From: Flavobacteriales bacterium
GTDB taxonomy: Bacteria; Bacteroidota; Bacteroidia; Flavobacteriales; Schleiferiaceae
Length of the DNA stretch: 64,000 nucleotides
Reading direction: 5' to 3'
Assembly: GCA_017795025.1 (NCBI GenBank)
Contig: CP051243.1
Location: forward strand, 3,186,897-3,250,896
Position 1 is the first letter of the stretch; every line of letters begins with the position of its first letter. The notes below the pieces were generated by a model. It saw only the letters and a list, made by a program, of their open reading frames with translations, was not told the origin of the DNA and searched no databases. Below, one piece after another: positions 1 to 64,000 of the stretch. The translations under genes were made by a program, and so were the position numbers.

Positions 1-1
1 G

Positions 2-391
2 GAACAAACTATTGAAATGGAGGTATTAGCCGAAACTAAGGTTTATGCCGACCGCGATCGAATTAGCATTGTCGTACGAAACCTCATTAGCAATGCCATT
101 AAATTTACGCCCTTTCAAGGGAAAATTCGCATTTGGTGCGAGCCTGATGGGGAGCAAATTCGCTGTAATATTCGCGATAATGGCGTAGGAATGACCGAAA
201 AGCAATTGCTCAAACTTTCCCAAGAACAGGAGTTAGAAAGCACCAATGGCACCTCACAAGAAAAGGGTACAGGCTTAGGTCTAATGTTATGCCGGGATTT
301 CCTTCACCAACATGGCAGTGAGCTACAGGTAAGTAGTGAGCTGGGCTTTGGCAGCACCTTCAGCTTTACCTTACCTGCCTTAGGAACATAG
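2..391 (+). CDS. Sensor histidine kinase, C-terminal ATPase part (5' partial)
   Basis: Only the end of this gene is in the window; the frame is open from the first full codon at base 2 to the stop at 389-391. The visible part is a GHKL/HATPase_c domain that binds ATP in a sensor kinase. Seen: an N-box with the Asn of LISNAIKFTP, a G1 box DNGVGM, and a G2 box GTGLGLML followed by the usual C-terminal strand GSTFSFTLP. The dimerisation/phospho-acceptor His domain and the sensor domain lie upstream of the window, so the signal cannot be told. The next gene runs in the opposite direction and ends 1 bp away, so this is the last gene of its transcript. Confidence 0.9.
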   Translation, partial: EQTIEMEVLAETKVYADRDRISIVVRNLISNAIKFTPFQGKIRIWCEPDGEQIRCNIRDNGVGMTEKQLLKLSQEQELESTNGTSQEKGTGLGLMLCRDFLHQHGSELQVSSELGFGSTFSFTLPALGT

Positions 392-392
392 T

Positions 393-1388
393 TTAGAGGT
401 ACCAATAATCGCGTCCCTTTCGCAGTAATCGAGAGATGAGAAATGCCTCTAGGTCTTTTCGCTCTGCTGGGTTTGGGTACACCCCTATTAATAGTTTTAA
501 ACCTGGACGCGCTTCGATATTGCGGTAATCCTCAATTTTTTGATCATTTATCCCATTGGGATAGCGAGAAGGCTTTAAGTCCATCCAGCGAAAGCGAAGG
601 CCCCATTCATTTAAAAGGGCAGCCGTTATTCTCGCTTTGCGTCCAGACCCCCATAGAATTAATTCTTCAAATGATTCGAGCTCTATAAAACGACGGATCT
701 TAAGTCGAAAAAAGGCTTCTTGTTGGTAGTGCTCGGAATTGCGTGAGGTACGAGCGGGGTGCTCCCGCCAAAGCAGGGTAGTGGCACTCAAGCTTTGTAC
801 ATCAAACTGATGTTGATAGCAGCGAAAACACCAATCGTAATCTTCAGGGTAGGATAGCCCATCAAAGCCCCCAACCTTTAGGAGCTCTTCTCTGCGCATC
901 AGCCAATTGGGAGAAGCAATTGGGCATTCTCGGTAAATTTCTTCCCAGGTATAACCATTTAAATTGGTCTCGTTTAACCAATTCTGATATTTAGCATAAC
1001 CCTTTGAAATTGGGCGATCTGAGAAATATTGTGCTAAACCTGTGACAATGGTTTTCGGCTTAGCGCCTTCCAAAAAGTCGACCATTAAGCGTAGGCGTTC
1101 CTCGGGAAAACGATCATCAGCATCAATGCGTCCAATGTACTTCCCACGTGCTTTTTTTAAACCTAATTGAAGGGCGGGAAGGATGCCTTTTTGGTCATTT
1201 TCGAAAAGTCGGAACCGAGCATCTTCGAACACGAATTCGGAGACAATTTCGGCACCTGCATCGGTCGATTGATCGTTAACCGCGATAAGCTCCCAATCTT
1301 CAAAATCCTGCTCTAAAACCGAAAGGAGGGCTTCGCGCAAAAAGCGCTCGGCTTGAAAAAAAGGCATGATGAGGGAAACTTTCGGCAT
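393..1388 (-). CDS. Family 2 glycosyltransferase
   Basis: A 331-residue GT-A fold glycosyltransferase that should transfer a sugar from a nucleotide-sugar to surface polysaccharide or lipid. Seen from the chosen Met: the N-terminal strand KVSLIMPFF, the nucleotide-binding motif NDQSTD at about 38-43, and the metal-binding DADD at 89-92. An in-frame Met 22 codons upstream (1454) lies inside the neighbouring gene and adds residues not typical of GT2, so the start at 1388 is preferred; it falls 8 bp after the upstream stop. No membrane segment is seen. The last ~70 residues (GSGRKARITAALL onward) look like a small nucleotide-binding extension. Acceptor and donor are unknown. Confidence 0.88.
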   Translation of the reverse strand: MPKVSLIMPFFQAERFLREALLSVLEQDFEDWELIAVNDQSTDAGAEIVSEFVFEDARFRLFENDQKGILPALQLGLKKARGKYIGRIDADDRFPEERLRLMVDFLEGAKPKTIVTGLAQYFSDRPISKGYAKYQNWLNETNLNGYTWEEIYRECPIASPNWLMRREELLKVGGFDGLSYPEDYDWCFRCYQHQFDVQSLSATTLLWREHPARTSRNSEHYQQEAFFRLKIRRFIELESFEELILWGSGRKARITAALLNEWGLRFRWMDLKPSRYPNGINDQKIEDYRNIEARPGLKLLIGVYPNPAERKDLEAFLISRLLRKGRDYWYL

Positions 1389-1396
1389 GAGTGGTT

Positions 1397-1840
1397 TTAT
1401 TCTTCCTCGGCTTCCAAACGCGCTTGAATCATGATGGCAATTTCTCGCCCCCATGCTTCACCCACTTGCATAGATTCTTGGGTAATTATGGGTGTTTTTT
1501 CTTGTAGTTTCTTTCCAATGGGCGATTCATAAAAGGCGATGAGCTGTTTAATGTCATCATGGGTATAATGTCGTGCGTAAATGGGAACAATTTTATCTAC
1601 TAGGGCCTCGGCACTAATCTCTTCTCTTATTCCAGCCCAAAAGGCATCGGGTACATCAGGTAAAATCTTTTTATAGTTTTCAATCATGCGGTCCATCAAT
1701 TGACCAGCCGATCCTACGGAGCCCGACAATTCAATCAACTTTCGGATGTCCTTTTCAAATTGAGCTTCGATTTGGGCATTAGCCTGTAGGGTAAACAAAC
1801 AGAAAAGAATTCCTAGGGCTTTGATTTTGAGATGATTCAT
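1397..1840 (-). CDS. DUF2059 family secreted protein
   Basis: 147 residues with a clear Sec signal peptide (hydrophobic residues ~7-18, cleavage near ANAQ at ~20-23). The C-terminal half has the DUF2059 pattern, YARHYTHDDIKQLIAFYESP, followed by a GKKLQEKTP stretch, so it is probably periplasmic and all-helical. The biochemical role of this family is not known. It sits directly upstream of the glycosyltransferase gene on the same strand, 8 bp apart, and is probably cotranscribed with it. Confidence 0.8.
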   Translation of the reverse strand: MNHLKIKALGILFCLFTLQANAQIEAQFEKDIRKLIELSGSVGSAGQLMDRMIENYKKILPDVPDAFWAGIREEISAEALVDKIVPIYARHYTHDDIKQLIAFYESPIGKKLQEKTPIITQESMQVGEAWGREIAIMIQARLEAEEE

Positions 1841-1984
1841 ATTGATAAATTGAAATTAGGGCAAGTTAACCATGCCTTAGAAGCACGCTTCAGAAAGTCC
1901 TGATCGCTTAAAATAACAGGTTTTATCTAAGAAACAGTGCGTGGCTTTAAAGGTAGTTTGTTTTCTTTTTTCGAAATTCACCTG

Positions 1985-3166
1985 ATGCAACTAATTATTC
2001 GAATTTCCGGCTTCCTCCTCCTTGCGGTATTGCTCAGTACTTGTAGCAGTTCTCATAACCTTTTTAGCAATGGTACGGTGCGCCTGTTGCAGCAAAACGC
2101 TTCACTAAGTGAAGTGCCCATCCATGTGGACAAGGGCCTAATTTTTATTGAGGTTTATATTGGAGGAGAGCCCTATAACTTTTTATTCGATTCCGGTGCG
2201 CCAATGGTAATTTCCTCAGCATTAGCCAAGGAATTAGAACTGCCAAGCCTAAGCAATGCCAATATTAGAGATTCCCAAGGTTCCCGAAAGCGCTTGAATT
2301 ACGTACGGATGCCGGACTTTGTTTTAGGGGACCGAAGCTTTAGCGGATTAAGCGCCATTGCCGCCGATTTGAGTGCTTCGCCAATACTACATTGTATGAA
2401 GCTTGATGGTATTATAGGAGCCAATGCCATGCAGTTTCAATATTGGGACTTTAATATGCGGGATAGCATTTTGAGGGTGAGTAGCGATAAAGAGCACTGG
2501 TCTAATCGCAAAAAATATGTTTTACCCTTTAAAATGAAGAGCAGTCGTACGCCCCTGGTACAATTAAATATTAATGATACTGAAGTTAAGGAGGTTACCT
2601 TCGATACGGGTTCCAGTGGGATCTTTAGTTTACCCAAGCGAATGACCACCGCCTTTTTACCCAAGAATGCTAGTTTTTACAGTCGTGGTTATTTAAGCGC
2701 AGGGCTTTTCGGGAGTGCCCAGGATACCGCTTATGAATACGAAATGCGTTTTGTGTTTCCCGATACGACCTATCGCTTCCCGGTGGAGCAAGAACACAGT
2801 AAGGATGGCAAGTTGCTTGGGATGGGTTTTTTAAGACATTTCCATGTCTATTTAGATTTCCAAAATCAAGAAATATTGTTGGAGCCCCTCCAGGTTGGTC
2901 CAGAGCCAAAGGCTTTTTCTTTAGCTCCTTTTTTACGCGATGATGCCATTATCGTGGGACTTGTAAATTCACTTATGCCACCAGAGTACCAAGATATTGA
3001 AGTGGGCGACACCATAAGTGCCCTTAATGGGAGCCCCGTTCCCTTACCGGCAAGTAAGGAAGACTTTTGCCAAGTCCTGGAGGCGATGAAGGCCGATTGT
3101 GCAGATTTGCTAATTAAAGATAAAGGCTTGGTTCACATCTGCCGAAAGGCCATTCCCGGCCATTAA
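1985..3166 (+). CDS. Pepsin/retropepsin-like aspartyl protease lipoprotein with PDZ domain
   Basis: A 393-residue lipoprotein. The start at 1985 puts a signal peptide with lipobox LSTC (Cys20) at the N-terminus; an upstream in-frame Met at 1937 would bury it. Two aspartyl-protease-type motifs are visible, FLFDSGA at ~67-72 and TFDTGSSG at ~205-212, the two-lobed arrangement of pepsin-like enzymes. The first motif has DSG and the second DTG, so both catalytic Asp are kept. The last ~60 residues (IEVGDTISALNGSPV) resemble a PDZ ligand loop. Proteins of this architecture are common in Bacteroidota; substrates are unknown. The stop overlaps the convergent neighbour's stop by 4 bp. Confidence 0.8.
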   Translation: MQLIIRISGFLLLAVLLSTCSSSHNLFSNGTVRLLQQNASLSEVPIHVDKGLIFIEVYIGGEPYNFLFDSGAPMVISSALAKELELPSLSNANIRDSQGSRKRLNYVRMPDFVLGDRSFSGLSAIAADLSASPILHCMKLDGIIGANAMQFQYWDFNMRDSILRVSSDKEHWSNRKKYVLPFKMKSSRTPLVQLNINDTEVKEVTFDTGSSGIFSLPKRMTTAFLPKNASFYSRGYLSAGLFGSAQDTAYEYEMRFVFPDTTYRFPVEQEHSKDGKLLGMGFLRHFHVYLDFQNQEILLEPLQVGPEPKAFSLAPFLRDDAIIVGLVNSLMPPEYQDIEVGDTISALNGSPVPLPASKEDFCQVLEAMKADCADLLIKDKGLVHICRKAIPGH

Positions 3167-5181
3167 GGAAATTGAGCGCGATAAGCTTCTATAGAATTAA
3201 AGGGTAATTGACAGGCGCCTTGCTGACAAGGGAATATTTGGGTTTCGCCACTTTTCCATCGGCCCGCAAAAGGAGCTAATTCGGAAGGTTCATTGCTGTA
3301 AAAAACCAGTTCCAATGGGTGCAGGCGGCTTTGCAAGTCACGAGCATAGGGACCAGCCAGTTCACCAATAACACTTACTTCAAGAAAGGGATGGGCGATA
3401 TATAGGCCCAAGCGCGACCAATTACCAAAACTCTCTCCGTAATCCAGGACCTGTTTTTTCAGGTGTCCAAAGTTCTGTTGGGCTTGTTCTAGCCAGGCGC
3501 TCTTTCCCAAAATAAGGCCTAATTTAAAGAGGTTGTGAGCCATAACAGAATTGGCGCAGGGAATGACATTGTCTTGCGTTTCCATTCCTTTACTGATGAG
3601 TTGCTCGCCTGCTAAAGGGCGGGTGTAAAAGAGTCCGCTCTCTCGATCTTCAAAATTATTAAGCACGCTTTCGGTCCACTTTTTGGCTTGATTTAAGTAT
3701 CGGGCGTCGCCACAAACCTGCCATAATTGAAGATAGGCCTCAATGCAGAAGCCATAGTCTTCTAAAAGACCTTCTATATGTGCTTCTCCCTCTTGCCAGG
3801 CATGAAATAGGGATTGGTCCGACCGCTTCATATTATCATCGATCCAAGCTGCGGTTTGCTTAGCCTTCTTGAGGTAAACTTCAGTACCAAGGGCCTTGTA
3901 GGCTTCGCAGGCAGCAGTAATCATCAAGGCATTCCAGCTGCATAAGGCTTTATGGTCTAAGCCCGGTTTGGGCCGCTGATTGCGAGCATCCAGCAATAGG
4001 CTTTGCCAGTTCTCCCGCTTTTCGAGAAATTTAGTTTGGGAGATATTGAACCGACGGCCAATCTCCTCATCAGTGTCCTGGCGAAGTAAAATGTAGTTTC
4101 CCTTTTCCCAATATCCCGATTCATTCACATTGTAATAGGCTGCAAATAGGGCCCAATCGGCCGTAGGAATCAGCTTTTGCAATTCTTCTGCTTTCCAAAC
4201 ATAGTACTTGCCTTCCTCTCCCTCACTATCTGCGTCGAGGGCCGAGAACCAAGCTCCCGAATCGTCATGCATTTCCCGGTTTAAAAAACGCCAGGTGTTT
4301 TCAACGATTTCCGCATAAAGAGGGTCTTTAAAATGACGATAGGCCTTACTGTACACGCTAAGGAGTTGGGCATTGTCGTACAGCATTTTTTCGAAGTGCG
4401 GGACCTTCCAAATGGCGTCAACCGAGTACCGCGCAAAACCACCACCTATTTGATCATAAATCCCCCCGAAGGCCATTTTCGTTAAACTACGCTGAACGTG
4501 TTCTAGCGCTGTTTCATTACGGTGCACAATCCCAAATTCAAGGAGGTAATCCAAATTAACCGGCATGGGAAATTTAGGTGCCCGATTGCTGCCGCCCTGT
4601 TCGAAATCAAAGTTTCGCTGCCATTTGGCAAATTGAGCTTCCAAGTCTTCGGCTGCTATTTTTAGGGGACTGCGCTCTAAGGGAACCAACATACTTTGCT
4701 GTATACCTTCACTAAGGTGATGGCCATAATCCATCATCCGCTGTCGGTCATTTTGATACATTTCGGCTAACTGTTCCAGTACTTGTATCCACTTATCCAA
4801 GGGGACATAGGTTCCTCCCCAAACAGGTTTACCATCCGGTAAACAAACCACATTTAAAGGCCAGCCTCCTTGGCCATTCATAAGGTGTAGGGCACGCATG
4901 TAAATTTCATCGATATCCGGACGCTCTTCGCGATCCACTTTAATGGCGATAAAATCACGATTCATTACCTCGGCTGCAGCCTCCAATTCAAATACCTCCC
5001 GCTCCATAACATGGCACCAATGGCAAGCACTATAGCCAATGCTCACAATTAACAGGCGATCAAGCTTTTGCGCCTCCTTGAGGAGTGCTTCCGACCACCA
5101 CTGCCAATGCACCGGGTTTTGAGCATGCTGCTGCAGATAAGGACTTTTAGATTCTTTTAAATTATTGCGGTAGATGTTCAT
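3163..5181 (-). CDS. YyaL-type thioredoxin domain-containing protein (DUF255)
   Basis: 672 residues, the usual length of the YyaL/SSP411 (spermatogenesis-associated protein 20) family. The N-terminus has the family signature SPYLQQHAQNPVHW at ~13-26 and a thioredoxin-like CHWC at 53-56. The rest is an (alpha/alpha) barrel related to N-acylglucosamine 2-epimerases and cellobiose epimerases (GGIYDQIGGGFARY, WKVPHFEKMLYDNAQL). No signal peptide is seen, so it is cytoplasmic. Its true reaction is not established; a redox or sugar-related function has been proposed for the family. It is a single gene, convergent with the aspartyl protease gene and sharing 4 bp of stop codon with it. Confidence 0.9.
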   Translation of the reverse strand: MNIYRNNLKESKSPYLQQHAQNPVHWQWWSEALLKEAQKLDRLLIVSIGYSACHWCHVMEREVFELEAAAEVMNRDFIAIKVDREERPDIDEIYMRALHLMNGQGGWPLNVVCLPDGKPVWGGTYVPLDKWIQVLEQLAEMYQNDRQRMMDYGHHLSEGIQQSMLVPLERSPLKIAAEDLEAQFAKWQRNFDFEQGGSNRAPKFPMPVNLDYLLEFGIVHRNETALEHVQRSLTKMAFGGIYDQIGGGFARYSVDAIWKVPHFEKMLYDNAQLLSVYSKAYRHFKDPLYAEIVENTWRFLNREMHDDSGAWFSALDADSEGEEGKYYVWKAEELQKLIPTADWALFAAYYNVNESGYWEKGNYILLRQDTDEEIGRRFNISQTKFLEKRENWQSLLLDARNQRPKPGLDHKALCSWNALMITAACEAYKALGTEVYLKKAKQTAAWIDDNMKRSDQSLFHAWQEGEAHIEGLLEDYGFCIEAYLQLWQVCGDARYLNQAKKWTESVLNNFEDRESGLFYTRPLAGEQLISKGMETQDNVIPCANSVMAHNLFKLGLILGKSAWLEQAQQNFGHLKKQVLDYGESFGNWSRLGLYIAHPFLEVSVIGELAGPYARDLQSRLHPLELVFYSNEPSELAPFAGRWKSGETQIFPCQQGACQLPFNSIEAYRAQFP

Positions 5182-5308
5182 GGAGGGTGCTATTTTCGCG
5201 CTCGTAATCTAGGACAATGTTAAGGCTTAATGGTTCATGTCCATCCTTAACTTGGAGATAACATTAGAATTCAAAATTTGCAAAACACCCCACGCACGGC
5301 TTAGTCCT

Positions 5309-6847
5309 ATGGATATATATCTCATACTCGTAATTGCCCTTCTCATTTTAGCGGTTGGAGACCTTGTAGTAGGGGTGAGTAATGATGCGGTAAATTTCCT
5401 TACCAGTGCCATTGGCTCGAAGGTGGCCTCGCAAAGAACCATTTTAATCATTGCTGCTGCAGGTGTATTTGCCGGTGCTGCTTTTTCTAGCGGAATGATG
5501 GAGGTAGCGCGAAAGGGTATCTTTAATCCATCCTTCTTTAGCTACGCCGATGTGATGATCATCTTTATGGCGGTGATGATTACTGATATCATTTTGTTAG
5601 ATGCCTTTAACAGCTTTGGAATGCCAACCAGCACCACTGTATCTATTGTATTCGAATTACTGGGGGCTAGTGTGATGGTAGGTTGGCTGATGCTCCGTAA
5701 GGGTGATCATACAGAATTAGAACTTTGGGATTTAATCAATACCAGTAAGGCCAGTCAGATTATAGCGGGAATCTTTATTTCCATTGGGGTGGCTTTTAGT
5801 GTAGGCGCCTTGTCTCAGTGGATTTCACGTTTATGGTTTACTTTTAATATCCGACGAGGAGTTAAGAAGTACGGCGCTCTATTTGCCTCAATCTGTATGA
5901 CAATCATCATCTACTTTTTGGTGATTAAAGGCATTAAAGGGGCCAACTTTGGGAAGGAAGTGAGCAGCTTGTTCTTGAGCAACGTTTGGCCTATCCTAGG
6001 AGGCACCTTTGTTTTTAGCTTCTTAATCTTGTTTGCCCTGCAGCGGATGGCGGCTATAAACCCTCTTAAAATTGTAGTACTTGCCGGAACTTTTGCCTTG
6101 GCCATGGCTTTCGCTGGAAACGACCTAGTGAACTTTATAGGAGTGCCTATTACAGGTTATCAGTCTTATTTCTTGTGGCAAGATTCGGGCTTGGCGGCGG
6201 AAGCCTTTAGCATGAAGGCTTTGGCTCAGGCGGTGCAAACCCCTAAAGAACTGCTATTCATTGCGGGGGGGATTATGGTTTTAACCCTATGGTTTTCGGC
6301 CAAAGCGAAAAGGGTAACCGATACCTCGGTGAAGTTAGGCTCTCAAGGAGCGGTAGATGAGCGCTTTAAGCCCAATTTAATTTCCAGTGGAATTATTTCG
6401 GTAGCTAATGGTTTTGCAAACTTTTTTACCGCGGTAGTGCCAAATAAAACCCTTGCTCATATCGATGCTCGGTTTAAACTCGAGGAGGTTACCGAAAGCG
6501 ATAAACCGGCATTTGATTTACTTCGTGCCGCTGTAAACCTAGTAATTGCCAGTATCCTTATCGCCTTTGCTTCCAGTTTAAAGTTACCGCTTTCTACCAC
6601 CTATGTTTCCTTTATGGTAGCCATGGGAGCAAGTTTGGCCGACCGAGCATGGGGAGCCGGCAGTGCGCCTTATCGCGTAGCGGGGGTGGTAAATGTAATT
6701 GGTGGCTGGTTTTTAACCGCCATTGCCGCTTTCAGTGCGGCAGCTCTAATCGCCCTCATTATTAGCTTTGGAGGAAACTGGGTGGCTGTAGCTCTCTTCG
6801 TAGTAGCCTTGGGGGCCTTAATTCACAGTAATCGTCGCAAAAAATAA
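5309..6847 (+). CDS. Inorganic phosphate transporter, PiT family
   Basis: 512 residues, an integral inner-membrane protein with about 10-12 hydrophobic segments. The duplicated PiT signature is visible: a GVSNDAVNFLTSAIGS-like motif near residues 20-36 and AGNDLVNFIGVP in the second half. It should cotransport phosphate with a cation. The start at 5309 begins directly with the first membrane segment (MDIYLILV); an in-frame Met at 5237 adds 24 polar residues and is unlikely. It is longer than E. coli PitA by a central loop, as is usual in Bacteroidota homologues. A hairpin immediately downstream may end transcription. Confidence 0.92.
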   Translation: MDIYLILVIALLILAVGDLVVGVSNDAVNFLTSAIGSKVASQRTILIIAAAGVFAGAAFSSGMMEVARKGIFNPSFFSYADVMIIFMAVMITDIILLDAFNSFGMPTSTTVSIVFELLGASVMVGWLMLRKGDHTELELWDLINTSKASQIIAGIFISIGVAFSVGALSQWISRLWFTFNIRRGVKKYGALFASICMTIIIYFLVIKGIKGANFGKEVSSLFLSNVWPILGGTFVFSFLILFALQRMAAINPLKIVVLAGTFALAMAFAGNDLVNFIGVPITGYQSYFLWQDSGLAAEAFSMKALAQAVQTPKELLFIAGGIMVLTLWFSAKAKRVTDTSVKLGSQGAVDERFKPNLISSGIISVANGFANFFTAVVPNKTLAHIDARFKLEEVTESDKPAFDLLRAAVNLVIASILIAFASSLKLPLSTTYVSFMVAMGASLADRAWGAGSAPYRVAGVVNVIGGWFLTAIAAFSAAALIALIISFGGNWVAVALFVVALGALIHSNRRKK

Positions 6848-6874
6848 AAGCCGCAGGACGAATCCCACGGCTTT
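6847..6874. terminator. Bidirectional hairpin terminator between convergent genes
   Basis: The arms AAAGCCG (6847-6853) and CGGCTTT (6868-6874) form a 7-bp stem with a 14-nt loop between the ends of two convergent genes. U-rich ends on both strands suit a bidirectional terminator, although the T-run is short. Confidence 0.55.
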
Positions 6875-6902
6875 ACTAATTTCTATTCTTGAAGGTGAAA
6901 AA

Positions 6903-8291
6903 TTATCCCTTCAAATTGGCAAAGTGCTTAAAGAAAAGAGGAATGGTTTCAATTCCTTTATAGTAGTTGAATAGCCCGTAATGCTCATTTGGTGAGTGAA
7001 TAGCATCACTATCTAAGCCAAAGCCCATTAAGATACTTTTTAAACCCAACTCCTGCTCAAACAGCGCTACAATCGGAATACTCCCGCCACTTCGAACCGG
7101 TACCGGAGTTTTGCCAAAACTTTCTTCCATAGCCTTGCTTGCCGCTTGGTAACCAGGGTCATCAGTAGGAGAAACATAAGGCAATCCGCCGTGGTGTGGG
7201 GTAACTTCCACTTTTACCGAGGGTGGGGCAATTTTAGTAAAGTGCTCGGTAAAGAGAGCGGTAATTTTATCGGGATCCTGATGGGGTACTAAGCGCATGG
7301 ATATTTTCGCTTTTGCCCAAGAGGGAATCACCGTTTTAGCCCCTTCGCCTTGATAGCCACCCCAAATGCCATTTACATCAAGGGTAGGGCGAATGGAAGC
7401 ACGTTCGGGGGTGCTATAGCCAAGTTCGCCATGAACATCGCTAAGGTCGAGGGCTTTCTTATAATTTTCCAAGCTAAAGGGGGCTTCGGCCATAGCTTTT
7501 CTTTCCTCTTCCGATAGCTCCTGCACATCTTCATAAAAACCTGGGATGGTAATATGCTTATTGTCGTCCTGTAAGCTGGCAATCATATTACTAAGCACAT
7601 TGATGGGATTTGCTACTGCTCCTCCGTATAAACCGGAGTGTAAATCTCGGTTCGGGCCAGTAACTTTTACCTCCACGTAGCTTAATCCGCGAAGACCGGT
7701 GGTAATACTTGGACTGTCATTGGCAATCATTCCAGTATCGGAAATAAGGATGACATCGGCCGCAAGCTTTTCTTTGTTGCGTTTAACAAACCAACCTAGG
7801 TTTTCGGAACCTACTTCTTCTTCGCCTTCAATCATGAATTTGATATTACAGGCCAGGGTTTGGGTTTGCATCATCACCTCAAGGGCTTTAACATGCATAA
7901 ACATCTGCCCCTTATCATCACAAGCCCCCCGTGCGAAAATGGCGCCATCAGGGTGAATATCGGTTTTGCGAATAACCGGTTCAAAAGGCTCAGTAGTCCA
8001 TAAGTCCATAGGGTCCGGCGGTTGAACATCGTAGTGGCCGTAAACTAGTACTGTGGGTAAATTAGGATCTAATATGCGGTCTCCGTAAACGATTGGGTAG
8101 CCTGGAGTTTCGCATATTTCAACGTTCTCGGCTCCGGCCTTCTTTAAGCTATTGGCAACCGCTTCGGCTGTTTTTAAAACATCATTTTTATAAGCACTAT
8201 CGGCCGAGATACTGGGAATGCGCAGTAAATCGAAGAGTTCTTCTACAAATCGATCTTTATTTTGATCGATATAGTTCTTTTGAGAGGACAT
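6903..8291 (-). CDS. M20 family dipeptidase/peptidase
   Basis: 462 residues of the M20 (ArgE/DapE/ACY1/CPG2) metallopeptidase family, dipeptidase branch. Ligands of the dinuclear zinc site are visible: GHYDVQPP (His86), GACDDKG (~123-127), EGEEEVGS with the catalytic Glu pair ~157-158, and a late His in GLDSDAIHSPNEHYG. The lid/dimer domain lies between ~195 and ~340 and carries DLHSGLYGG. No signal peptide, so it is cytoplasmic; it likely hydrolyses dipeptides taken up from protein degradation. It is transcribed alone, convergent with the phosphate transporter. Confidence 0.92.
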   Translation of the reverse strand: MSSQKNYIDQNKDRFVEELFDLLRIPSISADSAYKNDVLKTAEAVANSLKKAGAENVEICETPGYPIVYGDRILDPNLPTVLVYGHYDVQPPDPMDLWTTEPFEPVIRKTDIHPDGAIFARGACDDKGQMFMHVKALEVMMQTQTLACNIKFMIEGEEEVGSENLGWFVKRNKEKLAADVILISDTGMIANDSPSITTGLRGLSYVEVKVTGPNRDLHSGLYGGAVANPINVLSNMIASLQDDNKHITIPGFYEDVQELSEEERKAMAEAPFSLENYKKALDLSDVHGELGYSTPERASIRPTLDVNGIWGGYQGEGAKTVIPSWAKAKISMRLVPHQDPDKITALFTEHFTKIAPPSVKVEVTPHHGGLPYVSPTDDPGYQAASKAMEESFGKTPVPVRSGGSIPIVALFEQELGLKSILMGFGLDSDAIHSPNEHYGLFNYYKGIETIPLFFKHFANLKG

Positions 8292-8401
8292 AAAATTCGG
8301 ATTTCCTGTAAAGGTAAGGTGGTTGATTGAGAATTGCGAGTATTGCTAGGAAGGATAAAGCTAGTGTTTTAAATTGCCTTGATTTCGAGCATTTTATTGA
8401 T

Positions 8402-9463
8402 ATGATATCAAATAACCCTAGGTGCTTTCTACTTGTCTTAATAGGCCTTATGCTGTTTGGGTCTTGCCAACCCGAGGCCGTCTCAGACGACTGTTCGGTC
8501 GTACCGGGTTTGTATAATATGGCTTCCTTTCCAATTGGAGTTGCGGTCGATTTAGTGGAGCTTGAAAATAATCAGGCCTATGAGGCTTTACTCGATCAGC
8601 AGTTTAATCAGCTTACACCCGAAAACATTTTTAAGGCCGATGCGCTTCATCCCGGCCAAAACCAGTTTAACTTTTTGGTGGCCGATCGATTGGTGGCCTA
8701 TGCAGAACAAGAGAACAAAAGCTTGCATGGCCATACCTTAATCTGGCATCAACAATTACCCCAATGGATGGAGGGTTTTTCGGGCACAAGGTCGGAGTGG
8801 GAAGCGATGTTTAAGGATCATATCCAAACCATTTGCAGCCATTTCAAGGGTAAAGTGCGCGCTTGGGATGTAGTAAATGAAGTGTTTAATGAAGATGGTA
8901 GCTTGCGTCAGAATATTTGGTTAGAACACCTCGGCCCGAGCTATATCGAAAAGGCCTTTCGGTATGCCCATGCCGCTGACCCTGAGGCTTTACTATTTAT
9001 CAATGATTATAATCTAGCCCTAAGTTCAAAGAAACAAGAAGCCTTCTATAAGCTTGTGGATGATTTACGGAAGCGGGGAGTGCCTATCCATGGTATTGGC
9101 CTGCAAATGCACATCTCCATTGCTTTTCCAAGTGATGATGCCTTAGGAAGCTGTATAGAGGAGCTAGCGAAATTAGGATTAGCCATTCATTTATCAGAAG
9201 TGGATATATCAATAAACCCTTATAATCGAAACATCACTTACAATACGGATTTAGCGAACCGACAAGCCCGCAAATTAGCCTACCTGCTGCAGGCCTATCA
9301 GAGGCTTCCAGAAGCCCAACAATATGGAATTACTTTTTGGGGATTAAGTGATTTGGAGAGTTGGATACCAAGTTATTTTGGGCGGAATGACGCGCCCTTA
9401 CTTTTTGATCGGGACTACCAGGTGAAACCCGTTTATTGTCAATTTAAAAAGCTTTTACCATGA
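8402..9463 (+). CDS. Endo-1,4-beta-xylanase, glycoside hydrolase family 10, lipoprotein
   Basis: 353 residues from the chosen start, which gives a lipoprotein signal peptide ending LMLFGSC (Cys22). An in-frame start at 8327 would place a polar leader ahead of it. The GH10 barrel covers the remainder: substrate-binding HGHTLIWHQQLPQW at ~109-122, the acid/base Glu in WDVVNEVF (Glu160), and the nucleophile Glu in HLSEVDIS (Glu266). It should cleave beta-1,4-xylan backbones, with retention of configuration, at the cell surface or in the periplasm. No carbohydrate-binding module or PUL-type susC/susD pair is next to it, so it stands apart from a classical utilisation locus. It overlaps the next gene by ATGA. 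Confidence 0.92.
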   Translation: MISNNPRCFLLVLIGLMLFGSCQPEAVSDDCSVVPGLYNMASFPIGVAVDLVELENNQAYEALLDQQFNQLTPENIFKADALHPGQNQFNFLVADRLVAYAEQENKSLHGHTLIWHQQLPQWMEGFSGTRSEWEAMFKDHIQTICSHFKGKVRAWDVVNEVFNEDGSLRQNIWLEHLGPSYIEKAFRYAHAADPEALLFINDYNLALSSKKQEAFYKLVDDLRKRGVPIHGIGLQMHISIAFPSDDALGSCIEELAKLGLAIHLSEVDISINPYNRNITYNTDLANRQARKLAYLLQAYQRLPEAQQYGITFWGLSDLESWIPSYFGRNDAPLLFDRDYQVKPVYCQFKKLLP

Positions 9464-9900
9464 AAAAGGCCAAGCTGATTATCTTATTACTACTAAGCTC
9501 GGCCTTAGCGCCTTTATCAGCTCAAGTAGCGGTTTCGTATTACCCCTTGGAATCCACCTTTAGCATTAGTAGTGATACCGAGCAATTACTTTGGGCCGAC
9601 CTTAGACTAGAAACCAACACCTTTATTGGTTTGATGAATACGGAGCTGCAGCTGATGTGGAATTGGCGCAGGAGCAAATGGCTCAATTATTACAGCGGCT
9701 TGGGTTTTAATTTTAAGCCCTTTTATGCGGCTTCTGATTTGAGTTTTTTAAATGCCTACGTGCTATCAACCGGAATACGCCTTAAACCTTGGCAAGCACA
9801 GCCTGGCTTTCAGGTTATTGTAGAATTAGCGCCATTTCTTTCCGAATCTTGGGATGCCGCCCGATTAAGGTCCAGCTTCGGCGTGGCCTATAATTTTTAG
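9460..9900 (+). CDS. Hypothetical secreted protein, probable small outer-membrane beta-barrel
   Basis: 146 residues with a signal peptide (hydrophobic ~5-18, cleavage after LSAQ at ~19-22) and alternating aromatic/hydrophobic strands ending in a C-terminal Phe (GVAYNF), as in beta-barrel outer-membrane proteins. It starts inside the xylanase stop codon (ATGA), so it is translationally coupled to it. Not recognised as a named family. Its stop shares 4 bp with the convergent gene downstream. Confidence 0.6.
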   Translation: MKKAKLIILLLLSSALAPLSAQVAVSYYPLESTFSISSDTEQLLWADLRLETNTFIGLMNTELQLMWNWRRSKWLNYYSGLGFNFKPFYAASDLSFLNAYVLSTGIRLKPWQAQPGFQVIVELAPFLSESWDAARLRSSFGVAYNF

Positions 9901-10778
9901 GTGAGAAAGGCTAAGCCAACAATCCCACCAATAATCATAATCCGGTAGAGGTAATTAAGGTAGTGAAAGTGTTCCTTTTTTTCGGCAAAAGCCAAGAGGC
10001 CCGCGCTAAAGAATAAACCCGCTAATCCCAAGGCCAGGTAGTAGCCAATGGCGGTAAAACCTACCTTATAAAAAATGGCCGCCACGGGAATTAAACCCGT
10101 CATGGTGAAGAAAGCCACTATCCACTTGGTGCGTTTTAAGCCTAGGGTTGCTGGTAAGCTAGGGTAACCTAAAATAACATCTCCCTTTAGCGCTTCTAAA
10201 TCCTTTACAATTTCCCGAATAAATATCACCAGCAAAATGAAGCTTACATAGGTGAGGATTAATAAATCACGTAAGTGGAAATACAGGAAGATGGCAAAGA
10301 AGGGGGTAATACTCAAGACTGCAGCCATTAGGTTTCCGAGGAAGGTGATTTTTTTAAGCTTATGCGAATAAAACCAAAGGGCGAAGTTAAAAGCCGCAAA
10401 GAATAGAAATACATTAAAACTTACGCTGGCCCCTAGCAGCACACCAATGGTTGCAAATAAGAAGTACAGCCGCAGGGTGGTGCTTTGCCTTAAAATTTTC
10501 TCGTAGAGGGTTTTATCGGGTCGATTGATTAAGTCTCTTTCGAGGTCGTAAAAATTATTGATGATGTAGCCGGCCGCCACCGAGAAAAGAGAAGCGAAAA
10601 CAATGGCGTGCACACGAAAATCGAGCAATAACCATTTCCAATCATGGGGGTCATTGAGCACAAATAATACCGCTAGATATTGGGCGAGGGCTAAAAAAAA
10701 GATGTTGTACCACCGCACCAGAGATAATAGTGCGGAGAGCTTAAAGATTAAGATCTTGTCTCTCCGGCGCAGTGCCAT
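9897..10778 (-). CDS. UbiA-family prenyltransferase, (di)geranylgeranylglyceryl-phosphate type
   Basis: 293 residues with about eight membrane segments. Both Asp-rich motifs of the UbiA superfamily are present: NFYDLERD at 75-82 and DLEALKGD at 193-200; they bind the prenyl-diphosphate through magnesium. The pattern resembles bacterial proteins annotated as geranylgeranylglycerol-phosphate geranylgeranyltransferase (DGGGP synthase-like) rather than menA or ubiA. The gene is the last of an operon after mevalonate kinase and diphosphomevalonate decarboxylase (start directly after the kinase stop), which fits an isoprenoid-lipid role. A geranylgeranylglyceryl-phosphate synthase gene lies at 41083-41829. 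Other UbiA substrates (a quinone or haem precursor) cannot be excluded. Confidence 0.85.
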   Translation of the reverse strand: MALRRRDKILIFKLSALLSLVRWYNIFFLALAQYLAVLFVLNDPHDWKWLLLDFRVHAIVFASLFSVAAGYIINNFYDLERDLINRPDKTLYEKILRQSTTLRLYFLFATIGVLLGASVSFNVFLFFAAFNFALWFYSHKLKKITFLGNLMAAVLSITPFFAIFLYFHLRDLLILTYVSFILLVIFIREIVKDLEALKGDVILGYPSLPATLGLKRTKWIVAFFTMTGLIPVAAIFYKVGFTAIGYYLALGLAGLFFSAGLLAFAEKKEHFHYLNYLYRIMIIGGIVGLAFLT

Positions 10779-11717
10779 TTAAAGACGATAAATCACTTCG
10801 GTGTCGTAGCCTTTGAGCATTTCTTGGGCCTTATCGAAATCGGGAGTAAAGCCGAGTACAAATCCACCACCTCCACTGCCGCAGAGCTTTAAATAGTAGG
10901 CATTCGTTTCAATTCCTTGACGCCATAATTCTTTAACCGAATGGGGAATCATCGGGCTGAAATTTTCGAAAACCAGATTACTGAGCTGTTTGAGGTTGTT
11001 AAAGAGCGGCTTGGTATCTCCCTTTAAGAAGGCTGCAATACAAGCATCATTGTATTTGGTAAACTGCTCCTTCATTACTTTACGGAAACCTTCATGCTTC
11101 ATCTTCTCCATAAAGATGTTTACCATAGGTTGCGTTTCCCCAGGTTGGCCGCTGTTTAAAAGGAAAATTGCTCCTTTCCCTTCTTGCTTGGCTGGGATTT
11201 GTACGGTGCCAAGTTGATCCTTGGATTCGATGAGAACAGGAAGCTTTAGGTAGCAAATGAGCGGATCTAAACCACTGCTTTTGCCGTGGAAATAAGATTC
11301 CATCTGACCTAAAATCTGTTTCAACTTTTGGATATTCTCCTTGCTGATGTCTTCCTCCGGATCGATACGGTTAATGGCGTAACGATCGTAAATAGCGGCG
11401 CATAAGGCTCCGCTGCTGCCTACCCCATAACCTTCCGGAATGGAACTATCGAAATAAAAATTTTGGTTGAGGTCTTTTTCAAAAGCCGCTAAATCGAGCT
11501 TCGCGATGGCCTCGCCACTAGATTGTAATTCACTTAGATAATGGAAGAACTTTCGTAAGCTTTCGTTGGAACGTTGAGCGGATCCGCTAAGCGCTGCCTC
11601 CTGCTTAAAGGCCCCTTGATAATAGTTGTAAGGAACCGATAAACCTTGTGCATCGTTAATGATTCCATATTCCCCGAAGAGGAGAATTTTAGCGTAGTAA
11701 AGCGGATTGTTCTTCAT
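10779..11717 (-). CDS. Mevalonate kinase-like GHMP kinase
   Basis: 312 residues. A GHMP-kinase ATP-binding motif PEGYGVGSSGALCAA is visible at ~101-115, and the C-terminal motif LCGSGGGGFVLGF near 277-289. Phosphorylates mevalonate in the mevalonate route to isopentenyl diphosphate. The start at 11717 begins MKNNPLYYAKILLFGEYG, the usual N-terminus; it overlaps the upstream stop as TAATG. A farther in-frame Met at 11756 would reach 40 bp into the upstream gene. The order decarboxylase - kinase - UbiA is typical of Flavobacteriia. The same fold could also act on phosphomevalonate, so the substrate is inferred from context. Confidence 0.85.
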   Translation of the reverse strand: MKNNPLYYAKILLFGEYGIINDAQGLSVPYNYYQGAFKQEAALSGSAQRSNESLRKFFHYLSELQSSGEAIAKLDLAAFEKDLNQNFYFDSSIPEGYGVGSSGALCAAIYDRYAINRIDPEEDISKENIQKLKQILGQMESYFHGKSSGLDPLICYLKLPVLIESKDQLGTVQIPAKQEGKGAIFLLNSGQPGETQPMVNIFMEKMKHEGFRKVMKEQFTKYNDACIAAFLKGDTKPLFNNLKQLSNLVFENFSPMIPHSVKELWRQGIETNAYYLKLCGSGGGGFVLGFTPDFDKAQEMLKGYDTEVIYRL

Positions 11718-12760
11718 TACATCAGTTTCGTTGGACCGTTCCCAACCCGGTCGCAAATATACTCCCCATTATTTAAATAGAGTTTAATTTCCTTGTTAAC
11801 GAAATTCAGGGCCTCTTGTTCGATATGCTTGGGATACAGTAAATGGACGTTAGCTCCGGCATCCAAGGTGAAGTACAATGGCTTTTGACTTTCTCTTCTA
11901 AATTCCCATATCAACTCGATAATTTTCAAGGTATTGGGCTTCATTAAAATGAAGTAGGGTTGAGAGCTCATCATCATAGCGTGCAGGGTTAGCGCCTCAT
12001 GTTCCACTAAATTCCCAAATGCTTCTAAATCACCCTTGGCCAGTATCTTTTGCAAGTTTGCTAGGTTATGATGAGCCTGGGCGAAGCGCTGCTGGGCAAA
12101 GGGGTGTCCCTTCATTAAGCCATGACCAGCGGTGCTACTGACGGCCTTTTGTCCTTTTTCTACTAAAAGAATAGTGTCGCAGAACTCATTAAAGATAGGG
12201 TCTACTTTTCCTTGATAGGGAATCGCGTATTCGTCGCTACTCTCTGCTATTCCTTCCGTTTTTCCCCACAACCCTAAAGGACCATATACGGATCTACTGG
12301 CGGAGCCAGATCCCAATCGAGACCATTCGCTAGCTTTTTGGAAAAAAGCGCTTGGGCTCATAACTTTTCCCTGTGGAGATAGGGATAATAAACAAAGGGC
12401 TAAGGCCGACATTCCGCTGGCAGAACTGGCAATACCGCTGCTATGAGGAAAGCTATTATAGGTGTGAATGCTAAACTTGCGACCCTTGATAAAATCGAGT
12501 TCCGAAGCAATGCGTCCTAAAAACTTTTGAATTTTCGGCTTAAAGTCTTCTGCCTTTCGGTAGTCTAAAAATACCTCAAAGTCGAAATCACCCCTTCCGC
12601 TTTCTTCCAATATTTCAAGCTTCGTTTCCGTAAAGCTTTCGGAGAGCGTAAAACTTAAACTGGGATTAGCCGGAAGCTGAGGGTCGTATTTACCCCAATA
12701 TTTTACCAGAGCAATATTAGAGGGGCTGCGCCAACTGGAGGCATTTTCAATCATATGCAT
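11717..12760 (-). CDS. mvaD: Diphosphomevalonate decarboxylase
   Basis: 347 residues of the GHMP superfamily. Typical N-terminal block WRSPSNIALVKYWGKYD at ~10-26, ATP-binding loop PHSSGIASSASGMSA at ~107-121, and the SGSASRSVYGPLGLW block at ~152-166, all characteristic of diphosphomevalonate decarboxylase. It makes isopentenyl diphosphate from mevalonate diphosphate with ATP. It is the first gene of the leftward mevalonate operon. A second Met two codons later (12754) is an equally possible start. Confidence 0.92.
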   Translation of the reverse strand: MHMIENASSWRSPSNIALVKYWGKYDPQLPANPSLSFTLSESFTETKLEILEESGRGDFDFEVFLDYRKAEDFKPKIQKFLGRIASELDFIKGRKFSIHTYNSFPHSSGIASSASGMSALALCLLSLSPQGKVMSPSAFFQKASEWSRLGSGSASRSVYGPLGLWGKTEGIAESSDEYAIPYQGKVDPIFNEFCDTILLVEKGQKAVSSTAGHGLMKGHPFAQQRFAQAHHNLANLQKILAKGDLEAFGNLVEHEALTLHAMMMSSQPYFILMKPNTLKIIELIWEFRRESQKPLYFTLDAGANVHLLYPKHIEQEALNFVNKEIKLYLNNGEYICDRVGNGPTKLM

Positions 12761-12797
12761 AAAATGAGAAGGTCTAACCTAATTCTGCCAGAAAGGT

Positions 12798-13670
12798 TTA
12801 GGCGCTCATCGTTTCTGCCTCGCGATGAATTTTTTTCACCAAACCTTGGAGCACCTTACCTGGTCCAACCTCAATAAAGGTGGTGGCCCCATCGGCAACC
12901 ATATTTTGTACGCTTTGCGTCCATTTTACTGCACCTGTAAGTTGAGCAATCAAGTTGGCCTTGATGGTTTCTGGGTCGCTAACTGGTGTTGTGCTCACGT
13001 TTTGGTAAACCGGACAAATGGGCTTGTTAATGGTGGTATTCTTAATCGCTTCAGCGAGTTTTTCTTCTGCAGGCTTCATTAATGGGGAGTGAAAAGCCCC
13101 ACCAACTGGTAAAACTAAGGCGCGTTTTGCACCGTTTTCCTTCATCAATTCGCAAGCCGCTTCTACCGCAGGAACTGATCCCGAAATTACTAATTGACCC
13201 GGGCAGTTATAATTGGCAGGTACTACAATGCCGTCGATTTGATTACAAAGCTCTTCCACTTTTTCATCGGCCAAGCCTAAAACGGCAGCCATGGTACTGG
13301 GCTCTGCCTCACAAGCTTCTTGCATCGCTTGGGCCCGAGCGGCTACCAAACGAAGTCCATCTTCAAAAGAAAGGGCTCCATTAGCAACTAAAGCACTGAA
13401 CTCTCCTAAGGAGTGACCCGCAACCATATCGGGAGCAAAGTCATTAAGGCTCTTGGCTAAGATTACCGAATGCAAAAAGATAGCCGGTTGCGTTACCTTG
13501 GTCTGCTTAAGGTCTTCGGCCGATCCCTCAAACATAATATCAGTAATGCGAAAGCCTAAAATTTCATTAGCCTTTTCAAATAGGGCTTTGGCTTCTGCGG
13601 AACCTTCATAGAGGTCTTTACCCATACCGGTAAACTGAGCCCCTTGACCGGGGAAAATGTATGCTTTCAT
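12798..13670 (-). CDS. fabD: Malonyl-CoA:ACP S-malonyltransferase
   Basis: 290 residues, full length for FabD. Loads malonyl from CoA onto acyl carrier protein in fatty-acid synthesis. Seen: PGQGAQFTGMG at 7-17, the nucleophile in GHSLGEFSA (Ser87), the catalytic His in GAFHSPLM (His194), and the C-terminal FIEVGPGKVLQGL. It lies 37 bp upstream of mvaD on the same strand and may be cotranscribed with the mevalonate genes. Confidence 0.95.
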   Translation of the reverse strand: MKAYIFPGQGAQFTGMGKDLYEGSAEAKALFEKANEILGFRITDIMFEGSAEDLKQTKVTQPAIFLHSVILAKSLNDFAPDMVAGHSLGEFSALVANGALSFEDGLRLVAARAQAMQEACEAEPSTMAAVLGLADEKVEELCNQIDGIVVPANYNCPGQLVISGSVPAVEAACELMKENGAKRALVLPVGGAFHSPLMKPAEEKLAEAIKNTTINKPICPVYQNVSTTPVSDPETIKANLIAQLTGAVKWTQSVQNMVADGATTFIEVGPGKVLQGLVKKIHREAETMSA

Positions 13671-13824
13671 ATGCTTAATTGGTTAAATGTCGCTAGGATT
13701 AAAACGCTGCGTTTATTTCAAATTCGAAAATAAGAGTTTGTGAACGAAAACCACTGCTCGATTCCAATTGCTCTAAAAAAGGCGCGGCCTTAAAGGGCAT
13801 GTTCCCAAATTAGGAAACATGCTA

Positions 13825-13852
13825 AACCCCATACTTATAGTGGTGAGGGGTT
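13825..13852 (-). terminator. Possible hairpin terminator after the QueD-like gene
   Basis: AACCCC (13825-13830) and GGGGTT (13847-13852) pair, with extra inner pairing, just past the stop of the leftward gene. A second hairpin, arms about 13797-13803 and 13816-13822 (GCATGTT/AACATGC), follows. No long U-run is present, so support is moderate. Confidence 0.4.
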
Positions 13853-13853
13853 C

Positions 13854-14267
13854 TCATTCCCCAAAATACTCCACCGCATTATTGATGGTTTCCTCTAATC
13901 GGATGCGATGCAATTGGCAGTCATGCTTAGCGATCGCCGGAGCAAGAATTTTCCAAAACTCTTCCGCCAAAACCTCGGTAGAGGCAAATTTTCCCCGCAT
14001 GAAATCTACATCATGGTTGAGGTTGGCATGATCTACCTTATCAATAATTTGCCTTTGGATGATTTCTTTAAGGTCAACCAAATTCATCACAAAGCCAGTA
14101 TCTGGGTTTATCTCTCCTTTTACGGTGACGATGAGGGTGAAGTTATGACCGTGAAAATTCTTATTGGCACATTTCCCAAAAACCGCATCGTTTTGAGCTT
14201 CGGTCCAATTGGGATTGTAGAGTTGATGCGCGGCGCTAAACCGCTCTTTACGTTCAATGTAAATCAT
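13854..14267 (-). CDS. queD: 6-carboxytetrahydropterin/6-pyruvoyltetrahydropterin synthase homologue
   Basis: 137 residues of the T-fold QueD/PTPS family. Zinc-binding His residues are visible at 14 (FSAAHQLY), 39 and 41 (NFHGHNFTL), and the catalytic Cys33 lies in GKCANKNFHG. A family Glu occurs near the C-terminus in RIRLEETINNAVEYFG. The Cys with one QueD-like zinc site fits queuosine precursor synthesis (dihydroneopterin triphosphate to 6-carboxytetrahydropterin); a PTPS activity cannot be ruled out by sequence alone. No other queuosine genes are in the window. Confidence 0.85.
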   Translation of the reverse strand: MIYIERKERFSAAHQLYNPNWTEAQNDAVFGKCANKNFHGHNFTLIVTVKGEINPDTGFVMNLVDLKEIIQRQIIDKVDHANLNHDVDFMRGKFASTEVLAEEFWKILAPAIAKHDCQLHRIRLEETINNAVEYFGE

Positions 14268-14292
14268 GGGCCCTAAGGCTAAAAAATTTTGG

Positions 14293-14300
14293 CAAAGATA
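14293..14300 (-). promoter_or_regulatory. Bacteroidota -7 element (TATCTTTG) upstream of queD
   Basis: TATCTTTG on the minus strand matches the TANNTTTG consensus and lies about 26 bp ahead of the queD start. The -33 box is weak. The context is shared with the element upstream of der at 23180-23187. Confidence 0.35.
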
Positions 14301-14317
14301 GCTATTAAGGCTAGGTT

Positions 14318-14647
14318 CTACCTCAATTTCTCGTTGTTGTGGTGCCGGTCGTGATCGCGTTTGGTTTTAGCTTCCATTTTACGATCAAATGCTGCTTGTA
14401 AATCGGTATTCGTTTGATTAGCTAAGCATAGAACCACAAAAAGTACATCGGCGAGCTCTTCCCCAAGATCTTTGGCTTTATCACTTTCCTTCTCACTTTG
14501 CTCGCCATAGCGACGGGCAATGATGCGTGCCACTTCGCCAACTTCTTCGGTTAGCTGGGCCATATTTGTGAGTTCGTTGAAATAGCGTACGCCATGATTC
14601 TGTATCCAACGATCTACTTGCGATTGCAATTCCTCAATGCCTTTCAT
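14318..14647 (-). CDS. MazG-like nucleotide pyrophosphohydrolase
   Basis: 109 residues, a single MazG-type all-alpha NTP pyrophosphatase domain. The metal-binding pattern is visible as QLTEEVGEVARIIARR at ~29-44 and LGEELADVLFVVLCLAN at ~63-79. It should hydrolyse nucleoside triphosphates to monophosphate and pyrophosphate, for example cleaning up non-canonical nucleotides. The C-terminus is charged and His-rich (KTKRDHDRHHN). Its start lies 55 bp from the stop of the upstream gene. Confidence 0.85.
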   Translation of the reverse strand: MKGIEELQSQVDRWIQNHGVRYFNELTNMAQLTEEVGEVARIIARRYGEQSEKESDKAKDLGEELADVLFVVLCLANQTNTDLQAAFDRKMEAKTKRDHDRHHNNEKLR

Positions 14648-14702
14648 AAGCGCTTGTTTATTGATTTGCTAATAATCCGGCGAAGGTAAAACCTAGCAAG
14701 GC

Positions 14703-16124
14703 TTAGCGTTGCAAGTTCAAAAAATTCTTGAGGAATTCGTTGCCCCATTGTATCTGTACGAAATAAGTGCCAGCAGGGACTCCTTGACCTTGAAATCTGC
14801 CATCCCATTGAAATGCAGGATTTGTACTTTCAAAAACAGGGGTACCGTTACGATTAACTATAACAATATTGAAATTATAGGGCCCTCTATCGATATTGAG
14901 GTGATAGAAATCGTTTTGTAAATCTCCATTAGGACTAAAAAAGTTGGGTAAGATGGGCTTGGGGAAATTTAGGTCCTTAATGCTAATGGGGTATGAAATT
15001 CGGTGATTACAACCGTTACTATCGATTACCACCAATTGAATCATATAATCACCAGGCTTATATAGATGTTGCGGTTCTTTTAAGGCACTACTATCACCAT
15101 CGCCAAAATCCCATCGCCAAAATTGAACATTTCCTAAGCTAAAGTCCTCAAATTGGACATGGCTGCTGTCTGTACCCAAAAATGACCAGCCAAAATTGGC
15201 TTGTATTTCACGCAGTCGTATTTCAATATCAATAAGGCTGTCGCAAGAATTTAAGTTAGGGACTCGGTGGGTAAAAAGCGTATCAGTAGTATACCACTTT
15301 TGATAAATTAAAATAGAGTCGTTTGGGCAAATTTCATAGGAGCGTTGCGCACTTGGACTTACTTGTAAGCTTAAATTTAAACGCACAATTTGACCACAGG
15401 AACCAGCATTAGTGAGAGTGTCGAAATAGGTCCCAGCTTGATGTAGGTATTGATTATTAAACAGAATGCTATCTCCAGAACAGATGCTTTGATTTTGGAT
15501 TTGGGTATTGCCAAAGGGGCTGTAGTTGTTACCAAGGCTTAAGCAGTCTGGCGGTGAAACAGACCAGCCTCCAAGCGAGACAGAAGCGGAAGAGGGCCAA
15601 CTGTTGGTGCTATTGCCATCGGTGGCAGAATAGCGAATGCAGTTTCCATTATTTCGAACTAGTTTTTGCCATTTCAAGGCATTGGAAACACCGTTAACTC
15701 TGTTTTTCACGGCTACTCCGTAAAGACCTACCATGTCTACAAAATTGGTGGTGTTCCCTGAGGTTATGGCAATGCAGTCATCGTTGTTTACTCCGGCCAA
15801 ATTGGTACGAATGTCATCGGCGCAAGCCTTAAAGTCGCTGCTAGCCTGACTATTATTGGCATTAGAAATAATAATGCTAGCGCCTGGTGCTAAAAGGCCT
15901 AATAGTTGCTCTGAACCACTTGCTGTAGTGTTGCTGCCGTTAAAAACCTTAACATAATAATTGCTTAGGTTGATAGTGCTACTAGTTGGGTTATAAACCT
16001 TTATTGCCCAACCACTGCCGGGGTCCCAATCCACATATTCAGTAATCATCAAATCGTCGGTTTGGGCCCGAATGCAGAAAAGATTTAAGAGCAATAAGCC
16101 TGTTAAAATGAAGCGCTTTGCCAT
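14703..16124 (-). CDS. Secreted lamin-tail/PKD protein with type B T9SS sorting domain
   Basis: 473 residues. Signal peptide 1-20 (LLLLNLFCIRAQ). Domains: a lamin-tail-like domain at ~22-150 (MITEYVDWDPGSGWAIKVYN), a Cys-containing middle region, a PKD domain around 310-385 (WRWDFGDGDSSALKEPQHLY), and a gliding-motility-associated C-terminal domain, ~390-473 (PNFFSPNGDLQNDFYHL then NRNGTPVFES). The last is the type B targeting domain for export by the type IX system, so the protein is probably exported to the surface. Function unknown; adhesion is a reasonable guess only. Confidence 0.8.
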   Translation of the reverse strand: MAKRFILTGLLLLNLFCIRAQTDDLMITEYVDWDPGSGWAIKVYNPTSSTINLSNYYVKVFNGSNTTASGSEQLLGLLAPGASIIISNANNSQASSDFKACADDIRTNLAGVNNDDCIAITSGNTTNFVDMVGLYGVAVKNRVNGVSNALKWQKLVRNNGNCIRYSATDGNSTNSWPSSASVSLGGWSVSPPDCLSLGNNYSPFGNTQIQNQSICSGDSILFNNQYLHQAGTYFDTLTNAGSCGQIVRLNLSLQVSPSAQRSYEICPNDSILIYQKWYTTDTLFTHRVPNLNSCDSLIDIEIRLREIQANFGWSFLGTDSSHVQFEDFSLGNVQFWRWDFGDGDSSALKEPQHLYKPGDYMIQLVVIDSNGCNHRISYPISIKDLNFPKPILPNFFSPNGDLQNDFYHLNIDRGPYNFNIVIVNRNGTPVFESTNPAFQWDGRFQGQGVPAGTYFVQIQWGNEFLKNFLNLQR

Positions 16125-16171
16125 AGGTCGCGAAATAAAGAAAACAAAGCAACCTTAGTGTTAAGTTTAGT

Positions 16172-16627
16172 TTATTCCTTGTTTTTAGTGTCAATCCAAA
16201 TGGTTACAGGTCCATCATTCTTAAGGCTTACCTCCATATGGGCGCCAAACTGCCCTTGGGCTACACGGCTTTCGCCGAGATGGTTTCGAGCCGCTTTCAG
16301 GAAGGCCTCATATTGAGCTTCTGCCATTTCGGGCGGGGCGGCTCGGGCATAGCTTGGTCGGGTTCCCTTTTTAACTTTTGCATGTAAGGTGAATTGACTC
16401 ACCACCAATAAGCTGCCATTAACATCTTCTATCGAAAGGTTCATCAGCCCTTCGGCATCATTAAAGATGCGCAGCTTTAATATCTTTTGAAGAAGCCATG
16501 ACTGATCTTCTTCCGTATCCTCAGGACCTACCCCAAGGAAAACCAACAAGCCACTATCGATTTCTCCAACAACTTGTTGGTCCACTTCTACCTTTGCATA
16601 ACGGCATCGCTGGATAAGGGCTCTCAT
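16172..16627 (-). CDS. dtd: D-aminoacyl-tRNA deacylase
   Basis: 151 residues, full length. Both active-site motifs are present: SQFTLHA at 77-83 and the cross-subunit Gly-cisPro motif DGPVTIW at 138-144. The enzyme hydrolyses D-aminoacyl-tRNA (and glycyl-tRNA-Ala) to keep D-residues out of proteins. Its start overlaps the stop of the upstream phosphatase gene by 4 bp (ATGA), so the two are coupled. Confidence 0.95.
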   Translation of the reverse strand: MRALIQRCRYAKVEVDQQVVGEIDSGLLVFLGVGPEDTEEDQSWLLQKILKLRIFNDAEGLMNLSIEDVNGSLLVVSQFTLHAKVKKGTRPSYARAAPPEMAEAQYEAFLKAARNHLGESRVAQGQFGAHMEVSLKNDGPVTIWIDTKNKE

Positions 16628-17412
16628 TCTTTAAGAATTAGCTTTTGTTTCCAAGCTCTTAGCTTGTTCCCGTTCTGCGCTTCTAATAAGGAATCGTTGA
16701 TTTTAGTGAAGGCCCCATACATGGGATTAGGAATAAGTACAAAATGTCTATGCAGGCTATCCTCGCTAATATCGCTAAGCTGCGCCTGCTCGGCGAAATC
16801 ACCCATTTGGTCGCCTATCAATAGAATAATCTGATGGGTTTCCTCTACCTGTTGACGGCGCGCCGTTTTATCCGAGCTCTCCCTTTTTAACAAGACATGA
16901 GTGGAGTCGGCATTAGGCAAGCCATGGGCTTTTAAATTTTGAAGGGTAGCCCCTAAACCGTTGTGGTCACGATTGGAGATGTAGAAGATTTCAAGGCCAT
17001 TCTTGTCGGTTTGCATTAAAAAGTCTTTGGCTCCGGGAATCAAGTCTGCATTGGCTTCAGCAACCCAGGCATTCCAAGTTTCGGGTTTAAAGCTTTCTCC
17101 ATTTTTTATGAGGCGTGCCTCATAAGGGGAATTGTCTAAAACCGTTTCATCCAAATCTAAAACAACCGCCTTCGGACGTTCATCGCCACTAAAAAGTAAT
17201 TGGTTAATCGTAAGCTTGGCCTTGGCTAAGCTAAAGGCTTGTTTCCTAGCTAATTCTGCTTCTTGGGCAGTTTGCAACCACAGTGTGCTAAAAAGAATGG
17301 CATCGCTATTTGAAGCGGGATCAGGACAAGGTGGAACCTCGCCAACTTGGTTACAGGCCCCTAAAAAAGTGAGGCTAATTAGCGTAAATATCTTTGCGGT
17401 AGTGTTCATCAT
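16624..17412 (-). CDS. Acid phosphatase lipoprotein of the e(P4)/HAD class
   Basis: 262 residues. Lipoprotein signal peptide with lipobox FLGAC (Cys20). The HAD nucleophile motif DLDETVLDNS is at 86-95, motif II ISNRD and the Asp-rich motif LIGDQMGDF follow. The family (class C acid phosphatase, outer-membrane e(P4)) removes phosphate from nucleotides so the nucleoside can be taken up. The start at 17412 overlaps the end of rsgA by 38 bp; a second Met one codon later is equally possible, and no later Met would keep the lipobox. Sits between rsgA and dtd in a tight leftward operon. Confidence 0.88.
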   Translation of the reverse strand: MMNTTAKIFTLISLTFLGACNQVGEVPPCPDPASNSDAILFSTLWLQTAQEAELARKQAFSLAKAKLTINQLLFSGDERPKAVVLDLDETVLDNSPYEARLIKNGESFKPETWNAWVAEANADLIPGAKDFLMQTDKNGLEIFYISNRDHNGLGATLQNLKAHGLPNADSTHVLLKRESSDKTARRQQVEETHQIILLIGDQMGDFAEQAQLSDISEDSLHRHFVLIPNPMYGAFTKINDSLLEAQNGNKLRAWKQKLILKE

Positions 17413-18328
17413 CGTCGGTTCCTTCTATAAAGTTTAAATAGCTTTCGTATCGAGTAAAGGCGAGTTGGTGATTTTCCACGGCCTCCTTAACAGCGCAGCC
17501 TGGTTCGTGGATATGGCTGCAGTTGTGAAACTTACAATCACCTTTAAGTTCAAATATTTCTGGGAAGTAATCACCAATTTCGGAGGCTTCCATATTTACC
17601 AGGCCAAAACCTCGGATACCTGGGGTGTCAATCAAGTAGCCTCCCTCTGGCAGGGCGTGCATCTCTGCAAAGGTGGTGGTATGCTGACCCTGCTCATGAG
17701 CTTCGGAAATTTCGCGGGTCTTTAAGTTTAATTGGGGATCAATTTTATTGCTCAAGGTACTTTTGCCCACGCCGCTGTGACCGCTTAATAGGCTAACTTT
17801 TCCCTTTAATAAAGCTTTTAAATCTTCTATTCCCTCTCCGGTTTCGGCAGAACATGCAAGCACCTGATATCCGGCACGCCGGTAAACTAGTTTTAAAAAC
17901 TCAAGCTCTTCCAATAAGCTTTCGTCGTAAAGGTCTAGTTTATTGAACACTAAAATGAAGGGGATGTCATAGGCCTCGGCACTCACCGCAAAACGGTCGA
18001 TAAAACGCAAGTGGGTTTTGGGTTGCTCAAGCGTAGCAATAAGTAATGCTTGGTCTACATTAGCCGCTAAAATTTGGGTTTGCTTGCTGAGGTTAACCGA
18101 TTTCCGAATGATGTAGTTCTTCCGCTCCAGAAGTTCTGTAATGGCTGCCTGACCATCTTCGGTATTGGCGGTATCCACCTTAACCCGATCGCCAACCGCT
18201 ACCGGGTTCGTACTCTTTAAGCCTTTTAAGCGCAGTTTCCCACGGATGCGGCATTCGAGCATTCCCGCTTCGGTTTGAACTTTATACCACAATCCGGTAG
18301 ATTTTATAACCAGGCCTTCCATTATCAT
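17375..18328 (-). CDS. rsgA: Ribosome small-subunit-dependent GTPase A
   Basis: 317 residues. OB-fold at ~3-70, circularly permuted GTPase with NKLDLYD (G4) first, P-loop GHSGVGKSTL and DTPGIRGFG, then a C-terminal zinc finger CKFHNCSHIHEPGC. It acts in late 30S ribosome maturation. The second Met (18322) is also a plausible start. It is the first gene of the leftward rsgA - acid phosphatase - dtd group, divergent from gldA. Confidence 0.95.
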   Translation of the reverse strand: MIMEGLVIKSTGLWYKVQTEAGMLECRIRGKLRLKGLKSTNPVAVGDRVKVDTANTEDGQAAITELLERKNYIIRKSVNLSKQTQILAANVDQALLIATLEQPKTHLRFIDRFAVSAEAYDIPFILVFNKLDLYDESLLEELEFLKLVYRRAGYQVLACSAETGEGIEDLKALLKGKVSLLSGHSGVGKSTLSNKIDPQLNLKTREISEAHEQGQHTTTFAEMHALPEGGYLIDTPGIRGFGLVNMEASEIGDYFPEIFELKGDCKFHNCSHIHEPGCAVKEAVENHQLAFTRYESYLNFIEGTDDDEHYRKDIYAN

Positions 18329-18394
18329 TTTGCAAAGGTGCAGAATCTACTGCCTTGTGCAAAAGCTTTACCTTCGTCGACCTAAATTTAGGAC

Positions 18395-19297
18395 ATGTCG
18401 ATTAAGGTATCGAATCTCACAAAATTATATGGCGAGCAAAAGGCTTTAGATGAGGTCTCCTTTAGTATTTCTAAGGGAGAAATTGTAGGCTTTTTGGGAC
18501 CAAATGGCGCTGGAAAGTCTACTATGATGAAGGTACTCACGGGCTATATCCCACAATCGGAAGGGGAGGCCTTGGTTTGCGACTTGAACATAGAAGACGA
18601 TAGTATCGCGGTACGTCGCAAGGTGGGTTACCTGCCCGAGCATAACCCACTTTATTTGGAGATGTACGTTAAGGAGTACCTCAATTTTATGGCAGGTGTC
18701 CATCAGGTAAATCGCACCAAGGTGGATGAAATGATTGAAAAAGTTGGCCTAGTTCCAGAAAGAAATAAGCGCTTGGGTCAACTGTCGAAGGGATATCGTC
18801 AGCGCGTGGGCTTGGCCGCCGCCTTGCTGCACGAACCGGAAGTGCTCATTTTAGATGAGCCCACTACCGGACTAGATGTTAATCAGCTCGTCGAAATACG
18901 CCAATTAATTAAAGAGGCCGGTGCCGATAAAACCGTAATGCTAAGCACGCATATCATGCAAGAGGTGGAATTTCTTTGCGACCGCGTGATTATCATCAAT
19001 AAAGGAAAAATTGTGGCCGACCGCCCTATCGAAGACTTAAAGCAACTCACCTTAGGAACGGTTTACCAAGTAGAGTTTGATAAAGAGGTTTCGAAATCGG
19101 GTTTGCGAAAGATCAATGGCCTAAAAGGGCTTGAGGATTTAGGGGCCAACAAATGGCTACTGGAAGCTCGTCCTGATATAGATTTACGCGCCGGAGTTTT
19201 CGATTTCGCTGTAAAAGAAGGCGCGGCCGTGCTAGAAATTCAGAAGCGTGCTGCTAGTTTAGAGGAAGTGTTTAAAAAATTGACTAGTCAGAATTAA
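18395..19297 (+). CDS. gldA: Gliding-motility ABC transporter ATP-binding subunit
   Basis: 300 residues. Walker A GPNGAGKST at ~34-42, ABC signature SKGYRQR, Walker B VLILDEPTTGLD, and a switch His in STHIMQEVEFLCDR. A C-terminal extension of ~80 residues is typical of GldA-like proteins. GldA works with GldF and GldG, which are not in this window; in Flavobacterium the three are needed for gliding. It is followed after 1 bp by a lipoprotein gene. Confidence 0.88.
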   Translation: MSIKVSNLTKLYGEQKALDEVSFSISKGEIVGFLGPNGAGKSTMMKVLTGYIPQSEGEALVCDLNIEDDSIAVRRKVGYLPEHNPLYLEMYVKEYLNFMAGVHQVNRTKVDEMIEKVGLVPERNKRLGQLSKGYRQRVGLAAALLHEPEVLILDEPTTGLDVNQLVEIRQLIKEAGADKTVMLSTHIMQEVEFLCDRVIIINKGKIVADRPIEDLKQLTLGTVYQVEFDKEVSKSGLRKINGLKGLEDLGANKWLLEARPDIDLRAGVFDFAVKEGAAVLEIQKRAASLEEVFKKLTSQN

Positions 19298-19298
19298 G

Positions 19299-20168
19299 AT
19301 GAAAAAAACCGCCCTTGCATTAATCGCTCTAAGCTTCGCAGCTTGCGACCCAGGAACAGTTGCCGAAACGGCCACCGTAATCACAAAAATGGAAGAGGAA
19401 GCAAGTAAACCACAGCGCAAGTCTCCGCCTCCTCCACCGCCATCTACAGCCAAATCGGGATTAGTTACCCAAGTTAATCCAGAAACGAAGGTTAAGAATG
19501 AAATCAATTATAAGGATGGGCTTAAAGACGGCGAGAGTAGATCTTATTACCCGAGTGGTGCCCTTTGGAAAAAGACCAATTACCAGCAAGGAAATCTGCA
19601 TGGCCTAGCGCAAATTTTTTACGAAGATGGCACCCTGAAGCGGGAGGCGAACTATAAGGATGACCAACGCGATGGTGCCTATACCGAGTTTTTTAAAAGC
19701 GGAAATCCAAAGTTCGAAACGAGCTTTAAAAAAGGCTTGCCGCAGATTAATTACATCGAGCGGAATTATCGTGGGGAGGAAATTAAATTGCCTGAGATAG
19801 TGCACACCACGAGCAAAAAGCGAGCAGGTGGAAAATTGAATATCCGTCTGACCTTTAAGCTGGAAGGCGTGAAGCTCGGCCGTGGCTCAAGAGTTAGTTT
19901 CTATGTATTGCCCAAAGGCACCGCTTGGTCGGATTTAAGTATGGATGACATCCACAACTATATGTTGTCCTCTGGAGAGGATGAGTACTCGGCCTTCGCA
20001 GAATTGAGTCTAGAGCCAGATTATTACCTAGAGCTTGAAGGAACTATTGTAGCGGTATTTACGCATCATAGTGATATTTCTGTAGCTGTTAGTGAGCCCC
20101 TTGATTTACGCTTTAATAATGTGAGTGGTCCGGCCCCTACTGAGGGGCTTGATTTAGGTCACGAATAG
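19299..20168 (+). CDS. YwqK/MORN-like repeat lipoprotein
   Basis: 289 residues. Lipoprotein signal with SFAAC (Cys16), then a Pro-rich linker with six consecutive Pro at ~45-50. Residues ~64-145 hold about four MORN-like repeats of ~23 residues (DGLKDGESRSYYPSGAL, QGNLHGLAQIFYEDGTL, DDQRDGAYTEFFKSGNP). The C-terminal half is a beta-rich domain of unknown type. The gene starts 1 bp after the gldA stop and is probably coexpressed with it. No function is known; the link to gliding is only positional. Confidence 0.7.
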   Translation: MKKTALALIALSFAACDPGTVAETATVITKMEEEASKPQRKSPPPPPPSTAKSGLVTQVNPETKVKNEINYKDGLKDGESRSYYPSGALWKKTNYQQGNLHGLAQIFYEDGTLKREANYKDDQRDGAYTEFFKSGNPKFETSFKKGLPQINYIERNYRGEEIKLPEIVHTTSKKRAGGKLNIRLTFKLEGVKLGRGSRVSFYVLPKGTAWSDLSMDDIHNYMLSSGEDEYSAFAELSLEPDYYLELEGTIVAVFTHHSDISVAVSEPLDLRFNNVSGPAPTEGLDLGHE

Positions 20169-20300
20169 CAAGTCGGATTTCATAATCATTTCTCATTAAT
20201 TGATATAAATCTGTTGTTAAACAGGTGGTTAGGAGGGTGTTTATTTGGTGATAAAAGTGTATTTTCGAAAGCTTTTTTGCCCCAAAAAGTCTGATAGCCC

Positions 20301-21854
20301 ATGCTGAGAACTCGCATCTTATTGCTCTTCTTGGTTCTAAGTAATACTTTGATTTCTCAGAGTTACGAACCGGCTCCACATCAGCAGCAGCACCAACTGC
20401 CGCGAGGTGCCTATGTGGCCTGTGTGGATGATATCGTGGAAGATATGGCGGCTGGGGACAATCAAAAGTATCAGGAGCTTAAACAAACCATCCGACGTCA
20501 TAATCTCAATTTCCTGGCTTTCTATGGGCTACATTTCATTGTAGACAATAATCCCCAGGATAACCCAGAAGAGGCAGAATTGCGATTTATCCTTAATGAT
20601 CTCCATCAGCGTTTTCCTGATTTGCGGATTGGCGCGGTAGGCGGGGGTAGGTCTAATCCTAGTGCGGGAAAAATTTCGGCTCAAGAGTTTGAGCGTTTGC
20701 AAACCGATGGTTTTTTATTACGCCCCTTATCTGATGAAGCTTGCCCAAGGGAGGTCCCCGGACACCTTAGTCTTGGAAAATTAAATAGGCTAATGAATCC
20801 CTACCGACCTAGTGTCGAGGAGCAATATCAAGCGGAAGTAGTTAAGTATTTTGCCCGAATTGCCAGTGCCTATGGCTTTGCAGCTCCCGAATCTAGAAGA
20901 CTGGATAAGGAGCAGAGCGGAAAATCTAGCGGGACTAAAGATTTTTTCGACCATTTAGTTTTAGAGGACGAATGGTGGTGGCGACACGGAACGGTGCGCG
21001 CCAATTTAGATGACCACCTGTCTTTACTGCGAGCAATGCGTTCTATCCTGCATTTAAGTCACGCCTGCGAAGCAAAGGTCATTACCTACGAAAATGTACA
21101 GCACGATATTACTGGCGTAAGTCCAATGGAGGTGCAAGCGGCAGAAATTGCGGTATTAAGTGATCGCGTATTTGTGACCCATTATTTTAAATGTGTGCCC
21201 AATACCTTAGAGCGCTACTGTGAGGCTATTGAAGCCTGGGGTTCTATAAACAGTTTGGGTACAGAATTATGGCCCTTGTTTTCTTCGGAAGATGCCTCGG
21301 CAAAAGTGTCCTGCTCGCGTTTTGATCCCAGCTTAGCTTGGAACGACTTCTGGGGCGTTTGGATGGATACAACCTATAATGCCAATAATTTACCTCAGCA
21401 AGTATGTCCCGGTCCGGGTCATCCCGGTTACGGTTTTCCTTACGAGGCAGATGAGGCGGAGGACCTATACCTTTTACGACTCGATAGCGCGGCAGAAGCG
21501 CAATCCCTTCCCCTAAGTTCCTGTACCAGTTTCCAAGCGGGTAACTTTAAGCCTGAAGGTTTTATGTGGTTTATAGCCCATTTAATGGATCCGCATGGAC
21601 GCAGTCATGTGAACGTAGAGGAGTACGAAGCGAGCCTGCTTCAAACCCCGGTGCTATTTCCAAATCCTGCCAAAGGAGCAATAGCTATCAGTCGTGGTCG
21701 AGCGATCAGTTTACAAAACCTTTCGGGTAAAAAGCTTTCACTGCAATTGGTCGGTGATCAAGTTGATGTCTCTCATCTGCCGCAAGGCCTTTACCTTTTA
21801 GAGGTCCTAGATGAGGAACAAACTTACTTCCTGCGTTTTTACAAGCAGGACTAA
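20301..21854 (+). CDS. Secreted protein with type A T9SS sorting domain, unknown function
   Basis: 517 residues. Signal peptide at 1-19 (LLFLVLSNTLISQ). Residues ~35-400 form a domain I do not recognise; patterns such as HNLNFLAFYGLHFIV and RIGAVGGG suggest alternating strands and helices, perhaps a TIM-barrel-like fold. The last ~70 residues carry the type A sorting signal: LFPNPAKGAIAIS, then HLPQGLYLLEVL and a short basic end. Export by the type IX system is therefore likely. A separate gene, convergent with der. Confidence 0.65.
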   Translation: MLRTRILLLFLVLSNTLISQSYEPAPHQQQHQLPRGAYVACVDDIVEDMAAGDNQKYQELKQTIRRHNLNFLAFYGLHFIVDNNPQDNPEEAELRFILNDLHQRFPDLRIGAVGGGRSNPSAGKISAQEFERLQTDGFLLRPLSDEACPREVPGHLSLGKLNRLMNPYRPSVEEQYQAEVVKYFARIASAYGFAAPESRRLDKEQSGKSSGTKDFFDHLVLEDEWWWRHGTVRANLDDHLSLLRAMRSILHLSHACEAKVITYENVQHDITGVSPMEVQAAEIAVLSDRVFVTHYFKCVPNTLERYCEAIEAWGSINSLGTELWPLFSSEDASAKVSCSRFDPSLAWNDFWGVWMDTTYNANNLPQQVCPGPGHPGYGFPYEADEAEDLYLLRLDSAAEAQSLPLSSCTSFQAGNFKPEGFMWFIAHLMDPHGRSHVNVEEYEASLLQTPVLFPNPAKGAIAISRGRAISLQNLSGKKLSLQLVGDQVDVSHLPQGLYLLEVLDEEQTYFLRFYKQD

Positions 21855-21859
21855 GTTAC

Positions 21860-23164
21860 CTACTTCTTCCGCATAAAAATTTGAATGGGCACGCCTTTAA
21901 AGTCGTAGTGCTGACGAAGCTGATTTTCCAAGAATCGCTTGTAGGGATCTTTGATGTACTGAGGTAAATTGGCGAAAAAGGTAAAAGTGGGAACGGCGGT
22001 TGGCACCTGAGTACAAAACTTAATCTTCACCAATTTCCCTTTCGTAGCCGGAGGTGGTGTGGCCTGAATAATAGGCAACATCAAGTCGTTGAGCTTGCTG
22101 GTGGAAATCTTCTGTTGTCGACGATCGTACACCGCAACTGCTTCTTCTACGGCTTTGTAAATACGTTGTTTGTTGTGCACCGACATAAAGATGATGGGCA
22201 CATCAGAAAATGGAGCAATACGCTCTCGAATCATGCTTTCGAACTTCTTGGCGGTATGGGTATCCTTTTCAATTAAGTCCCATTTGTTAACCAAGATTAC
22301 GATTCCTTTTTTGTTACGTTCGGCAAGGGAGAAGATGGCCAAATCCTGGCCTTCAAAGCCGCGCTCGGCATCTACGATAAGTAAGCAAATGTCGGCTTCT
22401 TCAATGGCACGTACGGAGCGCAGCACGCTGTAAAACTCAAGGTTTTCATGCACCTTGCTTTTCTTGCGTAAGCCTGCGGTATCTACCAAAAGAAAGTCTT
22501 TACCGAAAAGGTTATAACGGGTGTTTATAGAGTCACGCGTAGTGCCGGCCACATTGGTCACAATATTGCGCTCTATACCTGTAATAGCATTGATGAAGGA
22601 AGATTTCCCGGCATTGGGTCGACCAATCACGGCTATTTTGGGGATATCTAATTCTTCTTCCTCTTCTTCGGGCGGCAAGGTTTCAATTAGGGTGTCGAGG
22701 AAGTCACCGGTTCCTCCGCCATTCATGGCCGAAATATTATGAACTTCACCAAGACCCAAGCCGTAAAACTCAGCACTTTGCGTTTGGCGTAAGGCATTAT
22801 CAACCTTGTTGGCGGCAAGAATGATGGGCTTTTTTCCGCGTCGCAGTAGATTGGCTACTTCTTCATCCATTCCCGTGATACCGTCTTCCGCATCAACCAT
22901 AAAAATGATGAGGTTGGCTTCTTCAATGGCGATTTGAACCTGCTTGCGAATTTCTTCTTCGAACACATCATCACTGCCGATAATGTAGCCTCCGGTATCG
23001 ATGACCGAGAATTTTCGACCGCCCCATTCGGCTTTACCGTACAAGCGGTCGCGGGTTACCCCGGCTACCGAATCCACAATGGCCTTGCGGGCTCCAGTGA
23101 GTCGATTAAATAAAGTTGACTTCCCAACATTGGGTCGTCCTACAATGGCTACGATGCTGCCCAA
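21860..23164 (-). CDS. der: Ribosome-biogenesis GTPase Der (EngA)
   Basis: 434 residues with two tandem GTPase domains: [14 protein letters not shown] at ~8-21 with DTGG and NKVD, and [14 protein letters not shown] at ~181-194 with DTAGLR and NKWD, followed by a KH-like C-terminal domain. Acts in 50S subunit assembly. The linker between the two G domains is acidic (PPEEEEEEL). Confidence 0.97.
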
Positions 23165-23179
23165 AACTTAAAATTTTGG

Positions 23180-23187
23180 CAAAGATA
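23180..23187 (-). promoter_or_regulatory. Bacteroidota -7 element (TATCTTTG) upstream of der
   Basis: TATCTTTG on the minus strand lies 16 bp before the der start codon, embedded in a run also found ahead of queD (AGCTATCTTTGCCAAAATTT in both). The -33 box is not clear. Confidence 0.4.
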
Positions 23188-23202
23188 GCTTAAAGCTAGG
23201 GC

Positions 23203-23997
23203 TTAGTCGACTAAGAGGTCCTCCGGAATTTCGCATACCGGGATAGGCTCCATTTTATGGCGGTTTGCGCGGTGAAGCCTAGTGTAAATTTCCATCACTT
23301 CAGCTTCGCGATTTTGGAAATCTTGCGCAGATTTACCCACTTTTTGCTGTTCCATGGCCCATTCTAGTTCGGGGTAGCTAGCGCCAATTTGGTCTTCATC
23401 GGTACGGTCATCACCCCATAAGCCATCGGTAGGAGGGGCCACTAAGATGTCTTCAATAACACCCATTTCCTCGGCTAAGGCATAAACCTGCGTTTTGTAG
23501 AGATCAGCAATAGGACTAATGTCTACCCCGCCATCTCCGTACTTGGTGTAAAAACCGACCCCAAAATCTTCTACTTTATTACCGGTGCCCACAACGATTT
23601 TTCCTTCTAAAGCCGCGAAATAATACAGCGTGGTCATGCGCAGTCTGGCTCGAGAGTTTACTAAACTCATCTCGCGAGCATCACTTCCGGGAACATTGGG
23701 CAAGGAACCGATGAACTGATCAAATACTGGAGTAAGGTCAACTTCAACTCGACTCACATTGGAATGCTGTTTCTGTAAATTCTCGATATGCTTTCGAGCA
23801 CGACTTACTTGCTCCGAGCTTTGGTAAATGGGCATCTCCACTAAGGTAACCGGAAAGCCAGTAGCGGCAGCTAAGCTTGAGGTAAGTGCCGAATCAATTC
23901 CACCAGAAACTCCTACCACATATCCTTTGGTGCGGGAAGCTTCGGTGTAGTCCTTCATCCAGTTTACGATGTGCTCAATTACAGCGGCGCGATTCAT
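23203..23997 (-). CDS. nadE: NAD+ synthetase (ammonia-dependent type)
   Basis: 264 residues, without the glutaminase domain, so the ammonia-dependent form. PP-loop ATP motif GVSGGIDSALT at ~28-38; later GTGNKVEDFGVGFYTKYGDG and ISPIADLYKTQV are the NaAD-binding blocks. It amidates nicotinate adenine dinucleotide to NAD. The position next to gldB and gldC is a conserved flavobacterial neighbourhood. It shares its direction with the beta-barrel gene upstream, 11 bp away. Confidence 0.95.
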   Translation of the reverse strand: MNRAAVIEHIVNWMKDYTEASRTKGYVVGVSGGIDSALTSSLAAATGFPVTLVEMPIYQSSEQVSRARKHIENLQKQHSNVSRVEVDLTPVFDQFIGSLPNVPGSDAREMSLVNSRARLRMTTLYYFAALEGKIVVGTGNKVEDFGVGFYTKYGDGGVDISPIADLYKTQVYALAEEMGVIEDILVAPPTDGLWGDDRTDEDQIGASYPELEWAMEQQKVGKSAQDFQNREAEVMEIYTRLHRANRHKMEPIPVCEIPEDLLVD

Positions 23998-24008
23998 GAT
24001 TGCAGGTT

Positions 24009-24632
24009 TTAAAAGAGAATACCAACGCTTAACGAAACATAATCGAAGCGATAGAGATATTGTTCGCTTAAACGAGGGTCTTCATCGGCCAATAGATTAT
24101 TCGCCAAAGCACGATGATACTGCAAGCGACCCAATAATTTGGTTTGACCACCAAGGTCGTATTCGGTACCTAAACCGATACGGAAGGTCGCATCGAATAA
24201 ACTGATATAGCTGCCCGCCTTATTGGTGATTTCTGGATCGAAGGTCACCTCTTCGCCGGTTTCAAAGCCCAAGGCAAAACCCATTTCGGCGTAATAGGTA
24301 AAATAGCCGAACTGACGCGTTCGCATTTTTACTTGTAAGGGAATCTGAATATATCCGGCTCGATAGGTAGTAGTGGTATCCAATATTTCTAAAGAGCCAC
24401 CGCGGTTGAGGTACTCAAAGCCCGATGAAAAAGCATAGCGCTCCGCAAAGGAATATTCTGCAAGACCGCCGAAACCAAAGAGTAAAGCCCCTCCGGTATT
24501 TACATTCGGTTGATTACTGTTGAGGTAGCTTATTTGGCTAGTGCCGATAATACCCAATTGAAAGTTACGATCTTGAGCACTTAAGTTTACACTTAAAATA
24601 AGGGCTAGAACAGCCGAAAATAATATTCGCAT
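24009..24632 (-). CDS. Outer-membrane beta-barrel protein, PorT-like
   Basis: 207 residues with a signal peptide (1-19, ...LILSVNLSAQ) and amphipathic strands typical of the outer-membrane beta-barrel/PorT-like family (LGIIGTSQISYL, YAFSSGFEYLNRGGSL, LQYHRALANNLL), ending in a hydrophobic strand with C-terminal Phe. PorT homologues include a type IX secretion component, but this family is broad and the assignment to T9SS is not supported here. Gene start is divergent from gldB, with about 40 bp between. Confidence 0.65.
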   Translation of the reverse strand: MRILFSAVLALILSVNLSAQDRNFQLGIIGTSQISYLNSNQPNVNTGGALLFGFGGLAEYSFAERYAFSSGFEYLNRGGSLEILDTTTTYRAGYIQIPLQVKMRTRQFGYFTYYAEMGFALGFETGEEVTFDPEITNKAGSYISLFDATFRIGLGTEYDLGGQTKLLGRLQYHRALANNLLADEDPRLSEQYLYRFDYVSLSVGILF

Positions 24633-24649
24633 AGATGCTTAGTTTTGAG

Positions 24650-24657
24650 CAAAATTA
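24650..24657 (-). promoter_or_regulatory. Bacteroidota -7 element (TAATTTTG) for the beta-barrel gene
   Basis: TAATTTTG on the minus strand, 18 bp ahead of the start codon at 24632; no convincing -33 box at the expected distance. Confidence 0.35.
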
Positions 24658-24671
24658 AGACCCTTCCTAGA

Positions 24672-25655
24672 ATGATGCGCTTTTTAAGATTGCTTTTTAT
24701 GATGACGACCCTTTTCATGGTCGCGATTTCCTGTGAAGATCGTCCTAAGGTTAATCTGAGTAAAATTTCCATCGACACCGAAATTCAGCGTTTTGATCGG
24801 GCGTTCTACAATACGGATAGCAGCAAAGTTTTGGAGGAGTTAGCCGAACTACAAAGGAATTACGCTCCGTTTTTCAGTACCGAGACGGAAGCGATTTTTT
24901 GGCGAAACCAACGTAAGGATGCCTTACAGAATGAGTTGTTTAAAAAAACGGAAGCGGTTTTTGGAGATATGACTTCGGAGTCGGAAAAACTGAATAATCT
25001 CATTAAGCGCTATTATTATTACTTCGGAACTAAGGATACCCTGGAAGTTTACACTTACCTATCAAGGCTGGATTTCAATTTTCCGGTAGTTTACGCCAAG
25101 CCCTATGTTTTTGTGGCTCTCGATTTATATTTAGGAGAGGCAGGGGCCAAATTCTATTCGGGTCTCCCTTTGTACTTACAGTACGATCGTCAACCTGCTT
25201 TTTTAACGCGGGATGTGGCCTTTGCGATTGCGGAAGCTCAGGTTCCTCCACCCAAAAATCCAATGAGTTTGTTAGACGCTATGGTCTATAAAGGGAAGAT
25301 TTTAAAGCTTACCGAAATGCTTTTAGAGGAGGTAGAAGAGTCTACTTTACTTCGCTATCCACCTAAGAAACATGCTTTTAGTGTGGACCATGAAAAGGAT
25401 ATGTGGATTTACTTTATTGAGCAGGAATTACTCTTTGACACTTCGGACGAGTTAAAGCGGCGTTTTATTGAAGTAGCACCGTTTTCGAAATTTCGGACCC
25501 AAATTGATGCCGAAACACCTGGGCAAATTGGCTGGTGGTTTGGTTACCGCATTGTAGACTCTTGGTTAGAGGAATACCCGGAAATGGCCTTGCAAGACTG
25601 GTTAAAGGAGCTTGATTCGCGCAAGATTTTGAAGTTGTCGCAATACAAACCTTAA
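24672..25655 (+). CDS. gldB: Gliding-motility lipoprotein GldB
   Basis: 327 residues. The ATG at 24672 (a second follows directly) gives the signal peptide and lipobox AISC expected of GldB; an earlier TTG at 24645 is less likely. Typical blocks are seen: IQRFDRAFYNTDS, NYAPFFSTETEAIFW, and the ending ETPGQIGWWFGYRIVDSWL. GldB is required for gliding in Flavobacterium; its biochemical role is not known. The gldB-gldC pair beside nadE is the arrangement known from other Flavobacteriia. The adjacent gldC begins 40 bp later. Confidence 0.93.
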   Translation: MMRFLRLLFMMTTLFMVAISCEDRPKVNLSKISIDTEIQRFDRAFYNTDSSKVLEELAELQRNYAPFFSTETEAIFWRNQRKDALQNELFKKTEAVFGDMTSESEKLNNLIKRYYYYFGTKDTLEVYTYLSRLDFNFPVVYAKPYVFVALDLYLGEAGAKFYSGLPLYLQYDRQPAFLTRDVAFAIAEAQVPPPKNPMSLLDAMVYKGKILKLTEMLLEEVEESTLLRYPPKKHAFSVDHEKDMWIYFIEQELLFDTSDELKRRFIEVAPFSKFRTQIDAETPGQIGWWFGYRIVDSWLEEYPEMALQDWLKELDSRKILKLSQYKP

Positions 25656-25671
25656 TTTCAAAAAGGGCCTT

Positions 25672-25679
25672 TACCTTTG
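25672..25679 (+). promoter_or_regulatory. Bacteroidota -7 element (TACCTTTG) upstream of gldC
   Basis: TACCTTTG is 15 bp ahead of the gldC ATG, so gldC may have its own promoter besides readthrough from gldB. The -33 box is weak. Confidence 0.4.
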
Positions 25680-25694
25680 CGGCAAAATTCTCAC

Positions 25695-26036
25695 ATGGCT
25701 GTAGCACATCGTTCGGATATAAAGATTAACATAGGTTTAGATGAAAACCGTGTCCCAGAAGAAATGAATTGGTCGGCTCCCGACAGTGGAGTAGACAATG
25801 CCAAAACCAAAGCGGCAATGATTTCTATTTGGGATGAAAAGGCTCAGGAAACGCTGCGCATTGATCTATGGACTAAGGACATGCCTCTGGATCAGATGAA
25901 AAAATACATTCATCAAAATCTCATGGCCATGGCCGATACCTTGGAGCGCGCGGGCGGAGAAGCTGATTATGCCAAAGAATTACGCGAGTATGCCCTCGAT
26001 CTGGGTGAGCGTATGAATGTCTTGAAGCGCGGTTAA
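25695..26036 (+). CDS. gldC: Gliding-motility protein GldC
   Basis: 113 residues. The start at 25695 (MAVAHRSDIKINIGLDENRVPE) fits the family; an in-frame Met six codons upstream overlaps the -7 element. The blocks MNWSAPDSGV and DLWTKDMPLDQMKKYIHQ are typical. GldC is a soluble, all-alpha/beta protein implicated in gliding through its link with GldB; its exact role is unknown. Ends 3 bp before the convergent engB stop. Confidence 0.93.
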   Translation: MAVAHRSDIKINIGLDENRVPEEMNWSAPDSGVDNAKTKAAMISIWDEKAQETLRIDLWTKDMPLDQMKKYIHQNLMAMADTLERAGGEADYAKELREYALDLGERMNVLKRG

Positions 26037-26039
26037 ACT

Positions 26040-26648
26040 TTAATCCGCGATTCCAATCTGTTTATTGATTTCTCCGATATAGCTTAATAGCTCTTCTTTA
26101 CCGGCCCCCGTTTCGGCTGAGGTAGCAAAGTAAACCGGAATTTGCGCCCAGGTTTCGAGCATTTTCTTGTGGTAAGCCTTTAGGTGCTTATTTAATTGAT
26201 TGCCCTTTAACTTGTCGATTTTGGTATAGACCATACTAAAGGGAATCTGGTTTTCGCCTAGCCATTCCATAAACTCCAAATCAATTTGCTGCGGGGGGAT
26301 TCGAGAGTCGATTAATACAAAGAGGTTGGCTAAGGTTTTGCGCTCCAAAATGTAGTCCTCAATCATTTTCTGAAATTTCTGGCGCGAAGTTTTACTCACC
26401 TTGGCGTAACCATAGCCGGGGAGGTCGACCAAATACCAATTTTGATTGATGGTAAAATGATTGATTAGCTGAGTTTTTCCCGGTGTAGAAGAAGTGTGCG
26501 CCAGTTTTTTGTGATTAGCCAGTCTATTGATTAAGCTAGATTTACCCACATTGGAACGCCCGATAAAGGCGTATTCTGGTTTTCCATCGTCGGGACATTG
26601 ATGCAGTTTACTGCTACTTGCTAAAAACTCTGCTTGTTTAATTTCCAT
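26040..26648 (-). CDS. engB: Ribosome-biogenesis GTP-binding protein YihA/EngB
   Basis: 202 residues. G motifs seen: GRSNVGKSSLIN (G1), the TPGKTQLIN region (G2), DLPGYG (G3) and TKIDK (G4). It helps 50S subunit assembly. The start at 26648 (MEIKQAEFLASSS) is the family norm; the upstream in-frame Met at 26678 would lie before the promoter element. A -7 box ends only 4 bp before this ATG, so the mRNA may be leaderless. Confidence 0.95.
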   Translation of the reverse strand: MEIKQAEFLASSSKLHQCPDDGKPEYAFIGRSNVGKSSLINRLANHKKLAHTSSTPGKTQLINHFTINQNWYLVDLPGYGYAKVSKTSRQKFQKMIEDYILERKTLANLFVLIDSRIPPQQIDLEFMEWLGENQIPFSMVYTKIDKLKGNQLNKHLKAYHKKMLETWAQIPVYFATSAETGAGKEELLSYIGEINKQIGIAD

Positions 26649-26652
26649 GCGG

Positions 26653-26660
26653 CAAAGGTA
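26653..26660 (-). promoter_or_regulatory. Bacteroidota -7 element (TACCTTTG) at the engB start
   Basis: TACCTTTG on the minus strand leaves 4 bp to the engB ATG. With transcription usually starting about 5-7 bp past this element, the transcript would carry almost no 5' leader. Confidence 0.4.
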
Positions 26661-26689
26661 GGGGAAGGAACTGAACAAGCTAGGGGTGT

Positions 26690-27553
26690 TTATAGGGCTT
26701 CTATTTTACCATCACCGCTATAATAAACACCTAGGTAGCAAGACCAATTGAGCGTACCATGGTAATGATAAAGCTCTCCTTTAGCAAAAAAAGTTGTGTA
26801 TGTCTGTGCTTGTCGAGGGCCTTCTAATTTGAACCCACCTAGGCTAATTCCGTTGTTTTGAGGGCTTAGTATGCCTTCTTTCCGAAACTGGTATTTACGC
26901 ACATTAAAGCTATCGGGAGCTACAGACTCTTCTAAAAACTCCAAGCCAATGTAAAAGGTGTCGGAAACACATCGCCAAAAACCGGTTGGCAAGTTATAGT
27001 AGGAGTTCTCAATCTTGAGGGGTACGGAAAGTGGTTTAGATTTGGCAAGTATCTTCTTCCTCTTATCGCAAAGCACCACCCTTAAATAGTTACTAGAGTG
27101 ATGTGACTCTTTAACAAATATCTTCAGGCTATCAATAATTACAGGCTTTTCGGAATAAACTCTTCGGAAGATAGACTCCCCGGCTCCTCGTTGAAAAACT
27201 TTTCGTGGCTTGGCATCTTTTAAAAAGTGGGTTTTAGTCCCATTGGTAGAGAGTAGAACCTCATCCAGCACATAAACATCCGGTTCTAAATAAACTTGGT
27301 TTGAGAATGGTGAAAGTAAGATCCTTTCTTTATATCCAAAAGCACTAATGCGCAGGCTATCCGATTCTAAAATATTGCCGCAAAAGCGACCTTGGGAATT
27401 ACTACTGAAATTTAGTTCTCCAATTCTCATGTAAACAAAGGGGATGGTGGAGCTGTCGCTAGCGTCCAGGAATTGGATGCATCTACTACTTTGTGCTTCG
27501 GCGTATAAAAGAGAGAAGATTACTATAATTGAGCTATGAAGGAGTTCTTTCAA
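26690..27553 (-). CDS. Hypothetical secreted protein with an N-terminal carboxypeptidase-regulatory-like domain
   Basis: Probable start TTG at 27553, giving a 287-residue protein with a signal peptide (LLHSSIIVIFSLLYAEAQ) right at the N-terminus. The frame is open back to an ATG at 27748, but that reading begins inside the divergent GDSL gene and would bury the signal peptide at residue 66. After cleavage comes a segment like the carboxypeptidase-D regulatory/CNA-B-like fold (IQFLDASDSSTIPFVYMRIG, then SNSQGRFCGN), and then a beta-rich region without a recognised family. It contains several Cys. Composition is more AT-rich than the neighbours. Function unknown. Confidence 0.55.
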   Translation of the reverse strand: MKELLHSSIIVIFSLLYAEAQSSRCIQFLDASDSSTIPFVYMRIGELNFSSNSQGRFCGNILESDSLRISAFGYKERILLSPFSNQVYLEPDVYVLDEVLLSTNGTKTHFLKDAKPRKVFQRGAGESIFRRVYSEKPVIIDSLKIFVKESHHSSNYLRVVLCDKRKKILAKSKPLSVPLKIENSYYNLPTGFWRCVSDTFYIGLEFLEESVAPDSFNVRKYQFRKEGILSPQNNGISLGGFKLEGPRQAQTYTTFFAKGELYHYHGTLNWSCYLGVYYSGDGKIEAL

Positions 27554-27741
27554 AATCGTGTTTACACATGTTTTATTTTGTGAGTTTAATATGGGAATAT
27601 CGGTTGTTTTGATTTGTCTGTTTGAACGAATTGTTTGTAGAATTCTGCAGAAGCTATTTTTGGAATCAGTTTCTTTTTTAGATGTAAATCGGAACAAGTT
27701 TGATTTTAAAACCGTTAAGATTTGAACCAAGCTATTTTTAA

Positions 27742-28449
27742 ATGACACGAATTCCTTTCATGATTTGGACCTTCCTGCTCCTGCTCGCTTGCGCTAATGA
27801 TGAAGGTCTGCCAGCCGAGCCCAGTACAGCTTCGGAGCAGAAGGTGTATCGGTATTTAGCTTTAGGGGATTCCTATACCATTGGAACGGCGATTGGCCCA
27901 GATAGCGCTTATCCCGCCTTGCTTAGCGATTCTTTAAGTGAGGCAGCTCCGCAGGATAGTATTTACTACCAGGTAATTGCCCGAAACGGCTGGACGACGG
28001 CTGATCTAAAGCAGGGAATCGCGGCAGAACAACCGGACAGTAATTTCGATGTGGTAAGCTTATTAATCGGTGTAAATAATCAGTACCAGCGACGCAGTAT
28101 CGCAGAGTATGAGCGCGAGTTTTTACAATTATTGAATCAGGCCATTTCCTTTGCCGGCGGAGATAAGAATTCGGTCCTGGTATTAAGCATTCCCGATTGG
28201 GGCGTGAGTCCGGCCGGTTCGGGCAGCAGAAGCCAAATTGCCCAAGACATTAATCAATTCAATTTGGCCCAAAAGGCCATCTGCGATAGCTTAAACGTAG
28301 GTTTTTTAGACATTACCGAATCGAGTCGGGAAGGATTGAATAATCCCAGTTTAATTGCCTCCGATGGACTGCATTTCTCCGCGGAGATGCATCAAATTTG
28401 GATGCGGATGATTTACCCAATATGGTATGCGAACTTGCAAGGGACTTAA
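27742..28449 (+). CDS. SGNH/GDSL hydrolase lipoprotein
   Basis: 235 residues. Lipoprotein signal with LLAC (Cys17). Catalytic features of the SGNH fold: block I LGDSYTIG with nucleophile Ser44, block III-like LLIGVNNQYQ with Asn near 107, and the C-terminal Asp-His pair in SDGLHFS (Asp208, His211). It is likely an esterase or lipase acting on acylated surface substrates. The next gene begins 23 bp before its stop, so the two are coupled. The partner is a PagL-like lipid A deacylase. Confidence 0.88.
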   Translation: MTRIPFMIWTFLLLLACANDEGLPAEPSTASEQKVYRYLALGDSYTIGTAIGPDSAYPALLSDSLSEAAPQDSIYYQVIARNGWTTADLKQGIAAEQPDSNFDVVSLLIGVNNQYQRRSIAEYEREFLQLLNQAISFAGGDKNSVLVLSIPDWGVSPAGSGSRSQIAQDINQFNLAQKAICDSLNVGFLDITESSREGLNNPSLIASDGLHFSAEMHQIWMRMIYPIWYANLQGT

Positions 28450-29524
28450 GCTACTCTTTGGAATTCTATTAGCCTCGTCCTTATGGGCGCAGTCTCCGGT
28501 GTCCTATCAGGCGGAAGCCGAATACGGATTTCTATTTTTACACAGTCAGGAAGTAGCTCCAATAGGTCAGTCCTACCCATCCGCCATTGGGATTAGCGCA
28601 CAACGCTGGCTTTTAGACGACCGTAATTGGGAAAACTGCCACTGTTATCCGCGTTATGGCTTTAGCTTAGGATGGCATTATTATGATAACCCCGAGGTGG
28701 TGGGATGGGGAATTCCGGCCTACGGCTTTTTAGAACCCTGGTATCGAATTCACCAGGATTGGTACTTTAATCTTCGAGCGGGGATGGGTCTTATCTATCT
28801 CAGTAAGCCTTATGACCCGGTCGAAAACCCCCTTAACCTGAGTTATTCCTTACCCCTAAGCGCCTACCTTTCCATGGGGCTGGGAATTGGCTATAGTTTC
28901 TCCACACAATGGCGAGCCTCCTTACAAGCCAGATACAATCACACCAGTAATGGTGGAATTAGAGAGCCCAACAAGGGATTAAATTATCCCACCTTATCGC
29001 TGGGACTCGATTACAGCTTAGAACCCATTCGGCTAAAAACCAAGGTGAAGCACGATTTTGCTCCCGCTCAACGTCGGAAGGTTTTATCGGTTCATGGCTT
29101 TTTGGCAGCCAAAGCAGGAGGTAAAGTTGGTACGGGGGCCAATGAGCAGGAAGTCACGTATTTAGTTTCGGGCATGGCCCTGCGGTACAGCTATCAGGTG
29201 GGTAGGAGCTCGGCAATAATGCTTGAGAGCGAATGGATTCGAAACTTAGCTTATCGTAAACAAATATCACGGCAAGGGGGCGATCAAAGCTTTCATCAAT
29301 GGGGATTAGAGTTGGGCCATGAGTTTTTACTAGGGAAATTCACCTTTAGTCAAGCGGCGGGCTTTTACCTTTTTAAGGAATTTGGCGCCGAGAGCAATTG
29401 GTATCAACGCTACAACCTTTTATACCGACCTACGGAAGGCTTAGCCATCGGGCCCGGTTTAAAGGCACATGCCAACGTAGCCGAATTTCTCGACTTCAGA
29501 ATTGTTTGGGAGCTACCTATTTGA
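28427..29524 (+). CDS. Acyloxyacyl hydrolase, PagL-like lipid A 3-O-deacylase
   Basis: 365 residues. Signal peptide 1-21 (LFGILLASSLWAQS). The N-terminal ~200 residues resemble PagL outer-membrane barrels; the expected catalytic pattern is seen in RYNHTSNGGIREPNKGLNYP (His and Ser of the triad, with nearby Asn). A C-terminal extension of ~170 residues, also barrel-like, is longer than pseudomonad PagL (~150 residues). Enzymes of this family remove the 3-O acyl chain from lipid A, changing surface immunogenicity. Coupled to the GDSL hydrolase gene. Residue assignments were made by eye. Confidence 0.75.
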   Translation: MRTCKGLKLLFGILLASSLWAQSPVSYQAEAEYGFLFLHSQEVAPIGQSYPSAIGISAQRWLLDDRNWENCHCYPRYGFSLGWHYYDNPEVVGWGIPAYGFLEPWYRIHQDWYFNLRAGMGLIYLSKPYDPVENPLNLSYSLPLSAYLSMGLGIGYSFSTQWRASLQARYNHTSNGGIREPNKGLNYPTLSLGLDYSLEPIRLKTKVKHDFAPAQRRKVLSVHGFLAAKAGGKVGTGANEQEVTYLVSGMALRYSYQVGRSSAIMLESEWIRNLAYRKQISRQGGDQSFHQWGLELGHEFLLGKFTFSQAAGFYLFKEFGAESNWYQRYNLLYRPTEGLAIGPGLKAHANVAEFLDFRIVWELPI

Positions 29525-29537
29525 GCTTAACATTCCT

Positions 29538-29545
29538 TAATTTTG
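29538..29545 (+). promoter_or_regulatory. Bacteroidota -7 element (TAATTTTG) upstream of the OmpH-like gene
   Basis: TAATTTTG ends 16 bp ahead of the start codon at 29562. A -33 box is not clear at the expected spacing. Confidence 0.35.
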
Positions 29546-29561
29546 CCGAAAATTCGACTTC

Positions 29562-30173
29562 ATGAAAAACTTGGGTACCATCCTTTCCATTGTTGCCTTA
29601 ATCGGAGTAGGCTATTTAATGCTTAATCAAAATTCGGTCGACACTAAAGAATCGAAACCTGAAAAGACGGAGCAGCCCGCAGTTAAATCGGAGGGAGGGG
29701 TAAGCATTGCTTTCGTGAAAAGTGATTCTCTTTTGGCGCGGTATGAGTTACACCAAGAATATAAGGCGAAATTAGAGGCCAAAGCCTTAGAAATTGATGC
29801 CGATTTAGAACGTCGTAGCAAGGGCTTTCAAGAGAGTATAGCCGATTTAGAACAGCGTGCCGCGAGTTTATCGCCTCAGCAAATTCAACAGTCACAATTG
29901 GAGTTGCAGCAAATCCAGCAAAACCTATTGAAGTACCGTGATGAGCGCACGCAAGAACTCGCGGAAGAAGAGCAGCAACTAACGGCTCTGATTAAAGAAG
30001 ATATGGATAGCGTGTTGGCAAAGATTCAAGCTCGCGAGGGTTATGACTTTATTTTTAGTTATGATCCAGCATCTGAACTTTTAGCAACCAACCCTGCCTA
30101 TGATATTACCGATATAGTAGTAAAGGCTCTTAATGAAGCGTATCAGAATAAAAGGGGAGAGGGTAAAGAGTAA
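29562..30173 (+). CDS. OmpH/Skp-family periplasmic chaperone-like protein
   Basis: 203 residues. N-terminal membrane anchor or uncleaved signal (TILSIVALIGVGYLML, ~5-20), followed by a low-complexity linker and the OmpH core IAFVKSDSLLARYELHQEYKA at ~50. Residues ~70-150 are strongly helical coiled coil rich in Gln and Glu, matching the jellyfish-like tentacles of Skp, and the C-terminal YDFIFSYDPASELL block is typical. It should hold unfolded outer-membrane proteins in the periplasm. The next gene begins 41 bp before its stop. Confidence 0.85.
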   Translation: MKNLGTILSIVALIGVGYLMLNQNSVDTKESKPEKTEQPAVKSEGGVSIAFVKSDSLLARYELHQEYKAKLEAKALEIDADLERRSKGFQESIADLEQRAASLSPQQIQQSQLELQQIQQNLLKYRDERTQELAEEEQQLTALIKEDMDSVLAKIQAREGYDFIFSYDPASELLATNPAYDITDIVVKALNEAYQNKRGEGKE

Positions 30174-30573
30174 ATTCTTTTTTGCATCGGTTTTAAGCCT
30201 GCTTCTACTTTTAGTAGCGGCTTGTGAAACGGATGACCCAAATGAAGATCCGGCAGCTAATCGCGATAAATATCTGGGCGTTTGGCAGGTAACGGAGAAC
30301 ACCGGTATTAATCACCCTCAGTTTTATCAGGTTAACATTGTGGCAGGTGACGGTGATGATGAAATTGTTATCCGCGGCTTATACAACGAAGTGAATAGTC
30401 AAGTTGGAGCTATTGTAAGCGGCACCCAGTTAACGATTCCTAATCAGTTTTCGGAAGGGGTAAATTATGTAGGCACGGGCAATGCCAATGCCGATTACAG
30501 TCAAATCGCCCTTAGCTTTACTGCCGACGATGGCAGTGGTCCCGACCAAGTAGAGGCCGTTTTAGTACCCTAG
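30133..30573 (+). CDS. Hypothetical lipoprotein
   Basis: 146 residues with a signal peptide and lipobox LVAAC (Cys~30). The rest is a short beta-rich domain (YLGVWQVTENTG ... VNIVAGDGDDEIVIRGLYN) without a recognised family, and resembles lipocalin-like small lipoproteins only loosely. The only usable ATG (30133) overlaps the OmpH-like gene by 41 bp, so the two are cotranscribed. Confidence 0.65.
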   Translation: MKRIRIKGERVKSKFFFASVLSLLLLLVAACETDDPNEDPAANRDKYLGVWQVTENTGINHPQFYQVNIVAGDGDDEIVIRGLYNEVNSQVGAIVSGTQLTIPNQFSEGVNYVGTGNANADYSQIALSFTADDGSGPDQVEAVLVP

Positions 30574-30631
30574 CCAAGTCCGCCAATTTTTTCCTTTTGC
30601 CTTTCGGCAGATATGGTTTATGCTATCTTAC

Positions 30632-31384
30632 TTAGAAACGTAAGCGCAGGCCAGTGTTTAATCCGAAGTTCAAGAGTGTTTCCCGAGGCCAATCAAAATC
30701 GTTGGCATCAACGATGTCGTTCAATAAGTAGCGAACCGATCCGCGCATAAAAACGCCGAACTCATTATTAAACCAGTAGGTACCACCTAGTGCTATGCCT
30801 ACTGACCAGTTTAAATTTTGAAGATTGTCGTTTAAGTTAAAAGTAGAATCGGCTGGGGCGCCGCTAATTCCATTGTAGGAAATGCGACCATTGTATTGAT
30901 CGATAAAGTTCATTTCCACCATGGGTACTACTTCGAGGCTAAAGACATCGGAAATCCGGGTCGTAAAGTTCACCTTAATTGGCACGGAGAACATGCTAAT
31001 ATCAACATCATTGTCTGCCAGTAAATTGGGCATCGCCGTATCTAAAACCACATCTTGCCAGATGTAACCACCGTGCGCTCGTACGATGCCGATCCCTACG
31101 TGAAAGGATGGGCCAATTTCATAAAAAAGGTCCAAGCCATAATCAAATTTAAACTTACCGGTAGCTTCAAATTCTTCGGAGTAAGTATTAAAAAGGCTAT
31201 TGGTGGCATCGTTATTAATCAATCGCATATCGGTGTAATAGGGATTGAGATTTAGCGCCAGATTGAAACGGGAATTATTTACCTCCGAGTCGGTATAGTA
31301 AACAATCTCATCGTCGTCGGTAGGCTGCGCAAACAAGCCGATACCGATAAATAGTAAGCAAAGAGTGTAAAGTTTTCGGTTCAT
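30632..31384 (-). CDS. Outer-membrane beta-barrel protein
   Basis: 250 residues with a signal peptide (1-19, CLLFIGIGLFAQ) and about eight amphipathic strands; ends with a strand and C-terminal Phe (GLNTGLRLRF), the usual insertion signal. Not assigned to a named family. Starts as TGATG overlapping the alaS stop, so it is coupled to alaS. Confidence 0.65.
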   Translation of the reverse strand: MNRKLYTLCLLFIGIGLFAQPTDDDEIVYYTDSEVNNSRFNLALNLNPYYTDMRLINNDATNSLFNTYSEEFEATGKFKFDYGLDLFYEIGPSFHVGIGIVRAHGGYIWQDVVLDTAMPNLLADNDVDISMFSVPIKVNFTTRISDVFSLEVVPMVEMNFIDQYNGRISYNGISGAPADSTFNLNDNLQNLNWSVGIALGGTYWFNNEFGVFMRGSVRYLLNDIVDANDFDWPRETLLNFGLNTGLRLRF

Positions 31385-34008
31385 CAGTTTAATATTTTTC
31401 GTGCTTTATCCAGTGCTTTGGAAATGCCTTCGGGTTTGCTTCCTCCTGCCATCGCGAAACCTGGCTGACCACCACCGCCACCGCCAATTTCGGCGGCAAG
31501 TTCTTTAACGAGCATTCCTGCTTTCCAGTCTTTAGAAGCTAAAACTTCTTCACCTAAAGCTACGGCAATGTTGGCCTTTCCGTTGGCTTGAGCTGCAATT
31601 ACGGCCACTAAGGTAGGTTCTTCACCCTTAAGCTGGAACAGCGCATCCTTAATACTTTTAGCTTCTAAATTGGTTTCGAGGATAAGTCGCTTTAAACCAT
31701 TTACTTCTTCTATCGAGTCCTTCCAAGCTTTACGTTCGGATGCGGCCTGAGCTTGTTGAAAGGCTTCCACCTGTTTGCGAAGTTGGTTGTTCTCTTCTTT
31801 TAGTTTTTGTAAACCAGCTAAAGGGTCTTTAGGGTTTTTAAGCTCTTGTTGGATTTGGCTAAGAAGGGCTTCTTTATCCTTAAAGTAGGCTCTGGCCTTA
31901 GAGCCTGTAAGGGCTTCTATCCGACGGATTCCTGCAGCTACAGCCCCTTCAGAGATAATGGTAAATAAGCCTATTTCGCCACTGGCCCCTACGTGGATTC
32001 CTCCGCAGAGTTCAATGCTATCTCCAAACTTAATAGCGCGCACGGTATCGCCATATTTTTCGCCAAACAAGGCCATGGCTCCCATTTCTTGCGCCTGTTC
32101 CATAGGGATGTTGCGAAACTCCTCTAAGGGGAAATTGGCGCGAATACGCTCATTAACCTTGGCTTCAATTTCGGCAATCTCCTCCTCTTCAAGTTTGCTA
32201 AAATGACTAAAGTCAAAACGCAAGTAATCAGGATGAACCAAAGAACCTTTTTGTTCCACATGGCTGCCCAGCACTTCACGTAGCGCCTGGTGCAAAAGAT
32301 GAGTTGCAGTATGGTTTAAGCTGGTCACTTTTTGACGAGCCCCATTAACCACAGCTTTAAACTTTGCAGTGGGGTTTTCGGGGAGCTTGTCGCTAAAGTG
32401 GATGATTAATCCATGCTCTTTCTTCGTGTCGTAAATCGAGAGCTCTTCGGAGTCTGAAATAAGTTTCCCGCTATCGCCTACCTGTCCACCTCCTTCGGGG
32501 TAAAAGGGAGTAAGGTTTAAGACAATTTGAAAGCTCTCCTTGTTTTTAGCCTTTACCTTTCGGTAGCGGGTAATTTGAACGGTAGCCTCACGGTTATCAT
32601 AACCGATAAACTCCTCCCGATCATCTTCTTTTAAAACTACCCAATCACCGGTGTCTACTTTTGTAGCCGAACGAGCCCTTTCTTTCTGTTGCTTCATTTC
32701 GGCCTCGTAGGAACTTTGATCGAAATGCATTCCATTCTCCTTGAGGATGAGCGCGGTAAGGTCTGGAGGGAAGCCGAAAGTGTCGTAAAGTTCAAAAACC
32801 TTGGCACCGTCCACTGTGCTGCCTTGGGTTTCCTTTCGAATTTGTTCCAGTCTATTAAGGCCTTGCTCCAAGGTGCGGAGGAAGGAGTTTTCCTCTTCGT
32901 GAATTACTTTTTCTACCAATTGGTTTTGCTCCACGATTTCGGGGAAAAATTCCCCCATCTGTTCGGCGAGCATGGGTACCAATCGGTGGATAAAGGCTTC
33001 TTTGAGGTTGAGGTAGGAAAACCCGTAACGAATGGCTCTTCTTAAGATGCGGCGGATTACATAGCCCGCTCCATTGTTCGTAGGTAGCTGACCATCTGCA
33101 ATAGCAAAAGCCACAGCACGAACATGGTCGGCAATAACTCTTAAGGCGATATCGCTTTTTTCCGCTTGGCCGTATTGAATCCCGCTAATTTTAGAGAGCT
33201 CTTGGATAAGGGGTTGAAAAACATCGGTATCGTAGTTCGATTGCTTGCCCTGTAAGGCCATGCATAAACGTTCGAAGCCCATTCCCGTATCCACATGCTT
33301 GGCCGGTAAGGCTTTTAAACCTCCATCCGCCAGGCGATTGAACTCCATAAATACCAGGTTCCAAATCTCCACCACCTGAGGGTGATCCTGGTTTACTAGG
33401 TCGGCGCCATTTTGTTTCGCCCGTTCCTCCTCGCTTCGAAGATCCATATGAATCTCAGAACAAGGACCACAGGGACCAGTGGCACCCATTTCCCAAAAGT
33501 TATCTTTTTTATTTCCGTTTAAAATCCGCTCTTTGGGTACAAAGGCTTGCCAGGCTTCTTCGGCTTCGGTGTCGCGTTCAAGGTTTTCAGAATGATCGCC
33601 TTCGAAAACGGTAACGTACAAGCGGTCTGGGTTTAGGCCGTATACACCGGTTAGTAAATCCCAAGCCCAGGCAATAGCTTCTTTTTTAAAGTAATCACCA
33701 AAACTCCAGTTCCCGAGCATTTCGAACATAGTATGGTGGTAGGTATCGTGGCCCACCTCCTCTAAGTCGTTGTGCTTGCCACTTACACGCAAGCATTTTT
33801 GAGTATCCGTGATACGGCTGCTACTTGGCTCGCGGTTGCCCAAAAAGGCCTCTTTAAATTGGTTCATCCCAGCATTGGTGAACATTAAAGTGGGGTCGCC
33901 TTTAATCACCATAGGGGCGGAGGGCACTACTTCATGGTTTTTAGCTTTGAAGTAATCCAAATATTGCTGACGAATTTCTTTTGCGGTCCAAGACTTGTTT
34001 GCGGCCAT
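31384..34008 (-). CDS. alaS: Alanyl-tRNA synthetase
   Basis: 874 residues, full length. N-terminal class II catalytic core (MFTNAGMNQFK, HDTYHHTMFEMLGNWSFG), the editing domain with HTATHLLHQ and CGGIHV zinc-binding residues, and the C-Ala coiled coil and Gly-rich end (EIGGGGGGQPGFAMAGG). It charges tRNA-Ala and clears mischarged Ser and Gly. Divergent from the M23 peptidase gene, with a 106-bp spacer. Confidence 0.97.
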   Translation of the reverse strand: MAANKSWTAKEIRQQYLDYFKAKNHEVVPSAPMVIKGDPTLMFTNAGMNQFKEAFLGNREPSSSRITDTQKCLRVSGKHNDLEEVGHDTYHHTMFEMLGNWSFGDYFKKEAIAWAWDLLTGVYGLNPDRLYVTVFEGDHSENLERDTEAEEAWQAFVPKERILNGNKKDNFWEMGATGPCGPCSEIHMDLRSEEERAKQNGADLVNQDHPQVVEIWNLVFMEFNRLADGGLKALPAKHVDTGMGFERLCMALQGKQSNYDTDVFQPLIQELSKISGIQYGQAEKSDIALRVIADHVRAVAFAIADGQLPTNNGAGYVIRRILRRAIRYGFSYLNLKEAFIHRLVPMLAEQMGEFFPEIVEQNQLVEKVIHEEENSFLRTLEQGLNRLEQIRKETQGSTVDGAKVFELYDTFGFPPDLTALILKENGMHFDQSSYEAEMKQQKERARSATKVDTGDWVVLKEDDREEFIGYDNREATVQITRYRKVKAKNKESFQIVLNLTPFYPEGGGQVGDSGKLISDSEELSIYDTKKEHGLIIHFSDKLPENPTAKFKAVVNGARQKVTSLNHTATHLLHQALREVLGSHVEQKGSLVHPDYLRFDFSHFSKLEEEEIAEIEAKVNERIRANFPLEEFRNIPMEQAQEMGAMALFGEKYGDTVRAIKFGDSIELCGGIHVGASGEIGLFTIISEGAVAAGIRRIEALTGSKARAYFKDKEALLSQIQQELKNPKDPLAGLQKLKEENNQLRKQVEAFQQAQAASERKAWKDSIEEVNGLKRLILETNLEAKSIKDALFQLKGEEPTLVAVIAAQANGKANIAVALGEEVLASKDWKAGMLVKELAAEIGGGGGGQPGFAMAGGSKPEGISKALDKARKILN

Positions 34009-34114
34009 AGGTATTACACAAAAATGTGTTTATTATAATAAGTGCAACTTTGCAGGATGACCTGCGTTTCTTGTAAATTGCAGGTTCTCCATAAAAGGGC
34101 CAAAATTAAGGATT

Positions 34115-35086
34115 ATGGCGAAGGTCAAGTACTATTACGACCCCAAAACATTATCGTATCGAAAAATCGAGAAATCACCAGCGAACCGCTTGCGTAGCGT
34201 GCTTTTCGCCGTGGCAGCCGTACTGTTGGCGGGCTTTTTAGTGCACTTGACTTTTATTAACCTTTTCGATTCTCCAAAAGAAAAGCGCCTGAAACGGGAG
34301 CTAGAGAATATGAAAATCCAATACAGTATCCTCAATGAGCGCTTTGATCAGGTTTCGGATGTGCTAGCCGATTTGCAAGAACGCGATGATAATATTTATC
34401 GGGTGATTTTTGAGGCTGAGCCCATTCCGGCTTCGGTAAGGGAAGCGGGCTTTGGGGGAGCCAATCGCTATAAAAAGTTTGAAGGCTACGACAATTCCGA
34501 CCTTATTAAAAGAACGGCTACGCGCTTAGATCGGATTACCAAACAGGTGTATGTTCAAAGTAAGTCCTTCGATGAAATTGTAGAGCTCGCGGCCGATAAA
34601 AAGGAGTTTTTGGCCAGTATTCCGGCTATTCAACCTGTGGCCAATGAGGACCTAAAGCGCATGGCATCAGGATATGGCTGGCGGACCGACCCCTTTACTA
34701 AAACGCGAAAGTTTCATCACGGAATGGATTTTTCGGCCGAAACGGGCACGCCAATTTATGCCACTGGCGATGGGAAGGTCATTCGTGCCGATAGTAAATC
34801 CAGCGGCTTTGGTCGTCATATTCGCATTGATCATGGCTACGGTTACATCACTATTTACGCCCATTTAAACGAATATAATGTGCGCGTGGGTCAAAAGGTG
34901 AAGCGTGGGGATTTAATTGGTTTCGTAGGAAATACCGGTAGATCACGTGGTCCCCATTTGCATTATGAGGTGCACCTAAACGGGGAACGACTAAACCCCG
35001 TGAACTTCTACTACGGCGAATTAACAGCCGAAGAATTTAGCCGCTTAATTGAAATGGCTAGTCAGACTAATCAATCCTTTGACTAA
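34115..35086 (+). CDS. M23 family peptidase (LytM) with N-terminal membrane anchor
   Basis: 323 residues. One membrane segment at ~26-48 (LRSVLFAVAAVLLAGFLVH), a coiled coil at ~55-90, then a LytM domain at ~190-300. The zinc and catalytic residues are visible in FHHGMDFSAETG and PHLHYEVHLNG with the usual spacing. It probably trims peptidoglycan cross-links in the periplasm or activates amidases. It overlaps the next gene by TAATG. Confidence 0.88.
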   Translation: MAKVKYYYDPKTLSYRKIEKSPANRLRSVLFAVAAVLLAGFLVHLTFINLFDSPKEKRLKRELENMKIQYSILNERFDQVSDVLADLQERDDNIYRVIFEAEPIPASVREAGFGGANRYKKFEGYDNSDLIKRTATRLDRITKQVYVQSKSFDEIVELAADKKEFLASIPAIQPVANEDLKRMASGYGWRTDPFTKTRKFHHGMDFSAETGTPIYATGDGKVIRADSKSSGFGRHIRIDHGYGYITIYAHLNEYNVRVGQKVKRGDLIGFVGNTGRSRGPHLHYEVHLNGERLNPVNFYYGELTAEEFSRLIEMASQTNQSFD

Positions 35087-35439
35087 TGGATGCGGGTTTA
35101 GACGAAGAGAAAAGGTATTACAGCATTGGCGAGGTGGCCGCGATGTTCGATGTAAACACCTCCCTAGTTCGCTTTTGGGAAAAGGAGTTTGATATTCTTA
35201 AACCAAAGAAGAATAAAAAGGGAAACCGACTTTTTACGCCTCGGGATGTGCAAAACCTTAAGCTTATCCACCACTTGGTTAAGGAGCGGGGTTTTACCCT
35301 TAAAGGTGCTAAAACCAAGCTGCGCGAGAACCGAGAGGACACCGCCCGCATCAGTGAGGTAGTGGATAAGCTTAAGATGATCAAACAGGCCATGGGCGAA
35401 ATTCGCAAAGGCCTAGACGCTTCCAGTGAAGAAGCTTAG
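35086..35439 (+). CDS. MerR-family transcriptional regulator
   Basis: 117 residues: N-terminal winged-helix MerR DNA-binding domain at ~10-80 (YYSIGEVAAMFDVNTSLVRFWEKEF), followed by a short helical dimerisation tail. No ligand-binding domain and no metal-sensing Cys, so it is the small MerR type common in Bacteroidota. Translationally coupled to the M23 peptidase gene (TAATG). Its stop shares 4 bp with the convergent receptor gene. Targets unknown. Confidence 0.85.
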   Translation: MDAGLDEEKRYYSIGEVAAMFDVNTSLVRFWEKEFDILKPKKNKKGNRLFTPRDVQNLKLIHHLVKERGFTLKGAKTKLRENREDTARISEVVDKLKMIKQAMGEIRKGLDASSEEA

Positions 35440-37391
35440 TAGCTAAACTTGTAACTTATTCCTGCTTGTAACCAAAGTCCAGGGAGCTCTACATTACCCC
35501 GATCAAAATAGGTTTTATTTAAGAGATTTTGACCCTTCAGGCTAAACTGAAAGGATTCCCAATTGTAGTTCAAGCTTAAATTCAAAAGCCACACCGAAGG
35601 GTAGTCCACTAAGCTATTGCTAGTAGCATCGCGGTATTGACCTTCTCGAATTTGGTAGCTCATAAAATAGAGTAGGCTAAAATGCTCCCCAAAATTTTGC
35701 GCAGCCCTTAAAGTGAGCTTGTGCCTTAAAAAGTCAAAAACATAAAGCGAACGGTATACTTCAGGATCTTGAGGAGTCGTATTTTGAAGATAGCTGTATC
35801 CCAAGTCAACGAATTTGAAGTAGGCCGAAGCAGCATCTGCCGAAAGGCCTTTTCGCAAATTAAATTCCAAGCCACCAAAATCGGCCCGACTGGTATTTCC
35901 GGCAATTAAGTTACAGGTGTCGCAAGCCTGGGTCCAGTCGATGATTTCTCGACCAGTACGGTAAAAGAGACTTACATTTCCATACCAACCTTTGCCAAAA
36001 AAGCGGCAGGCTACTTCGTAATTATAGGATTCCTCCGCTTGAAGGTTGCGACTGCCCAAAGCACCGCCCAAACGATAGAACAAATCAGTGTAAGAGGGGA
36101 GGCGGAAGGAGCGGTTAAAGCTGGCGTAAATTTTATGCGCCTTTTGAGGTCGGAAGCCCAAATTTAGAGCAGGGTATAAGCCCCAACCGAAATCGGTGTT
36201 GTGATTAGCTTGAAGAGCGGCACTTAGTTGCCAGTCCCCATAGTGTAAACGATGCTGTCCGGCAAGCGATAAATTTCGACGATCGGCACCTAAGAAGTAA
36301 TTCCCTCGGCTGTTGGGAATGTCAATTACCTGGTTTAGGCTATCGCCGAGATTATTACTTCGCACCTGCTCCTGCCGATAGTCGAAGCTAAAGGCGGTTT
36401 GTCCGAGTTTGCTTTCCCAAGATAAGTCACTTTTGATACCGAAAACATCGCTGCGGTGGTAATTATGCCCAGCGTACCAAGTGGGTGCGGTATCGTTTTC
36501 TTGGATAAAGAAGCCGTTTTGGTATTGGTAAAAGTCGGGGCCCGCCTCGCGAAAGAGTTGAAATTCGTCCCAATTTCGGCGCCAATACACTTGCTTGTCC
36601 CATTTTACCACACCTTCCGTTTGCCAATTTAAACTGGCAAAAAGGGTACGGGTAAGTTCGTACTGATCCGGGTAATTGTCGGAGTAAAAGTTTTGGGCTC
36701 CAAAGGCTTGATCGGTATAGCCACCTTGAAATTGAAGATGCTCTTTACCGAGTTCCCAATCGCTACGCAAGGCAATATTGCTGTGCTGGAAATCAGTGTT
36801 ACGTTTAAATCCAGCGCTTCTGTTATGGGAAAAGGAGAGGGAGCTTTGATGGTTTTTGCCGACTAGGTTTTGTTGCAATCGCCCTTGTAAGGTGTTAAAC
36901 TGTCCGTAGTTAAGTCCAAGCTGGGTACTATTTTGGTCTGCTTTTTTGGTGATGATATTAATCGCACCAGCAAAGGCATTGGCTCCAAAGATGTAAGATC
37001 CACCTCCGAGTAAAATTTCAATTCGTTCGATGTCCTCTTTGGCGACGGGTAGGTTCATCAAGTGATGTCCGGTTTGTGGGTCGCTAAGTCGAACTCCGTT
37101 GATGAGCACAACAACTTGCTCGAAGCTGCCACCGCGAATACTTAGGTCGGTTTGGGTGCCAAAAATGCCTCGCTGACGGGCGTCAATGCCAATGGCAAAG
37201 TCTAAGATTTCGGCAACCGTATTAACCGGAGCGTTTTGCAATTCCTCACCCGATAGAATTTGCACATTACGATTACTGTTCATCAAACTTTGCTCGAAGA
37301 GTGCTGCTGATACCGTTACGGTGTCGAGGTTAATCTGTGCACTGAGCAAAGGGCCAAAGGTCAGCATTAGTAGGAGTTTGCTGCGTTTCAT
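35436..37391 (-). CDS. TonB-dependent outer-membrane receptor, BtuB-like
   Basis: 651 residues. Signal peptide 1-19, then a plug domain at ~45-150 (NRNVQILSGEELQNAPVNTV, RQRGIFGTQTDLSIRGGSF) and a 22-strand barrel ending with Phe-Ser-Tyr. No N-terminal carboxypeptidase-like domain. It is closest in style to vitamin B12/heme-type receptors, but the substrate is not determined; cobalamin would be a guess. It is divergent from the thiamine receptor, and their promoters lie back to back between 37417 and 37479. Confidence 0.85.
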   Translation of the reverse strand: MKRSKLLLMLTFGPLLSAQINLDTVTVSAALFEQSLMNSNRNVQILSGEELQNAPVNTVAEILDFAIGIDARQRGIFGTQTDLSIRGGSFEQVVVLINGVRLSDPQTGHHLMNLPVAKEDIERIEILLGGGSYIFGANAFAGAINIITKKADQNSTQLGLNYGQFNTLQGRLQQNLVGKNHQSSLSFSHNRSAGFKRNTDFQHSNIALRSDWELGKEHLQFQGGYTDQAFGAQNFYSDNYPDQYELTRTLFASLNWQTEGVVKWDKQVYWRRNWDEFQLFREAGPDFYQYQNGFFIQENDTAPTWYAGHNYHRSDVFGIKSDLSWESKLGQTAFSFDYRQEQVRSNNLGDSLNQVIDIPNSRGNYFLGADRRNLSLAGQHRLHYGDWQLSAALQANHNTDFGWGLYPALNLGFRPQKAHKIYASFNRSFRLPSYTDLFYRLGGALGSRNLQAEESYNYEVACRFFGKGWYGNVSLFYRTGREIIDWTQACDTCNLIAGNTSRADFGGLEFNLRKGLSADAASAYFKFVDLGYSYLQNTTPQDPEVYRSLYVFDFLRHKLTLRAAQNFGEHFSLLYFMSYQIREGQYRDATSNSLVDYPSVWLLNLSLNYNWESFQFSLKGQNLLNKTYFDRGNVELPGLWLQAGISYKFSY

Positions 37392-37416
37392 TTTGTGTTT
37401 TCTGCGTTTCAGCCGG

Positions 37417-37424
37417 CAAAGCTA
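37417..37424 (-). promoter_or_regulatory. Bacteroidota -7 element (TAGCTTTG) for the BtuB-like receptor
   Basis: TAGCTTTG on the minus strand, 25 bp before the start codon at 37391; the divergent promoter has the same -7 sequence 47 bp away. Confidence 0.4.
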
Positions 37425-37447
37425 CTGGCATTGTTTAATTCTGAACT

Positions 37448-37479
37448 ATTGCATTCTAAAAAGTCTTGCCCTAGCTTTG
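37448..37479 (+). promoter_or_regulatory. Bacteroidota promoter ahead of the TPP riboswitch
   Basis: A -33 box ATTG (37448-37451) and a -7 element TAGCTTTG (37472-37479) are 20 bp apart. The riboswitch starts a few bases after the -7 element. Confidence 0.45.
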
Positions 37480-37485
37480 CGGCCT

Positions 37486-37582
37486 CTCACGGGGTGTCCT
37501 TTATACACTATGAAGGGCTGAGATTATACCCAGGATGATTCACCTCATCCGCACCTGATCCGGGTAATGCCGGCGTAGGGAT
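37486..37582 (+). promoter_or_regulatory. TPP riboswitch (THI element)
   Basis: The conserved blocks of the thiamine-pyrophosphate aptamer occur in order: ACGGGGTG at 37489-37496, GGCTGAGAT at 37516-37524, ACCC just after, the variable stem with CCTCATCCG, then CACCTGATCCGGGTAATGCC and GGCGTAGGGA ending at 37581. It lies upstream of a TonB receptor gene and downstream of a promoter. Thiamine pyrophosphate binding should lower expression of the receptor. Confidence 0.95.
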
Positions 37583-37638
37583 CGAAGCAGACGCTTCAGC
37601 AAATAATGTTTAACAGCAAAAGGAGCATACCCCGGTTT

Positions 37639-37666
37639 CTTTTCATAACTCATGTTTTATGAAAAG
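37639..37666 (+). promoter_or_regulatory. Hairpin overlapping the start codon: candidate riboswitch expression platform
   Basis: Arms CTTTTCATAA (37639-37648) and TTATGAAAAG (37657-37666) are a perfect 10-bp inverted repeat with an 8-nt loop. The right arm contains the ATG at 37659-37661, so the hairpin would hide the start codon. No intrinsic terminator with a U-run is seen between the aptamer and the gene, which favours control of translation. Inferred from sequence only. Confidence 0.55.
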
Positions 37667-39737
37667 GCAACTACTTGTTCTTGCTATTTTAGGTTTCGGG
37701 CCCAACCTTATAAAGGCCCAAAGTGACAACAGCGACAGCTTAAAGGTCGAACAACTGGAGGAGGTTACCATTTCCTCAGTAAGGGCCACCAGCGATGCTC
37801 CAGTGGCTCAGGTTACGGTTAACCGGAAGATGATTCAAAGAAACTTTCAAGGTCAGGATGCCGCTTTCCTTTTGGAGCGCCTCAGTCCCTCTTTAGTGAC
37901 GTACTCAGAGTCCGGAACCGGTTTTTCCAATTACGGTCAGATGCGCCTGCGGGGTATCGATCAAACTCGAATTAATATCACCCTTAATGGCGTGCCGCTA
38001 AACGACATGATTGACCAGGGGGTTTTCTTTTCGAATTTCACAGATTTTGGCAATAGCATCGAATCGGTGCAAGTGCAGCGTGGAGTGGGGACCTCAACCA
38101 ATGGGGTGGCCTCCTATGCAGGGTCCATTAATTTTGAATCGCTTTCGCTCACCAAATCGGCTCCCAGTGCCGAAGTTCAGCTTACGGGTGGCTCCTTTAA
38201 TACCCTGCGAACCAGTGCAGAAGTGCAAACTGGACTAATGGAAAACCGAACCAGTTTTTACGCTCGGATGAGCCGATTGCAAAGCGATGGTTACCGTTAC
38301 CATTCTGGAACGGAATCGAACTCCTTGTTCTTTTCGGGCGGATATTTTGGAGATAAACATGCTTTGAAGTTTACCGGATTTGCCGGTCGAACCGAGAATG
38401 ATTTGGCCTACACCCCGGTTCCTCTTTCTTTGATAGAGCAAGATCCACGCACTAATGTTTTATCCGAAAATGATATTGATGACTTTGGGCAGTATCTATT
38501 TCAATTGCAGCATACTTGGCGAACAGGGGAAAAGAGTGCTTTAGTAAACACCTTGTACTATGGAGGAGCAGGAGGTGATTTCCCTTATTCCTATCCCGAT
38601 ACCACCAATGCCACGGGCTTAAGCACCATAAACTACCCGCTTTACAATAACCACTATGGTTGGATGTCGAATTTTAACTGGAAGAACAATTTGGGATCTT
38701 GGAATTTTGGGGCGCACATTTACACTTTCCAAAGGGAGAATATTGAGTATGTAGAACCCAATAGCACCAACCCCTATTACCAAGATCAAAGCACCAAAGA
38801 GGAGCTGGCGGCCTTTGCGAAATGGTCCAAAGAATTTGGGCCTATGAAATTTTATGCTGATGTCCAAGCCAGGCAGGTGCAGTTAAGTTTAGGAGCGGAT
38901 GCTAGCTTTTTAGGCGAAGAGCCCAATATTCCGACTCGCGAGTATTTGTTCCTTAATCCTAAACTAGGTTTGAGCTATGATTTAGCCGCTAACTGGCAGG
39001 TGTACGGTTCTTTTGGTCGCAGTGGTCGCGAACCTACTCGCACCGACATTTTAGGTGGGCTGTCGGTAACGGCTTTCAATATTACTGATGTTAGGAATGT
39101 AAATAGTGTGGACCCGGAGTTTGTGAATGACTTTGAATTCGGGACACGTTGGCAAAATGAAGTCTTGAATATTGACTTCAATTTATACTACATGGACTTC
39201 GAGAATGAAATTGCGCCCATTGGTGTATACATTCCCGAAGGCTTTTATCAAGTTTATGAGAATCAGGCGCCCAGCTTCCGCAGAGGGGCAGAGCTTATGT
39301 GGGTTTATACCCCTTTAAAAGGATGGAGTATAAATGGTCAATTTGCATACTTGGACGCTCGTATTAGCAGCTATGCACCCGCAAATAGTAATGTGGTATA
39401 CGAGAATATTCGTCCAATTTTAAGCCCGGAGTTTAACGGTAGTATTCAGGTGGTATACGAACCCATTGCTGATTTAAGCCTAGCTGTTCGCGCCCGTTAT
39501 TTGAGTGATCAGTATATGGAGCTTAGCAATGATCCTAACTTAAAGGTTCCGGCCTCCATGATATTTGATTTTACGGCGAGCTACCAGTTTTACCGCGAGC
39601 ATGAATTAAGTCTGCAGCTTAATAATCTCAGCAATGAACTGTATTATACTTATGGCGCCCCAAGTTGGGATGGCAGTCCAGCCTATTTGGTGCAAGCGCC
39701 CATTAACTTTTACGCTACACTAAGACTAGTTTTCTAG
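37659..39737 (+). CDS. TonB-dependent receptor, thiamine uptake (OMR1-like)
   Basis: 692 residues. Signal peptide 1-20 (LAILGFGPNLIKAQ), TonB-box-like segment EEVTISSVRA at ~34-43, plug domain at ~50-150 (QGQDAAFLLERLSPSL, MRLRGIDQTRINITLNG), and a barrel ending with a C-terminal Phe. The TPP riboswitch in the leader indicates transport of thiamine or a thiamine-derived compound across the outer membrane. The convergent operon 20 bp downstream holds pnuT-like and NadR-like genes, the usual partners of this receptor type in Bacteroidota. Confidence 0.88.
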   Translation: MKRQLLVLAILGFGPNLIKAQSDNSDSLKVEQLEEVTISSVRATSDAPVAQVTVNRKMIQRNFQGQDAAFLLERLSPSLVTYSESGTGFSNYGQMRLRGIDQTRINITLNGVPLNDMIDQGVFFSNFTDFGNSIESVQVQRGVGTSTNGVASYAGSINFESLSLTKSAPSAEVQLTGGSFNTLRTSAEVQTGLMENRTSFYARMSRLQSDGYRYHSGTESNSLFFSGGYFGDKHALKFTGFAGRTENDLAYTPVPLSLIEQDPRTNVLSENDIDDFGQYLFQLQHTWRTGEKSALVNTLYYGGAGGDFPYSYPDTTNATGLSTINYPLYNNHYGWMSNFNWKNNLGSWNFGAHIYTFQRENIEYVEPNSTNPYYQDQSTKEELAAFAKWSKEFGPMKFYADVQARQVQLSLGADASFLGEEPNIPTREYLFLNPKLGLSYDLAANWQVYGSFGRSGREPTRTDILGGLSVTAFNITDVRNVNSVDPEFVNDFEFGTRWQNEVLNIDFNLYYMDFENEIAPIGVYIPEGFYQVYENQAPSFRRGAELMWVYTPLKGWSINGQFAYLDARISSYAPANSNVVYENIRPILSPEFNGSIQVVYEPIADLSLAVRARYLSDQYMELSNDPNLKVPASMIFDFTASYQFYREHELSLQLNNLSNELYYTYGAPSWDGSPAYLVQAPINFYATLRLVF

Positions 39738-39757
39738 CTATACTACCAGCCAAACCT

Positions 39758-40288
39758 TTAATCTGATAATATTCGCAAACTTTGAAGGGCGTCCAAGGCA
39801 TTCTTGAGGCGCTCTTCTTTTTGCCCTTTAATAATCCGGTAGGGGCGCCCCATCTTTTCAATCCAATTGCGGTGTTCTTCAAAGATAGCCAGTCGGTTAG
39901 ATGGGTTTTCACGTAAGGGATCATCTTCCCATTCCAAATCTGGATAGCACAAGAGATAGTGATGTTCAGACTCCCTTTTTAAGCTTGAATCCAAAAGGGG
40001 AAAGCTGGTTTTAAAAACGCGTTCTGACCAAACTTTAAAGTTGATCGAGTCGGTGTCGAGGATTAGAAGCTTACTCTCGGATTGGGCCTTCGCTTTCGCT
40101 TGATGGTTAAGATGCCCACGATAAATTTTTTGAAGGACCTCGAAGTCGTATTGCGGTCCATTTTCTTCAAGGTATAGGCGTGCGAACTCTTCTGTCCAAG
40201 GAGAATTTAGAGCTTCGCTGAGGCTCTTGCAAAGTTTAGATTTACCTGAAGACTCCGGTCCGGTAATTACGATAAAATGCCGTTCCAT
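39758..40288 (-). CDS. NadR-like P-loop ATPase/kinase, thiamine-locus associated
   Basis: 176 residues. P-loop GPESSGKSK at 10-18, then a DTDS motif at ~77-80 and a RPYRIIKG-type end, as in the C-terminal ribosylnicotinamide kinase domain of NadR. Homologues next to PnuT-type transporters and TPP riboswitch-linked receptors in Bacteroidota may phosphorylate the imported vitamin and so trap it; NR kinase activity is the alternative. It overlaps the pnuT-like gene by 22 bp and is the last gene of the leftward operon. Confidence 0.75.
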   Translation of the reverse strand: MERHFIVITGPESSGKSKLCKSLSEALNSPWTEEFARLYLEENGPQYDFEVLQKIYRGHLNHQAKAKAQSESKLLILDTDSINFKVWSERVFKTSFPLLDSSLKRESEHHYLLCYPDLEWEDDPLRENPSNRLAIFEEHRNWIEKMGRPYRIIKGQKEERLKNALDALQSLRILSD

Positions 40289-40821
40289 TGAATAAAGCCG
40301 TTGATGGAGAGAAGGGTGTAGAGCACAAAGAGTAGGGCGGTAAGCTTAAGTCCTCTTTTAAAGTAGAGGTATACACTAGCAGCGTCGATGATAATCCAAT
40401 ATACCCAGTTTTCGGGATAAAAGTTAATCATCAAAATGGTGGCGATAATACTAAATACGGTAGTAAAAGAATCGAGGCTAGGTATCGCCGAATCTGTGTA
40501 GGATCGAAGTAAGGAAGCGGTTACGAAGGTGATTAAACTTCCCCCGCCAACTAATACCAAATGAATTTGCCAACTTAGGCTGGCTAAGGTTTCGAAGGTG
40601 CTACCCCAATTCCAAAAGCCATAAGCGGCGCTGCCTAAATAAAATAGCTGCAGGGCCCACTCGGCGTAAATTTTCCGGCGAAAGCAAATGATCAAATAAA
40701 GGGTAGAGGAGAGGCCCGCAAACAGCCAGCACCAAATGCTTTCATAGGTGAGTAGAAAGGTGTAAAGCAAGCTGCTTATTACAGCGGCCACCTCTAGGGG
40801 ATTCCATTTTGTCTTAGTCAA
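40267..40821 (-). CDS. pnuT: PnuC/PnuT-family vitamin transporter
   Basis: 184 residues with about six to seven membrane segments. The PnuC-family signature aromatic motif AAYGFWNWG is visible at ~63-71. PnuC homologues facilitate diffusion of nicotinamide riboside, PnuT that of thiamine. The neighbours (thiamine-binding protein, NadR-like ATPase, riboswitch-controlled receptor) favour thiamine. No riboswitch is seen directly upstream of this operon. Confidence 0.8.
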   Translation of the reverse strand: MTKTKWNPLEVAAVISSLLYTFLLTYESIWCWLFAGLSSTLYLIICFRRKIYAEWALQLFYLGSAAYGFWNWGSTFETLASLSWQIHLVLVGGGSLITFVTASLLRSYTDSAIPSLDSFTTVFSIIATILMINFYPENWVYWIIIDAASVYLYFKRGLKLTALLFVLYTLLSINGFIQWNGILS

Positions 40822-41081
40822 TAGTCCTTAATCGTCATTTCGGATAAGTCCCCCTTCAAAACCTTGATTACAAAGGGACTTTGCCCACTTTCAAAGGATC
40901 GACTTATTTCTTTTTGCAGGATAGGAAAAATTACATCAGCCGGACCAAATATTTGGGTGCTAATACTATTAACCGCAATTTTAAGTCTGGGGTGTTGGTG
41001 CAAGCGTTCCAGGAAATCATCTACACCATCTAAATAGTTATCCCGCAAAGGATACTTCGAAATTTCTACGCTTATGTCCAT
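40818..41081 (-). CDS. MTH1187/YkoF-like thiamine-binding family protein
   Basis: 87 residues. The start ISVEISKYPLRDNY and the block INSISTQIFGPADVIFPILQKEI match the small ferredoxin-like-fold family (MTH1187/YqgV) related to YkoF, which binds thiamine or its hydroxymethylpyrimidine part. It starts 1 bp past the GGGP-synthase stop and overlaps the next gene by 4 bp. Family assignment is by visual pattern. Confidence 0.7.
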   Translation of the reverse strand: MDISVEISKYPLRDNYLDGVDDFLERLHQHPRLKIAVNSISTQIFGPADVIFPILQKEISRSFESGQSPFVIKVLKGDLSEMTIKDY

Positions 41082-41082
41082 G

Positions 41083-41829
41083 CTAGAGTTGGTGAATGGC
41101 CTCGGCGATTTCCGCCATAGCTTCGGGTTGTTTTTCGAATAAATTACCTACCACGATTACATCGGCGCCCGCTTCGGCGATTTGACGAGCTTCGGCGGCA
41201 CTTCGGATTCCACCTCCCACAATGATGGGACGGTCTATAGATTTACGAATCGCAGAAATCATTTCGGGGCTCACGGTTTTTTCGGAGCCACTGCCACCAT
41301 CAATATAAAAGTAGCGCAAGCCTAGCATTTCTCCCGCCATAGCGGTACAGGCGGCAATGTCGGGCTTATTATGGGGGATAGCCTGACTATTGCTCATGTA
41401 AATTGCCGTGGTGGTCGTGCCGCAATCTACCAGCATGTACGCAGTAGGTAGTACTTCTAGTTTTGCGTTTTTTAAATAGGGAGCCGCTATTACGTGGTTG
41501 CCAATTAGTAAGTCCGCATTACGGCCCGAAATAAGGCTGAGAAACAAGATGCCATCGGCCTGCTCAGAGATTTGTAATACACTTCCAGGAAAGAGTAAAA
41601 CGGGTAAGTTACAATTGGCCTTCACTGTTTTTAAGCAGTCCTCCAAGCCATCTCTACTCAGTAAGCTTCCACCAACGAAAATGAGATCGGCGCCATTATT
41701 ACTGGCTTTTTGGCAAAGGTCGATTAAGGCCAATTCCGAAGGTTTGTCCGGGTCGATTAATACCGCTAAGAGCTTTTTCCCACTCTCTTTTGCGCGATCA
41801 ATGATATGCGAAACTTTAGGCATTTCCAT
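41083..41829 (-). CDS. Geranylgeranylglyceryl-phosphate synthase (PcrB/GGGPS family)
   Basis: 248 residues, a TIM barrel. Seen: LLAVLIDPDKP at ~20-30 and IFVGGSLL for substrate binding, FPGSVLQIS, YFYIDGGSGSEKTVSPEM with the phosphate-binding loop, and IVGGGIRSAAEA with VIVVGN. The length and DPDKP pattern fit the group II enzymes of archaea and Bacteroidota, which join glycerol-1-phosphate to geranylgeranyl diphosphate, rather than the heptaprenyl PcrB of Bacillus. The gene heads the operon that carries the thiamine genes. A glycerol-1-phosphate dehydrogenase is not in the window. Confidence 0.9.
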   Translation of the reverse strand: MEMPKVSHIIDRAKESGKKLLAVLIDPDKPSELALIDLCQKASNNGADLIFVGGSLLSRDGLEDCLKTVKANCNLPVLLFPGSVLQISEQADGILFLSLISGRNADLLIGNHVIAAPYLKNAKLEVLPTAYMLVDCGTTTTAIYMSNSQAIPHNKPDIAACTAMAGEMLGLRYFYIDGGSGSEKTVSPEMISAIRKSIDRPIIVGGGIRSAAEARQIAEAGADVIVVGNLFEKQPEAMAEIAEAIHQL

Positions 41830-41836
41830 GAGAGCA

Positions 41837-41844
41837 CAAACCTA
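41837..41844 (-). promoter_or_regulatory. Bacteroidota -7 element (TAGGTTTG) at the GGGP-synthase start
   Basis: TAGGTTTG on the minus strand leaves only 7 bp to the ATG at 41829 (a second Met is at 41823), so the leader would be very short or absent. Confidence 0.4.
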
Positions 41845-41894
41845 CTAAATTCTAAGCAGCGGAAACTGCGATGCGAGCCATGGAGGATAAAATT

Positions 41895-42521
41895 TTAAGC
41901 ATAGGAAAAGCAAAGGCAGAAGTCTTTATCCATTTTAAAATAGAGGGGGTAGAGGCTGTTTTCACCGTTACGTCGTATTAATGCGCGGCCCACGGCACTG
42001 GAGCCCATTCGGATTGGAGCAATCCGAATTTCCTTTCTTAAGTCGAGCTTTGGGGCATCTAAAAGTTTAATCATACATTCTTTAGCCGACCAGTAGGCGG
42101 CAAGGCTGTTGATGGGAGGGTTGGAGCCAATGGCATGAATTTCTTGTGCACTCATATAGCGCGGGGCTAATTGTTGCATTCTATGGCGATAGGCTTCCAG
42201 GTCGATGCCAACCTTATGGGTTTTACTCACAATAGCCGCCGCAAATTCACGGTTATGGCTAAGCGAGAGGCCAATCCAATTTTTAAGTTGTGGTGCTCCA
42301 GTGTCGCTGTATTCTATTTCGGGAGGGGATTCAATTAAGTGCTGTACGGCCATCCTCGCAGCGATAAATTCAGCCTTTCGCGCAGGGTTTTTTAGTCCCT
42401 GTAAACGCTTTTGATCGGTCTCTGATAGGATGTCGGGATTAAAGGTCTGGCACTCTTCCTGCTCTATTCGCCAGATGGCTAATTGGAATTCATTCCATCG
42501 ATGTTCTTTATAAAGCGGCAT
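41895..42521 (-). CDS. 4'-phosphopantetheinyl transferase superfamily protein
   Basis: 208 residues from the start at 42521. The signature motifs are visible: VGIDLEAYRHRM (Asp/Glu magnesium ligands) and WSAKECMIKLL, with a central LSHNREFAAA. Transfers phosphopantetheine from CoA to a carrier-protein Ser. The two-domain, Sfp/AcpT-like length (over 200 residues) differs from the short AcpS type. The in-frame Met at 42572 adds a Cys-rich leader inside the promoter area of ahcY and is less likely. The partner carrier protein is not in the window. Confidence 0.85.
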   Translation of the reverse strand: MPLYKEHRWNEFQLAIWRIEQEECQTFNPDILSETDQKRLQGLKNPARKAEFIAARMAVQHLIESPPEIEYSDTGAPQLKNWIGLSLSHNREFAAAIVSKTHKVGIDLEAYRHRMQQLAPRYMSAQEIHAIGSNPPINSLAAYWSAKECMIKLLDAPKLDLRKEIRIAPIRMGSSAVGRALIRRNGENSLYPLYFKMDKDFCLCFSYA

Positions 42522-42538
42522 AGTACTTTGTCTTAAGG

Positions 42539-42569
42539 TTTTGCAGCCCGAGCAATTGGGGTATCTTTG
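42539..42569 (+). promoter_or_regulatory. Bacteroidota promoter for ahcY
   Basis: TTTTG (42539-42543) and TATCTTTG (42562-42569) are 18 bp apart, a good match to the TTTG-N19-TANNTTTG consensus; the ATG follows 32 bp later. No riboswitch fits into this short leader. Confidence 0.5.
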
Positions 42570-42601
42570 CAAAAATTCGCAAAAAAATAGAGATAATAGC
42601 T

Positions 42602-43918
42602 ATGAGCACAGCAGTAGGAAAATACATTCCATATAAAGTAAAGGATATTTCTTTAGCCGAATGGGGTCGACGTGAGATTGAATTGGCAGAAGCAGAGATG
42701 CCCGGGTTGATGGCCTTACGGGAAGAGTATGGCGCTCAAAAACCATTAAAAGGAGCCCGCATTGCTGGTTGCTTGCATATGACCATTCAAACTGCGGTTT
42801 TAATTGAAACCTTGGTGGAGCTTGGCGCAGATGTAACTTGGTCTTCTTGCAACATTTATTCTACTCAGGACCATGCCGCTGCGGCCATCGCGAAAGCAGG
42901 TATTCCGGTATACGCTTGGAAGGGCATGACGGAGGAAGAATTTGATTGGTGTATTGAGCAAACGCTTTTCTTTGGAGAAGAGCGTGAGCCTTTGAACATG
43001 ATTTTAGATGACGGTGGTGATTTAACCAATATGGTTTTAGATCAATACCCAGAACTAGCAGAGGCGGTTAAAGGTCTTAGTGAAGAAACCACCACAGGTG
43101 TACACCGCTTGTATGAGCGTATGCGTAAAGGTACCTTACCGATGCCGGCAATTAATGTGAACGACTCGGTAACAAAATCCAAGTTTGATAATAAATACGG
43201 TTGTCGCGAATCTGCAGTTGATGCCATTCGCAGAGCGACTGATATTATGATGGCGGGTAAAGTTGCCGTGGTTGGCGGTTACGGTGACGTAGGTAAGGGA
43301 ACTGCTGCTTCCTTACGTGGCGCCGGTTGTCGAGTAATTGTTACTGAGATTGATCCGATTTGTGCCTTACAGGCGGCCATGGATGGTTTCGAGGTTAAGA
43401 AAATGATCAATGCGGTTGAGGAAGCCGATATTATTATCACCGCTACCGGGAACAAAGATATTGTTACCGGCGCCCACTTCGAAAAAATGAAGGATAAGGC
43501 GATTGTGTGTAACATTGGCCACTTTGACAATGAGATTGATGTGGCTTGGTTAAAAACCAATCACGGCGAAAGCCATGTAGAAATTAAGCCACAGGTTGAT
43601 AAGTATACCATTAATGGTAAGGATATTATCCTTTTGGCTCAGGGTCGTTTGGTGAACTTAGGCTGTGCTACTGGCCACCCAAGTTTTGTGATGTCCAATT
43701 CATTTACCAATCAAACCCTTGCTCAAATTGAATTGTGGAATCACAGTGATAATTATAAGAACGAGGTATATACTCTTCCTAAACACCTTGATGAAAAAGT
43801 AGCGGAATTGCATTTGGCTAAAATCGGAGTGGAATTAGAGGAGTTAAGTGCTGAGCAAGCGGATTACATCGGTGTAAAACCCGAAGGTCCTTACAAACCT
43901 GAGTACTACAGATACTAA
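42602..43918 (+). CDS. ahcY: Adenosylhomocysteinase
   Basis: 438 residues, full length. Substrate blocks ([32 protein letters not shown]) and the NAD-binding loop [11 protein letters not shown] are visible, and the C-terminus ends [12 protein letters not shown] as in the family. It reversibly splits S-adenosylhomocysteine to adenosine and homocysteine, closing the methyl cycle. Codon use is smoother than in the neighbours (many GGT, CGT and GAA), as in highly expressed genes. A strong terminator follows. Confidence 0.98.
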
Positions 43919-43942
43919 GAAAATAATTGTAGTTTTTTAGCT

Positions 43943-43969
43943 AAAGCCCGTCGTCTGACGGGCTTTTTT
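43943..43969 (+). terminator. Rho-independent terminator of ahcY
   Basis: A 10-bp stem, AAAGCCCGTC (43943-43952) with GACGGGCTTT (43957-43966), a 4-nt loop and a run of six T. Confidence 0.9.
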
Positions 43970-44052
43970 AATTTATTATAGCCTTCAAATGCTTACTCTA
44001 CTTAGTCTGAAGCTATTTTTATTGTATTATTGCTATATAAAACTCGACTCTA

Positions 44053-45132
44053 ATGTTTTCGACAATGAATGTTTCTCAGCTCATTGCCATGCATACCACC
44101 GACCTGGTTTGCTTGCACGATGCTGATAATACCATTCGCTTTGCCACGCCGAGTTCCATAAAAGTTTTGGGTCATAAAGCAGAAACGCTGGTAGGCCGAA
44201 AGCTCACCGATTTCCTGAGCGAAGACTTCATCAATGAAATGGACTTTACCACCCTGATGCGCTTTTTTGATCAGCCCGGGACTCGAATTCGGTATCAAAT
44301 AAATCATGGGGAAGGGCGCTTGCGCTGGTTGGAAACTACCTATACAGAGTTAGAGTCGATAGGGAATGTTCAGTACCGAAGTTTAAGTACCACCCGCGAT
44401 ATCACAGAAAGTGTTCACCTCACCGAAGACTTAATGAATGCCCTTTCTAAAGAGCAGGAACTTTCAAAGTTTAAGACCAATTTGTATTCGGTAGCTAGCC
44501 ACGAATTTAAAACACCCTTAGCGGTGATTCAGGCGAATATTGAGATGCTTAAGGTTAAGCAGAGTCCAAAACTGCTGGGGATGGGTTTAGCCACTATGGA
44601 GGAGGAAGTGGATCGACTCAATACCATGATTATGGACATGTTAGAGTTGAAAAAGCTAACCACCGGGAGGCGCAACTTCAATTTAACGAAGGTGGACTTT
44701 GTGCAAATTGTGAAGGAGCTTTTTTCGGAGTCGAAGGAGACAGGAGAAAAGCAGCGAACTTTGGTACTTGAGGTTAAGGGAGAAGCGGAAGAGCTGCAAG
44801 CAGACTATTCGCTTATCCGCTATATCTTTAGCAATATGCTAGGAAACTCCATTAAGTTTTCAGAAGCAGGGACTGAAGTGAAGGTGATACTTGACTATGA
44901 AAAGGAGGATTTAGAAATATCCTTTGTTGACCAGGGAATAGGAATACCGGAGGAAGATCAATCGAAAGTTTTTCAATCATTCTACCGCGGCTCTAACGTA
45001 AGTAACGTTCCGGGAACAGGTGTAGGATTGTCTATCGTTTCGGAATTTGTGAAACTCCATAAAGGAAAAATTAAACTGGTAAGTGCCGCAGGAAAAGGGA
45101 GTACCTTTACCTTAACCTTGCCCAAACTCTGA
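44053..45132 (+). CDS. PAS-domain sensor histidine kinase
   Basis: 359 residues without membrane segments, so a cytoplasmic sensor. PAS domain at ~8-120 (MHTTDLVCLHDADNTIRFA, RIRYQINHGEGRLRWLETTY), HisKA phospho-acceptor in SVASHEFKTPLAVIQ (His~149), and an HATPase with N-box NMLGNSIKFSEAG, G1 DQGIGIPEED, F-box FQSFYRGS and G2 GTGVGLSIV. The signal is probably a small molecule or a redox state sensed by the PAS domain. First of a three-gene module with two response regulators; the next gene starts 5 bp later. Confidence 0.92.
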   Translation: MFSTMNVSQLIAMHTTDLVCLHDADNTIRFATPSSIKVLGHKAETLVGRKLTDFLSEDFINEMDFTTLMRFFDQPGTRIRYQINHGEGRLRWLETTYTELESIGNVQYRSLSTTRDITESVHLTEDLMNALSKEQELSKFKTNLYSVASHEFKTPLAVIQANIEMLKVKQSPKLLGMGLATMEEEVDRLNTMIMDMLELKKLTTGRRNFNLTKVDFVQIVKELFSESKETGEKQRTLVLEVKGEAEELQADYSLIRYIFSNMLGNSIKFSEAGTEVKVILDYEKEDLEISFVDQGIGIPEEDQSKVFQSFYRGSNVSNVPGTGVGLSIVSEFVKLHKGKIKLVSAAGKGSTFTLTLPKL

Positions 45133-45137
45133 TTGTT

Positions 45138-45878
45138 ATGCAAAAGAAAATGTTAATTGTAGAAGACAACGAGAAGTTGTTAAACTCCATGACTGCTTTG
45201 TTCGAGGACTATTTCCAAGTTTATGAAGCCCATAATGGGATGGAAGGTCTGGAGAAATGTCGCCTTAATATGCCGGATATCATCATTAGCGATATTATGA
45301 TGCCTGAAATGAATGGCTATGAGCTTACTGAGAGTGTAAAGTCGAATGAACGCACCTCTCACATTCCCATTATTTTGCTAACCGCTTTGGGTGAAGATGA
45401 ACGGCGCATTGAAGGATATAACTTCGGAGCGGATGATTACATCGTGAAGCCTTTCAAGTTTGATATTCTATTGGCTAGGGTAAACAACCTACTCAAAACC
45501 CGCGACCAATTGCGTAGGATTTATGATACTTCTGCTCCCATCAACCATGAGTTTGGTATAAAGGATCCGGTCCTCTCCCATATGGAGGCACTTCTGGTTA
45601 ATCATTTCCGTTTCCGGAATTTTAGCATTCCCGAAATTGCGGAGCTAATGAATATGACCACCCCGAAATTGGAGCGTGAAGTGAAGCGCCTAACGGGGAT
45701 GACCCCTATACAGTACATCAATGACTTCCGTTTGCACAAAGCGAAGAACATGTTGCAAACAGAGGATATGAGCATTTTTGAGGTTTCCCATGCCTTAGGC
45801 TTCCGAAGTTTAAGTTACTTTGGGAAAGCCTATAAAGATAAATTTGGAATATCTCCATCTAAGACCAAACAGCTATGA
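45138..45878 (+). CDS. Response regulator with AraC-type DNA-binding domain
   Basis: 246 residues. Receiver domain 1-120 with the phospho-acceptor Asp52 in ISDIMMPEMNG and the KPF motif. The C-terminal half is an AraC/XylS double helix-turn-helix (FSIPEIAELMNMTTPKLEREVKR, then YINDFRLHKAKNM ... GFRSLSYFGKAYKDKFGISPS). It is the likely transcription-output partner of the preceding kinase. The next gene starts inside its stop (ATGA). Confidence 0.92.
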   Translation: MQKKMLIVEDNEKLLNSMTALFEDYFQVYEAHNGMEGLEKCRLNMPDIIISDIMMPEMNGYELTESVKSNERTSHIPIILLTALGEDERRIEGYNFGADDYIVKPFKFDILLARVNNLLKTRDQLRRIYDTSAPINHEFGIKDPVLSHMEALLVNHFRFRNFSIPEIAELMNMTTPKLEREVKRLTGMTPIQYINDFRLHKAKNMLQTEDMSIFEVSHALGFRSLSYFGKAYKDKFGISPSKTKQL

Positions 45879-46288
45879 GTAATTCTGGGGTAAGCATCAT
45901 GATCGTCGACAATGATCAGGTAAATAGCTTCGTCCTTAAAAATATTATTACGCGAAACTATAGCGACGCCAAGGTGGAGCTCTTGCCAGATGGTGCTGAA
46001 GCCTTAGAGGAGTTAAAGCGTTTGGATCAAAGCTCAGAAGATTTCCCGGCCGTAATCCTGCTTGATATTTATATGCCGGTAATGGATGGATTTGAGTTTT
46101 TGGATGAATACATAAAAGAGTTTGCCCATAAAAACTCCATCATCTTCGCGATGAGTAATTCTTTGATTAAAGAAGATCAACAAAGGGCGAACGAATATGA
46201 GGTTGTAAAGGGCTTTATTACTAAGCCTTTGATATACAATAACATCGAGTTTATTATCGAAACCTACCTCCAGGAACGCAATGATTAA
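45875..46288 (+). CDS. Stand-alone receiver-domain response regulator
   Basis: 137 residues, only a receiver domain. Asp64 in LLDIYMPVMDG is the phospho-acceptor; IFAMSNSL and KGFITKP follow at the usual positions. It has no output domain, so it likely acts through a protein partner, or takes part in a phosphorelay. Translationally coupled (ATGA) to the AraC-type regulator; last gene of the module. Confidence 0.9.
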   Translation: MSNSGVSIMIVDNDQVNSFVLKNIITRNYSDAKVELLPDGAEALEELKRLDQSSEDFPAVILLDIYMPVMDGFEFLDEYIKEFAHKNSIIFAMSNSLIKEDQQRANEYEVVKGFITKPLIYNNIEFIIETYLQERND

Positions 46289-46343
46289 AACCTTCCTAAG
46301 ACCTCGCACAAGGTCATGAAACGAAACAACCATAACAATCCTG

Positions 46344-46375
46344 GCCGTCTTGCTAATACCGAGACGGCTTTTTTT
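46344..46375 (+). terminator. Rho-independent terminator after the two-component module
   Basis: GCCGTCT (46344-46350) pairs with AGACGGC (46362-46368), followed by seven T. It separates the module from the next gene. Confidence 0.85.
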
Positions 46376-46491
46376 AGCATGAATGATATCGCTAACTAGT
46401 TCAAGTTTTTTTCTTCCGCTATTCTGATTAGCTTTAAGATCTTAAGCCGATTTTTAATCTTTTTTCCAGCTTCTGAACTTGATTCGCTTTT

Positions 46492-48576
46492 ATGGTACGC
46501 CTTATATTTCAGGTTTTCTTTGTTCTCTTGGGTTTTGTGCTTCAGGCTCAAATCCAAGGCTTAAACCCGACTAATTATGGTCTTCGGGTTCAGGCTTTAA
46601 CCCCTTATGGAAATCAGTTCCTCGCGACCACCGTGCAGCCTTATTTTTTAAAGTTTGATCAAAGTAGTCTAAGTCCCAATGGCTATATTGACTTTCAGGG
46701 CAGCTTTAAAGTAGAGAATTTAGCCGCATTGGGGGATACTATTCTTTACGAATGGAAGCAGCCCTATTTAAGCCAAGCTTGGGTGGTGTCCTATTCTAAG
46801 GATGCTGGGCAAACCTGGAACATGCATCCGCGTTTGCGCAACTACTCAGGTCAATTACACTTCTTTGATTCCCTTTATGTAGTAGATGGGGAATACAGCT
46901 TAATCCGATATACCCTGGATGGAGGGAGAACCTACGATAGTTTGAATTGCGCAGGCGCGTCAATCTTGGGTAAAGATGCAATGGGGGTGTTTTTACGTAA
47001 ATCTATGGGAGATAGCCTGATGTACCTCGATGCCTCTGGGCCAAGGGTTATTGGGCTTTTAGATAGCAGTTTAGGCTCTTTAAATCATCTGCATAGGGGA
47101 GGTGGGCATTATTTCATGCTTCATAATTGGAGTGAGCTTATTGAATTAGACTCGGCTTTTAATTGGCTGCGTTCGGTACATCATTTTTATCCGGGCTTAA
47201 ACTCCGATTTTAAATCATTTAAAAATGGAGATACCCTGGTTTATGCGAAGGGGGATTCCGTCTTGTATTCTTTGGATGCTGGTCAGTCTTGGTCAGTTCA
47301 GGGTATTAATGCTCCTTTAAATCGAGATCGTAAATGTTTGGGGCTGCAAGGTTCTCAACTTATATATAGCCATGGGGCCGGTACCCTTTTGCTTTTCGAC
47401 CTAAGGAATAATGCCCTTAGTTATAGTGGCCAGAATGCCTATCCGGGCCTTTACGAGCTTTGTACAGCAGGATCTCAGTATGTAGGATTAGCGCCTCAGA
47501 GTTTAGCAGGATTAAATCCTGCCTTTAGTATTTTTCATCGTTTGGATCAGCAAGGAAAATCCGTGGATACTAGCTTAGTTCCTTTTGCTTCAAACAGATT
47601 GGCTCCTGCTATTGCCTTTAAAGATTCGTTGAATGGTATATATGCAGACCTAGGAATCTTTTATTACAGCAGTGATGGTGGCAAGTCCTGGCAATCTGTG
47701 CCGGACCCTGATACTGCTCAATACTTTAATATACAGGTTTCCAGAGACGCGAATTGTTATTTTGGTTATGGTATAAGTAAACAAGGTGTTTTTCTGTCGC
47801 GAGTAGATGATCTAGGAAATCGATCAGCTCTCAATTTTAATGTTAGCGTCGGTAATAGAATACGTGATATTGCCTTTAGTTCTTGTGATACTGGTTTAGT
47901 GGTTTCTGATTATGGGATCTATAAAACCACGGATGGCGGCCTGAGTTTTCAAATTGTACATCAGAGCTCTAAACTGTCTTGGCACTTGCAGTTTAAGCAG
48001 GATACGCTCTTTTTAGCAGGTCGTGATACCAATTATTACTCCATTGGTTATACCGGACCATTTATTCCGATTGACGCCCAGCCTCATCATAATTGGCATG
48101 GTGAAAGTGGGCCTTATTTTTTCTTTAATGCGCATCGCGTAATTAGCTATGATGCGGATGAAAGCAAGTTTAGGATTGCCGATACCCGCCATAATTATAA
48201 CCAGAGTTTGAGCCTACCTGTGGATTATATTTATGATTTTCTGCCTAGTGATTCCAGTGCGGTAGCCATTGGCGCTGGAGGACAGTTCTACGGTATTCGT
48301 GAGGAGGCTTTGTTTCCTGCGGATATTGCCTTGATCGAAGGGCTGCCATTGCAGCCTGAGCTTAAAGTGTATCCAAATCCCTGTAAAGGATATTTGAACG
48401 TCGAGGGAGGGGATTTTAAGGAGTATAAACTCTATAATCTTAAAGGCTACATGCTTGATTCAGGTTATATAAATGATGGTATTGATATTTCGAAATTCCA
48501 GTCTGGAATGTATATTTTGGAATTGAATGGTTTAGGAAGTTCTGCTTCCGTTCGTCGTCTGATTTATCGAGAATAG
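46492..48576 (+). CDS. Large secreted protein with Asp-box repeats and type A T9SS sorting domain
   Basis: 694 residues. Signal peptide 1-19 (FVLLGFVLQAQ). Several Asp-box/BNR-like motifs (SKDAGQTWNMHP, SLDAGQSWSVQG, SSDGGKSWQSVPD, TTDGGLSFQIVHQ) indicate a beta-propeller of the sialidase/VPS10 type, with no recognised catalytic residues. The last ~70 residues are a type A sorting domain (VYPNPCKGYLNVEG, then ISKFQSGMYILELNG). Surface-exported by the type IX system; role unknown. The gene stands alone, next to the repeat array at 48.7 kb. Confidence 0.75.
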   Translation: MVRLIFQVFFVLLGFVLQAQIQGLNPTNYGLRVQALTPYGNQFLATTVQPYFLKFDQSSLSPNGYIDFQGSFKVENLAALGDTILYEWKQPYLSQAWVVSYSKDAGQTWNMHPRLRNYSGQLHFFDSLYVVDGEYSLIRYTLDGGRTYDSLNCAGASILGKDAMGVFLRKSMGDSLMYLDASGPRVIGLLDSSLGSLNHLHRGGGHYFMLHNWSELIELDSAFNWLRSVHHFYPGLNSDFKSFKNGDTLVYAKGDSVLYSLDAGQSWSVQGINAPLNRDRKCLGLQGSQLIYSHGAGTLLLFDLRNNALSYSGQNAYPGLYELCTAGSQYVGLAPQSLAGLNPAFSIFHRLDQQGKSVDTSLVPFASNRLAPAIAFKDSLNGIYADLGIFYYSSDGGKSWQSVPDPDTAQYFNIQVSRDANCYFGYGISKQGVFLSRVDDLGNRSALNFNVSVGNRIRDIAFSSCDTGLVVSDYGIYKTTDGGLSFQIVHQSSKLSWHLQFKQDTLFLAGRDTNYYSIGYTGPFIPIDAQPHHNWHGESGPYFFFNAHRVISYDADESKFRIADTRHNYNQSLSLPVDYIYDFLPSDSSAVAIGAGGQFYGIREEALFPADIALIEGLPLQPELKVYPNPCKGYLNVEGGDFKEYKLYNLKGYMLDSGYINDGIDISKFQSGMYILELNGLGSSASVRRLIYRE

Positions 48577-48726
48577 TTAGGGCCTTTAAGGGAAAGTAGA
48601 AAGTGAAGTTTTTTAAAACGGCTATTTTTTACTGAAAATGGAAAACCATAATTATTAATCTCGGTCTAATCATAAAGGTGTGACTCTTGGAGATATACTT
48701 AAGCTCTGTGATTCAGGCCTATAATG
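48577..48726. other. Intergenic stretch before the repeat array
   Basis: About 150 bp of AT-rich sequence without a coding frame, hairpin or promoter that I can support. It separates the secreted propeller gene from the repeats. Confidence 0.5.
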
Positions 48727-48761
48727 AAAAAAAGCTTCGGAGCTGCTGCTCTAAGGCTTTT
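48727..48761 (-). terminator. Array terminator, fourth copy
   Basis: AAAGCTTCGGAGC and GCTCTAAGGCTTTT pair around a short loop. On the minus strand it is the same hairpin as in the three other units, with changes that preserve the pairing. Confidence 0.6.
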
Positions 48762-48771
48762 CTAGTAGCGG

Positions 48772-48904
48772 GGGCCAGATTGAGCACACTCCTTTTAGTC
48801 GAGTGCTCGGACTGCTAGGGGGAGCTTAACTAGAAAAGCCTGAACCTCGCTGCGCTTGGTTTACTTTTTTCATTTAAGTCCTTGCGCCTAAGCAAGCTTG
48901 GCTG
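48772..48904 (-). repeat. 133-bp palindromic repeat, copy U1
   Basis: 133 bp, matching copy U2 (48950-49082) with about six mismatches and no gaps. On the minus strand it ends with the initiator-tRNA 3' bases (CTGGCCC, extended to the tRNA end in this copy) and contains a hairpin GAGCAC ... GTGCTC. Arms GGCTTTTCTAGT (48755-48766) and ACTAGAAAAGCC (48829-48840) form a perfect 12-bp inverted repeat around it. No coding frame. Confidence 0.75.
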
Positions 48905-48949
48905 GCTTTAAATGAGGAAGGTCCTAAGATTTGCTCTTATTTAGGTAAA

Positions 48950-49082
48950 GGGCCAGATTGAGCACACTCCTCTTAGTCGAGTGCTCGGACTATTAGGGGG
49001 AGCTTAACTAGAAAAGCCTAAACCTCGCTGCGCTTGGTTTACTTTTTTCATTTAAGTGCTTGCGCCTAAGTAAGCTTGGCTG
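48950..49082 (-). repeat. 133-bp palindromic repeat, copy U2
   Basis: Second copy, 178 bp from U1. It reads into the array terminator through a 15-bp perfect inverted repeat, CTTTTTTCATTTAAG (49042-49056) and CTTAAATGAAAAAAG (49087-49101), which encloses the smaller pairing near AAGC/GCTT. Non-coding; function unknown. Confidence 0.75.
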
Positions 49083-49094
49083 AGTCCTTAAATG

Positions 49095-49127
49095 AAAAAA
49101 GCCCTGGAGCAATGCTCTAAGGCTTTT
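49095..49127 (-). terminator. Array terminator, third copy
   Basis: Hairpin GCCCTGGAGC - AAT - GCTCTAAGGC flanked by A and T runs. Sequence differs from the next two copies but the stem is kept. Confidence 0.65.
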
Positions 49128-49131
49128 CTAG

Positions 49132-49191
49132 TAGCGGGGGCCAGACTCGAACTGACGTCCGCCTTGGGCGGATAAGAGCCCAACGAGCTAC
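49132..49191 (-). pseudogene. 5'-truncated initiator-tRNA copy (B)
   Basis: Identical to the intact tRNA-fMet from the D-arm GTAGCTCGTTGGGCTC to the start of the anticodon loop, and again from GTCAGTTCGAG to the 3' end. The acceptor 5' strand and half of the D-arm are missing. The middle differs: the sequence TCCGCCCAAGGCGGA replaces the anticodon loop and variable region, so it cannot decode. Its first bases supply the TAG stop of the preceding GIY-YIG gene. Confidence 0.8.
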
Positions 49192-49442
49192 TGGTATTTA
49201 GGAAGGATTTTAGACCGAATCAGATGCCTTCCTTGACCAGATTTAAGAAACCGTTCGTCTTTTAAAGCATCACTTTTTGACGCGTGGAAGCGAACCTCAA
49301 TCACAAACCATGGTCTAAACTGAGTGGTAAACCCCTTTTTGGCCAAGCTTTGATGAGAGCGAAAGCGTTGGATTAGATTGGTAGTATAGCCAATATAAAG
49401 TCGGTCGTATTTAAAGGAGTAAAGAACATAGGTTACAAACAT
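49188..49442 (-). CDS. GIY-YIG nuclease family protein, downstream copy
   Basis: 84 residues, single GIY-YIG domain of the small YhbQ/UPF0213 type. Motifs: YVLYS (4-8), YIGYT with the catalytic Tyr (~16-20), RFRSHQ (catalytic Arg), a Glu in EVRF, and the end KDERFLKSGQGRHLI. It differs from the upstream copy by Asn instead of Asp in the TT(N/D)LIQ segment. The frame stays open far upstream through the tRNA-derived sequence, but the Met at 49442 is preferred because the domain begins there. The stop codon TAG lies in the truncated tRNA sequence. Nuclease activity and target are unproven. Confidence 0.8.
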   Translation of the reverse strand: MFVTYVLYSFKYDRLYIGYTTNLIQRFRSHQSLAKKGFTTQFRPWFVIEVRFHASKSDALKDERFLKSGQGRHLIRSKILPKYQ

Positions 49443-49502
49443 GGAAATATTAAAATTAACAGTCCCTTGCCGCCTAAGCAAGCTTGGCTTAGTCCTTAAA
49501 TG

Positions 49503-49536
49503 AAAAAAGCCTCGGAGCTGCTGCTCTAAGGCTTTT
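49503..49536 (-). terminator. Array terminator, second copy
   Basis: GCCTCGGAGC and GCTCTAAGGC form a stem, with A- and T-runs on the sides. Reading leftward it ends transcripts from the truncated tRNA copy. Confidence 0.7.
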
Positions 49537-49540
49537 CTAG

Positions 49541-49600
49541 TAGCGGGGGCCAGACTCGAACTGACGTCCGCCTTGGGCGGATAAGAGCCCAACGAGCTAC
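49541..49600 (-). pseudogene. 5'-truncated initiator-tRNA copy (C)
   Basis: Same truncated and hairpin-altered structure as copy B, exactly 409 bp away. It provides the TAG stop of the upstream GIY-YIG gene. The 3' half matches the intact tRNA at 49950-50022, so the T-arm could still fold. Confidence 0.8.
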
Positions 49601-49851
49601 TGGTATTTAGGAAGGATTTTAGACCGAATCAGATGCCTTCCTTGACCAGATTTAAGAAACCGTTCGTCTTTTAAAGCATCACTTTTTGACGCGTGGAAGC
49701 GAACCTCAATTACAAACCATGGTCTAAACTGAGTGGTAAACCCCTTTTTAGCCAAGCTTTGATGAGAGCGAAAGCGTTGGATTAGATCGGTAGTATAGCC
49801 AATATAAAGTCGGTCGTATTTAAAGGAGTAAAGAACATAGGTTACAAACAT
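49597..49851 (-). CDS. GIY-YIG nuclease family protein, upstream copy
   Basis: 84 residues, nearly identical to the gene at 49188-49442; about three base differences are visible and one changes the protein (Asp for Asn in TTDLIQRF). All conserved GIY-YIG positions are present. The frame is open upstream as far as the tRNA (to 50016), a trap that would yield a false 139-residue protein whose first residues are translated tRNA. The real start is the Met at 49851. It lies ~100 bp downstream of the initiator tRNA on the same strand, separated by a terminator. Confidence 0.8.
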   Translation of the reverse strand: MFVTYVLYSFKYDRLYIGYTTDLIQRFRSHQSLAKKGFTTQFRPWFVIEVRFHASKSDALKDERFLKSGQGRHLIRSKILPKYQ

Positions 49852-49911
49852 GGAAATATTAAAATTAACAGTCCCTTGCCGCCTAAGCAAGCTTGGCTTA
49901 GTCCTTAAATG

Positions 49912-49945
49912 AAAAAAGCCTCGGAGCTGCTGCTCTAAGGCTTTT
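49912..49945 (-). terminator. Terminator of the initiator tRNA
   Basis: GCCTCGGAGC and GCTCTAAGGC pair around TGCT, with six T on the minus strand following; it lies 5 bp past the tRNA 3' end. Confidence 0.8.
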
Positions 49946-49949
49946 CTAG

Positions 49950-50022
<73 letters not shown>

Positions 50023-50047
50023 ATATGTTGTTTCCCTATTGGGGCGG

Positions 50048-50079
50048 CAAATATAAAAGCTTTTTTAATTCTGACCAAA
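50048..50079 (-). promoter_or_regulatory. Bacteroidota promoter for the initiator tRNA
   Basis: On the minus strand TTTGG (50079-50075), a 19-bp spacer and TATATTTG (50055-50048), the closest match to consensus in the window. The tRNA starts about 25 bp later. Confidence 0.7.
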
Positions 50080-50108
50080 GCATGATGGAAAACTATTATT
50101 TTAGAGGC

Positions 50109-52166
50109 ATGAGTCGGATTTTCTTCTTCCTCTGCCTATTGCTATTTACCCTTCCGGAAGCTTCGGGGCAAGTGAAACCTTATACTTCCGAGTATTGGGA
50201 AGATCATTGGCGAGAGTGGCCGCGTCCGCGTTTTGATTTTCGCATCGACTCCTTTGTTGCCGTTGAGCATATCATCCAAAAAGAGTATTTTAATGCAGGT
50301 TCTAATTCGGCTGGGGAGCGCTATCAACAATATGCGCGGTTTCAATATCCAACGGAAGAGTCTATTGCTAATTGGTCGAAGATCCTATTTCAACTACCCA
50401 ATTATACCCGCTTAGCCGATGTTGATTTTCGAATTTGGGATAAAGATATTCTAGTGTACGAGGCACGGTCCACTAGCATGCGGGAGCTGTTTTTAGATAG
50501 CTTGGTGGTGGATCCGCATAGTAATAAACTTTTTGCCTTTAGCTTAACTTTTCCTGAGTTAAAACCGGGGCATATTGTAGAAGTGATGATTTCGCTCGAA
50601 GGCACTCCACTTCCATACCATTTGGGTTTTCATCAGAGCTTTCCGATAATCGAATCTACCCAAAGAATTAAAATTCTCTCAGCTTATCCCTTGCAATACT
50701 CCGCTTCAGAGGGAGTAGAACATAGTGAAGACCGAGAGTTTGAAAACAAGTTTTACCGCTTCAAATATCAAAATTGTAAAGCCTTAAGCCCCGAACAAGG
50801 TCTAAGCACACAAGCCGCCGAACTCCCTGGTGTTTGGATCGACTGGCTAGATCAAATTTTTCGTTACGATCGCGAGGAAAGTCAGTCTTGGCAGCAAGTG
50901 GTGGATCACCTTTTTTATGAAGGAGAATTACAGGATTATGCAGTTTATCGGAATTCCTTGGATCGGGAGTTTGGCCTTCAACAGTATTATGGATCTTGGA
51001 TTCGTCCCGTACGCTATTTCCATGAACGTCCCAATTACCTCAATGCAAATGAAGCCCATGCCGAGGGGCGTTGGCGGCTTACCCGAGCCTATGCGGATCG
51101 CTGGCTAGCCGTGCAAGAAAGTTTGGAAGAGATAGTGATGGATAATAAAGTACCTAGTCTTGAGGAGGGAATAAAAATGGTATACCAGGCCCAAAAGGAG
51201 GCTACTCAAAAATACATTCGCCAAATACCAGTATATCCCCCTGTTTTTACGGAATACGGTTTGCTTTGCTCCCATTACGAGCGCCTGTTTCGCTATCATC
51301 GTGTAGATTATCGCCTCGCCTTGTACTACCCTGCCCGCAGCGGAAAGCCGAAGCTTGATTATCCCTCCCCATGGCCGGCTTATGCACGGGGTATAGCTTG
51401 GCGCAAATCGGACCAAGACGATTGGCAGTTTATTTTCCCGGGGCCTTATTTGGGAGCCTTTTTAAAACCTGGCCAAGTTCCACCTGATTTTCAAGGGGGA
51501 CAGGCTTTGCTGTTTGAACGAGACAGCCTCAATCCCCAGTGGGTGGCTTTAAATGAGGTGAATCCAAGTTCACATAAAGTGGTCTTTAAAAAGTCCTTCC
51601 ATTTGAGGTCTGATGTGAATCGTTTGATAATAAGGGATAGTATCTTTTACTATGGGGCCATGCGCTCCATCTTAGCAGGGGCCTATTTGCGAACCGACTC
51701 TGCCAAGGATATGCTGGGCTTCACAAATTTCCAATTACTGCACAATGCCCTGCTTTCGGATAGTTTGCAGGTAGCTCCTTCGCAGAGCATAGCGAGCTCC
51801 GATACCTTTAAAATGAGTTTGGATTTGAGCCTGGCCCGAACCCTGCGCACTAGGCCTTATGTAGATCGAAGCTTCGCCATTCCAATGGTTTATAGCATGA
51901 ACTGGGTTTGGGATTTTTGGGTGGATGACAGTCTAGGTATTAAGCTACCTTTGCTGCCTGATGTGGATCGAAGTATTTACAGCTTAAAGCAATCCTTAAA
52001 GAAGCAAGGGAAAGGGCGTTATCGCTATACCTTAGCGCTTAGTCTAAAACAATGCTATATAAACAAAGAAGAGCTTTGGCAGTACCAGAAATTATTCGAC
52101 CGCTTGGGTGAACCTTTAGAAATTAAATTTTGGCCGATATCAAACAACATAGGGCGGGGTATGTAA
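50109..52166 (+). CDS. Secreted protein of unknown function, DUF3857/transglutaminase-like architecture possible
   Basis: 685 residues. The start at 50109 gives a signal peptide (MSRIFFFLCLLLFTLPEASGQ); the frame is open further upstream through the tRNA, which is excluded. After it a beta-rich N-terminal region (IWDKDILVYEARSTSMR, TFPELKPGHIVEVMIS) resembles DUF3857, and the helical middle lies where a transglutaminase-like domain would sit, but no clear Cys-His-Asp triad is visible. Ends overlapping era by 37 bp. Assignment is tentative. Confidence 0.5.
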   Translation: MSRIFFFLCLLLFTLPEASGQVKPYTSEYWEDHWREWPRPRFDFRIDSFVAVEHIIQKEYFNAGSNSAGERYQQYARFQYPTEESIANWSKILFQLPNYTRLADVDFRIWDKDILVYEARSTSMRELFLDSLVVDPHSNKLFAFSLTFPELKPGHIVEVMISLEGTPLPYHLGFHQSFPIIESTQRIKILSAYPLQYSASEGVEHSEDREFENKFYRFKYQNCKALSPEQGLSTQAAELPGVWIDWLDQIFRYDREESQSWQQVVDHLFYEGELQDYAVYRNSLDREFGLQQYYGSWIRPVRYFHERPNYLNANEAHAEGRWRLTRAYADRWLAVQESLEEIVMDNKVPSLEEGIKMVYQAQKEATQKYIRQIPVYPPVFTEYGLLCSHYERLFRYHRVDYRLALYYPARSGKPKLDYPSPWPAYARGIAWRKSDQDDWQFIFPGPYLGAFLKPGQVPPDFQGGQALLFERDSLNPQWVALNEVNPSSHKVVFKKSFHLRSDVNRLIIRDSIFYYGAMRSILAGAYLRTDSAKDMLGFTNFQLLHNALLSDSLQVAPSQSIASSDTFKMSLDLSLARTLRTRPYVDRSFAIPMVYSMNWVWDFWVDDSLGIKLPLLPDVDRSIYSLKQSLKKQGKGRYRYTLALSLKQCYINKEELWQYQKLFDRLGEPLEIKFWPISNNIGRGM

Positions 52167-53023
52167 ACATCATTGGAAATCCTAATGTGGGAAAGTCTAC
52201 CCTCCTTAATGCACTTTTGGGAGAGCAATTGTCGATTACAACTCCAAAAGCCCAAACTACCCGTCACCGCATATTGGGTATGCTTAATGGTGATGATTAC
52301 CAGATTGTTTTTTCCGATACCCCCGGAATTATTAAGCCGGCCTATGCGCTCCAAGAACGTATGATGGACTTTGTGCACACTACCTTTGAGGACGCTGATG
52401 TATTCCTATACTTGGTAGAACCAGGTATTCGCTCCTTAAAGGACGAGCAGGTTTATCAAAAGTTGAAAGCGGTTAAGGAGCCCGTATTTATTATCCTTAA
52501 TAAGATAGATACTATTAACCAAGAGAAGCTAGAATCGGAGGTGGACTATTGGCACAGCGAATTTCCGGATGCGGCCATTTTACCGCTATCGGCCCTCAAT
52601 AATTTTAATACGGATATTCTTTTAAATCGCCTCATTGAACTCTTACCCGAAAGTCCACCGTTTTATGATAAGGAGGATTTAAGTGATCGTAATGAGCGCT
52701 TTTTTGTGGAGGAAATGGTTCGTGAGCAAATCCTCTTTAACTATTCCAAGGAAATCCCCTACGCAGTAGAAGTAGAAGTGGAAGAGTTTAAGGAAGCGGA
52801 AGATATTATTCGGATACGCGCCAATATCTACGTGGAGCGAAATACCCAGAAAGGCATCATTGTAGGAGCCAAGGGAAGCATGATTAAAAAAACCGGCACC
52901 GGAGCCCGCAAGAAGATGGAGGCTTTTTTTAAGAAAAAGATTTTTCTCGATTTATTTGTGAAAGTGCGGAAGGATTGGCGTAGTAATGATCGCGACTTAA
53001 ACCGATTCGGCTATAAGTCTTAA
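52130..53023 (+). CDS. era: GTPase Era
   Basis: 297 residues. G1 [15 protein letters not shown]3 DTPGI, G4 NKID and the C-terminal KH domain with IIVGAKGSMIKKTGTGARK. Binds 16S rRNA in small-subunit assembly. The start is a TTG at 52130 (no later in-frame Met before the P-loop), lying inside the preceding gene. Its stop shares 4 bp with the convergent leucine-rich-repeat gene. Confidence 0.95.
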   Translation: MADIKQHRAGYVNIIGNPNVGKSTLLNALLGEQLSITTPKAQTTRHRILGMLNGDDYQIVFSDTPGIIKPAYALQERMMDFVHTTFEDADVFLYLVEPGIRSLKDEQVYQKLKAVKEPVFIILNKIDTINQEKLESEVDYWHSEFPDAAILPLSALNNFNTDILLNRLIELLPESPPFYDKEDLSDRNERFFVEEMVREQILFNYSKEIPYAVEVEVEEFKEAEDIIRIRANIYVERNTQKGIIVGAKGSMIKKTGTGARKKMEAFFKKKIFLDLFVKVRKDWRSNDRDLNRFGYKS

Positions 53024-53577
53024 TCACAGTCGCATCCCCAAGTAGATTCGATTTCCCAATCGGCTCGGCACTCGTACAGCCAAGCCAAGTCTCGTGTACC
53101 TAAAAAATTCCTTCTCAAATCAAGGGTTTGTATGCTAGGATGCTTGCAAATGGATGGGTCGATAAACTTGATTTCGCAATCCCAAAGATCCAGCAAGATG
53201 AGGCTGGGCAGGCTTAGTACTTCCTTACCAACACTGTCTATGGGATTTCTATCAAGATGCAACTCCTTTAAATTAGGACAAGCTGCCAGTATTTGTGGGA
53301 TCTGCCGAAAGGCATTTTTAGATAGGTGTAAAACTTCAAGCTGTTTTAACTGGCTTAAGAAACGGGGTAGGGAATCAAGCTCATTGTCGCTCAGGTCTAA
53401 TTCCCTGAGGGCGATGCAGTCCATTAACTCCTTTGGAACTTCCTGTAGCTGGCAACGATGCAGGTCGATGTATTCTATACTCGATAGATTAGGCGTGCTT
53501 AAAAAATCTTTAAGGCGCGCTTGACCATCTGCCGAAAGGCTATAGAGAAGCAAGAACAGCACGAGCAGCCTTTTCAT
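53020..53577 (-). CDS. Leucine-rich-repeat secreted protein
   Basis: 185 residues. Signal peptide 1-19 (LVLFLLLYSLSADGQ). About five to six LRRs of ~23 residues, as LRELDLSDNELDSLP, LEVLHLSKNAFRQIP and LKELHLDRNPIDSVG. LRR arcs bind proteins, so it may serve in adhesion or protein interaction. Ends with Cys-x-Cys-Asp. The start overlaps ribF by 38 bp on the same strand. Confidence 0.8.
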   Translation of the reverse strand: MKRLLVLFLLLYSLSADGQARLKDFLSTPNLSSIEYIDLHRCQLQEVPKELMDCIALRELDLSDNELDSLPRFLSQLKQLEVLHLSKNAFRQIPQILAACPNLKELHLDRNPIDSVGKEVLSLPSLILLDLWDCEIKFIDPSICKHPSIQTLDLRRNFLGTRDLAWLYECRADWEIESTWGCDCD

Positions 53578-54481
53578 CTTGAGCTAATTGGTTTTTTAAA
53601 GCTTCGGCCGAATCGAATTTCATTTCCTTGCGAAGACATTTATGGAATTGTAGCTTTATTTCCTTGCCGTAGAGGTCTTGATTGAAATCGAATAAATGCG
53701 CTTCGATGGTTTGAAAGGTTCCGCCAAAAGTGGGGCGGATACCAATATTACACATGCCTAGTTCGGGCTTACGATCGGGTTCATCAGGGAAACTTACACT
53801 TATAGCATAAACCCCGTTGGCGGGAATAATCTTATAGCTATCCTTTACTAAAAGGTTAGCGGTGGGGTAGCCAATGGTAGACCCGATGCGTTCCCCTTCT
53901 ACCACCTTACCGCTTAAGGGGAACGGGTATTCGAGATATTGGTTGGCTATTTCAATGGTGCCGTCTTCGATGGCCTTGCGGATTTTGGTGCTGCTCACCG
54001 TAGTATCGTCAATGTCTTGGGCGGAGATTTCTTCTACCTCAAATCCATATAAAGGACCATATTCCTTTAAATGCTCAAAGCTGCCTTCACGGTTGCGTCC
54101 AAAATGATGATCATAGCCAATCACTAATTTTTTAGCGCCAATTTTATTGACCAGGATGTTGCGCACAAATTCCAAAGAGGAAGTTCGTGAAAACTCGAGG
54201 GTAAAAGGGTGGATAATCAGATGGTCGAGGCCTGTAGATTTTAAAAGCTTAATCTTTTCTTCCTGCGAGTTGATGAGCTTAATATCGAGGTCGGGTTGCA
54301 AAACCATTCTTGGATGCGGAAAGAAGGTGAGCAGTACACTTTCTCCGCCAATTTTTGCAGCTACTCGATTTAACTGACTTAAAATTTTCCGATGTCCAAG
54401 ATGCACACCATCAAATGTACCGGTGGTGACTACCGCCTTCTCTATTTTTTGGAAGTCATCAATCGAATAGTAAACCTTCAA
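53540..54481 (-). CDS. ribF: Bifunctional riboflavin kinase/FAD synthetase
   Basis: 313 residues. N-terminal nucleotidyltransferase domain with GTFDGVHLGH at ~21-30 and the GYDHHFGRNREGS block; C-terminal flavokinase domain with GYPTANL and RPTFGGTF. Turns riboflavin to FMN and FAD. First gene ahead of the LRR gene, divergent from atpD. Confidence 0.95.
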   Translation of the reverse strand: MKVYYSIDDFQKIEKAVVTTGTFDGVHLGHRKILSQLNRVAAKIGGESVLLTFFPHPRMVLQPDLDIKLINSQEEKIKLLKSTGLDHLIIHPFTLEFSRTSSLEFVRNILVNKIGAKKLVIGYDHHFGRNREGSFEHLKEYGPLYGFEVEEISAQDIDDTTVSSTKIRKAIEDGTIEIANQYLEYPFPLSGKVVEGERIGSTIGYPTANLLVKDSYKIIPANGVYAISVSFPDEPDRKPELGMCNIGIRPTFGGTFQTIEAHLFDFNQDLYGKEIKLQFHKCLRKEMKFDSAEALKNQLAQDEKAARAVLASL

Positions 54482-54595
54482 ATTATCAGTGTTTTAGCGC
54501 CTTATATCAAGGCCTTTTTAATGCTGTTAGTTACCTGTTCAAAATTAGCCAAATTAAATTTCTAACCCTCTTCTGTTAATTAAATCAAAATGGAC

Positions 54596-54603
54596 TAATT
54601 TTG
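54596..54603 (+). promoter_or_regulatory. Bacteroidota -7 element (TAATTTTG) for atpD-atpC
   Basis: TAATTTTG, 45 bp before the atpD ATG. The -33 region (TTCTG near 54571-54575) is a weak match about 20 bp upstream. Confidence 0.4.
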
Positions 54604-54645
54604 CCCGCAAATTAAGACAAAGGCTTCGGCCTCCCTAAATTGTAA

Positions 54646-56160
<1,515 letters not shown>

Positions 56161-56178
56161 TCAGCATAAACCAAGACT

Positions 56179-56469
56179 ATGAATTTAGAAATCATCACTC
56201 CCGAGTCCAAAATTTTTCAAGGCGAAGCCGACGCTGTGCGATTGCCCGGTAAGGAAGGTCTTTTTCAAGTTTTGAACGGACATGCCCCGATGATTAGCAC
56301 TTTGCAAGCAGGTGAAGTGAAGATTGATATTCCAACTTCCTCTAAAACTATTGATGGATTGCACGGTACCATTGAAACCGATAAATCCAATGACAAGGTT
56401 TTACGCATGAAGGTGAAAGGTGGAGTAGTTGAAGTGCAAAAAGATCGTGTGATCATTTTAGCAGATTAA
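56179..56469 (+). CDS. atpC: ATP synthase F1 subunit epsilon
   Basis: 96 residues, the N-terminal beta-sandwich domain only (LPGKEGLFQVLNGHAPMIS, then VKGGVVEVQKDRVIILAD). The C-terminal two-helix domain of longer epsilon subunits, which inhibits ATP hydrolysis, is missing. It lies 18 bp after atpD and is followed by a strong terminator. Confidence 0.92.
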   Translation: MNLEIITPESKIFQGEADAVRLPGKEGLFQVLNGHAPMISTLQAGEVKIDIPTSSKTIDGLHGTIETDKSNDKVLRMKVKGGVVEVQKDRVIILAD

Positions 56470-56490
56470 GCCTCTCCTTATAAAACAAGA

Positions 56491-56522
56491 AACCCCGATG
56501 TATTTTGCATCGGGGTTTTTTT
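56491..56522 (+). terminator. Rho-independent terminator of atpD-atpC
   Basis: A perfect 10-bp stem AACCCCGATG (56491-56500) with CATCGGGGTT (56508-56517) and a run of seven T. Confidence 0.92.
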
Positions 56523-56553
56523 ATTTCCGTCTTTTAGGTCTTTATCGCTAAGA

Positions 56554-57015
56554 CTAATTCCGCACGCGAATGATGGCACCGTCAAAAGTACAGCGGTACT
56601 CCACCATGGAGATTACCGCATTCTCTCCGGGGGATCCATCAAAAAGTAAATATTTCTCGCCGTGACAAGGACATTCGGCAAATACCCGATCATCACTTAA
56701 TTCGAGTTCAGAGCAGTCTTCCTGATAGTGGGTGGGGCAGGCTCGATCAAAAGCCGCAAAATCACTCGCATCGTTATTCGCATAGCGGCGGAAGATAATA
56801 AGGCCTCGATAACCACCAGGATTGTAAATGGCTCCACCGGGACTTTGCAATTCTATATTTGAGGGATTGTTGAGATAGATATACTCATCAAAACTGACGA
56901 CTGGAAAATCGCGTTGATTGTTTTTTTCGCAACCGGAGGCAACCGTTACAAAAATCAGGGTCAATATATATGAAAGGCGACTAAAACTGTGCACGTGATG
57001 GGAGCTTTTCAGCAA
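56554..57015 (-). CDS. Rieske-like [2Fe-2S] lipoprotein
   Basis: 153 residues. Lipoprotein signal with lipobox VASGC (Cys~29). Rieske-like features: ACPTH at ~94-98 and ECPCHGEKYLLFDG at ~112-125, with Gly and Pro near SPGEN. The first ligand pair is Cys-x-x-His rather than the classical Cys-x-His, so cluster binding is not certain. It would sit in the periplasm or outer membrane; role unknown. Confidence 0.65.
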   Translation of the reverse strand: MLKSSHHVHSFSRLSYILTLIFVTVASGCEKNNQRDFPVVSFDEYIYLNNPSNIELQSPGGAIYNPGGYRGLIIFRRYANNDASDFAAFDRACPTHYQEDCSELELSDDRVFAECPCHGEKYLLFDGSPGENAVISMVEYRCTFDGAIIRVRN

Positions 57016-57137
57016 ATAACAAGATTACAATGTTAAAATTTTATGCCCTATGAACTAATTCTTAAAAGAATGTTAACACTTATGGGTTCATTATCAAGAA
57101 ATTATTAGCAATCACCATGATACCTCCGAGATTAGGC

Positions 57138-57169
57138 TTTGCCGCCGACCACCTTTTAACTTATATTTA
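57138..57169 (+). promoter_or_regulatory. Probable promoter of the large TonB receptor
   Basis: TTTG (57138-57141) and TATATTTA (57162-57169), 20 bp apart; the -7 box differs from consensus only at its last base. The ATG is 45 bp downstream. Confidence 0.45.
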
Positions 57170-57213
57170 CGGCCTTTAAAATCCAGGAGGGATCTCAATA
57201 ACCGAAAAATAGT

Positions 57214-60200
57214 ATGGGAAAGAAACTACTCTTACTGCTATTCATCACTTTTAGCACCGTTGCTTTCGCGCAACAACGCCCCGGTTCATTAAAGGGAAAA
57301 GTGACTGATAAAATCTCTGGCGAATTATTGCCATTCGTTAATATCGTGGTAAACGATGCCGGCGGCTCTTATGTTGCAGGTGGATCCACCGATTTAGACG
57401 GGAAGTATAATATTAACCCGATTGCACCGGGAACTTATACCGTTATCGTAAGCTTCGTTGGCTACGCTGAAGTTAAGTTGGAAGGTGTAACCATTTCGGC
57501 TAACTACGCCACTCTTCAAGACTTTAAATTGCAAGAGTCTTCTGAGGTTCTTCAAGAGGTGGTTATTACTTATGATGCTCCACTGATTGATAAAAACAAG
57601 AATTCCAAAGTAACTACCGCCGAGGATATTCAAAATATGGCGGTACGGGATATTACCTCTGTTGCCGGTCAGGCCGCAGGTGTAACCCAGGATGCGAATG
57701 GTAACACTAACATTCGTGGTGCCCGTGGTGAAGGAACCGTTTACTTTATTGATGGGGTTAAAGTTCGTGGTAATGTGAGTCTGCCTCAGGCAGCAATTGC
57801 GCAAACGGAGGTAATTACCGGTGGACTTCCAGCTCAGTACGGTGATGCCATTGGAGGGGTAATTAATACTACCACTCGTGGCCCTGCCTCCGAATTTTTC
57901 GGAACGGCGGAAATCCTTACCTCTTTCCCATTCAAGTTTATGACTAAGGCCAATGGAGCCCCAGTACTTGATGGACAGAACTATAACTTGGGAGCCTTTA
58001 CTATAGGGGGGCCTATTTGGAAACGTACCCGCAAGACGGCTACTGGAGGCGAACAAAAGGAAACTGTAATCGGATTCTTATTCAGTTCAGAATTTGTTTA
58101 CGTTGATGAGCCGCGCCCAGTGCCAGGTGATATTCCATATATCCAGTTAGATCCAGAAGTTCTAGCTAGCCTTGAGGCCAATCCTATTAGTGTAGATCCT
58201 AGTGGCCGCGCGATTATCATGAATGCCGAGTTTGTAGATGAGAATGACTTAAGCAATGTTTGGCAGCGCGAAAACACCTATAGCAATAGCATGCGCTTTA
58301 ACGGTAATATCCAATTCAAAACCTCTCAAACCACTAACCTAACTTTAGGTGGACGTTGGGTTTACAGTAATGACGTTCCCGGAAGCTATGGTAGCCATAT
58401 TTTCAACTTTAATAATAATATGCGTTCGGTTAACTCCGACTGGCAAGCATATATTCGTTTCCAGCAAACTTTCCGCAACCCTGAGGAAGGTGAAGAAGGA
58501 GCGACTGACCGAATTAAGAATGCCTTCTATACTGTACAGGTAGATTACACACGTACCTTCGGCGAAACTTCAGATGCCGTTCATGGTATGAACTTCTTCA
58601 ACTATGGTTATACCGGTAAGTATGATGTACAAACAACTCCTGCTTACGTTTTTGGAACCGATACCACTACCGGATTAAGCGGTTTCCGCTTTGTGGGTGA
58701 TTTTGATACTGGGATTGACTACACCCCAGGTGGTGTGAACCCTACTCGTGATAACTACATTACTTCATTCTTTGATATTGCTGCCGAAAATCCAGGTATC
58801 AATGCGCGTACCTTGGATGACGTATTGGGATACGGAATGCCAATCAATGGTTTTAATCCTCGTAGCGTTTATGGTCTTTGGACTAACGTGGGAACCCAAC
58901 AAGGGGGTTATAATGTAGGTCGTACCAGTCAGTTCCGTGTGACTGCCTCTACTAACTTCGACTATAAGGATCACTCCTTAATTATGGGATTCGAATATGA
59001 GCAGCGTATCGACCGTTCTTACGGACTTGGCGCACAGGGACTTTGGACTCGTATGCGTCTATTGCAAAATCAGCCTAACTCTCAGTTAGATATTGCCAAC
59101 CCAATTCCTGTTTACGATCAGTTTGGTAACTATCAAGATACCATTAACTATAACTACGCTTACAACCCTCAGGATGCTTCTCAGTTTTCTGAAGAAATTC
59201 GTAAAGCTCTAGGCTTGAACCCATTTGGTGTAGAGCAAATCAATATCGATAACTTGGATCCCAGCATGTTCTCTTTAGACATGTTCTCGGCCGACGAATT
59301 GATTAACCCTAACGGTGCGTCAAGCGTATTTTACTATGGATACGACTACTTAGGAAATATTCAAGACGGTAACCCTAGTGTTTCTGATTTTTTCACTGCT
59401 CGTGATGAGCGTGGTCGCTATACTCGTCCTATTGCGCCTTTCCAGCCAATCTATATTGCTGGATACATTCAGGATCAGTTTAACTTTAATGACTTAACCT
59501 TTAACGTTGGTGTTCGGGTAGACCGTTTTGACATGAACCAAGACGTATTACGTGACCCTTACGTATTGTATCCTTATTACACTGTTGCTGATTTGGCTAG
59601 TTCACCTTTAAGTGAAGACGCAGTGAATAGCGTACCAGCTAGCGTAGGACAAGACTACACCGTTTACGTTAGTAGCTTTGACTACGGTGATGCGCAGATT
59701 GTAGGTTACCGTAACGAAGATCAGTACTTCAATGCAAACGGTGAGCCCATTACCGACCCAGGTGAATTATCGGATGCTGCGGGTGGTGGTATTAAGCCAT
59801 TCTTAGTAACTCCTCCAGGGGATGGTAACTCTATTGGTGGTGAGATTCCAGCCGAGTCATTTGTGGATTACGATCCTCAGGTGGTAGTGATGCCTCGTAT
59901 TGCTTTTAACTTCCCAATTACGGATGAAGCCATCTTTATCTTCCACTACGATGTGTTGGCTCAGCGTCCTACAACTGGATTCTCTCGATTGGATCCATTT
60001 GACTACTTAGGTCTTACTTACCTGCGTAATGGAGGTATTTTAAACAATCCTAACTTATTGCCTCAGCGTACCACTGAGTATGAAATGGCCTTTAAGCAAT
60101 TGCTTTCTAAGAAATCAGCCCTTAAGATTGCTGCTTTCTACCGTGAGTTGCGTGATTTACTTCAAGCAGTAAACTATCCGGAGGCCTACCCAATTACTTA

Positions 60201-60933
60201 TGTGGCCTACGGTAACCGTGACTTTGGTACTGTTAAAGGATTTACCCTGGAATACGAATTGCGTCGTACCAATAACATTAAGATTGATGCTAACTATACC
60301 TTACAGTTTGCGAGTGGAACAGGTTCTTCTGCAACTACTGGCGCTAACCTAGCTCGGGTAGGTGCAGCATCATTACGTACCCTTTTACCGTTTGACTACG
60401 ATAACCGTCACCAAATCTTAGTACGCTTAGATTGGAGATATGGTCGTGGATTAAACTACAATGGTCCAAAAATCAATGGTAAAAACATACTTGAGAACTT
60501 TGGTGTAAACATTACTTGTAATGCTCTTTCGGGCCGACCTTATACTCGTCGTGATCGCGCTTACGCTGTAACTGCAGCGGCTAGTGCAAGTGCACAAACT
60601 GAAGGACAAATCAATGGTTCTCGTTTACCATGGCAAGTAAACTTTGATGCTCGAATCAATAAAAGCTTTATGCTTGACTCAAAAGGTCGCAAGAGTGTCG
60701 ATGTTTATTTCCAAATTCTCAACCTTTTGGATACTAGAAACGTAGTATCTGTATACCCCTTTACCGGAAGCCCGGATGATGATGGTTTCTTGGCCTCTCA
60801 AGCTGGTCAAGCCCAAATCCAAGGTCAGGTTAGCGAACAAGCTTACGTAGACCTTTATAACCGTCAAATGGTGAGTCCATTTAACTTCTCACTACCCCGT
60901 CGCGTTCGTTTAGGAATTGCTTATAACTTCTAG
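57214..60933 (+). CDS. Large TonB-dependent receptor with N-terminal carboxypeptidase-regulatory domain
   Basis: 1239 residues. Signal peptide 1-19, a CarboxypepD_reg-like domain at ~25-105 (GKVTDKISGELLPFVNIVVN), plug at ~115-225 (NTNIRGARGEGTVYFIDGVKV, QYGDAIGGVINTTTRG) and a C-terminal barrel ending LGIAYNF. The N-terminal domain is as in SusC-type receptors, though no SusD gene is adjacent. Codon use points to strong expression. Probably an oligomer or protein transporter; substrate unknown. An 18-bp gap leads to the next gene, so they are coexpressed. Confidence 0.88.
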   Translation: MGKKLLLLLFITFSTVAFAQQRPGSLKGKVTDKISGELLPFVNIVVNDAGGSYVAGGSTDLDGKYNINPIAPGTYTVIVSFVGYAEVKLEGVTISANYATLQDFKLQESSEVLQEVVITYDAPLIDKNKNSKVTTAEDIQNMAVRDITSVAGQAAGVTQDANGNTNIRGARGEGTVYFIDGVKVRGNVSLPQAAIAQTEVITGGLPAQYGDAIGGVINTTTRGPASEFFGTAEILTSFPFKFMTKANGAPVLDGQNYNLGAFTIGGPIWKRTRKTATGGEQKETVIGFLFSSEFVYVDEPRPVPGDIPYIQLDPEVLASLEANPISVDPSGRAIIMNAEFVDENDLSNVWQRENTYSNSMRFNGNIQFKTSQTTNLTLGGRWVYSNDVPGSYGSHIFNFNNNMRSVNSDWQAYIRFQQTFRNPEEGEEGATDRIKNAFYTVQVDYTRTFGETSDAVHGMNFFNYGYTGKYDVQTTPAYVFGTDTTTGLSGFRFVGDFDTGIDYTPGGVNPTRDNYITSFFDIAAENPGINARTLDDVLGYGMPINGFNPRSVYGLWTNVGTQQGGYNVGRTSQFRVTASTNFDYKDHSLIMGFEYEQRIDRSYGLGAQGLWTRMRLLQNQPNSQLDIANPIPVYDQFGNYQDTINYNYAYNPQDASQFSEEIRKALGLNPFGVEQINIDNLDPSMFSLDMFSADELINPNGASSVFYYGYDYLGNIQDGNPSVSDFFTARDERGRYTRPIAPFQPIYIAGYIQDQFNFNDLTFNVGVRVDRFDMNQDVLRDPYVLYPYYTVADLASSPLSEDAVNSVPASVGQDYTVYVSSFDYGDAQIVGYRNEDQYFNANGEPITDPGELSDAAGGGIKPFLVTPPGDGNSIGGEIPAESFVDYDPQVVVMPRIAFNFPITDEAIFIFHYDVLAQRPTTGFSRLDPFDYLGLTYLRNGGILNNPNLLPQRTTEYEMAFKQLLSKKSALKIAAFYRELRDLLQAVNYPEAYPITYVAYGNRDFGTVKGFTLEYELRRTNNIKIDANYTLQFASGTGSSATTGANLARVGAASLRTLLPFDYDNRHQILVRLDWRYGRGLNYNGPKINGKNILENFGVNITCNALSGRPYTRRDRAYAVTAAASASAQTEGQINGSRLPWQVNFDARINKSFMLDSKGRKSVDVYFQILNLLDTRNVVSVYPFTGSPDDDGFLASQAGQAQIQGQVSEQAYVDLYNRQMVSPFNFSLPRRVRLGIAYNF

Positions 60934-60951
60934 AAATAAGATAGTAGCTGT

Positions 60952-63900
60952 ATGAAAATCAGAAGCTTTTTAACATTCGCATTGGTTTTTGCCGTAGGAA
61001 TCTCAGGATTGCAAGCCAAAGAGAAACCAGCGAAGAACAATAAGAACATGTCGGCCCTAGAGGCACTTGCCGAGGGTTGTGCCCCTGCAACCGCACAGAC
61101 CGACTTGAACATTAACAACGTAAGAGCCCGTATTCTTGGTGGTGGCGATATGTGGTGGGATTTGAATGATGCCCAGTACGAAGTGCCTAAAGGCTCTAAC
61201 AAGCACTCTATGTTTGCTGGCGCACTATGGTTAGGGGGTATCGATGATGCCGACCAATTAAAGTTAGCAGCAATGACTTACCGTCAGGATGGGGTTGATT
61301 ATTGGCCTGGACCACTTGACGATAATGCTTCGATTGACGAAACTACTTGTCAGGAGTATGATCGCCACTGGACAGTTTACCGTAGTGAGGTAGAACTACA
61401 CGCTGCTTGGATTGCCTGTAAAGAAGATCCTACATGTGACCCTGAGGCACGTTACCCAGGTTATGCAGCCAATATCCCCGAAAGCATTGTTGAATGGCCA
61501 GGTAACGGTGTAAATGGTGAGCTTCCTTATAAATTAGCTCCTTATGTAGAATCTGATACCAACGGTATTCCTGGATTCTATGACTACGAATGGGATTACC
61601 CAGGTTACGATTTCACGCGTGAAGCCGACTGTCAATCTAAAGAAGTGGACTTATTATATGGTGACCAAACCATTTGGTGGGTTTATAATGATAAGGGTAA
61701 TATCCACACCGAGACCAATGCTGCTGCCCTTGGTTTCGAAATTCGTGCTCAAGCATTTGCCTTTACCGCCAATGATGAGGTGAATAACATGACCTTTAAC
61801 AACTACCGAATTTTAAACCGTTCGACTTTCCGCCTTCGCGATACCTACTTTGGTACTTGGTTCGACGCGGATCTCGGTAACCCTTTTGATGATATCATTG
61901 GTAGTGATATCGCCCGTGGTCTGGGTTATGTGTATAATGGTGATAATGATGATGAAGGAGCACTGGGTTATGGAAATAATCCCCCCGCAGTTGGATTCGA
62001 CTTTTTCCAAGGTCCTTTTGCCGATTATTTTAATGGTCTAGATGATGATCGTGATGGTTGTGTAGACGGTGTTTTGATTGACGGACAGTGTGTGGCTGAA
62101 GATCCAACCGTAGGTATCAACGAGCGTATTATCATGTCGGGTTTCATGTACTACAATAACGCTTCAAACTTTAACGGTCCTTCCGGAACTACTGACCCTA
62201 ACAACGCTCAGGAGTTCTATAACTTATTGAACAGTATTTGGAAAGACGGTCGTCCATTAGTTATTGAGAGACCAAGTGGAAAAGGTGACACCCGTAATGG
62301 TGATGGATATTCCTTAGATCCAGCTCTAGTGCAAACTCGTTTTGCTTACCCAGGTTTATCAATCGATACTACTGGTGCCTACGAACCTTTCACTCCAACC
62401 GATTGGTGGGAGTCTCCAAACAACCAGGCAGATAAGCGTGGTTTGCACTGTGCAGGTCCATTCTCTCTTGCTCCTGGGGCACTTAACTTCATTACTACCG
62501 GTTCTGTATGGGCTCGTAACTTTGCTTCTCAAGACTTATTTGCATCTGTAAATGATGTAATTGTGGCTGATGATAAAGCCCAGCAGTTATTTGACAATTG
62601 TTTCCAAGTATTGGATGGTCCGTTTACTCCAGACTTGGAGATTATCGAATTAGATCAGGAATTAGTAATTAATATTCTAAATCCGTTTAATACTAATACG
62701 GTAGGTTATAGCCAGCGCGACCCTCGTATTCCACCAAATCCAAATTGGAATGCTACTCAATTAGACTCTGCTTTACGCGCAGGTTATTTTAACTACGTAT
62801 TCGAAGGCTTCCAATTATTCCAAGTAGCTAATGCTGATGTTGGTGTGGATAACCTTTATGATGTGGCTCAGTCTCGTTTAATTGCTCAGTCAGATCTTAA
62901 AAATGGCGTTGCGCAATTAGTGAACTATACCGAAAGCCCTGAACTATTGGGTAATCCATTAACTCCAATGGATATGACCTTAGAAGCAAATGATGAAGGT
63001 ATTATCCTTAGCTACCGCGTTCAGGAAGATGCTTTCGCTGAAGGGGACCGTCGTCTAATCAATAACAGCGATTATTACTTCTACTTAATCGCTTATGCTT
63101 ACAACGACTATAAGACTTTCTCTCCAGGAAATACAGGAGATAATGAAAATGCGCAAAAAACGCCATATCTAGCCGGTCGTCGTAATATTGGTGATGGTTC
63201 TAAGCCTTACCGCGGTACGCCTAGTAAAGTAGAGAACCGCAATGGTGGAACAACCTTGAATAGCCAATGGGGAGATTTAGTTCCTGTAACCCGAATTAGT
63301 GGTAACGGAAACGGAAGTAATTACCTACGCATTAGCGAAGAGTCTGAAGAGGCCATCGTTAATGGTACAGGTACTAACGAAGTGAAGTATCAAGGTGGCT
63401 TTAGCCCGGTTGAGGTGAAGATTGTAGATCCTTACCTAGTAGGAGCCATTTATGATGGTAAATATCAATTACGCTTTAACGACCTCACCAATGAACGTGA
63501 TTGGACTTTACTTGATGAGTCTGGAAATGTAATTGACTTTAGTCGCACGACTATTGACTTTACTACGGAGCAAATCGTAATCGACTCACTTACGGGGCAG
63601 TCCTTAGGATTCTCTATTAATGTTAAGGATGCAGTTGCACCTGGATTTGAGCGCGAGAATTCTACAAATAACGGTGTGATTGGTGGTTCCATCACTTATG
63701 CCGATCCAACTAAGCCTTGGTTATCAGGTGTTCCTGATACGGACGCTGAGAACCCTACTAACTGGTTATTAGCAGGTTCGAACCGAGTGTCGGATAATGA
63801 TAACCTTCCAACAGTTTATTATAATGACCACACTACTGGTGATAATAATGTGGACCCATTTGGTGAGTTTGAGCAAATCTTAGGTGGAACCTGGGGACCG

Positions 63901-64000
63901 GTAGCCTTGGCTAGCAATGTTCCTTTCGCTGGTATTCCTTCTGATGAGCCTGCATTCCGTCAAAGTCCTGGGTACCCACTTCGTGATGGTACCAACTTTA
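60952..64000 (+). CDS. Large secreted protein following the receptor (3' partial)
   Basis: The frame starts at the ATG at 60952 and is open to the window end, more than 1010 residues. Signal peptide 1-22 (FLTFALVFAVGISGLQAK). No recognised domain was identified; it is rich in aromatic residues, Asp and Asn (MWWDLNDAQYEVP, GALWLGGIDDADQLKL), with several short Asp-rich stretches such as NGDNDDEG and LDDDRDG that could bind calcium. Sequences of this kind follow TonB receptors in Bacteroidota and usually end with a T9SS sorting domain, which would lie beyond the window. Expected to be exported. Confidence 0.8.
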   Translation, partial: MKIRSFLTFALVFAVGISGLQAKEKPAKNNKNMSALEALAEGCAPATAQTDLNINNVRARILGGGDMWWDLNDAQYEVPKGSNKHSMFAGALWLGGIDDADQLKLAAMTYRQDGVDYWPGPLDDNASIDETTCQEYDRHWTVYRSEVELHAAWIACKEDPTCDPEARYPGYAANIPESIVEWPGNGVNGELPYKLAPYVESDTNGIPGFYDYEWDYPGYDFTREADCQSKEVDLLYGDQTIWWVYNDKGNIHTETNAAALGFEIRAQAFAFTANDEVNNMTFNNYRILNRSTFRLRDTYFGTWFDADLGNPFDDIIGSDIARGLGYVYNGDNDDEGALGYGNNPPAVGFDFFQGPFADYFNGLDDDRDGCVDGVLIDGQCVAEDPTVGINERIIMSGFMYYNNASNFNGPSGTTDPNNAQEFYNLLNSIWKDGRPLVIERPSGKGDTRNGDGYSLDPALVQTRFAYPGLSIDTTGAYEPFTPTDWWESPNNQADKRGLHCAGPFSLAPGALNFITTGSVWARNFASQDLFASVNDVIVADDKAQQLFDNCFQVLDGPFTPDLEIIELDQELVINILNPFNTNTVGYSQRDPRIPPNPNWNATQLDSALRAGYFNYVFEGFQLFQVANADVGVDNLYDVAQSRLIAQSDLKNGVAQLVNYTESPELLGNPLTPMDMTLEANDEGIILSYRVQEDAFAEGDRRLINNSDYYFYLIAYAYNDYKTFSPGNTGDNENAQKTPYLAGRRNIGDGSKPYRGTPSKVENRNGGTTLNSQWGDLVPVTRISGNGNGSNYLRISEESEEAIVNGTGTNEVKYQGGFSPVEVKIVDPYLVGAIYDGKYQLRFNDLTNERDWTLLDESGNVIDFSRTTIDFTTEQIVIDSLTGQSLGFSINVKDAVAPGFERENSTNNGVIGGSITYADPTKPWLSGVPDTDAENPTNWLLAGSNRVSDNDNLPTVYYNDHTTGDNNVDPFGEFEQILGGTWGPVALASNVPFAGIPSDEPAFRQSPGYPLRDGTNF

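Follow-up and report, generated by a model that had tools for sequence, protein, structure and literature searches.

The two isoprenoid genes of the window, which encode a geranylgeranylglyceryl phosphate synthase (GGGPS) and a UbiA-superfamily prenyltransferase (UbiA-A), probably do not work together. From sequence comparisons, we give a probability of about 0.7 to the reading that GGGPS pairs with a second paralog outside the window, UbiA-B, and that UbiA-A is a paralog with another acceptor. The window is the whole stretch of 64,000 nt that was analysed (contig CP051243.1, positions 3,186,897–3,250,896, assembly GCA_017795025.1; Flavobacteriales bacterium, Schleiferiaceae). A sequence-only reading of this DNA had given the exact coordinates of both open reading frames, 41083–41829 and 9897–10778 (minus strand each), and had taken the products for successive enzymes of an archaeal-type ether-lipid pathway. 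The two genes are about 30 kb apart and do not share an operon. Judging from its homology to the Flavobacterium johnsoniae enzyme, GGGPS would join GGPP to glycerol phosphate. The product most likely passes to UbiA-B to give digeranylgeranylglyceryl phosphate (DGGGP), and UbiA-A probably prenylates a different acceptor with a mevalonate-derived donor.

GGGPS

The GGGPS gene (41083–41829, 248 aa) encodes a predicted active enzyme for the first ether bond. Over its full length, the protein is above the cut-offs of the curated models NF003198 (288.9 vs. 247 bits), TIGR01769 (190.8 vs. 161.55), and TIGR01768 (177 vs. 113.25); it is also above that of PF01884 (139.8 vs. 23.9). The earlier claim of a GGGPS in the window is supported, and the enzyme is of the Bacteroidota kind. 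The closest solved structure by sequence is F. johnsoniae GGGPS (4jej; residues 10–234, 189.5 bits), which belongs to group IIb according to PMC9385802. The glycine-rich loops are kept between the two proteins. At position 177, the window enzyme has Asp, whereas the F. johnsoniae and M. thermautotrophicus enzymes have Glu; 11 of the 32 distinct rows in the alignment share this Asp.

GGGPS is flanked by genes for a 4'-phosphopantetheinyl transferase-like protein (41895–42572, minus strand; PF01648 and PF17837 above cut-off) and a PnuC-like nicotinamide riboside transporter (40267–40821, minus strand; TIGR01528 78.5 bits, cut-off 42.45). Across 30 loci, the own locus included, homologs of the phosphopantetheinyl transferase and of AhcY recur beside GGGPS in two and PnuC in one. 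As this comparison used short flanks and one-way tblastn, the GGGPS neighbours were not taken as a functional clue.

UbiA-A and the mevalonate operon

UbiA-A (9897–10778, 293 aa) directly follows the genes for a mevalonate kinase-like protein (MVK, 10779–11756) and a diphosphomevalonate decarboxylase-like protein (MvaD, 11717–12760), both on the minus strand and assigned from profile matches. For MVK, the best NCBIfam model, TIGR00549, gave 74.6 bits against a cut-off of 163, with the GHMP kinase domains above their cut-offs. For MvaD, TIGR01240 gave 159.6 bits (cut-off 171), and PF22700 and PF18376 were above cut-off. The term mevalonate operon, already used in the sequence-only reading, is retained despite the two scores below cut-off because the gene order recurs across loci: an MVK homolog is present at 78 of 80 named UbiA-A loci, and MVK is upstream on the same strand in all 51 further loci holding both genes. 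FabD (malonyl-CoA:ACP transacylase; 12798–13670, minus strand; TIGR00128 340.5 bits, cut-off 260.9) is a neighbour of this operon and outside the proposed function.

All 123 same-order genomes with UbiA-A carry MVK, and outside family f16 UbiA-A is found in 123 of 125 MVK-bearing genomes. The threshold for UbiA-A was 165 bits on A1, which 116 genomes pass clearly (lowest listed score 173). The other seven have low-scoring A1 matches (E 1e-25 to 1e-31) and lack an A2 match at 1e-15; they were counted by score, not by place or neighbouring genes. Without the 38 genomes of family f16 (about 0.6 Mb each), phi between UbiA-A and MVK is 0.98; it is 0.91 if the seven low-scoring matches are dropped. 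The near-constant presence with MVK suggests that its function is no less constant than the mevalonate pathway.

Sequence, structure, and phylogeny of UbiA-A

UbiA-A belongs to the UbiA superfamily (PF01040 81.8 bits, cut-off 34.2). Its closest solved structure by sequence is the DGGGP synthase (DGGGPS) of M. jannaschii, MjDGGGPS (6m31, E 2.8e-11), and a fold search with the AF2 model (pLDDT 86.1) led to the same enzyme (7bpu/6m31). The UbiA fold is common to UbiA-A and MjDGGGPS (6m31, 6m34, 7bpu), with 22% identity in the structural match. UbiA-A is, however, below the cut-off of every DGGGPS model, with 110.3 of 278 bits for NF009512, 91.1 of 296 for NF009521, and 83.5 of 353 for NF009522. 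The best NCBIfam model is NF009513 "prenyltransferase" (154 bits, cut-off 288).

The first motif, N-x3-D-x3-D, is present as N74, D78, and D82. In the third motif, D193, A196, and D200 occupy the positions of MjDGGGPS Asp180, Asp183, and Asp187. The window protein keeps the equivalents of N62, D66, D70, Y125, K130, D180, and D187 but differs from MjDGGGPS in the replacement of Asp183 by Ala and in having no link to the presence of GGGPS. Asp183 matters in MjDGGGPS according to PMC9385802. Only one of 129 aligned UbiA-A rows has Asp at this position; it comes from a genome of the same family as the window (G023). Because MjDGGGPS is the nearest structure and most catalytic residues are kept, UbiA-A may possess residual or altered DGGGPS activity.

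The second-best structure by sequence is the chlorophyll synthase ChlG (9sau, 9sas; E 2.1e-7). In the printed alignment, ChlG has Ser at the Asp183 position and hence, like UbiA-A, no Asp. On the ChlG models, UbiA-A scores 46.1 and 28.3 bits, far short of the respective cut-offs of 313 and 436.

In the UbiA tree, UbiA-A forms its own clade (support 100/100, stem 1.33). Because the outgroup rows have very long branches, the tree was read for the split between A and B and not for where the group is rooted. The B clade also contains one single-type row (G073).

The second paralog UbiA-B

The same genome encodes a DGGGPS-like UbiA outside the window, UbiA-B (C1:830118–831050), about 2.4 Mb from GGGPS along the contig. 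UbiA-A and UbiA-B are the two paralogs of the DGGGPS group among seven UbiA-superfamily genes; MenA, CyoE, and a DPPR synthase are also among the seven. UbiA-B carries all three motifs (N60, D64, D68, Y128, K133, D197, D200, D204). The Asp183 position is Asp in all 40 UbiA-B rows (31 distinct sequences, 30 genomes) and in all 24 single-type UbiA rows; two genomes with a UbiA and no GGGPS (G071 and G077, both with all three Asp) were left out of these groups. The best model for UbiA-B is NF009512, where it reaches 223 bits. As this is below the cut-off given above for the same model, we term it DGGGPS-like only.

UbiA-B lies in a recurring string of genes, DUF2520, KdsC-like HAD, UbiA-B, and Maf. 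The HAD protein matches the KdsC phosphatase family (TIGR01670 108.1 bits, cut-off 106.95) and may serve LPS instead. DUF2520 was considered as a G1P-forming dehydrogenase for its NADP-oxidoreductase-like character and was provisionally set aside: the top structure match, 3d1l, bears the label BF3122, which we take to be a Bacteroides fragilis locus tag, and the Bacteroides control genome has no GGGPS match.

Co-occurrence across genomes

Presence and absence lists for 246 genomes of the same order were entered by hand. UbiA-B was called among the A2 matches listed, down to E 3.8e-40, with rows at UbiA-A places excluded; two genomes with 162.7 and 147.9 bits (G035 and G256) were counted as bearing it, and one of family f15 (G225, E 3.8e-30) was excluded as ambiguous. 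Among these listed matches, GGGPS and UbiA-B occur together in 100 genomes, GGGPS alone in 4, UbiA-B alone in 15, and neither in 127 (phi 0.847). UbiA-B thus accompanies GGGPS in 100 of 104 GGGPS genomes, and eight of the 15 genomes (of 115 with UbiA-B) that have no GGGPS are in family f15. The corresponding numbers for GGGPS and UbiA-A, with UbiA-A called at 165 bits, are 56 with both, 48 with GGGPS only, 60 with UbiA-A only, and 82 with neither (phi 0.115); hence, UbiA-A does not follow GGGPS. With the listed A2 matches, GGGPS and UbiA-B occur without UbiA-A in 44 genomes, GGGPS and UbiA-A without UbiA-B in none, and UbiA-A without either in 58. Fisher p values overstate the significance because the genomes are related.

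In a sample of 118 genomes of the phylum, all 45 with a GGGPS match above 100 bits also hold a non-A UbiA match (at least 59 bits on A1, and one partial match at 38). In 34 of these 45 genomes, the non-A UbiA was aligned, and all 34 carry the three Asp. G071 and G077 belong to this sample and have a non-A UbiA with the full Asp set and no GGGPS. On an MVK tree, from which G157 (UbiA-A ORF cut) and G061 (MVK ORF cut) were dropped, GGGPS and UbiA-B change together in all four independent pairs where both differ (sign test, p = 0.125). Two more pairs show loss of GGGPS with retention of UbiA-B.

Other genes of the proposed ether-lipid pathway

The sequence-only reading had proposed to look in the genome for glycerol-1-phosphate dehydrogenase (G1PDH), a CarS-like gene, and geranylgeranyl reductase. 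G1PDH was not found with PF13685, which matches AroB alone, or with NF002022 at E 0.001. The AroB gene lies between EPSP-synthase-like and proline-dehydrogenase-like ORFs, named by eye from the translations. By the reading's own criterion, the absence of G1PDH counts against the ether-lipid claim. It is not decisive, because PMC7852524 refers to work where E. coli, with no known G1PDH, produced ether lipids of the G1P type. The CarS (CDP-archaeol synthase) model PF01864 gave no match in the genome and matches in 7 of 14 control genomes. In work cited by PMC7852524, bacterial CDP-diacylglycerol synthase takes the place of CarS. For geranylgeranyl reductase, there are two candidates: two proteins are above the family model TIGR02032 (206.1 and 167.3 bits, cut-off 158.8) and PF22578 (GGR_cat), and both are far below the lipid-reductase equivalogs. 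For GGPP synthesis, the genome has two polyprenyl synthases, with all chain-length models below cut-off.

The best seven NCBI model NF002022 matches listed for the phylum sample (81–104 bits) are all in family f29, in genomes without a GGGPS match above 100 bits; the one tested of these seven (L202) is a glycerol dehydrogenase. A 46-bit match in a GGGPS genome (G067) is AroB. One genome with GGGPS and UbiA-B (G024) holds a G1PDH-like protein (L001, NF002022 109.8 bits, cut-off 413). Its gene is part of a NeuB/flippase surface-polysaccharide cluster, so the protein was not counted as lipid evidence.

Discussion

UbiA-A as the partner of GGGPS is unlikely. The two genes share a genome, MjDGGGPS is the nearest structure, mevalonate-linked UbiA is widespread in Flavobacteriales, and G023 has the Asp183 equivalent. 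However, the Asp183 equivalent is missing in 128 of 129 rows, UbiA-A follows MVK and shows almost no co-occurrence with GGGPS, genomes with UbiA-A and neither GGGPS nor UbiA-B are numerous, and a better-matching paralog exists. It is equally improbable that both paralogs are DGGGP synthases, with UbiA-A covering for an absent UbiA-B or using another prenyl length. A common tree group, the same fold, and most of the catalytic residues would fit, but none of the 104 GGGPS genomes has UbiA-A without UbiA-B, and 60 of the 116 clear UbiA-A genomes have no GGGPS and therefore no GGGP from this enzyme to prenylate. Flavobacteria respire with menaquinone, and UbiA-A is a widespread flavobacterial member of the superfamily, which would fit a prenyltransferase of haem or, as a MenA- or UbiA-type enzyme, of quinones. 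We consider such a role very unlikely because MenA (TIGR00751 279 bits, cut-off 102) and CyoE (TIGR01473 261.5 bits, cut-off 210.3) are separate genes. Consistently, the 11 NCBIfam matches of UbiA-A at E 0.01 include no MenA (TIGR00751), quinone-UbiA, or haem-O-synthase model.

For GGGPS and UbiA-B, an uncanonical branch is a tentative possibility, e.g., towards a diether that is built on G3P or dephosphorylated, or towards lipid breakdown, with no archaeal-type phospholipid. G1PDH and CarS were not found in the genome with the models above, an HAD phosphatase gene adjoins UbiA-B, and published work reports the GGGPS to be promiscuous for G3P (PMC7852524) and raises the reverse reaction as one possibility (PMC6431249). 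The two proteins above the geranylgeranyl-reductase family cut-off and the KdsC-family match of the HAD protein speak against it. Such a branch is compatible with the pairing of GGGPS and UbiA-B.

We retain GGGPS and UbiA-B as a plausible ether-lipid pair on the present sequence evidence. Of the proposed archaeal-type potential, GGGPS, a credible DGGGPS-like UbiA, and two reductase-family proteins stand; the window UbiA as partner does not. For UbiA-A, it is about an even call that it represents a new UbiA subfamily, an old DGGGPS-like duplicate nearly always without the Asp183 equivalent, which was recruited into the Flavobacteriales mevalonate operon and makes an undescribed GGGPS-independent prenylated lipid, pigment, or cofactor. 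The idea of archaeal-type lipids in Bacteroidota rests on counts of GGGPS and DGGGPS homologs. As UbiA-A resembles DGGGPS yet is inherited independently of GGGPS, it may inflate or misplace such counts. With two UbiA paralogs, one GGGPS, and cultivable members in the order, the roles are separable in principle.

The ether-lipid potential of the FCB group is already published (Coleman 2019; Villanueva 2021). Villanueva et al. (PMC7852524) describe GGGPS combined with a DGGGPS-like UbiA, as here, in Ca. Cloacimonetes, and Coleman et al. (PMC6431249) do so for FCB phyla. Like the present genome, these groups have geranylgeranyl-reductase homologs, and G1PDH and CarS were not found. The present genome differs in that the likely partner is far from GGGPS and that a second, mevalonate-linked paralog can be mistaken for it.

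Properties of the two window genes

Both genes of the pair that the sequence-only reading had proposed for archaeal-type ether lipids are real, with open reading frames on the minus strand at 41083-41829 and 9897-10778. The former encodes geranylgeranylglyceryl phosphate synthase (GGGPS). The protein passed four curated GGGPS models, the glycine-rich loops are kept in the alignment, and the nearest solved structure by sequence search is F. johnsoniae GGGPS (4jej). Asp177 occupies a site that is Glu in the F. johnsoniae and M. thermautotrophicus enzymes; among the 32 distinct rows of the alignment, 11 have Asp there.

The gene at 9897-10778 encodes a member of the UbiA superfamily (PF01040), here UbiA-A, and lies directly downstream of homologs of mevalonate kinase (MVK) and diphosphomevalonate decarboxylase. 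A glycosyl hydrolase family 10 gene (xylanase-like; 8327-9463, plus strand) adjoins this mevalonate operon. The nearest solved structure by sequence is M. jannaschii DGGGPS (MjDGGGPS), the UbiA enzyme of the step after GGGPS. The same protein was nearest in a fold search with the AF2 model (mean pLDDT 86.1; 7bpu/6m31, TM 0.67/0.70). No DGGGPS model cut-off was reached by UbiA-A in the curated profile scan. Among the best 80 of 504 relatives, the nearest come from Flavobacteriales/Bacteroidetes MAGs (87%, 85%, 79%, and 74%), and the UbiA of an Owenweeksia MAG stands at 72%.

D183 position: A review describes strongly reduced activity for the Ala mutants of D66, D70, D180, D183, and D187 in MjDGGGPS (PMC9385802). 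At the D183 position, Asp is found in 1 of 129 UbiA-A rows of the alignment, next to N (99), A (13), T (7), S (5), G (2), M (1), and Y (1); the window protein has Ala196. All 40 rows of the paralog UbiA-B carry Asp (31 distinct sequences, 30 genomes), as do all 24 rows of single-type UbiA. The sole Asp among the UbiA-A rows belongs to G023, a genome of the window's own family (locus L269:1984-2862, minus strand). Hence, D183 is not lost without exception, and this one residue is not enough to delimit the group. The tree separates a UbiA-A clade, with support of 100/100 and a stem of 1.33, from the UbiA-B clade (support 100/86).

Isoprenoid genes elsewhere in the genome

The window genome consists of one contig of 3.44 Mb. 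A PF01040 search gave seven UbiA-superfamily genes, the window's own included, and the other six were scanned against curated models. The set comprises CyoE, MenA, decaprenyl-phosphate phosphoribosyltransferase, two PRK13592-like proteins, UbiA-B, and UbiA-A. The PRK13592 matches, at C1:1729482-1730156 and C1:2121490-2122158, are weak (67 and 112.5 against a cut-off of 443). UbiA-B is a second DGGGPS-like UbiA, encoded outside the window on the minus strand at C1:830118-831050 (L153:9119-10051). It scored 223 bits on the DGGGPS model NF009512, twice the 110 bits of UbiA-A, and missed the cut-off of 278. Its gene stands in the string DUF2520, KdsC-like HAD, UbiA-B, and Maf, and overlaps the Maf and HAD phosphatase genes by a few bases. 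Same-strand neighbours were Maf (18), HAD (13), and DUF2520 (12) in 36 loci of UbiA-B or single type, and Maf (10), HAD (8), and DUF2520 (8) in 10 Flavobacteriales UbiA-B loci.

The genome has two polyprenyl synthases. Three further genes of the archaeal-type route had been suggested for a search. CarS was not found in this genome, and neither was glycerol-1-phosphate dehydrogenase (G1PDH), as the sole PF13685 match is AroB and NF002022 gave none at E 0.001. For geranylgeranyl reductase, two proteins exceed the family cut-off and score far under the lipid-reductase equivalogs. Another genome of the order, G024, encodes a G1PDH-like protein (L292:7936-8946, minus strand; NF002022 109.8 bits against a cut-off of 413) near NeuB, HAD, and flippase-like genes. 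It perhaps provides glycerol-1-phosphate for a surface polysaccharide.

Co-occurrence with GGGPS and with MVK

The order-level sample of 246 genomes has GGGPS in 104, UbiA-A in 116 (plus 7 with low-scoring matches), and UbiA-B, among the matches listed, in 115. GGGPS and UbiA-B occur together in 100 genomes, GGGPS only in 4, UbiA-B only in 15, and neither in 127 (phi 0.847). For UbiA-A, the corresponding counts are 56, 48, 60, and 82 (phi 0.115, or 0.066 when the 7 low-scoring matches are counted). None of the 246 genomes combines GGGPS and UbiA-A without UbiA-B; 44 have GGGPS and UbiA-B without UbiA-A, and 58 have UbiA-A without either of the others.

The 19 exceptions to the GGGPS/UbiA-B pairing include 11 genomes that are <90% complete and 8 that are not. 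Four of the latter, all of family f15 (G037, G161, G169, and G212), keep UbiA-B without GGGPS. The f15 genomes with UbiA-B in which GGGPS was not found are these four and G176, G182, G200, and G218. These genomes do not follow the pairing and may put UbiA-B to another use.

On an MVK tree of 50 UbiA-A-bearing genomes, GGGPS changes seven times and UbiA-B five times. In six independent well-supported pairs, UbiA-B changed in the same direction in four, in the opposite direction in none, and did not differ in two. With only four pairs, a p of 0.05 is out of reach (p 0.125), so the tree-corrected evidence for GGGPS/UbiA-B is consistent but thin.

MVK occurs in 163 of the 246 genomes, including all 123 with UbiA-A. 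MVK occurs in the absence of UbiA-A in 40 genomes, of which 38 belong to family f16; because their genomes measure 0.6 Mb, the f16 members are probably insect endosymbionts. The MVK/UbiA-A association has a phi of 0.71 over all 246 genomes, 0.98 without f16, and 0.91 when the 7 low-scoring matches are also left out. GGGPS is not associated with MVK (phi -0.22 in 246 genomes, -0.13 without f16). An MVK homolog is present in 78 of 80 UbiA-A loci, the exceptions being L119, a short contig, and L075, which is not short. In 51 further loci with both genes, MVK always lies upstream on the same strand, and its coordinates place it within 171 bases in 47. The 80 loci also contain a pseudouridine synthase (67) and, on the strand opposite UbiA-A, TspO (38; L043-L122), which may point to a role connected with porphyrins or carotenoids.

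Among 118 genomes sampled across the phylum, PF01884 at E 0.001 matched 73, of which 45 exceed 100 bits; matches of 19-25 bits are partial and were left out of the GGGPS count. The UbiA-A query matched 68 genomes, 18 of them weakly (family f29, 27-41 bits). All 45 GGGPS genomes have a non-A-type match of at least 59 bits, except G133 (partial, 38 bits). All three third-motif Asp residues are present in 34 of 34 aligned UbiA from these genomes; the other 11 were assigned by score alone. G028, G131, and G124 have only an A-type match and lack GGGPS, and G071 and G077 have a match without GGGPS.

Discussion

The sequence-only reading is partly supported: it stands for GGGPS and is not supported for its partner, as the window UbiA tracks GGGPS at phi 0.115, in contrast to 0.847 for UbiA-B. 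UbiA-B is the likelier partner of GGGPS. For the window UbiA, the best reading is a divergent, putative prenyltransferase linked to the mevalonate pathway. A potential for isoprenoid ether lipids would rest on GGGPS and UbiA-B rather than on the window UbiA.

A distinction between a mevalonate-linked UbiA paralog and the GGGPS partner was not found in the open-access literature searched, which does not prove its absence. The general ether-lipid idea is already published. GGGPS and DGGGPS orthologs are reported in 12 of 12 surveyed FCB phyla, and G1PDH among these in Fibrobacteres and Cloacimonetes only (Coleman et al., PMC6431249). Villanueva et al. (PMC7852524) report egsA/araM and CarS as missing from four Cloacimonetes MAGs. 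The Cloacimonetes GGGPS/DGGGPS pair was active in E. coli, and mixed membranes were proposed for FCB bacteria in the same study, a proposal restated in the introduction of a 2026 paper (PMC13400652).
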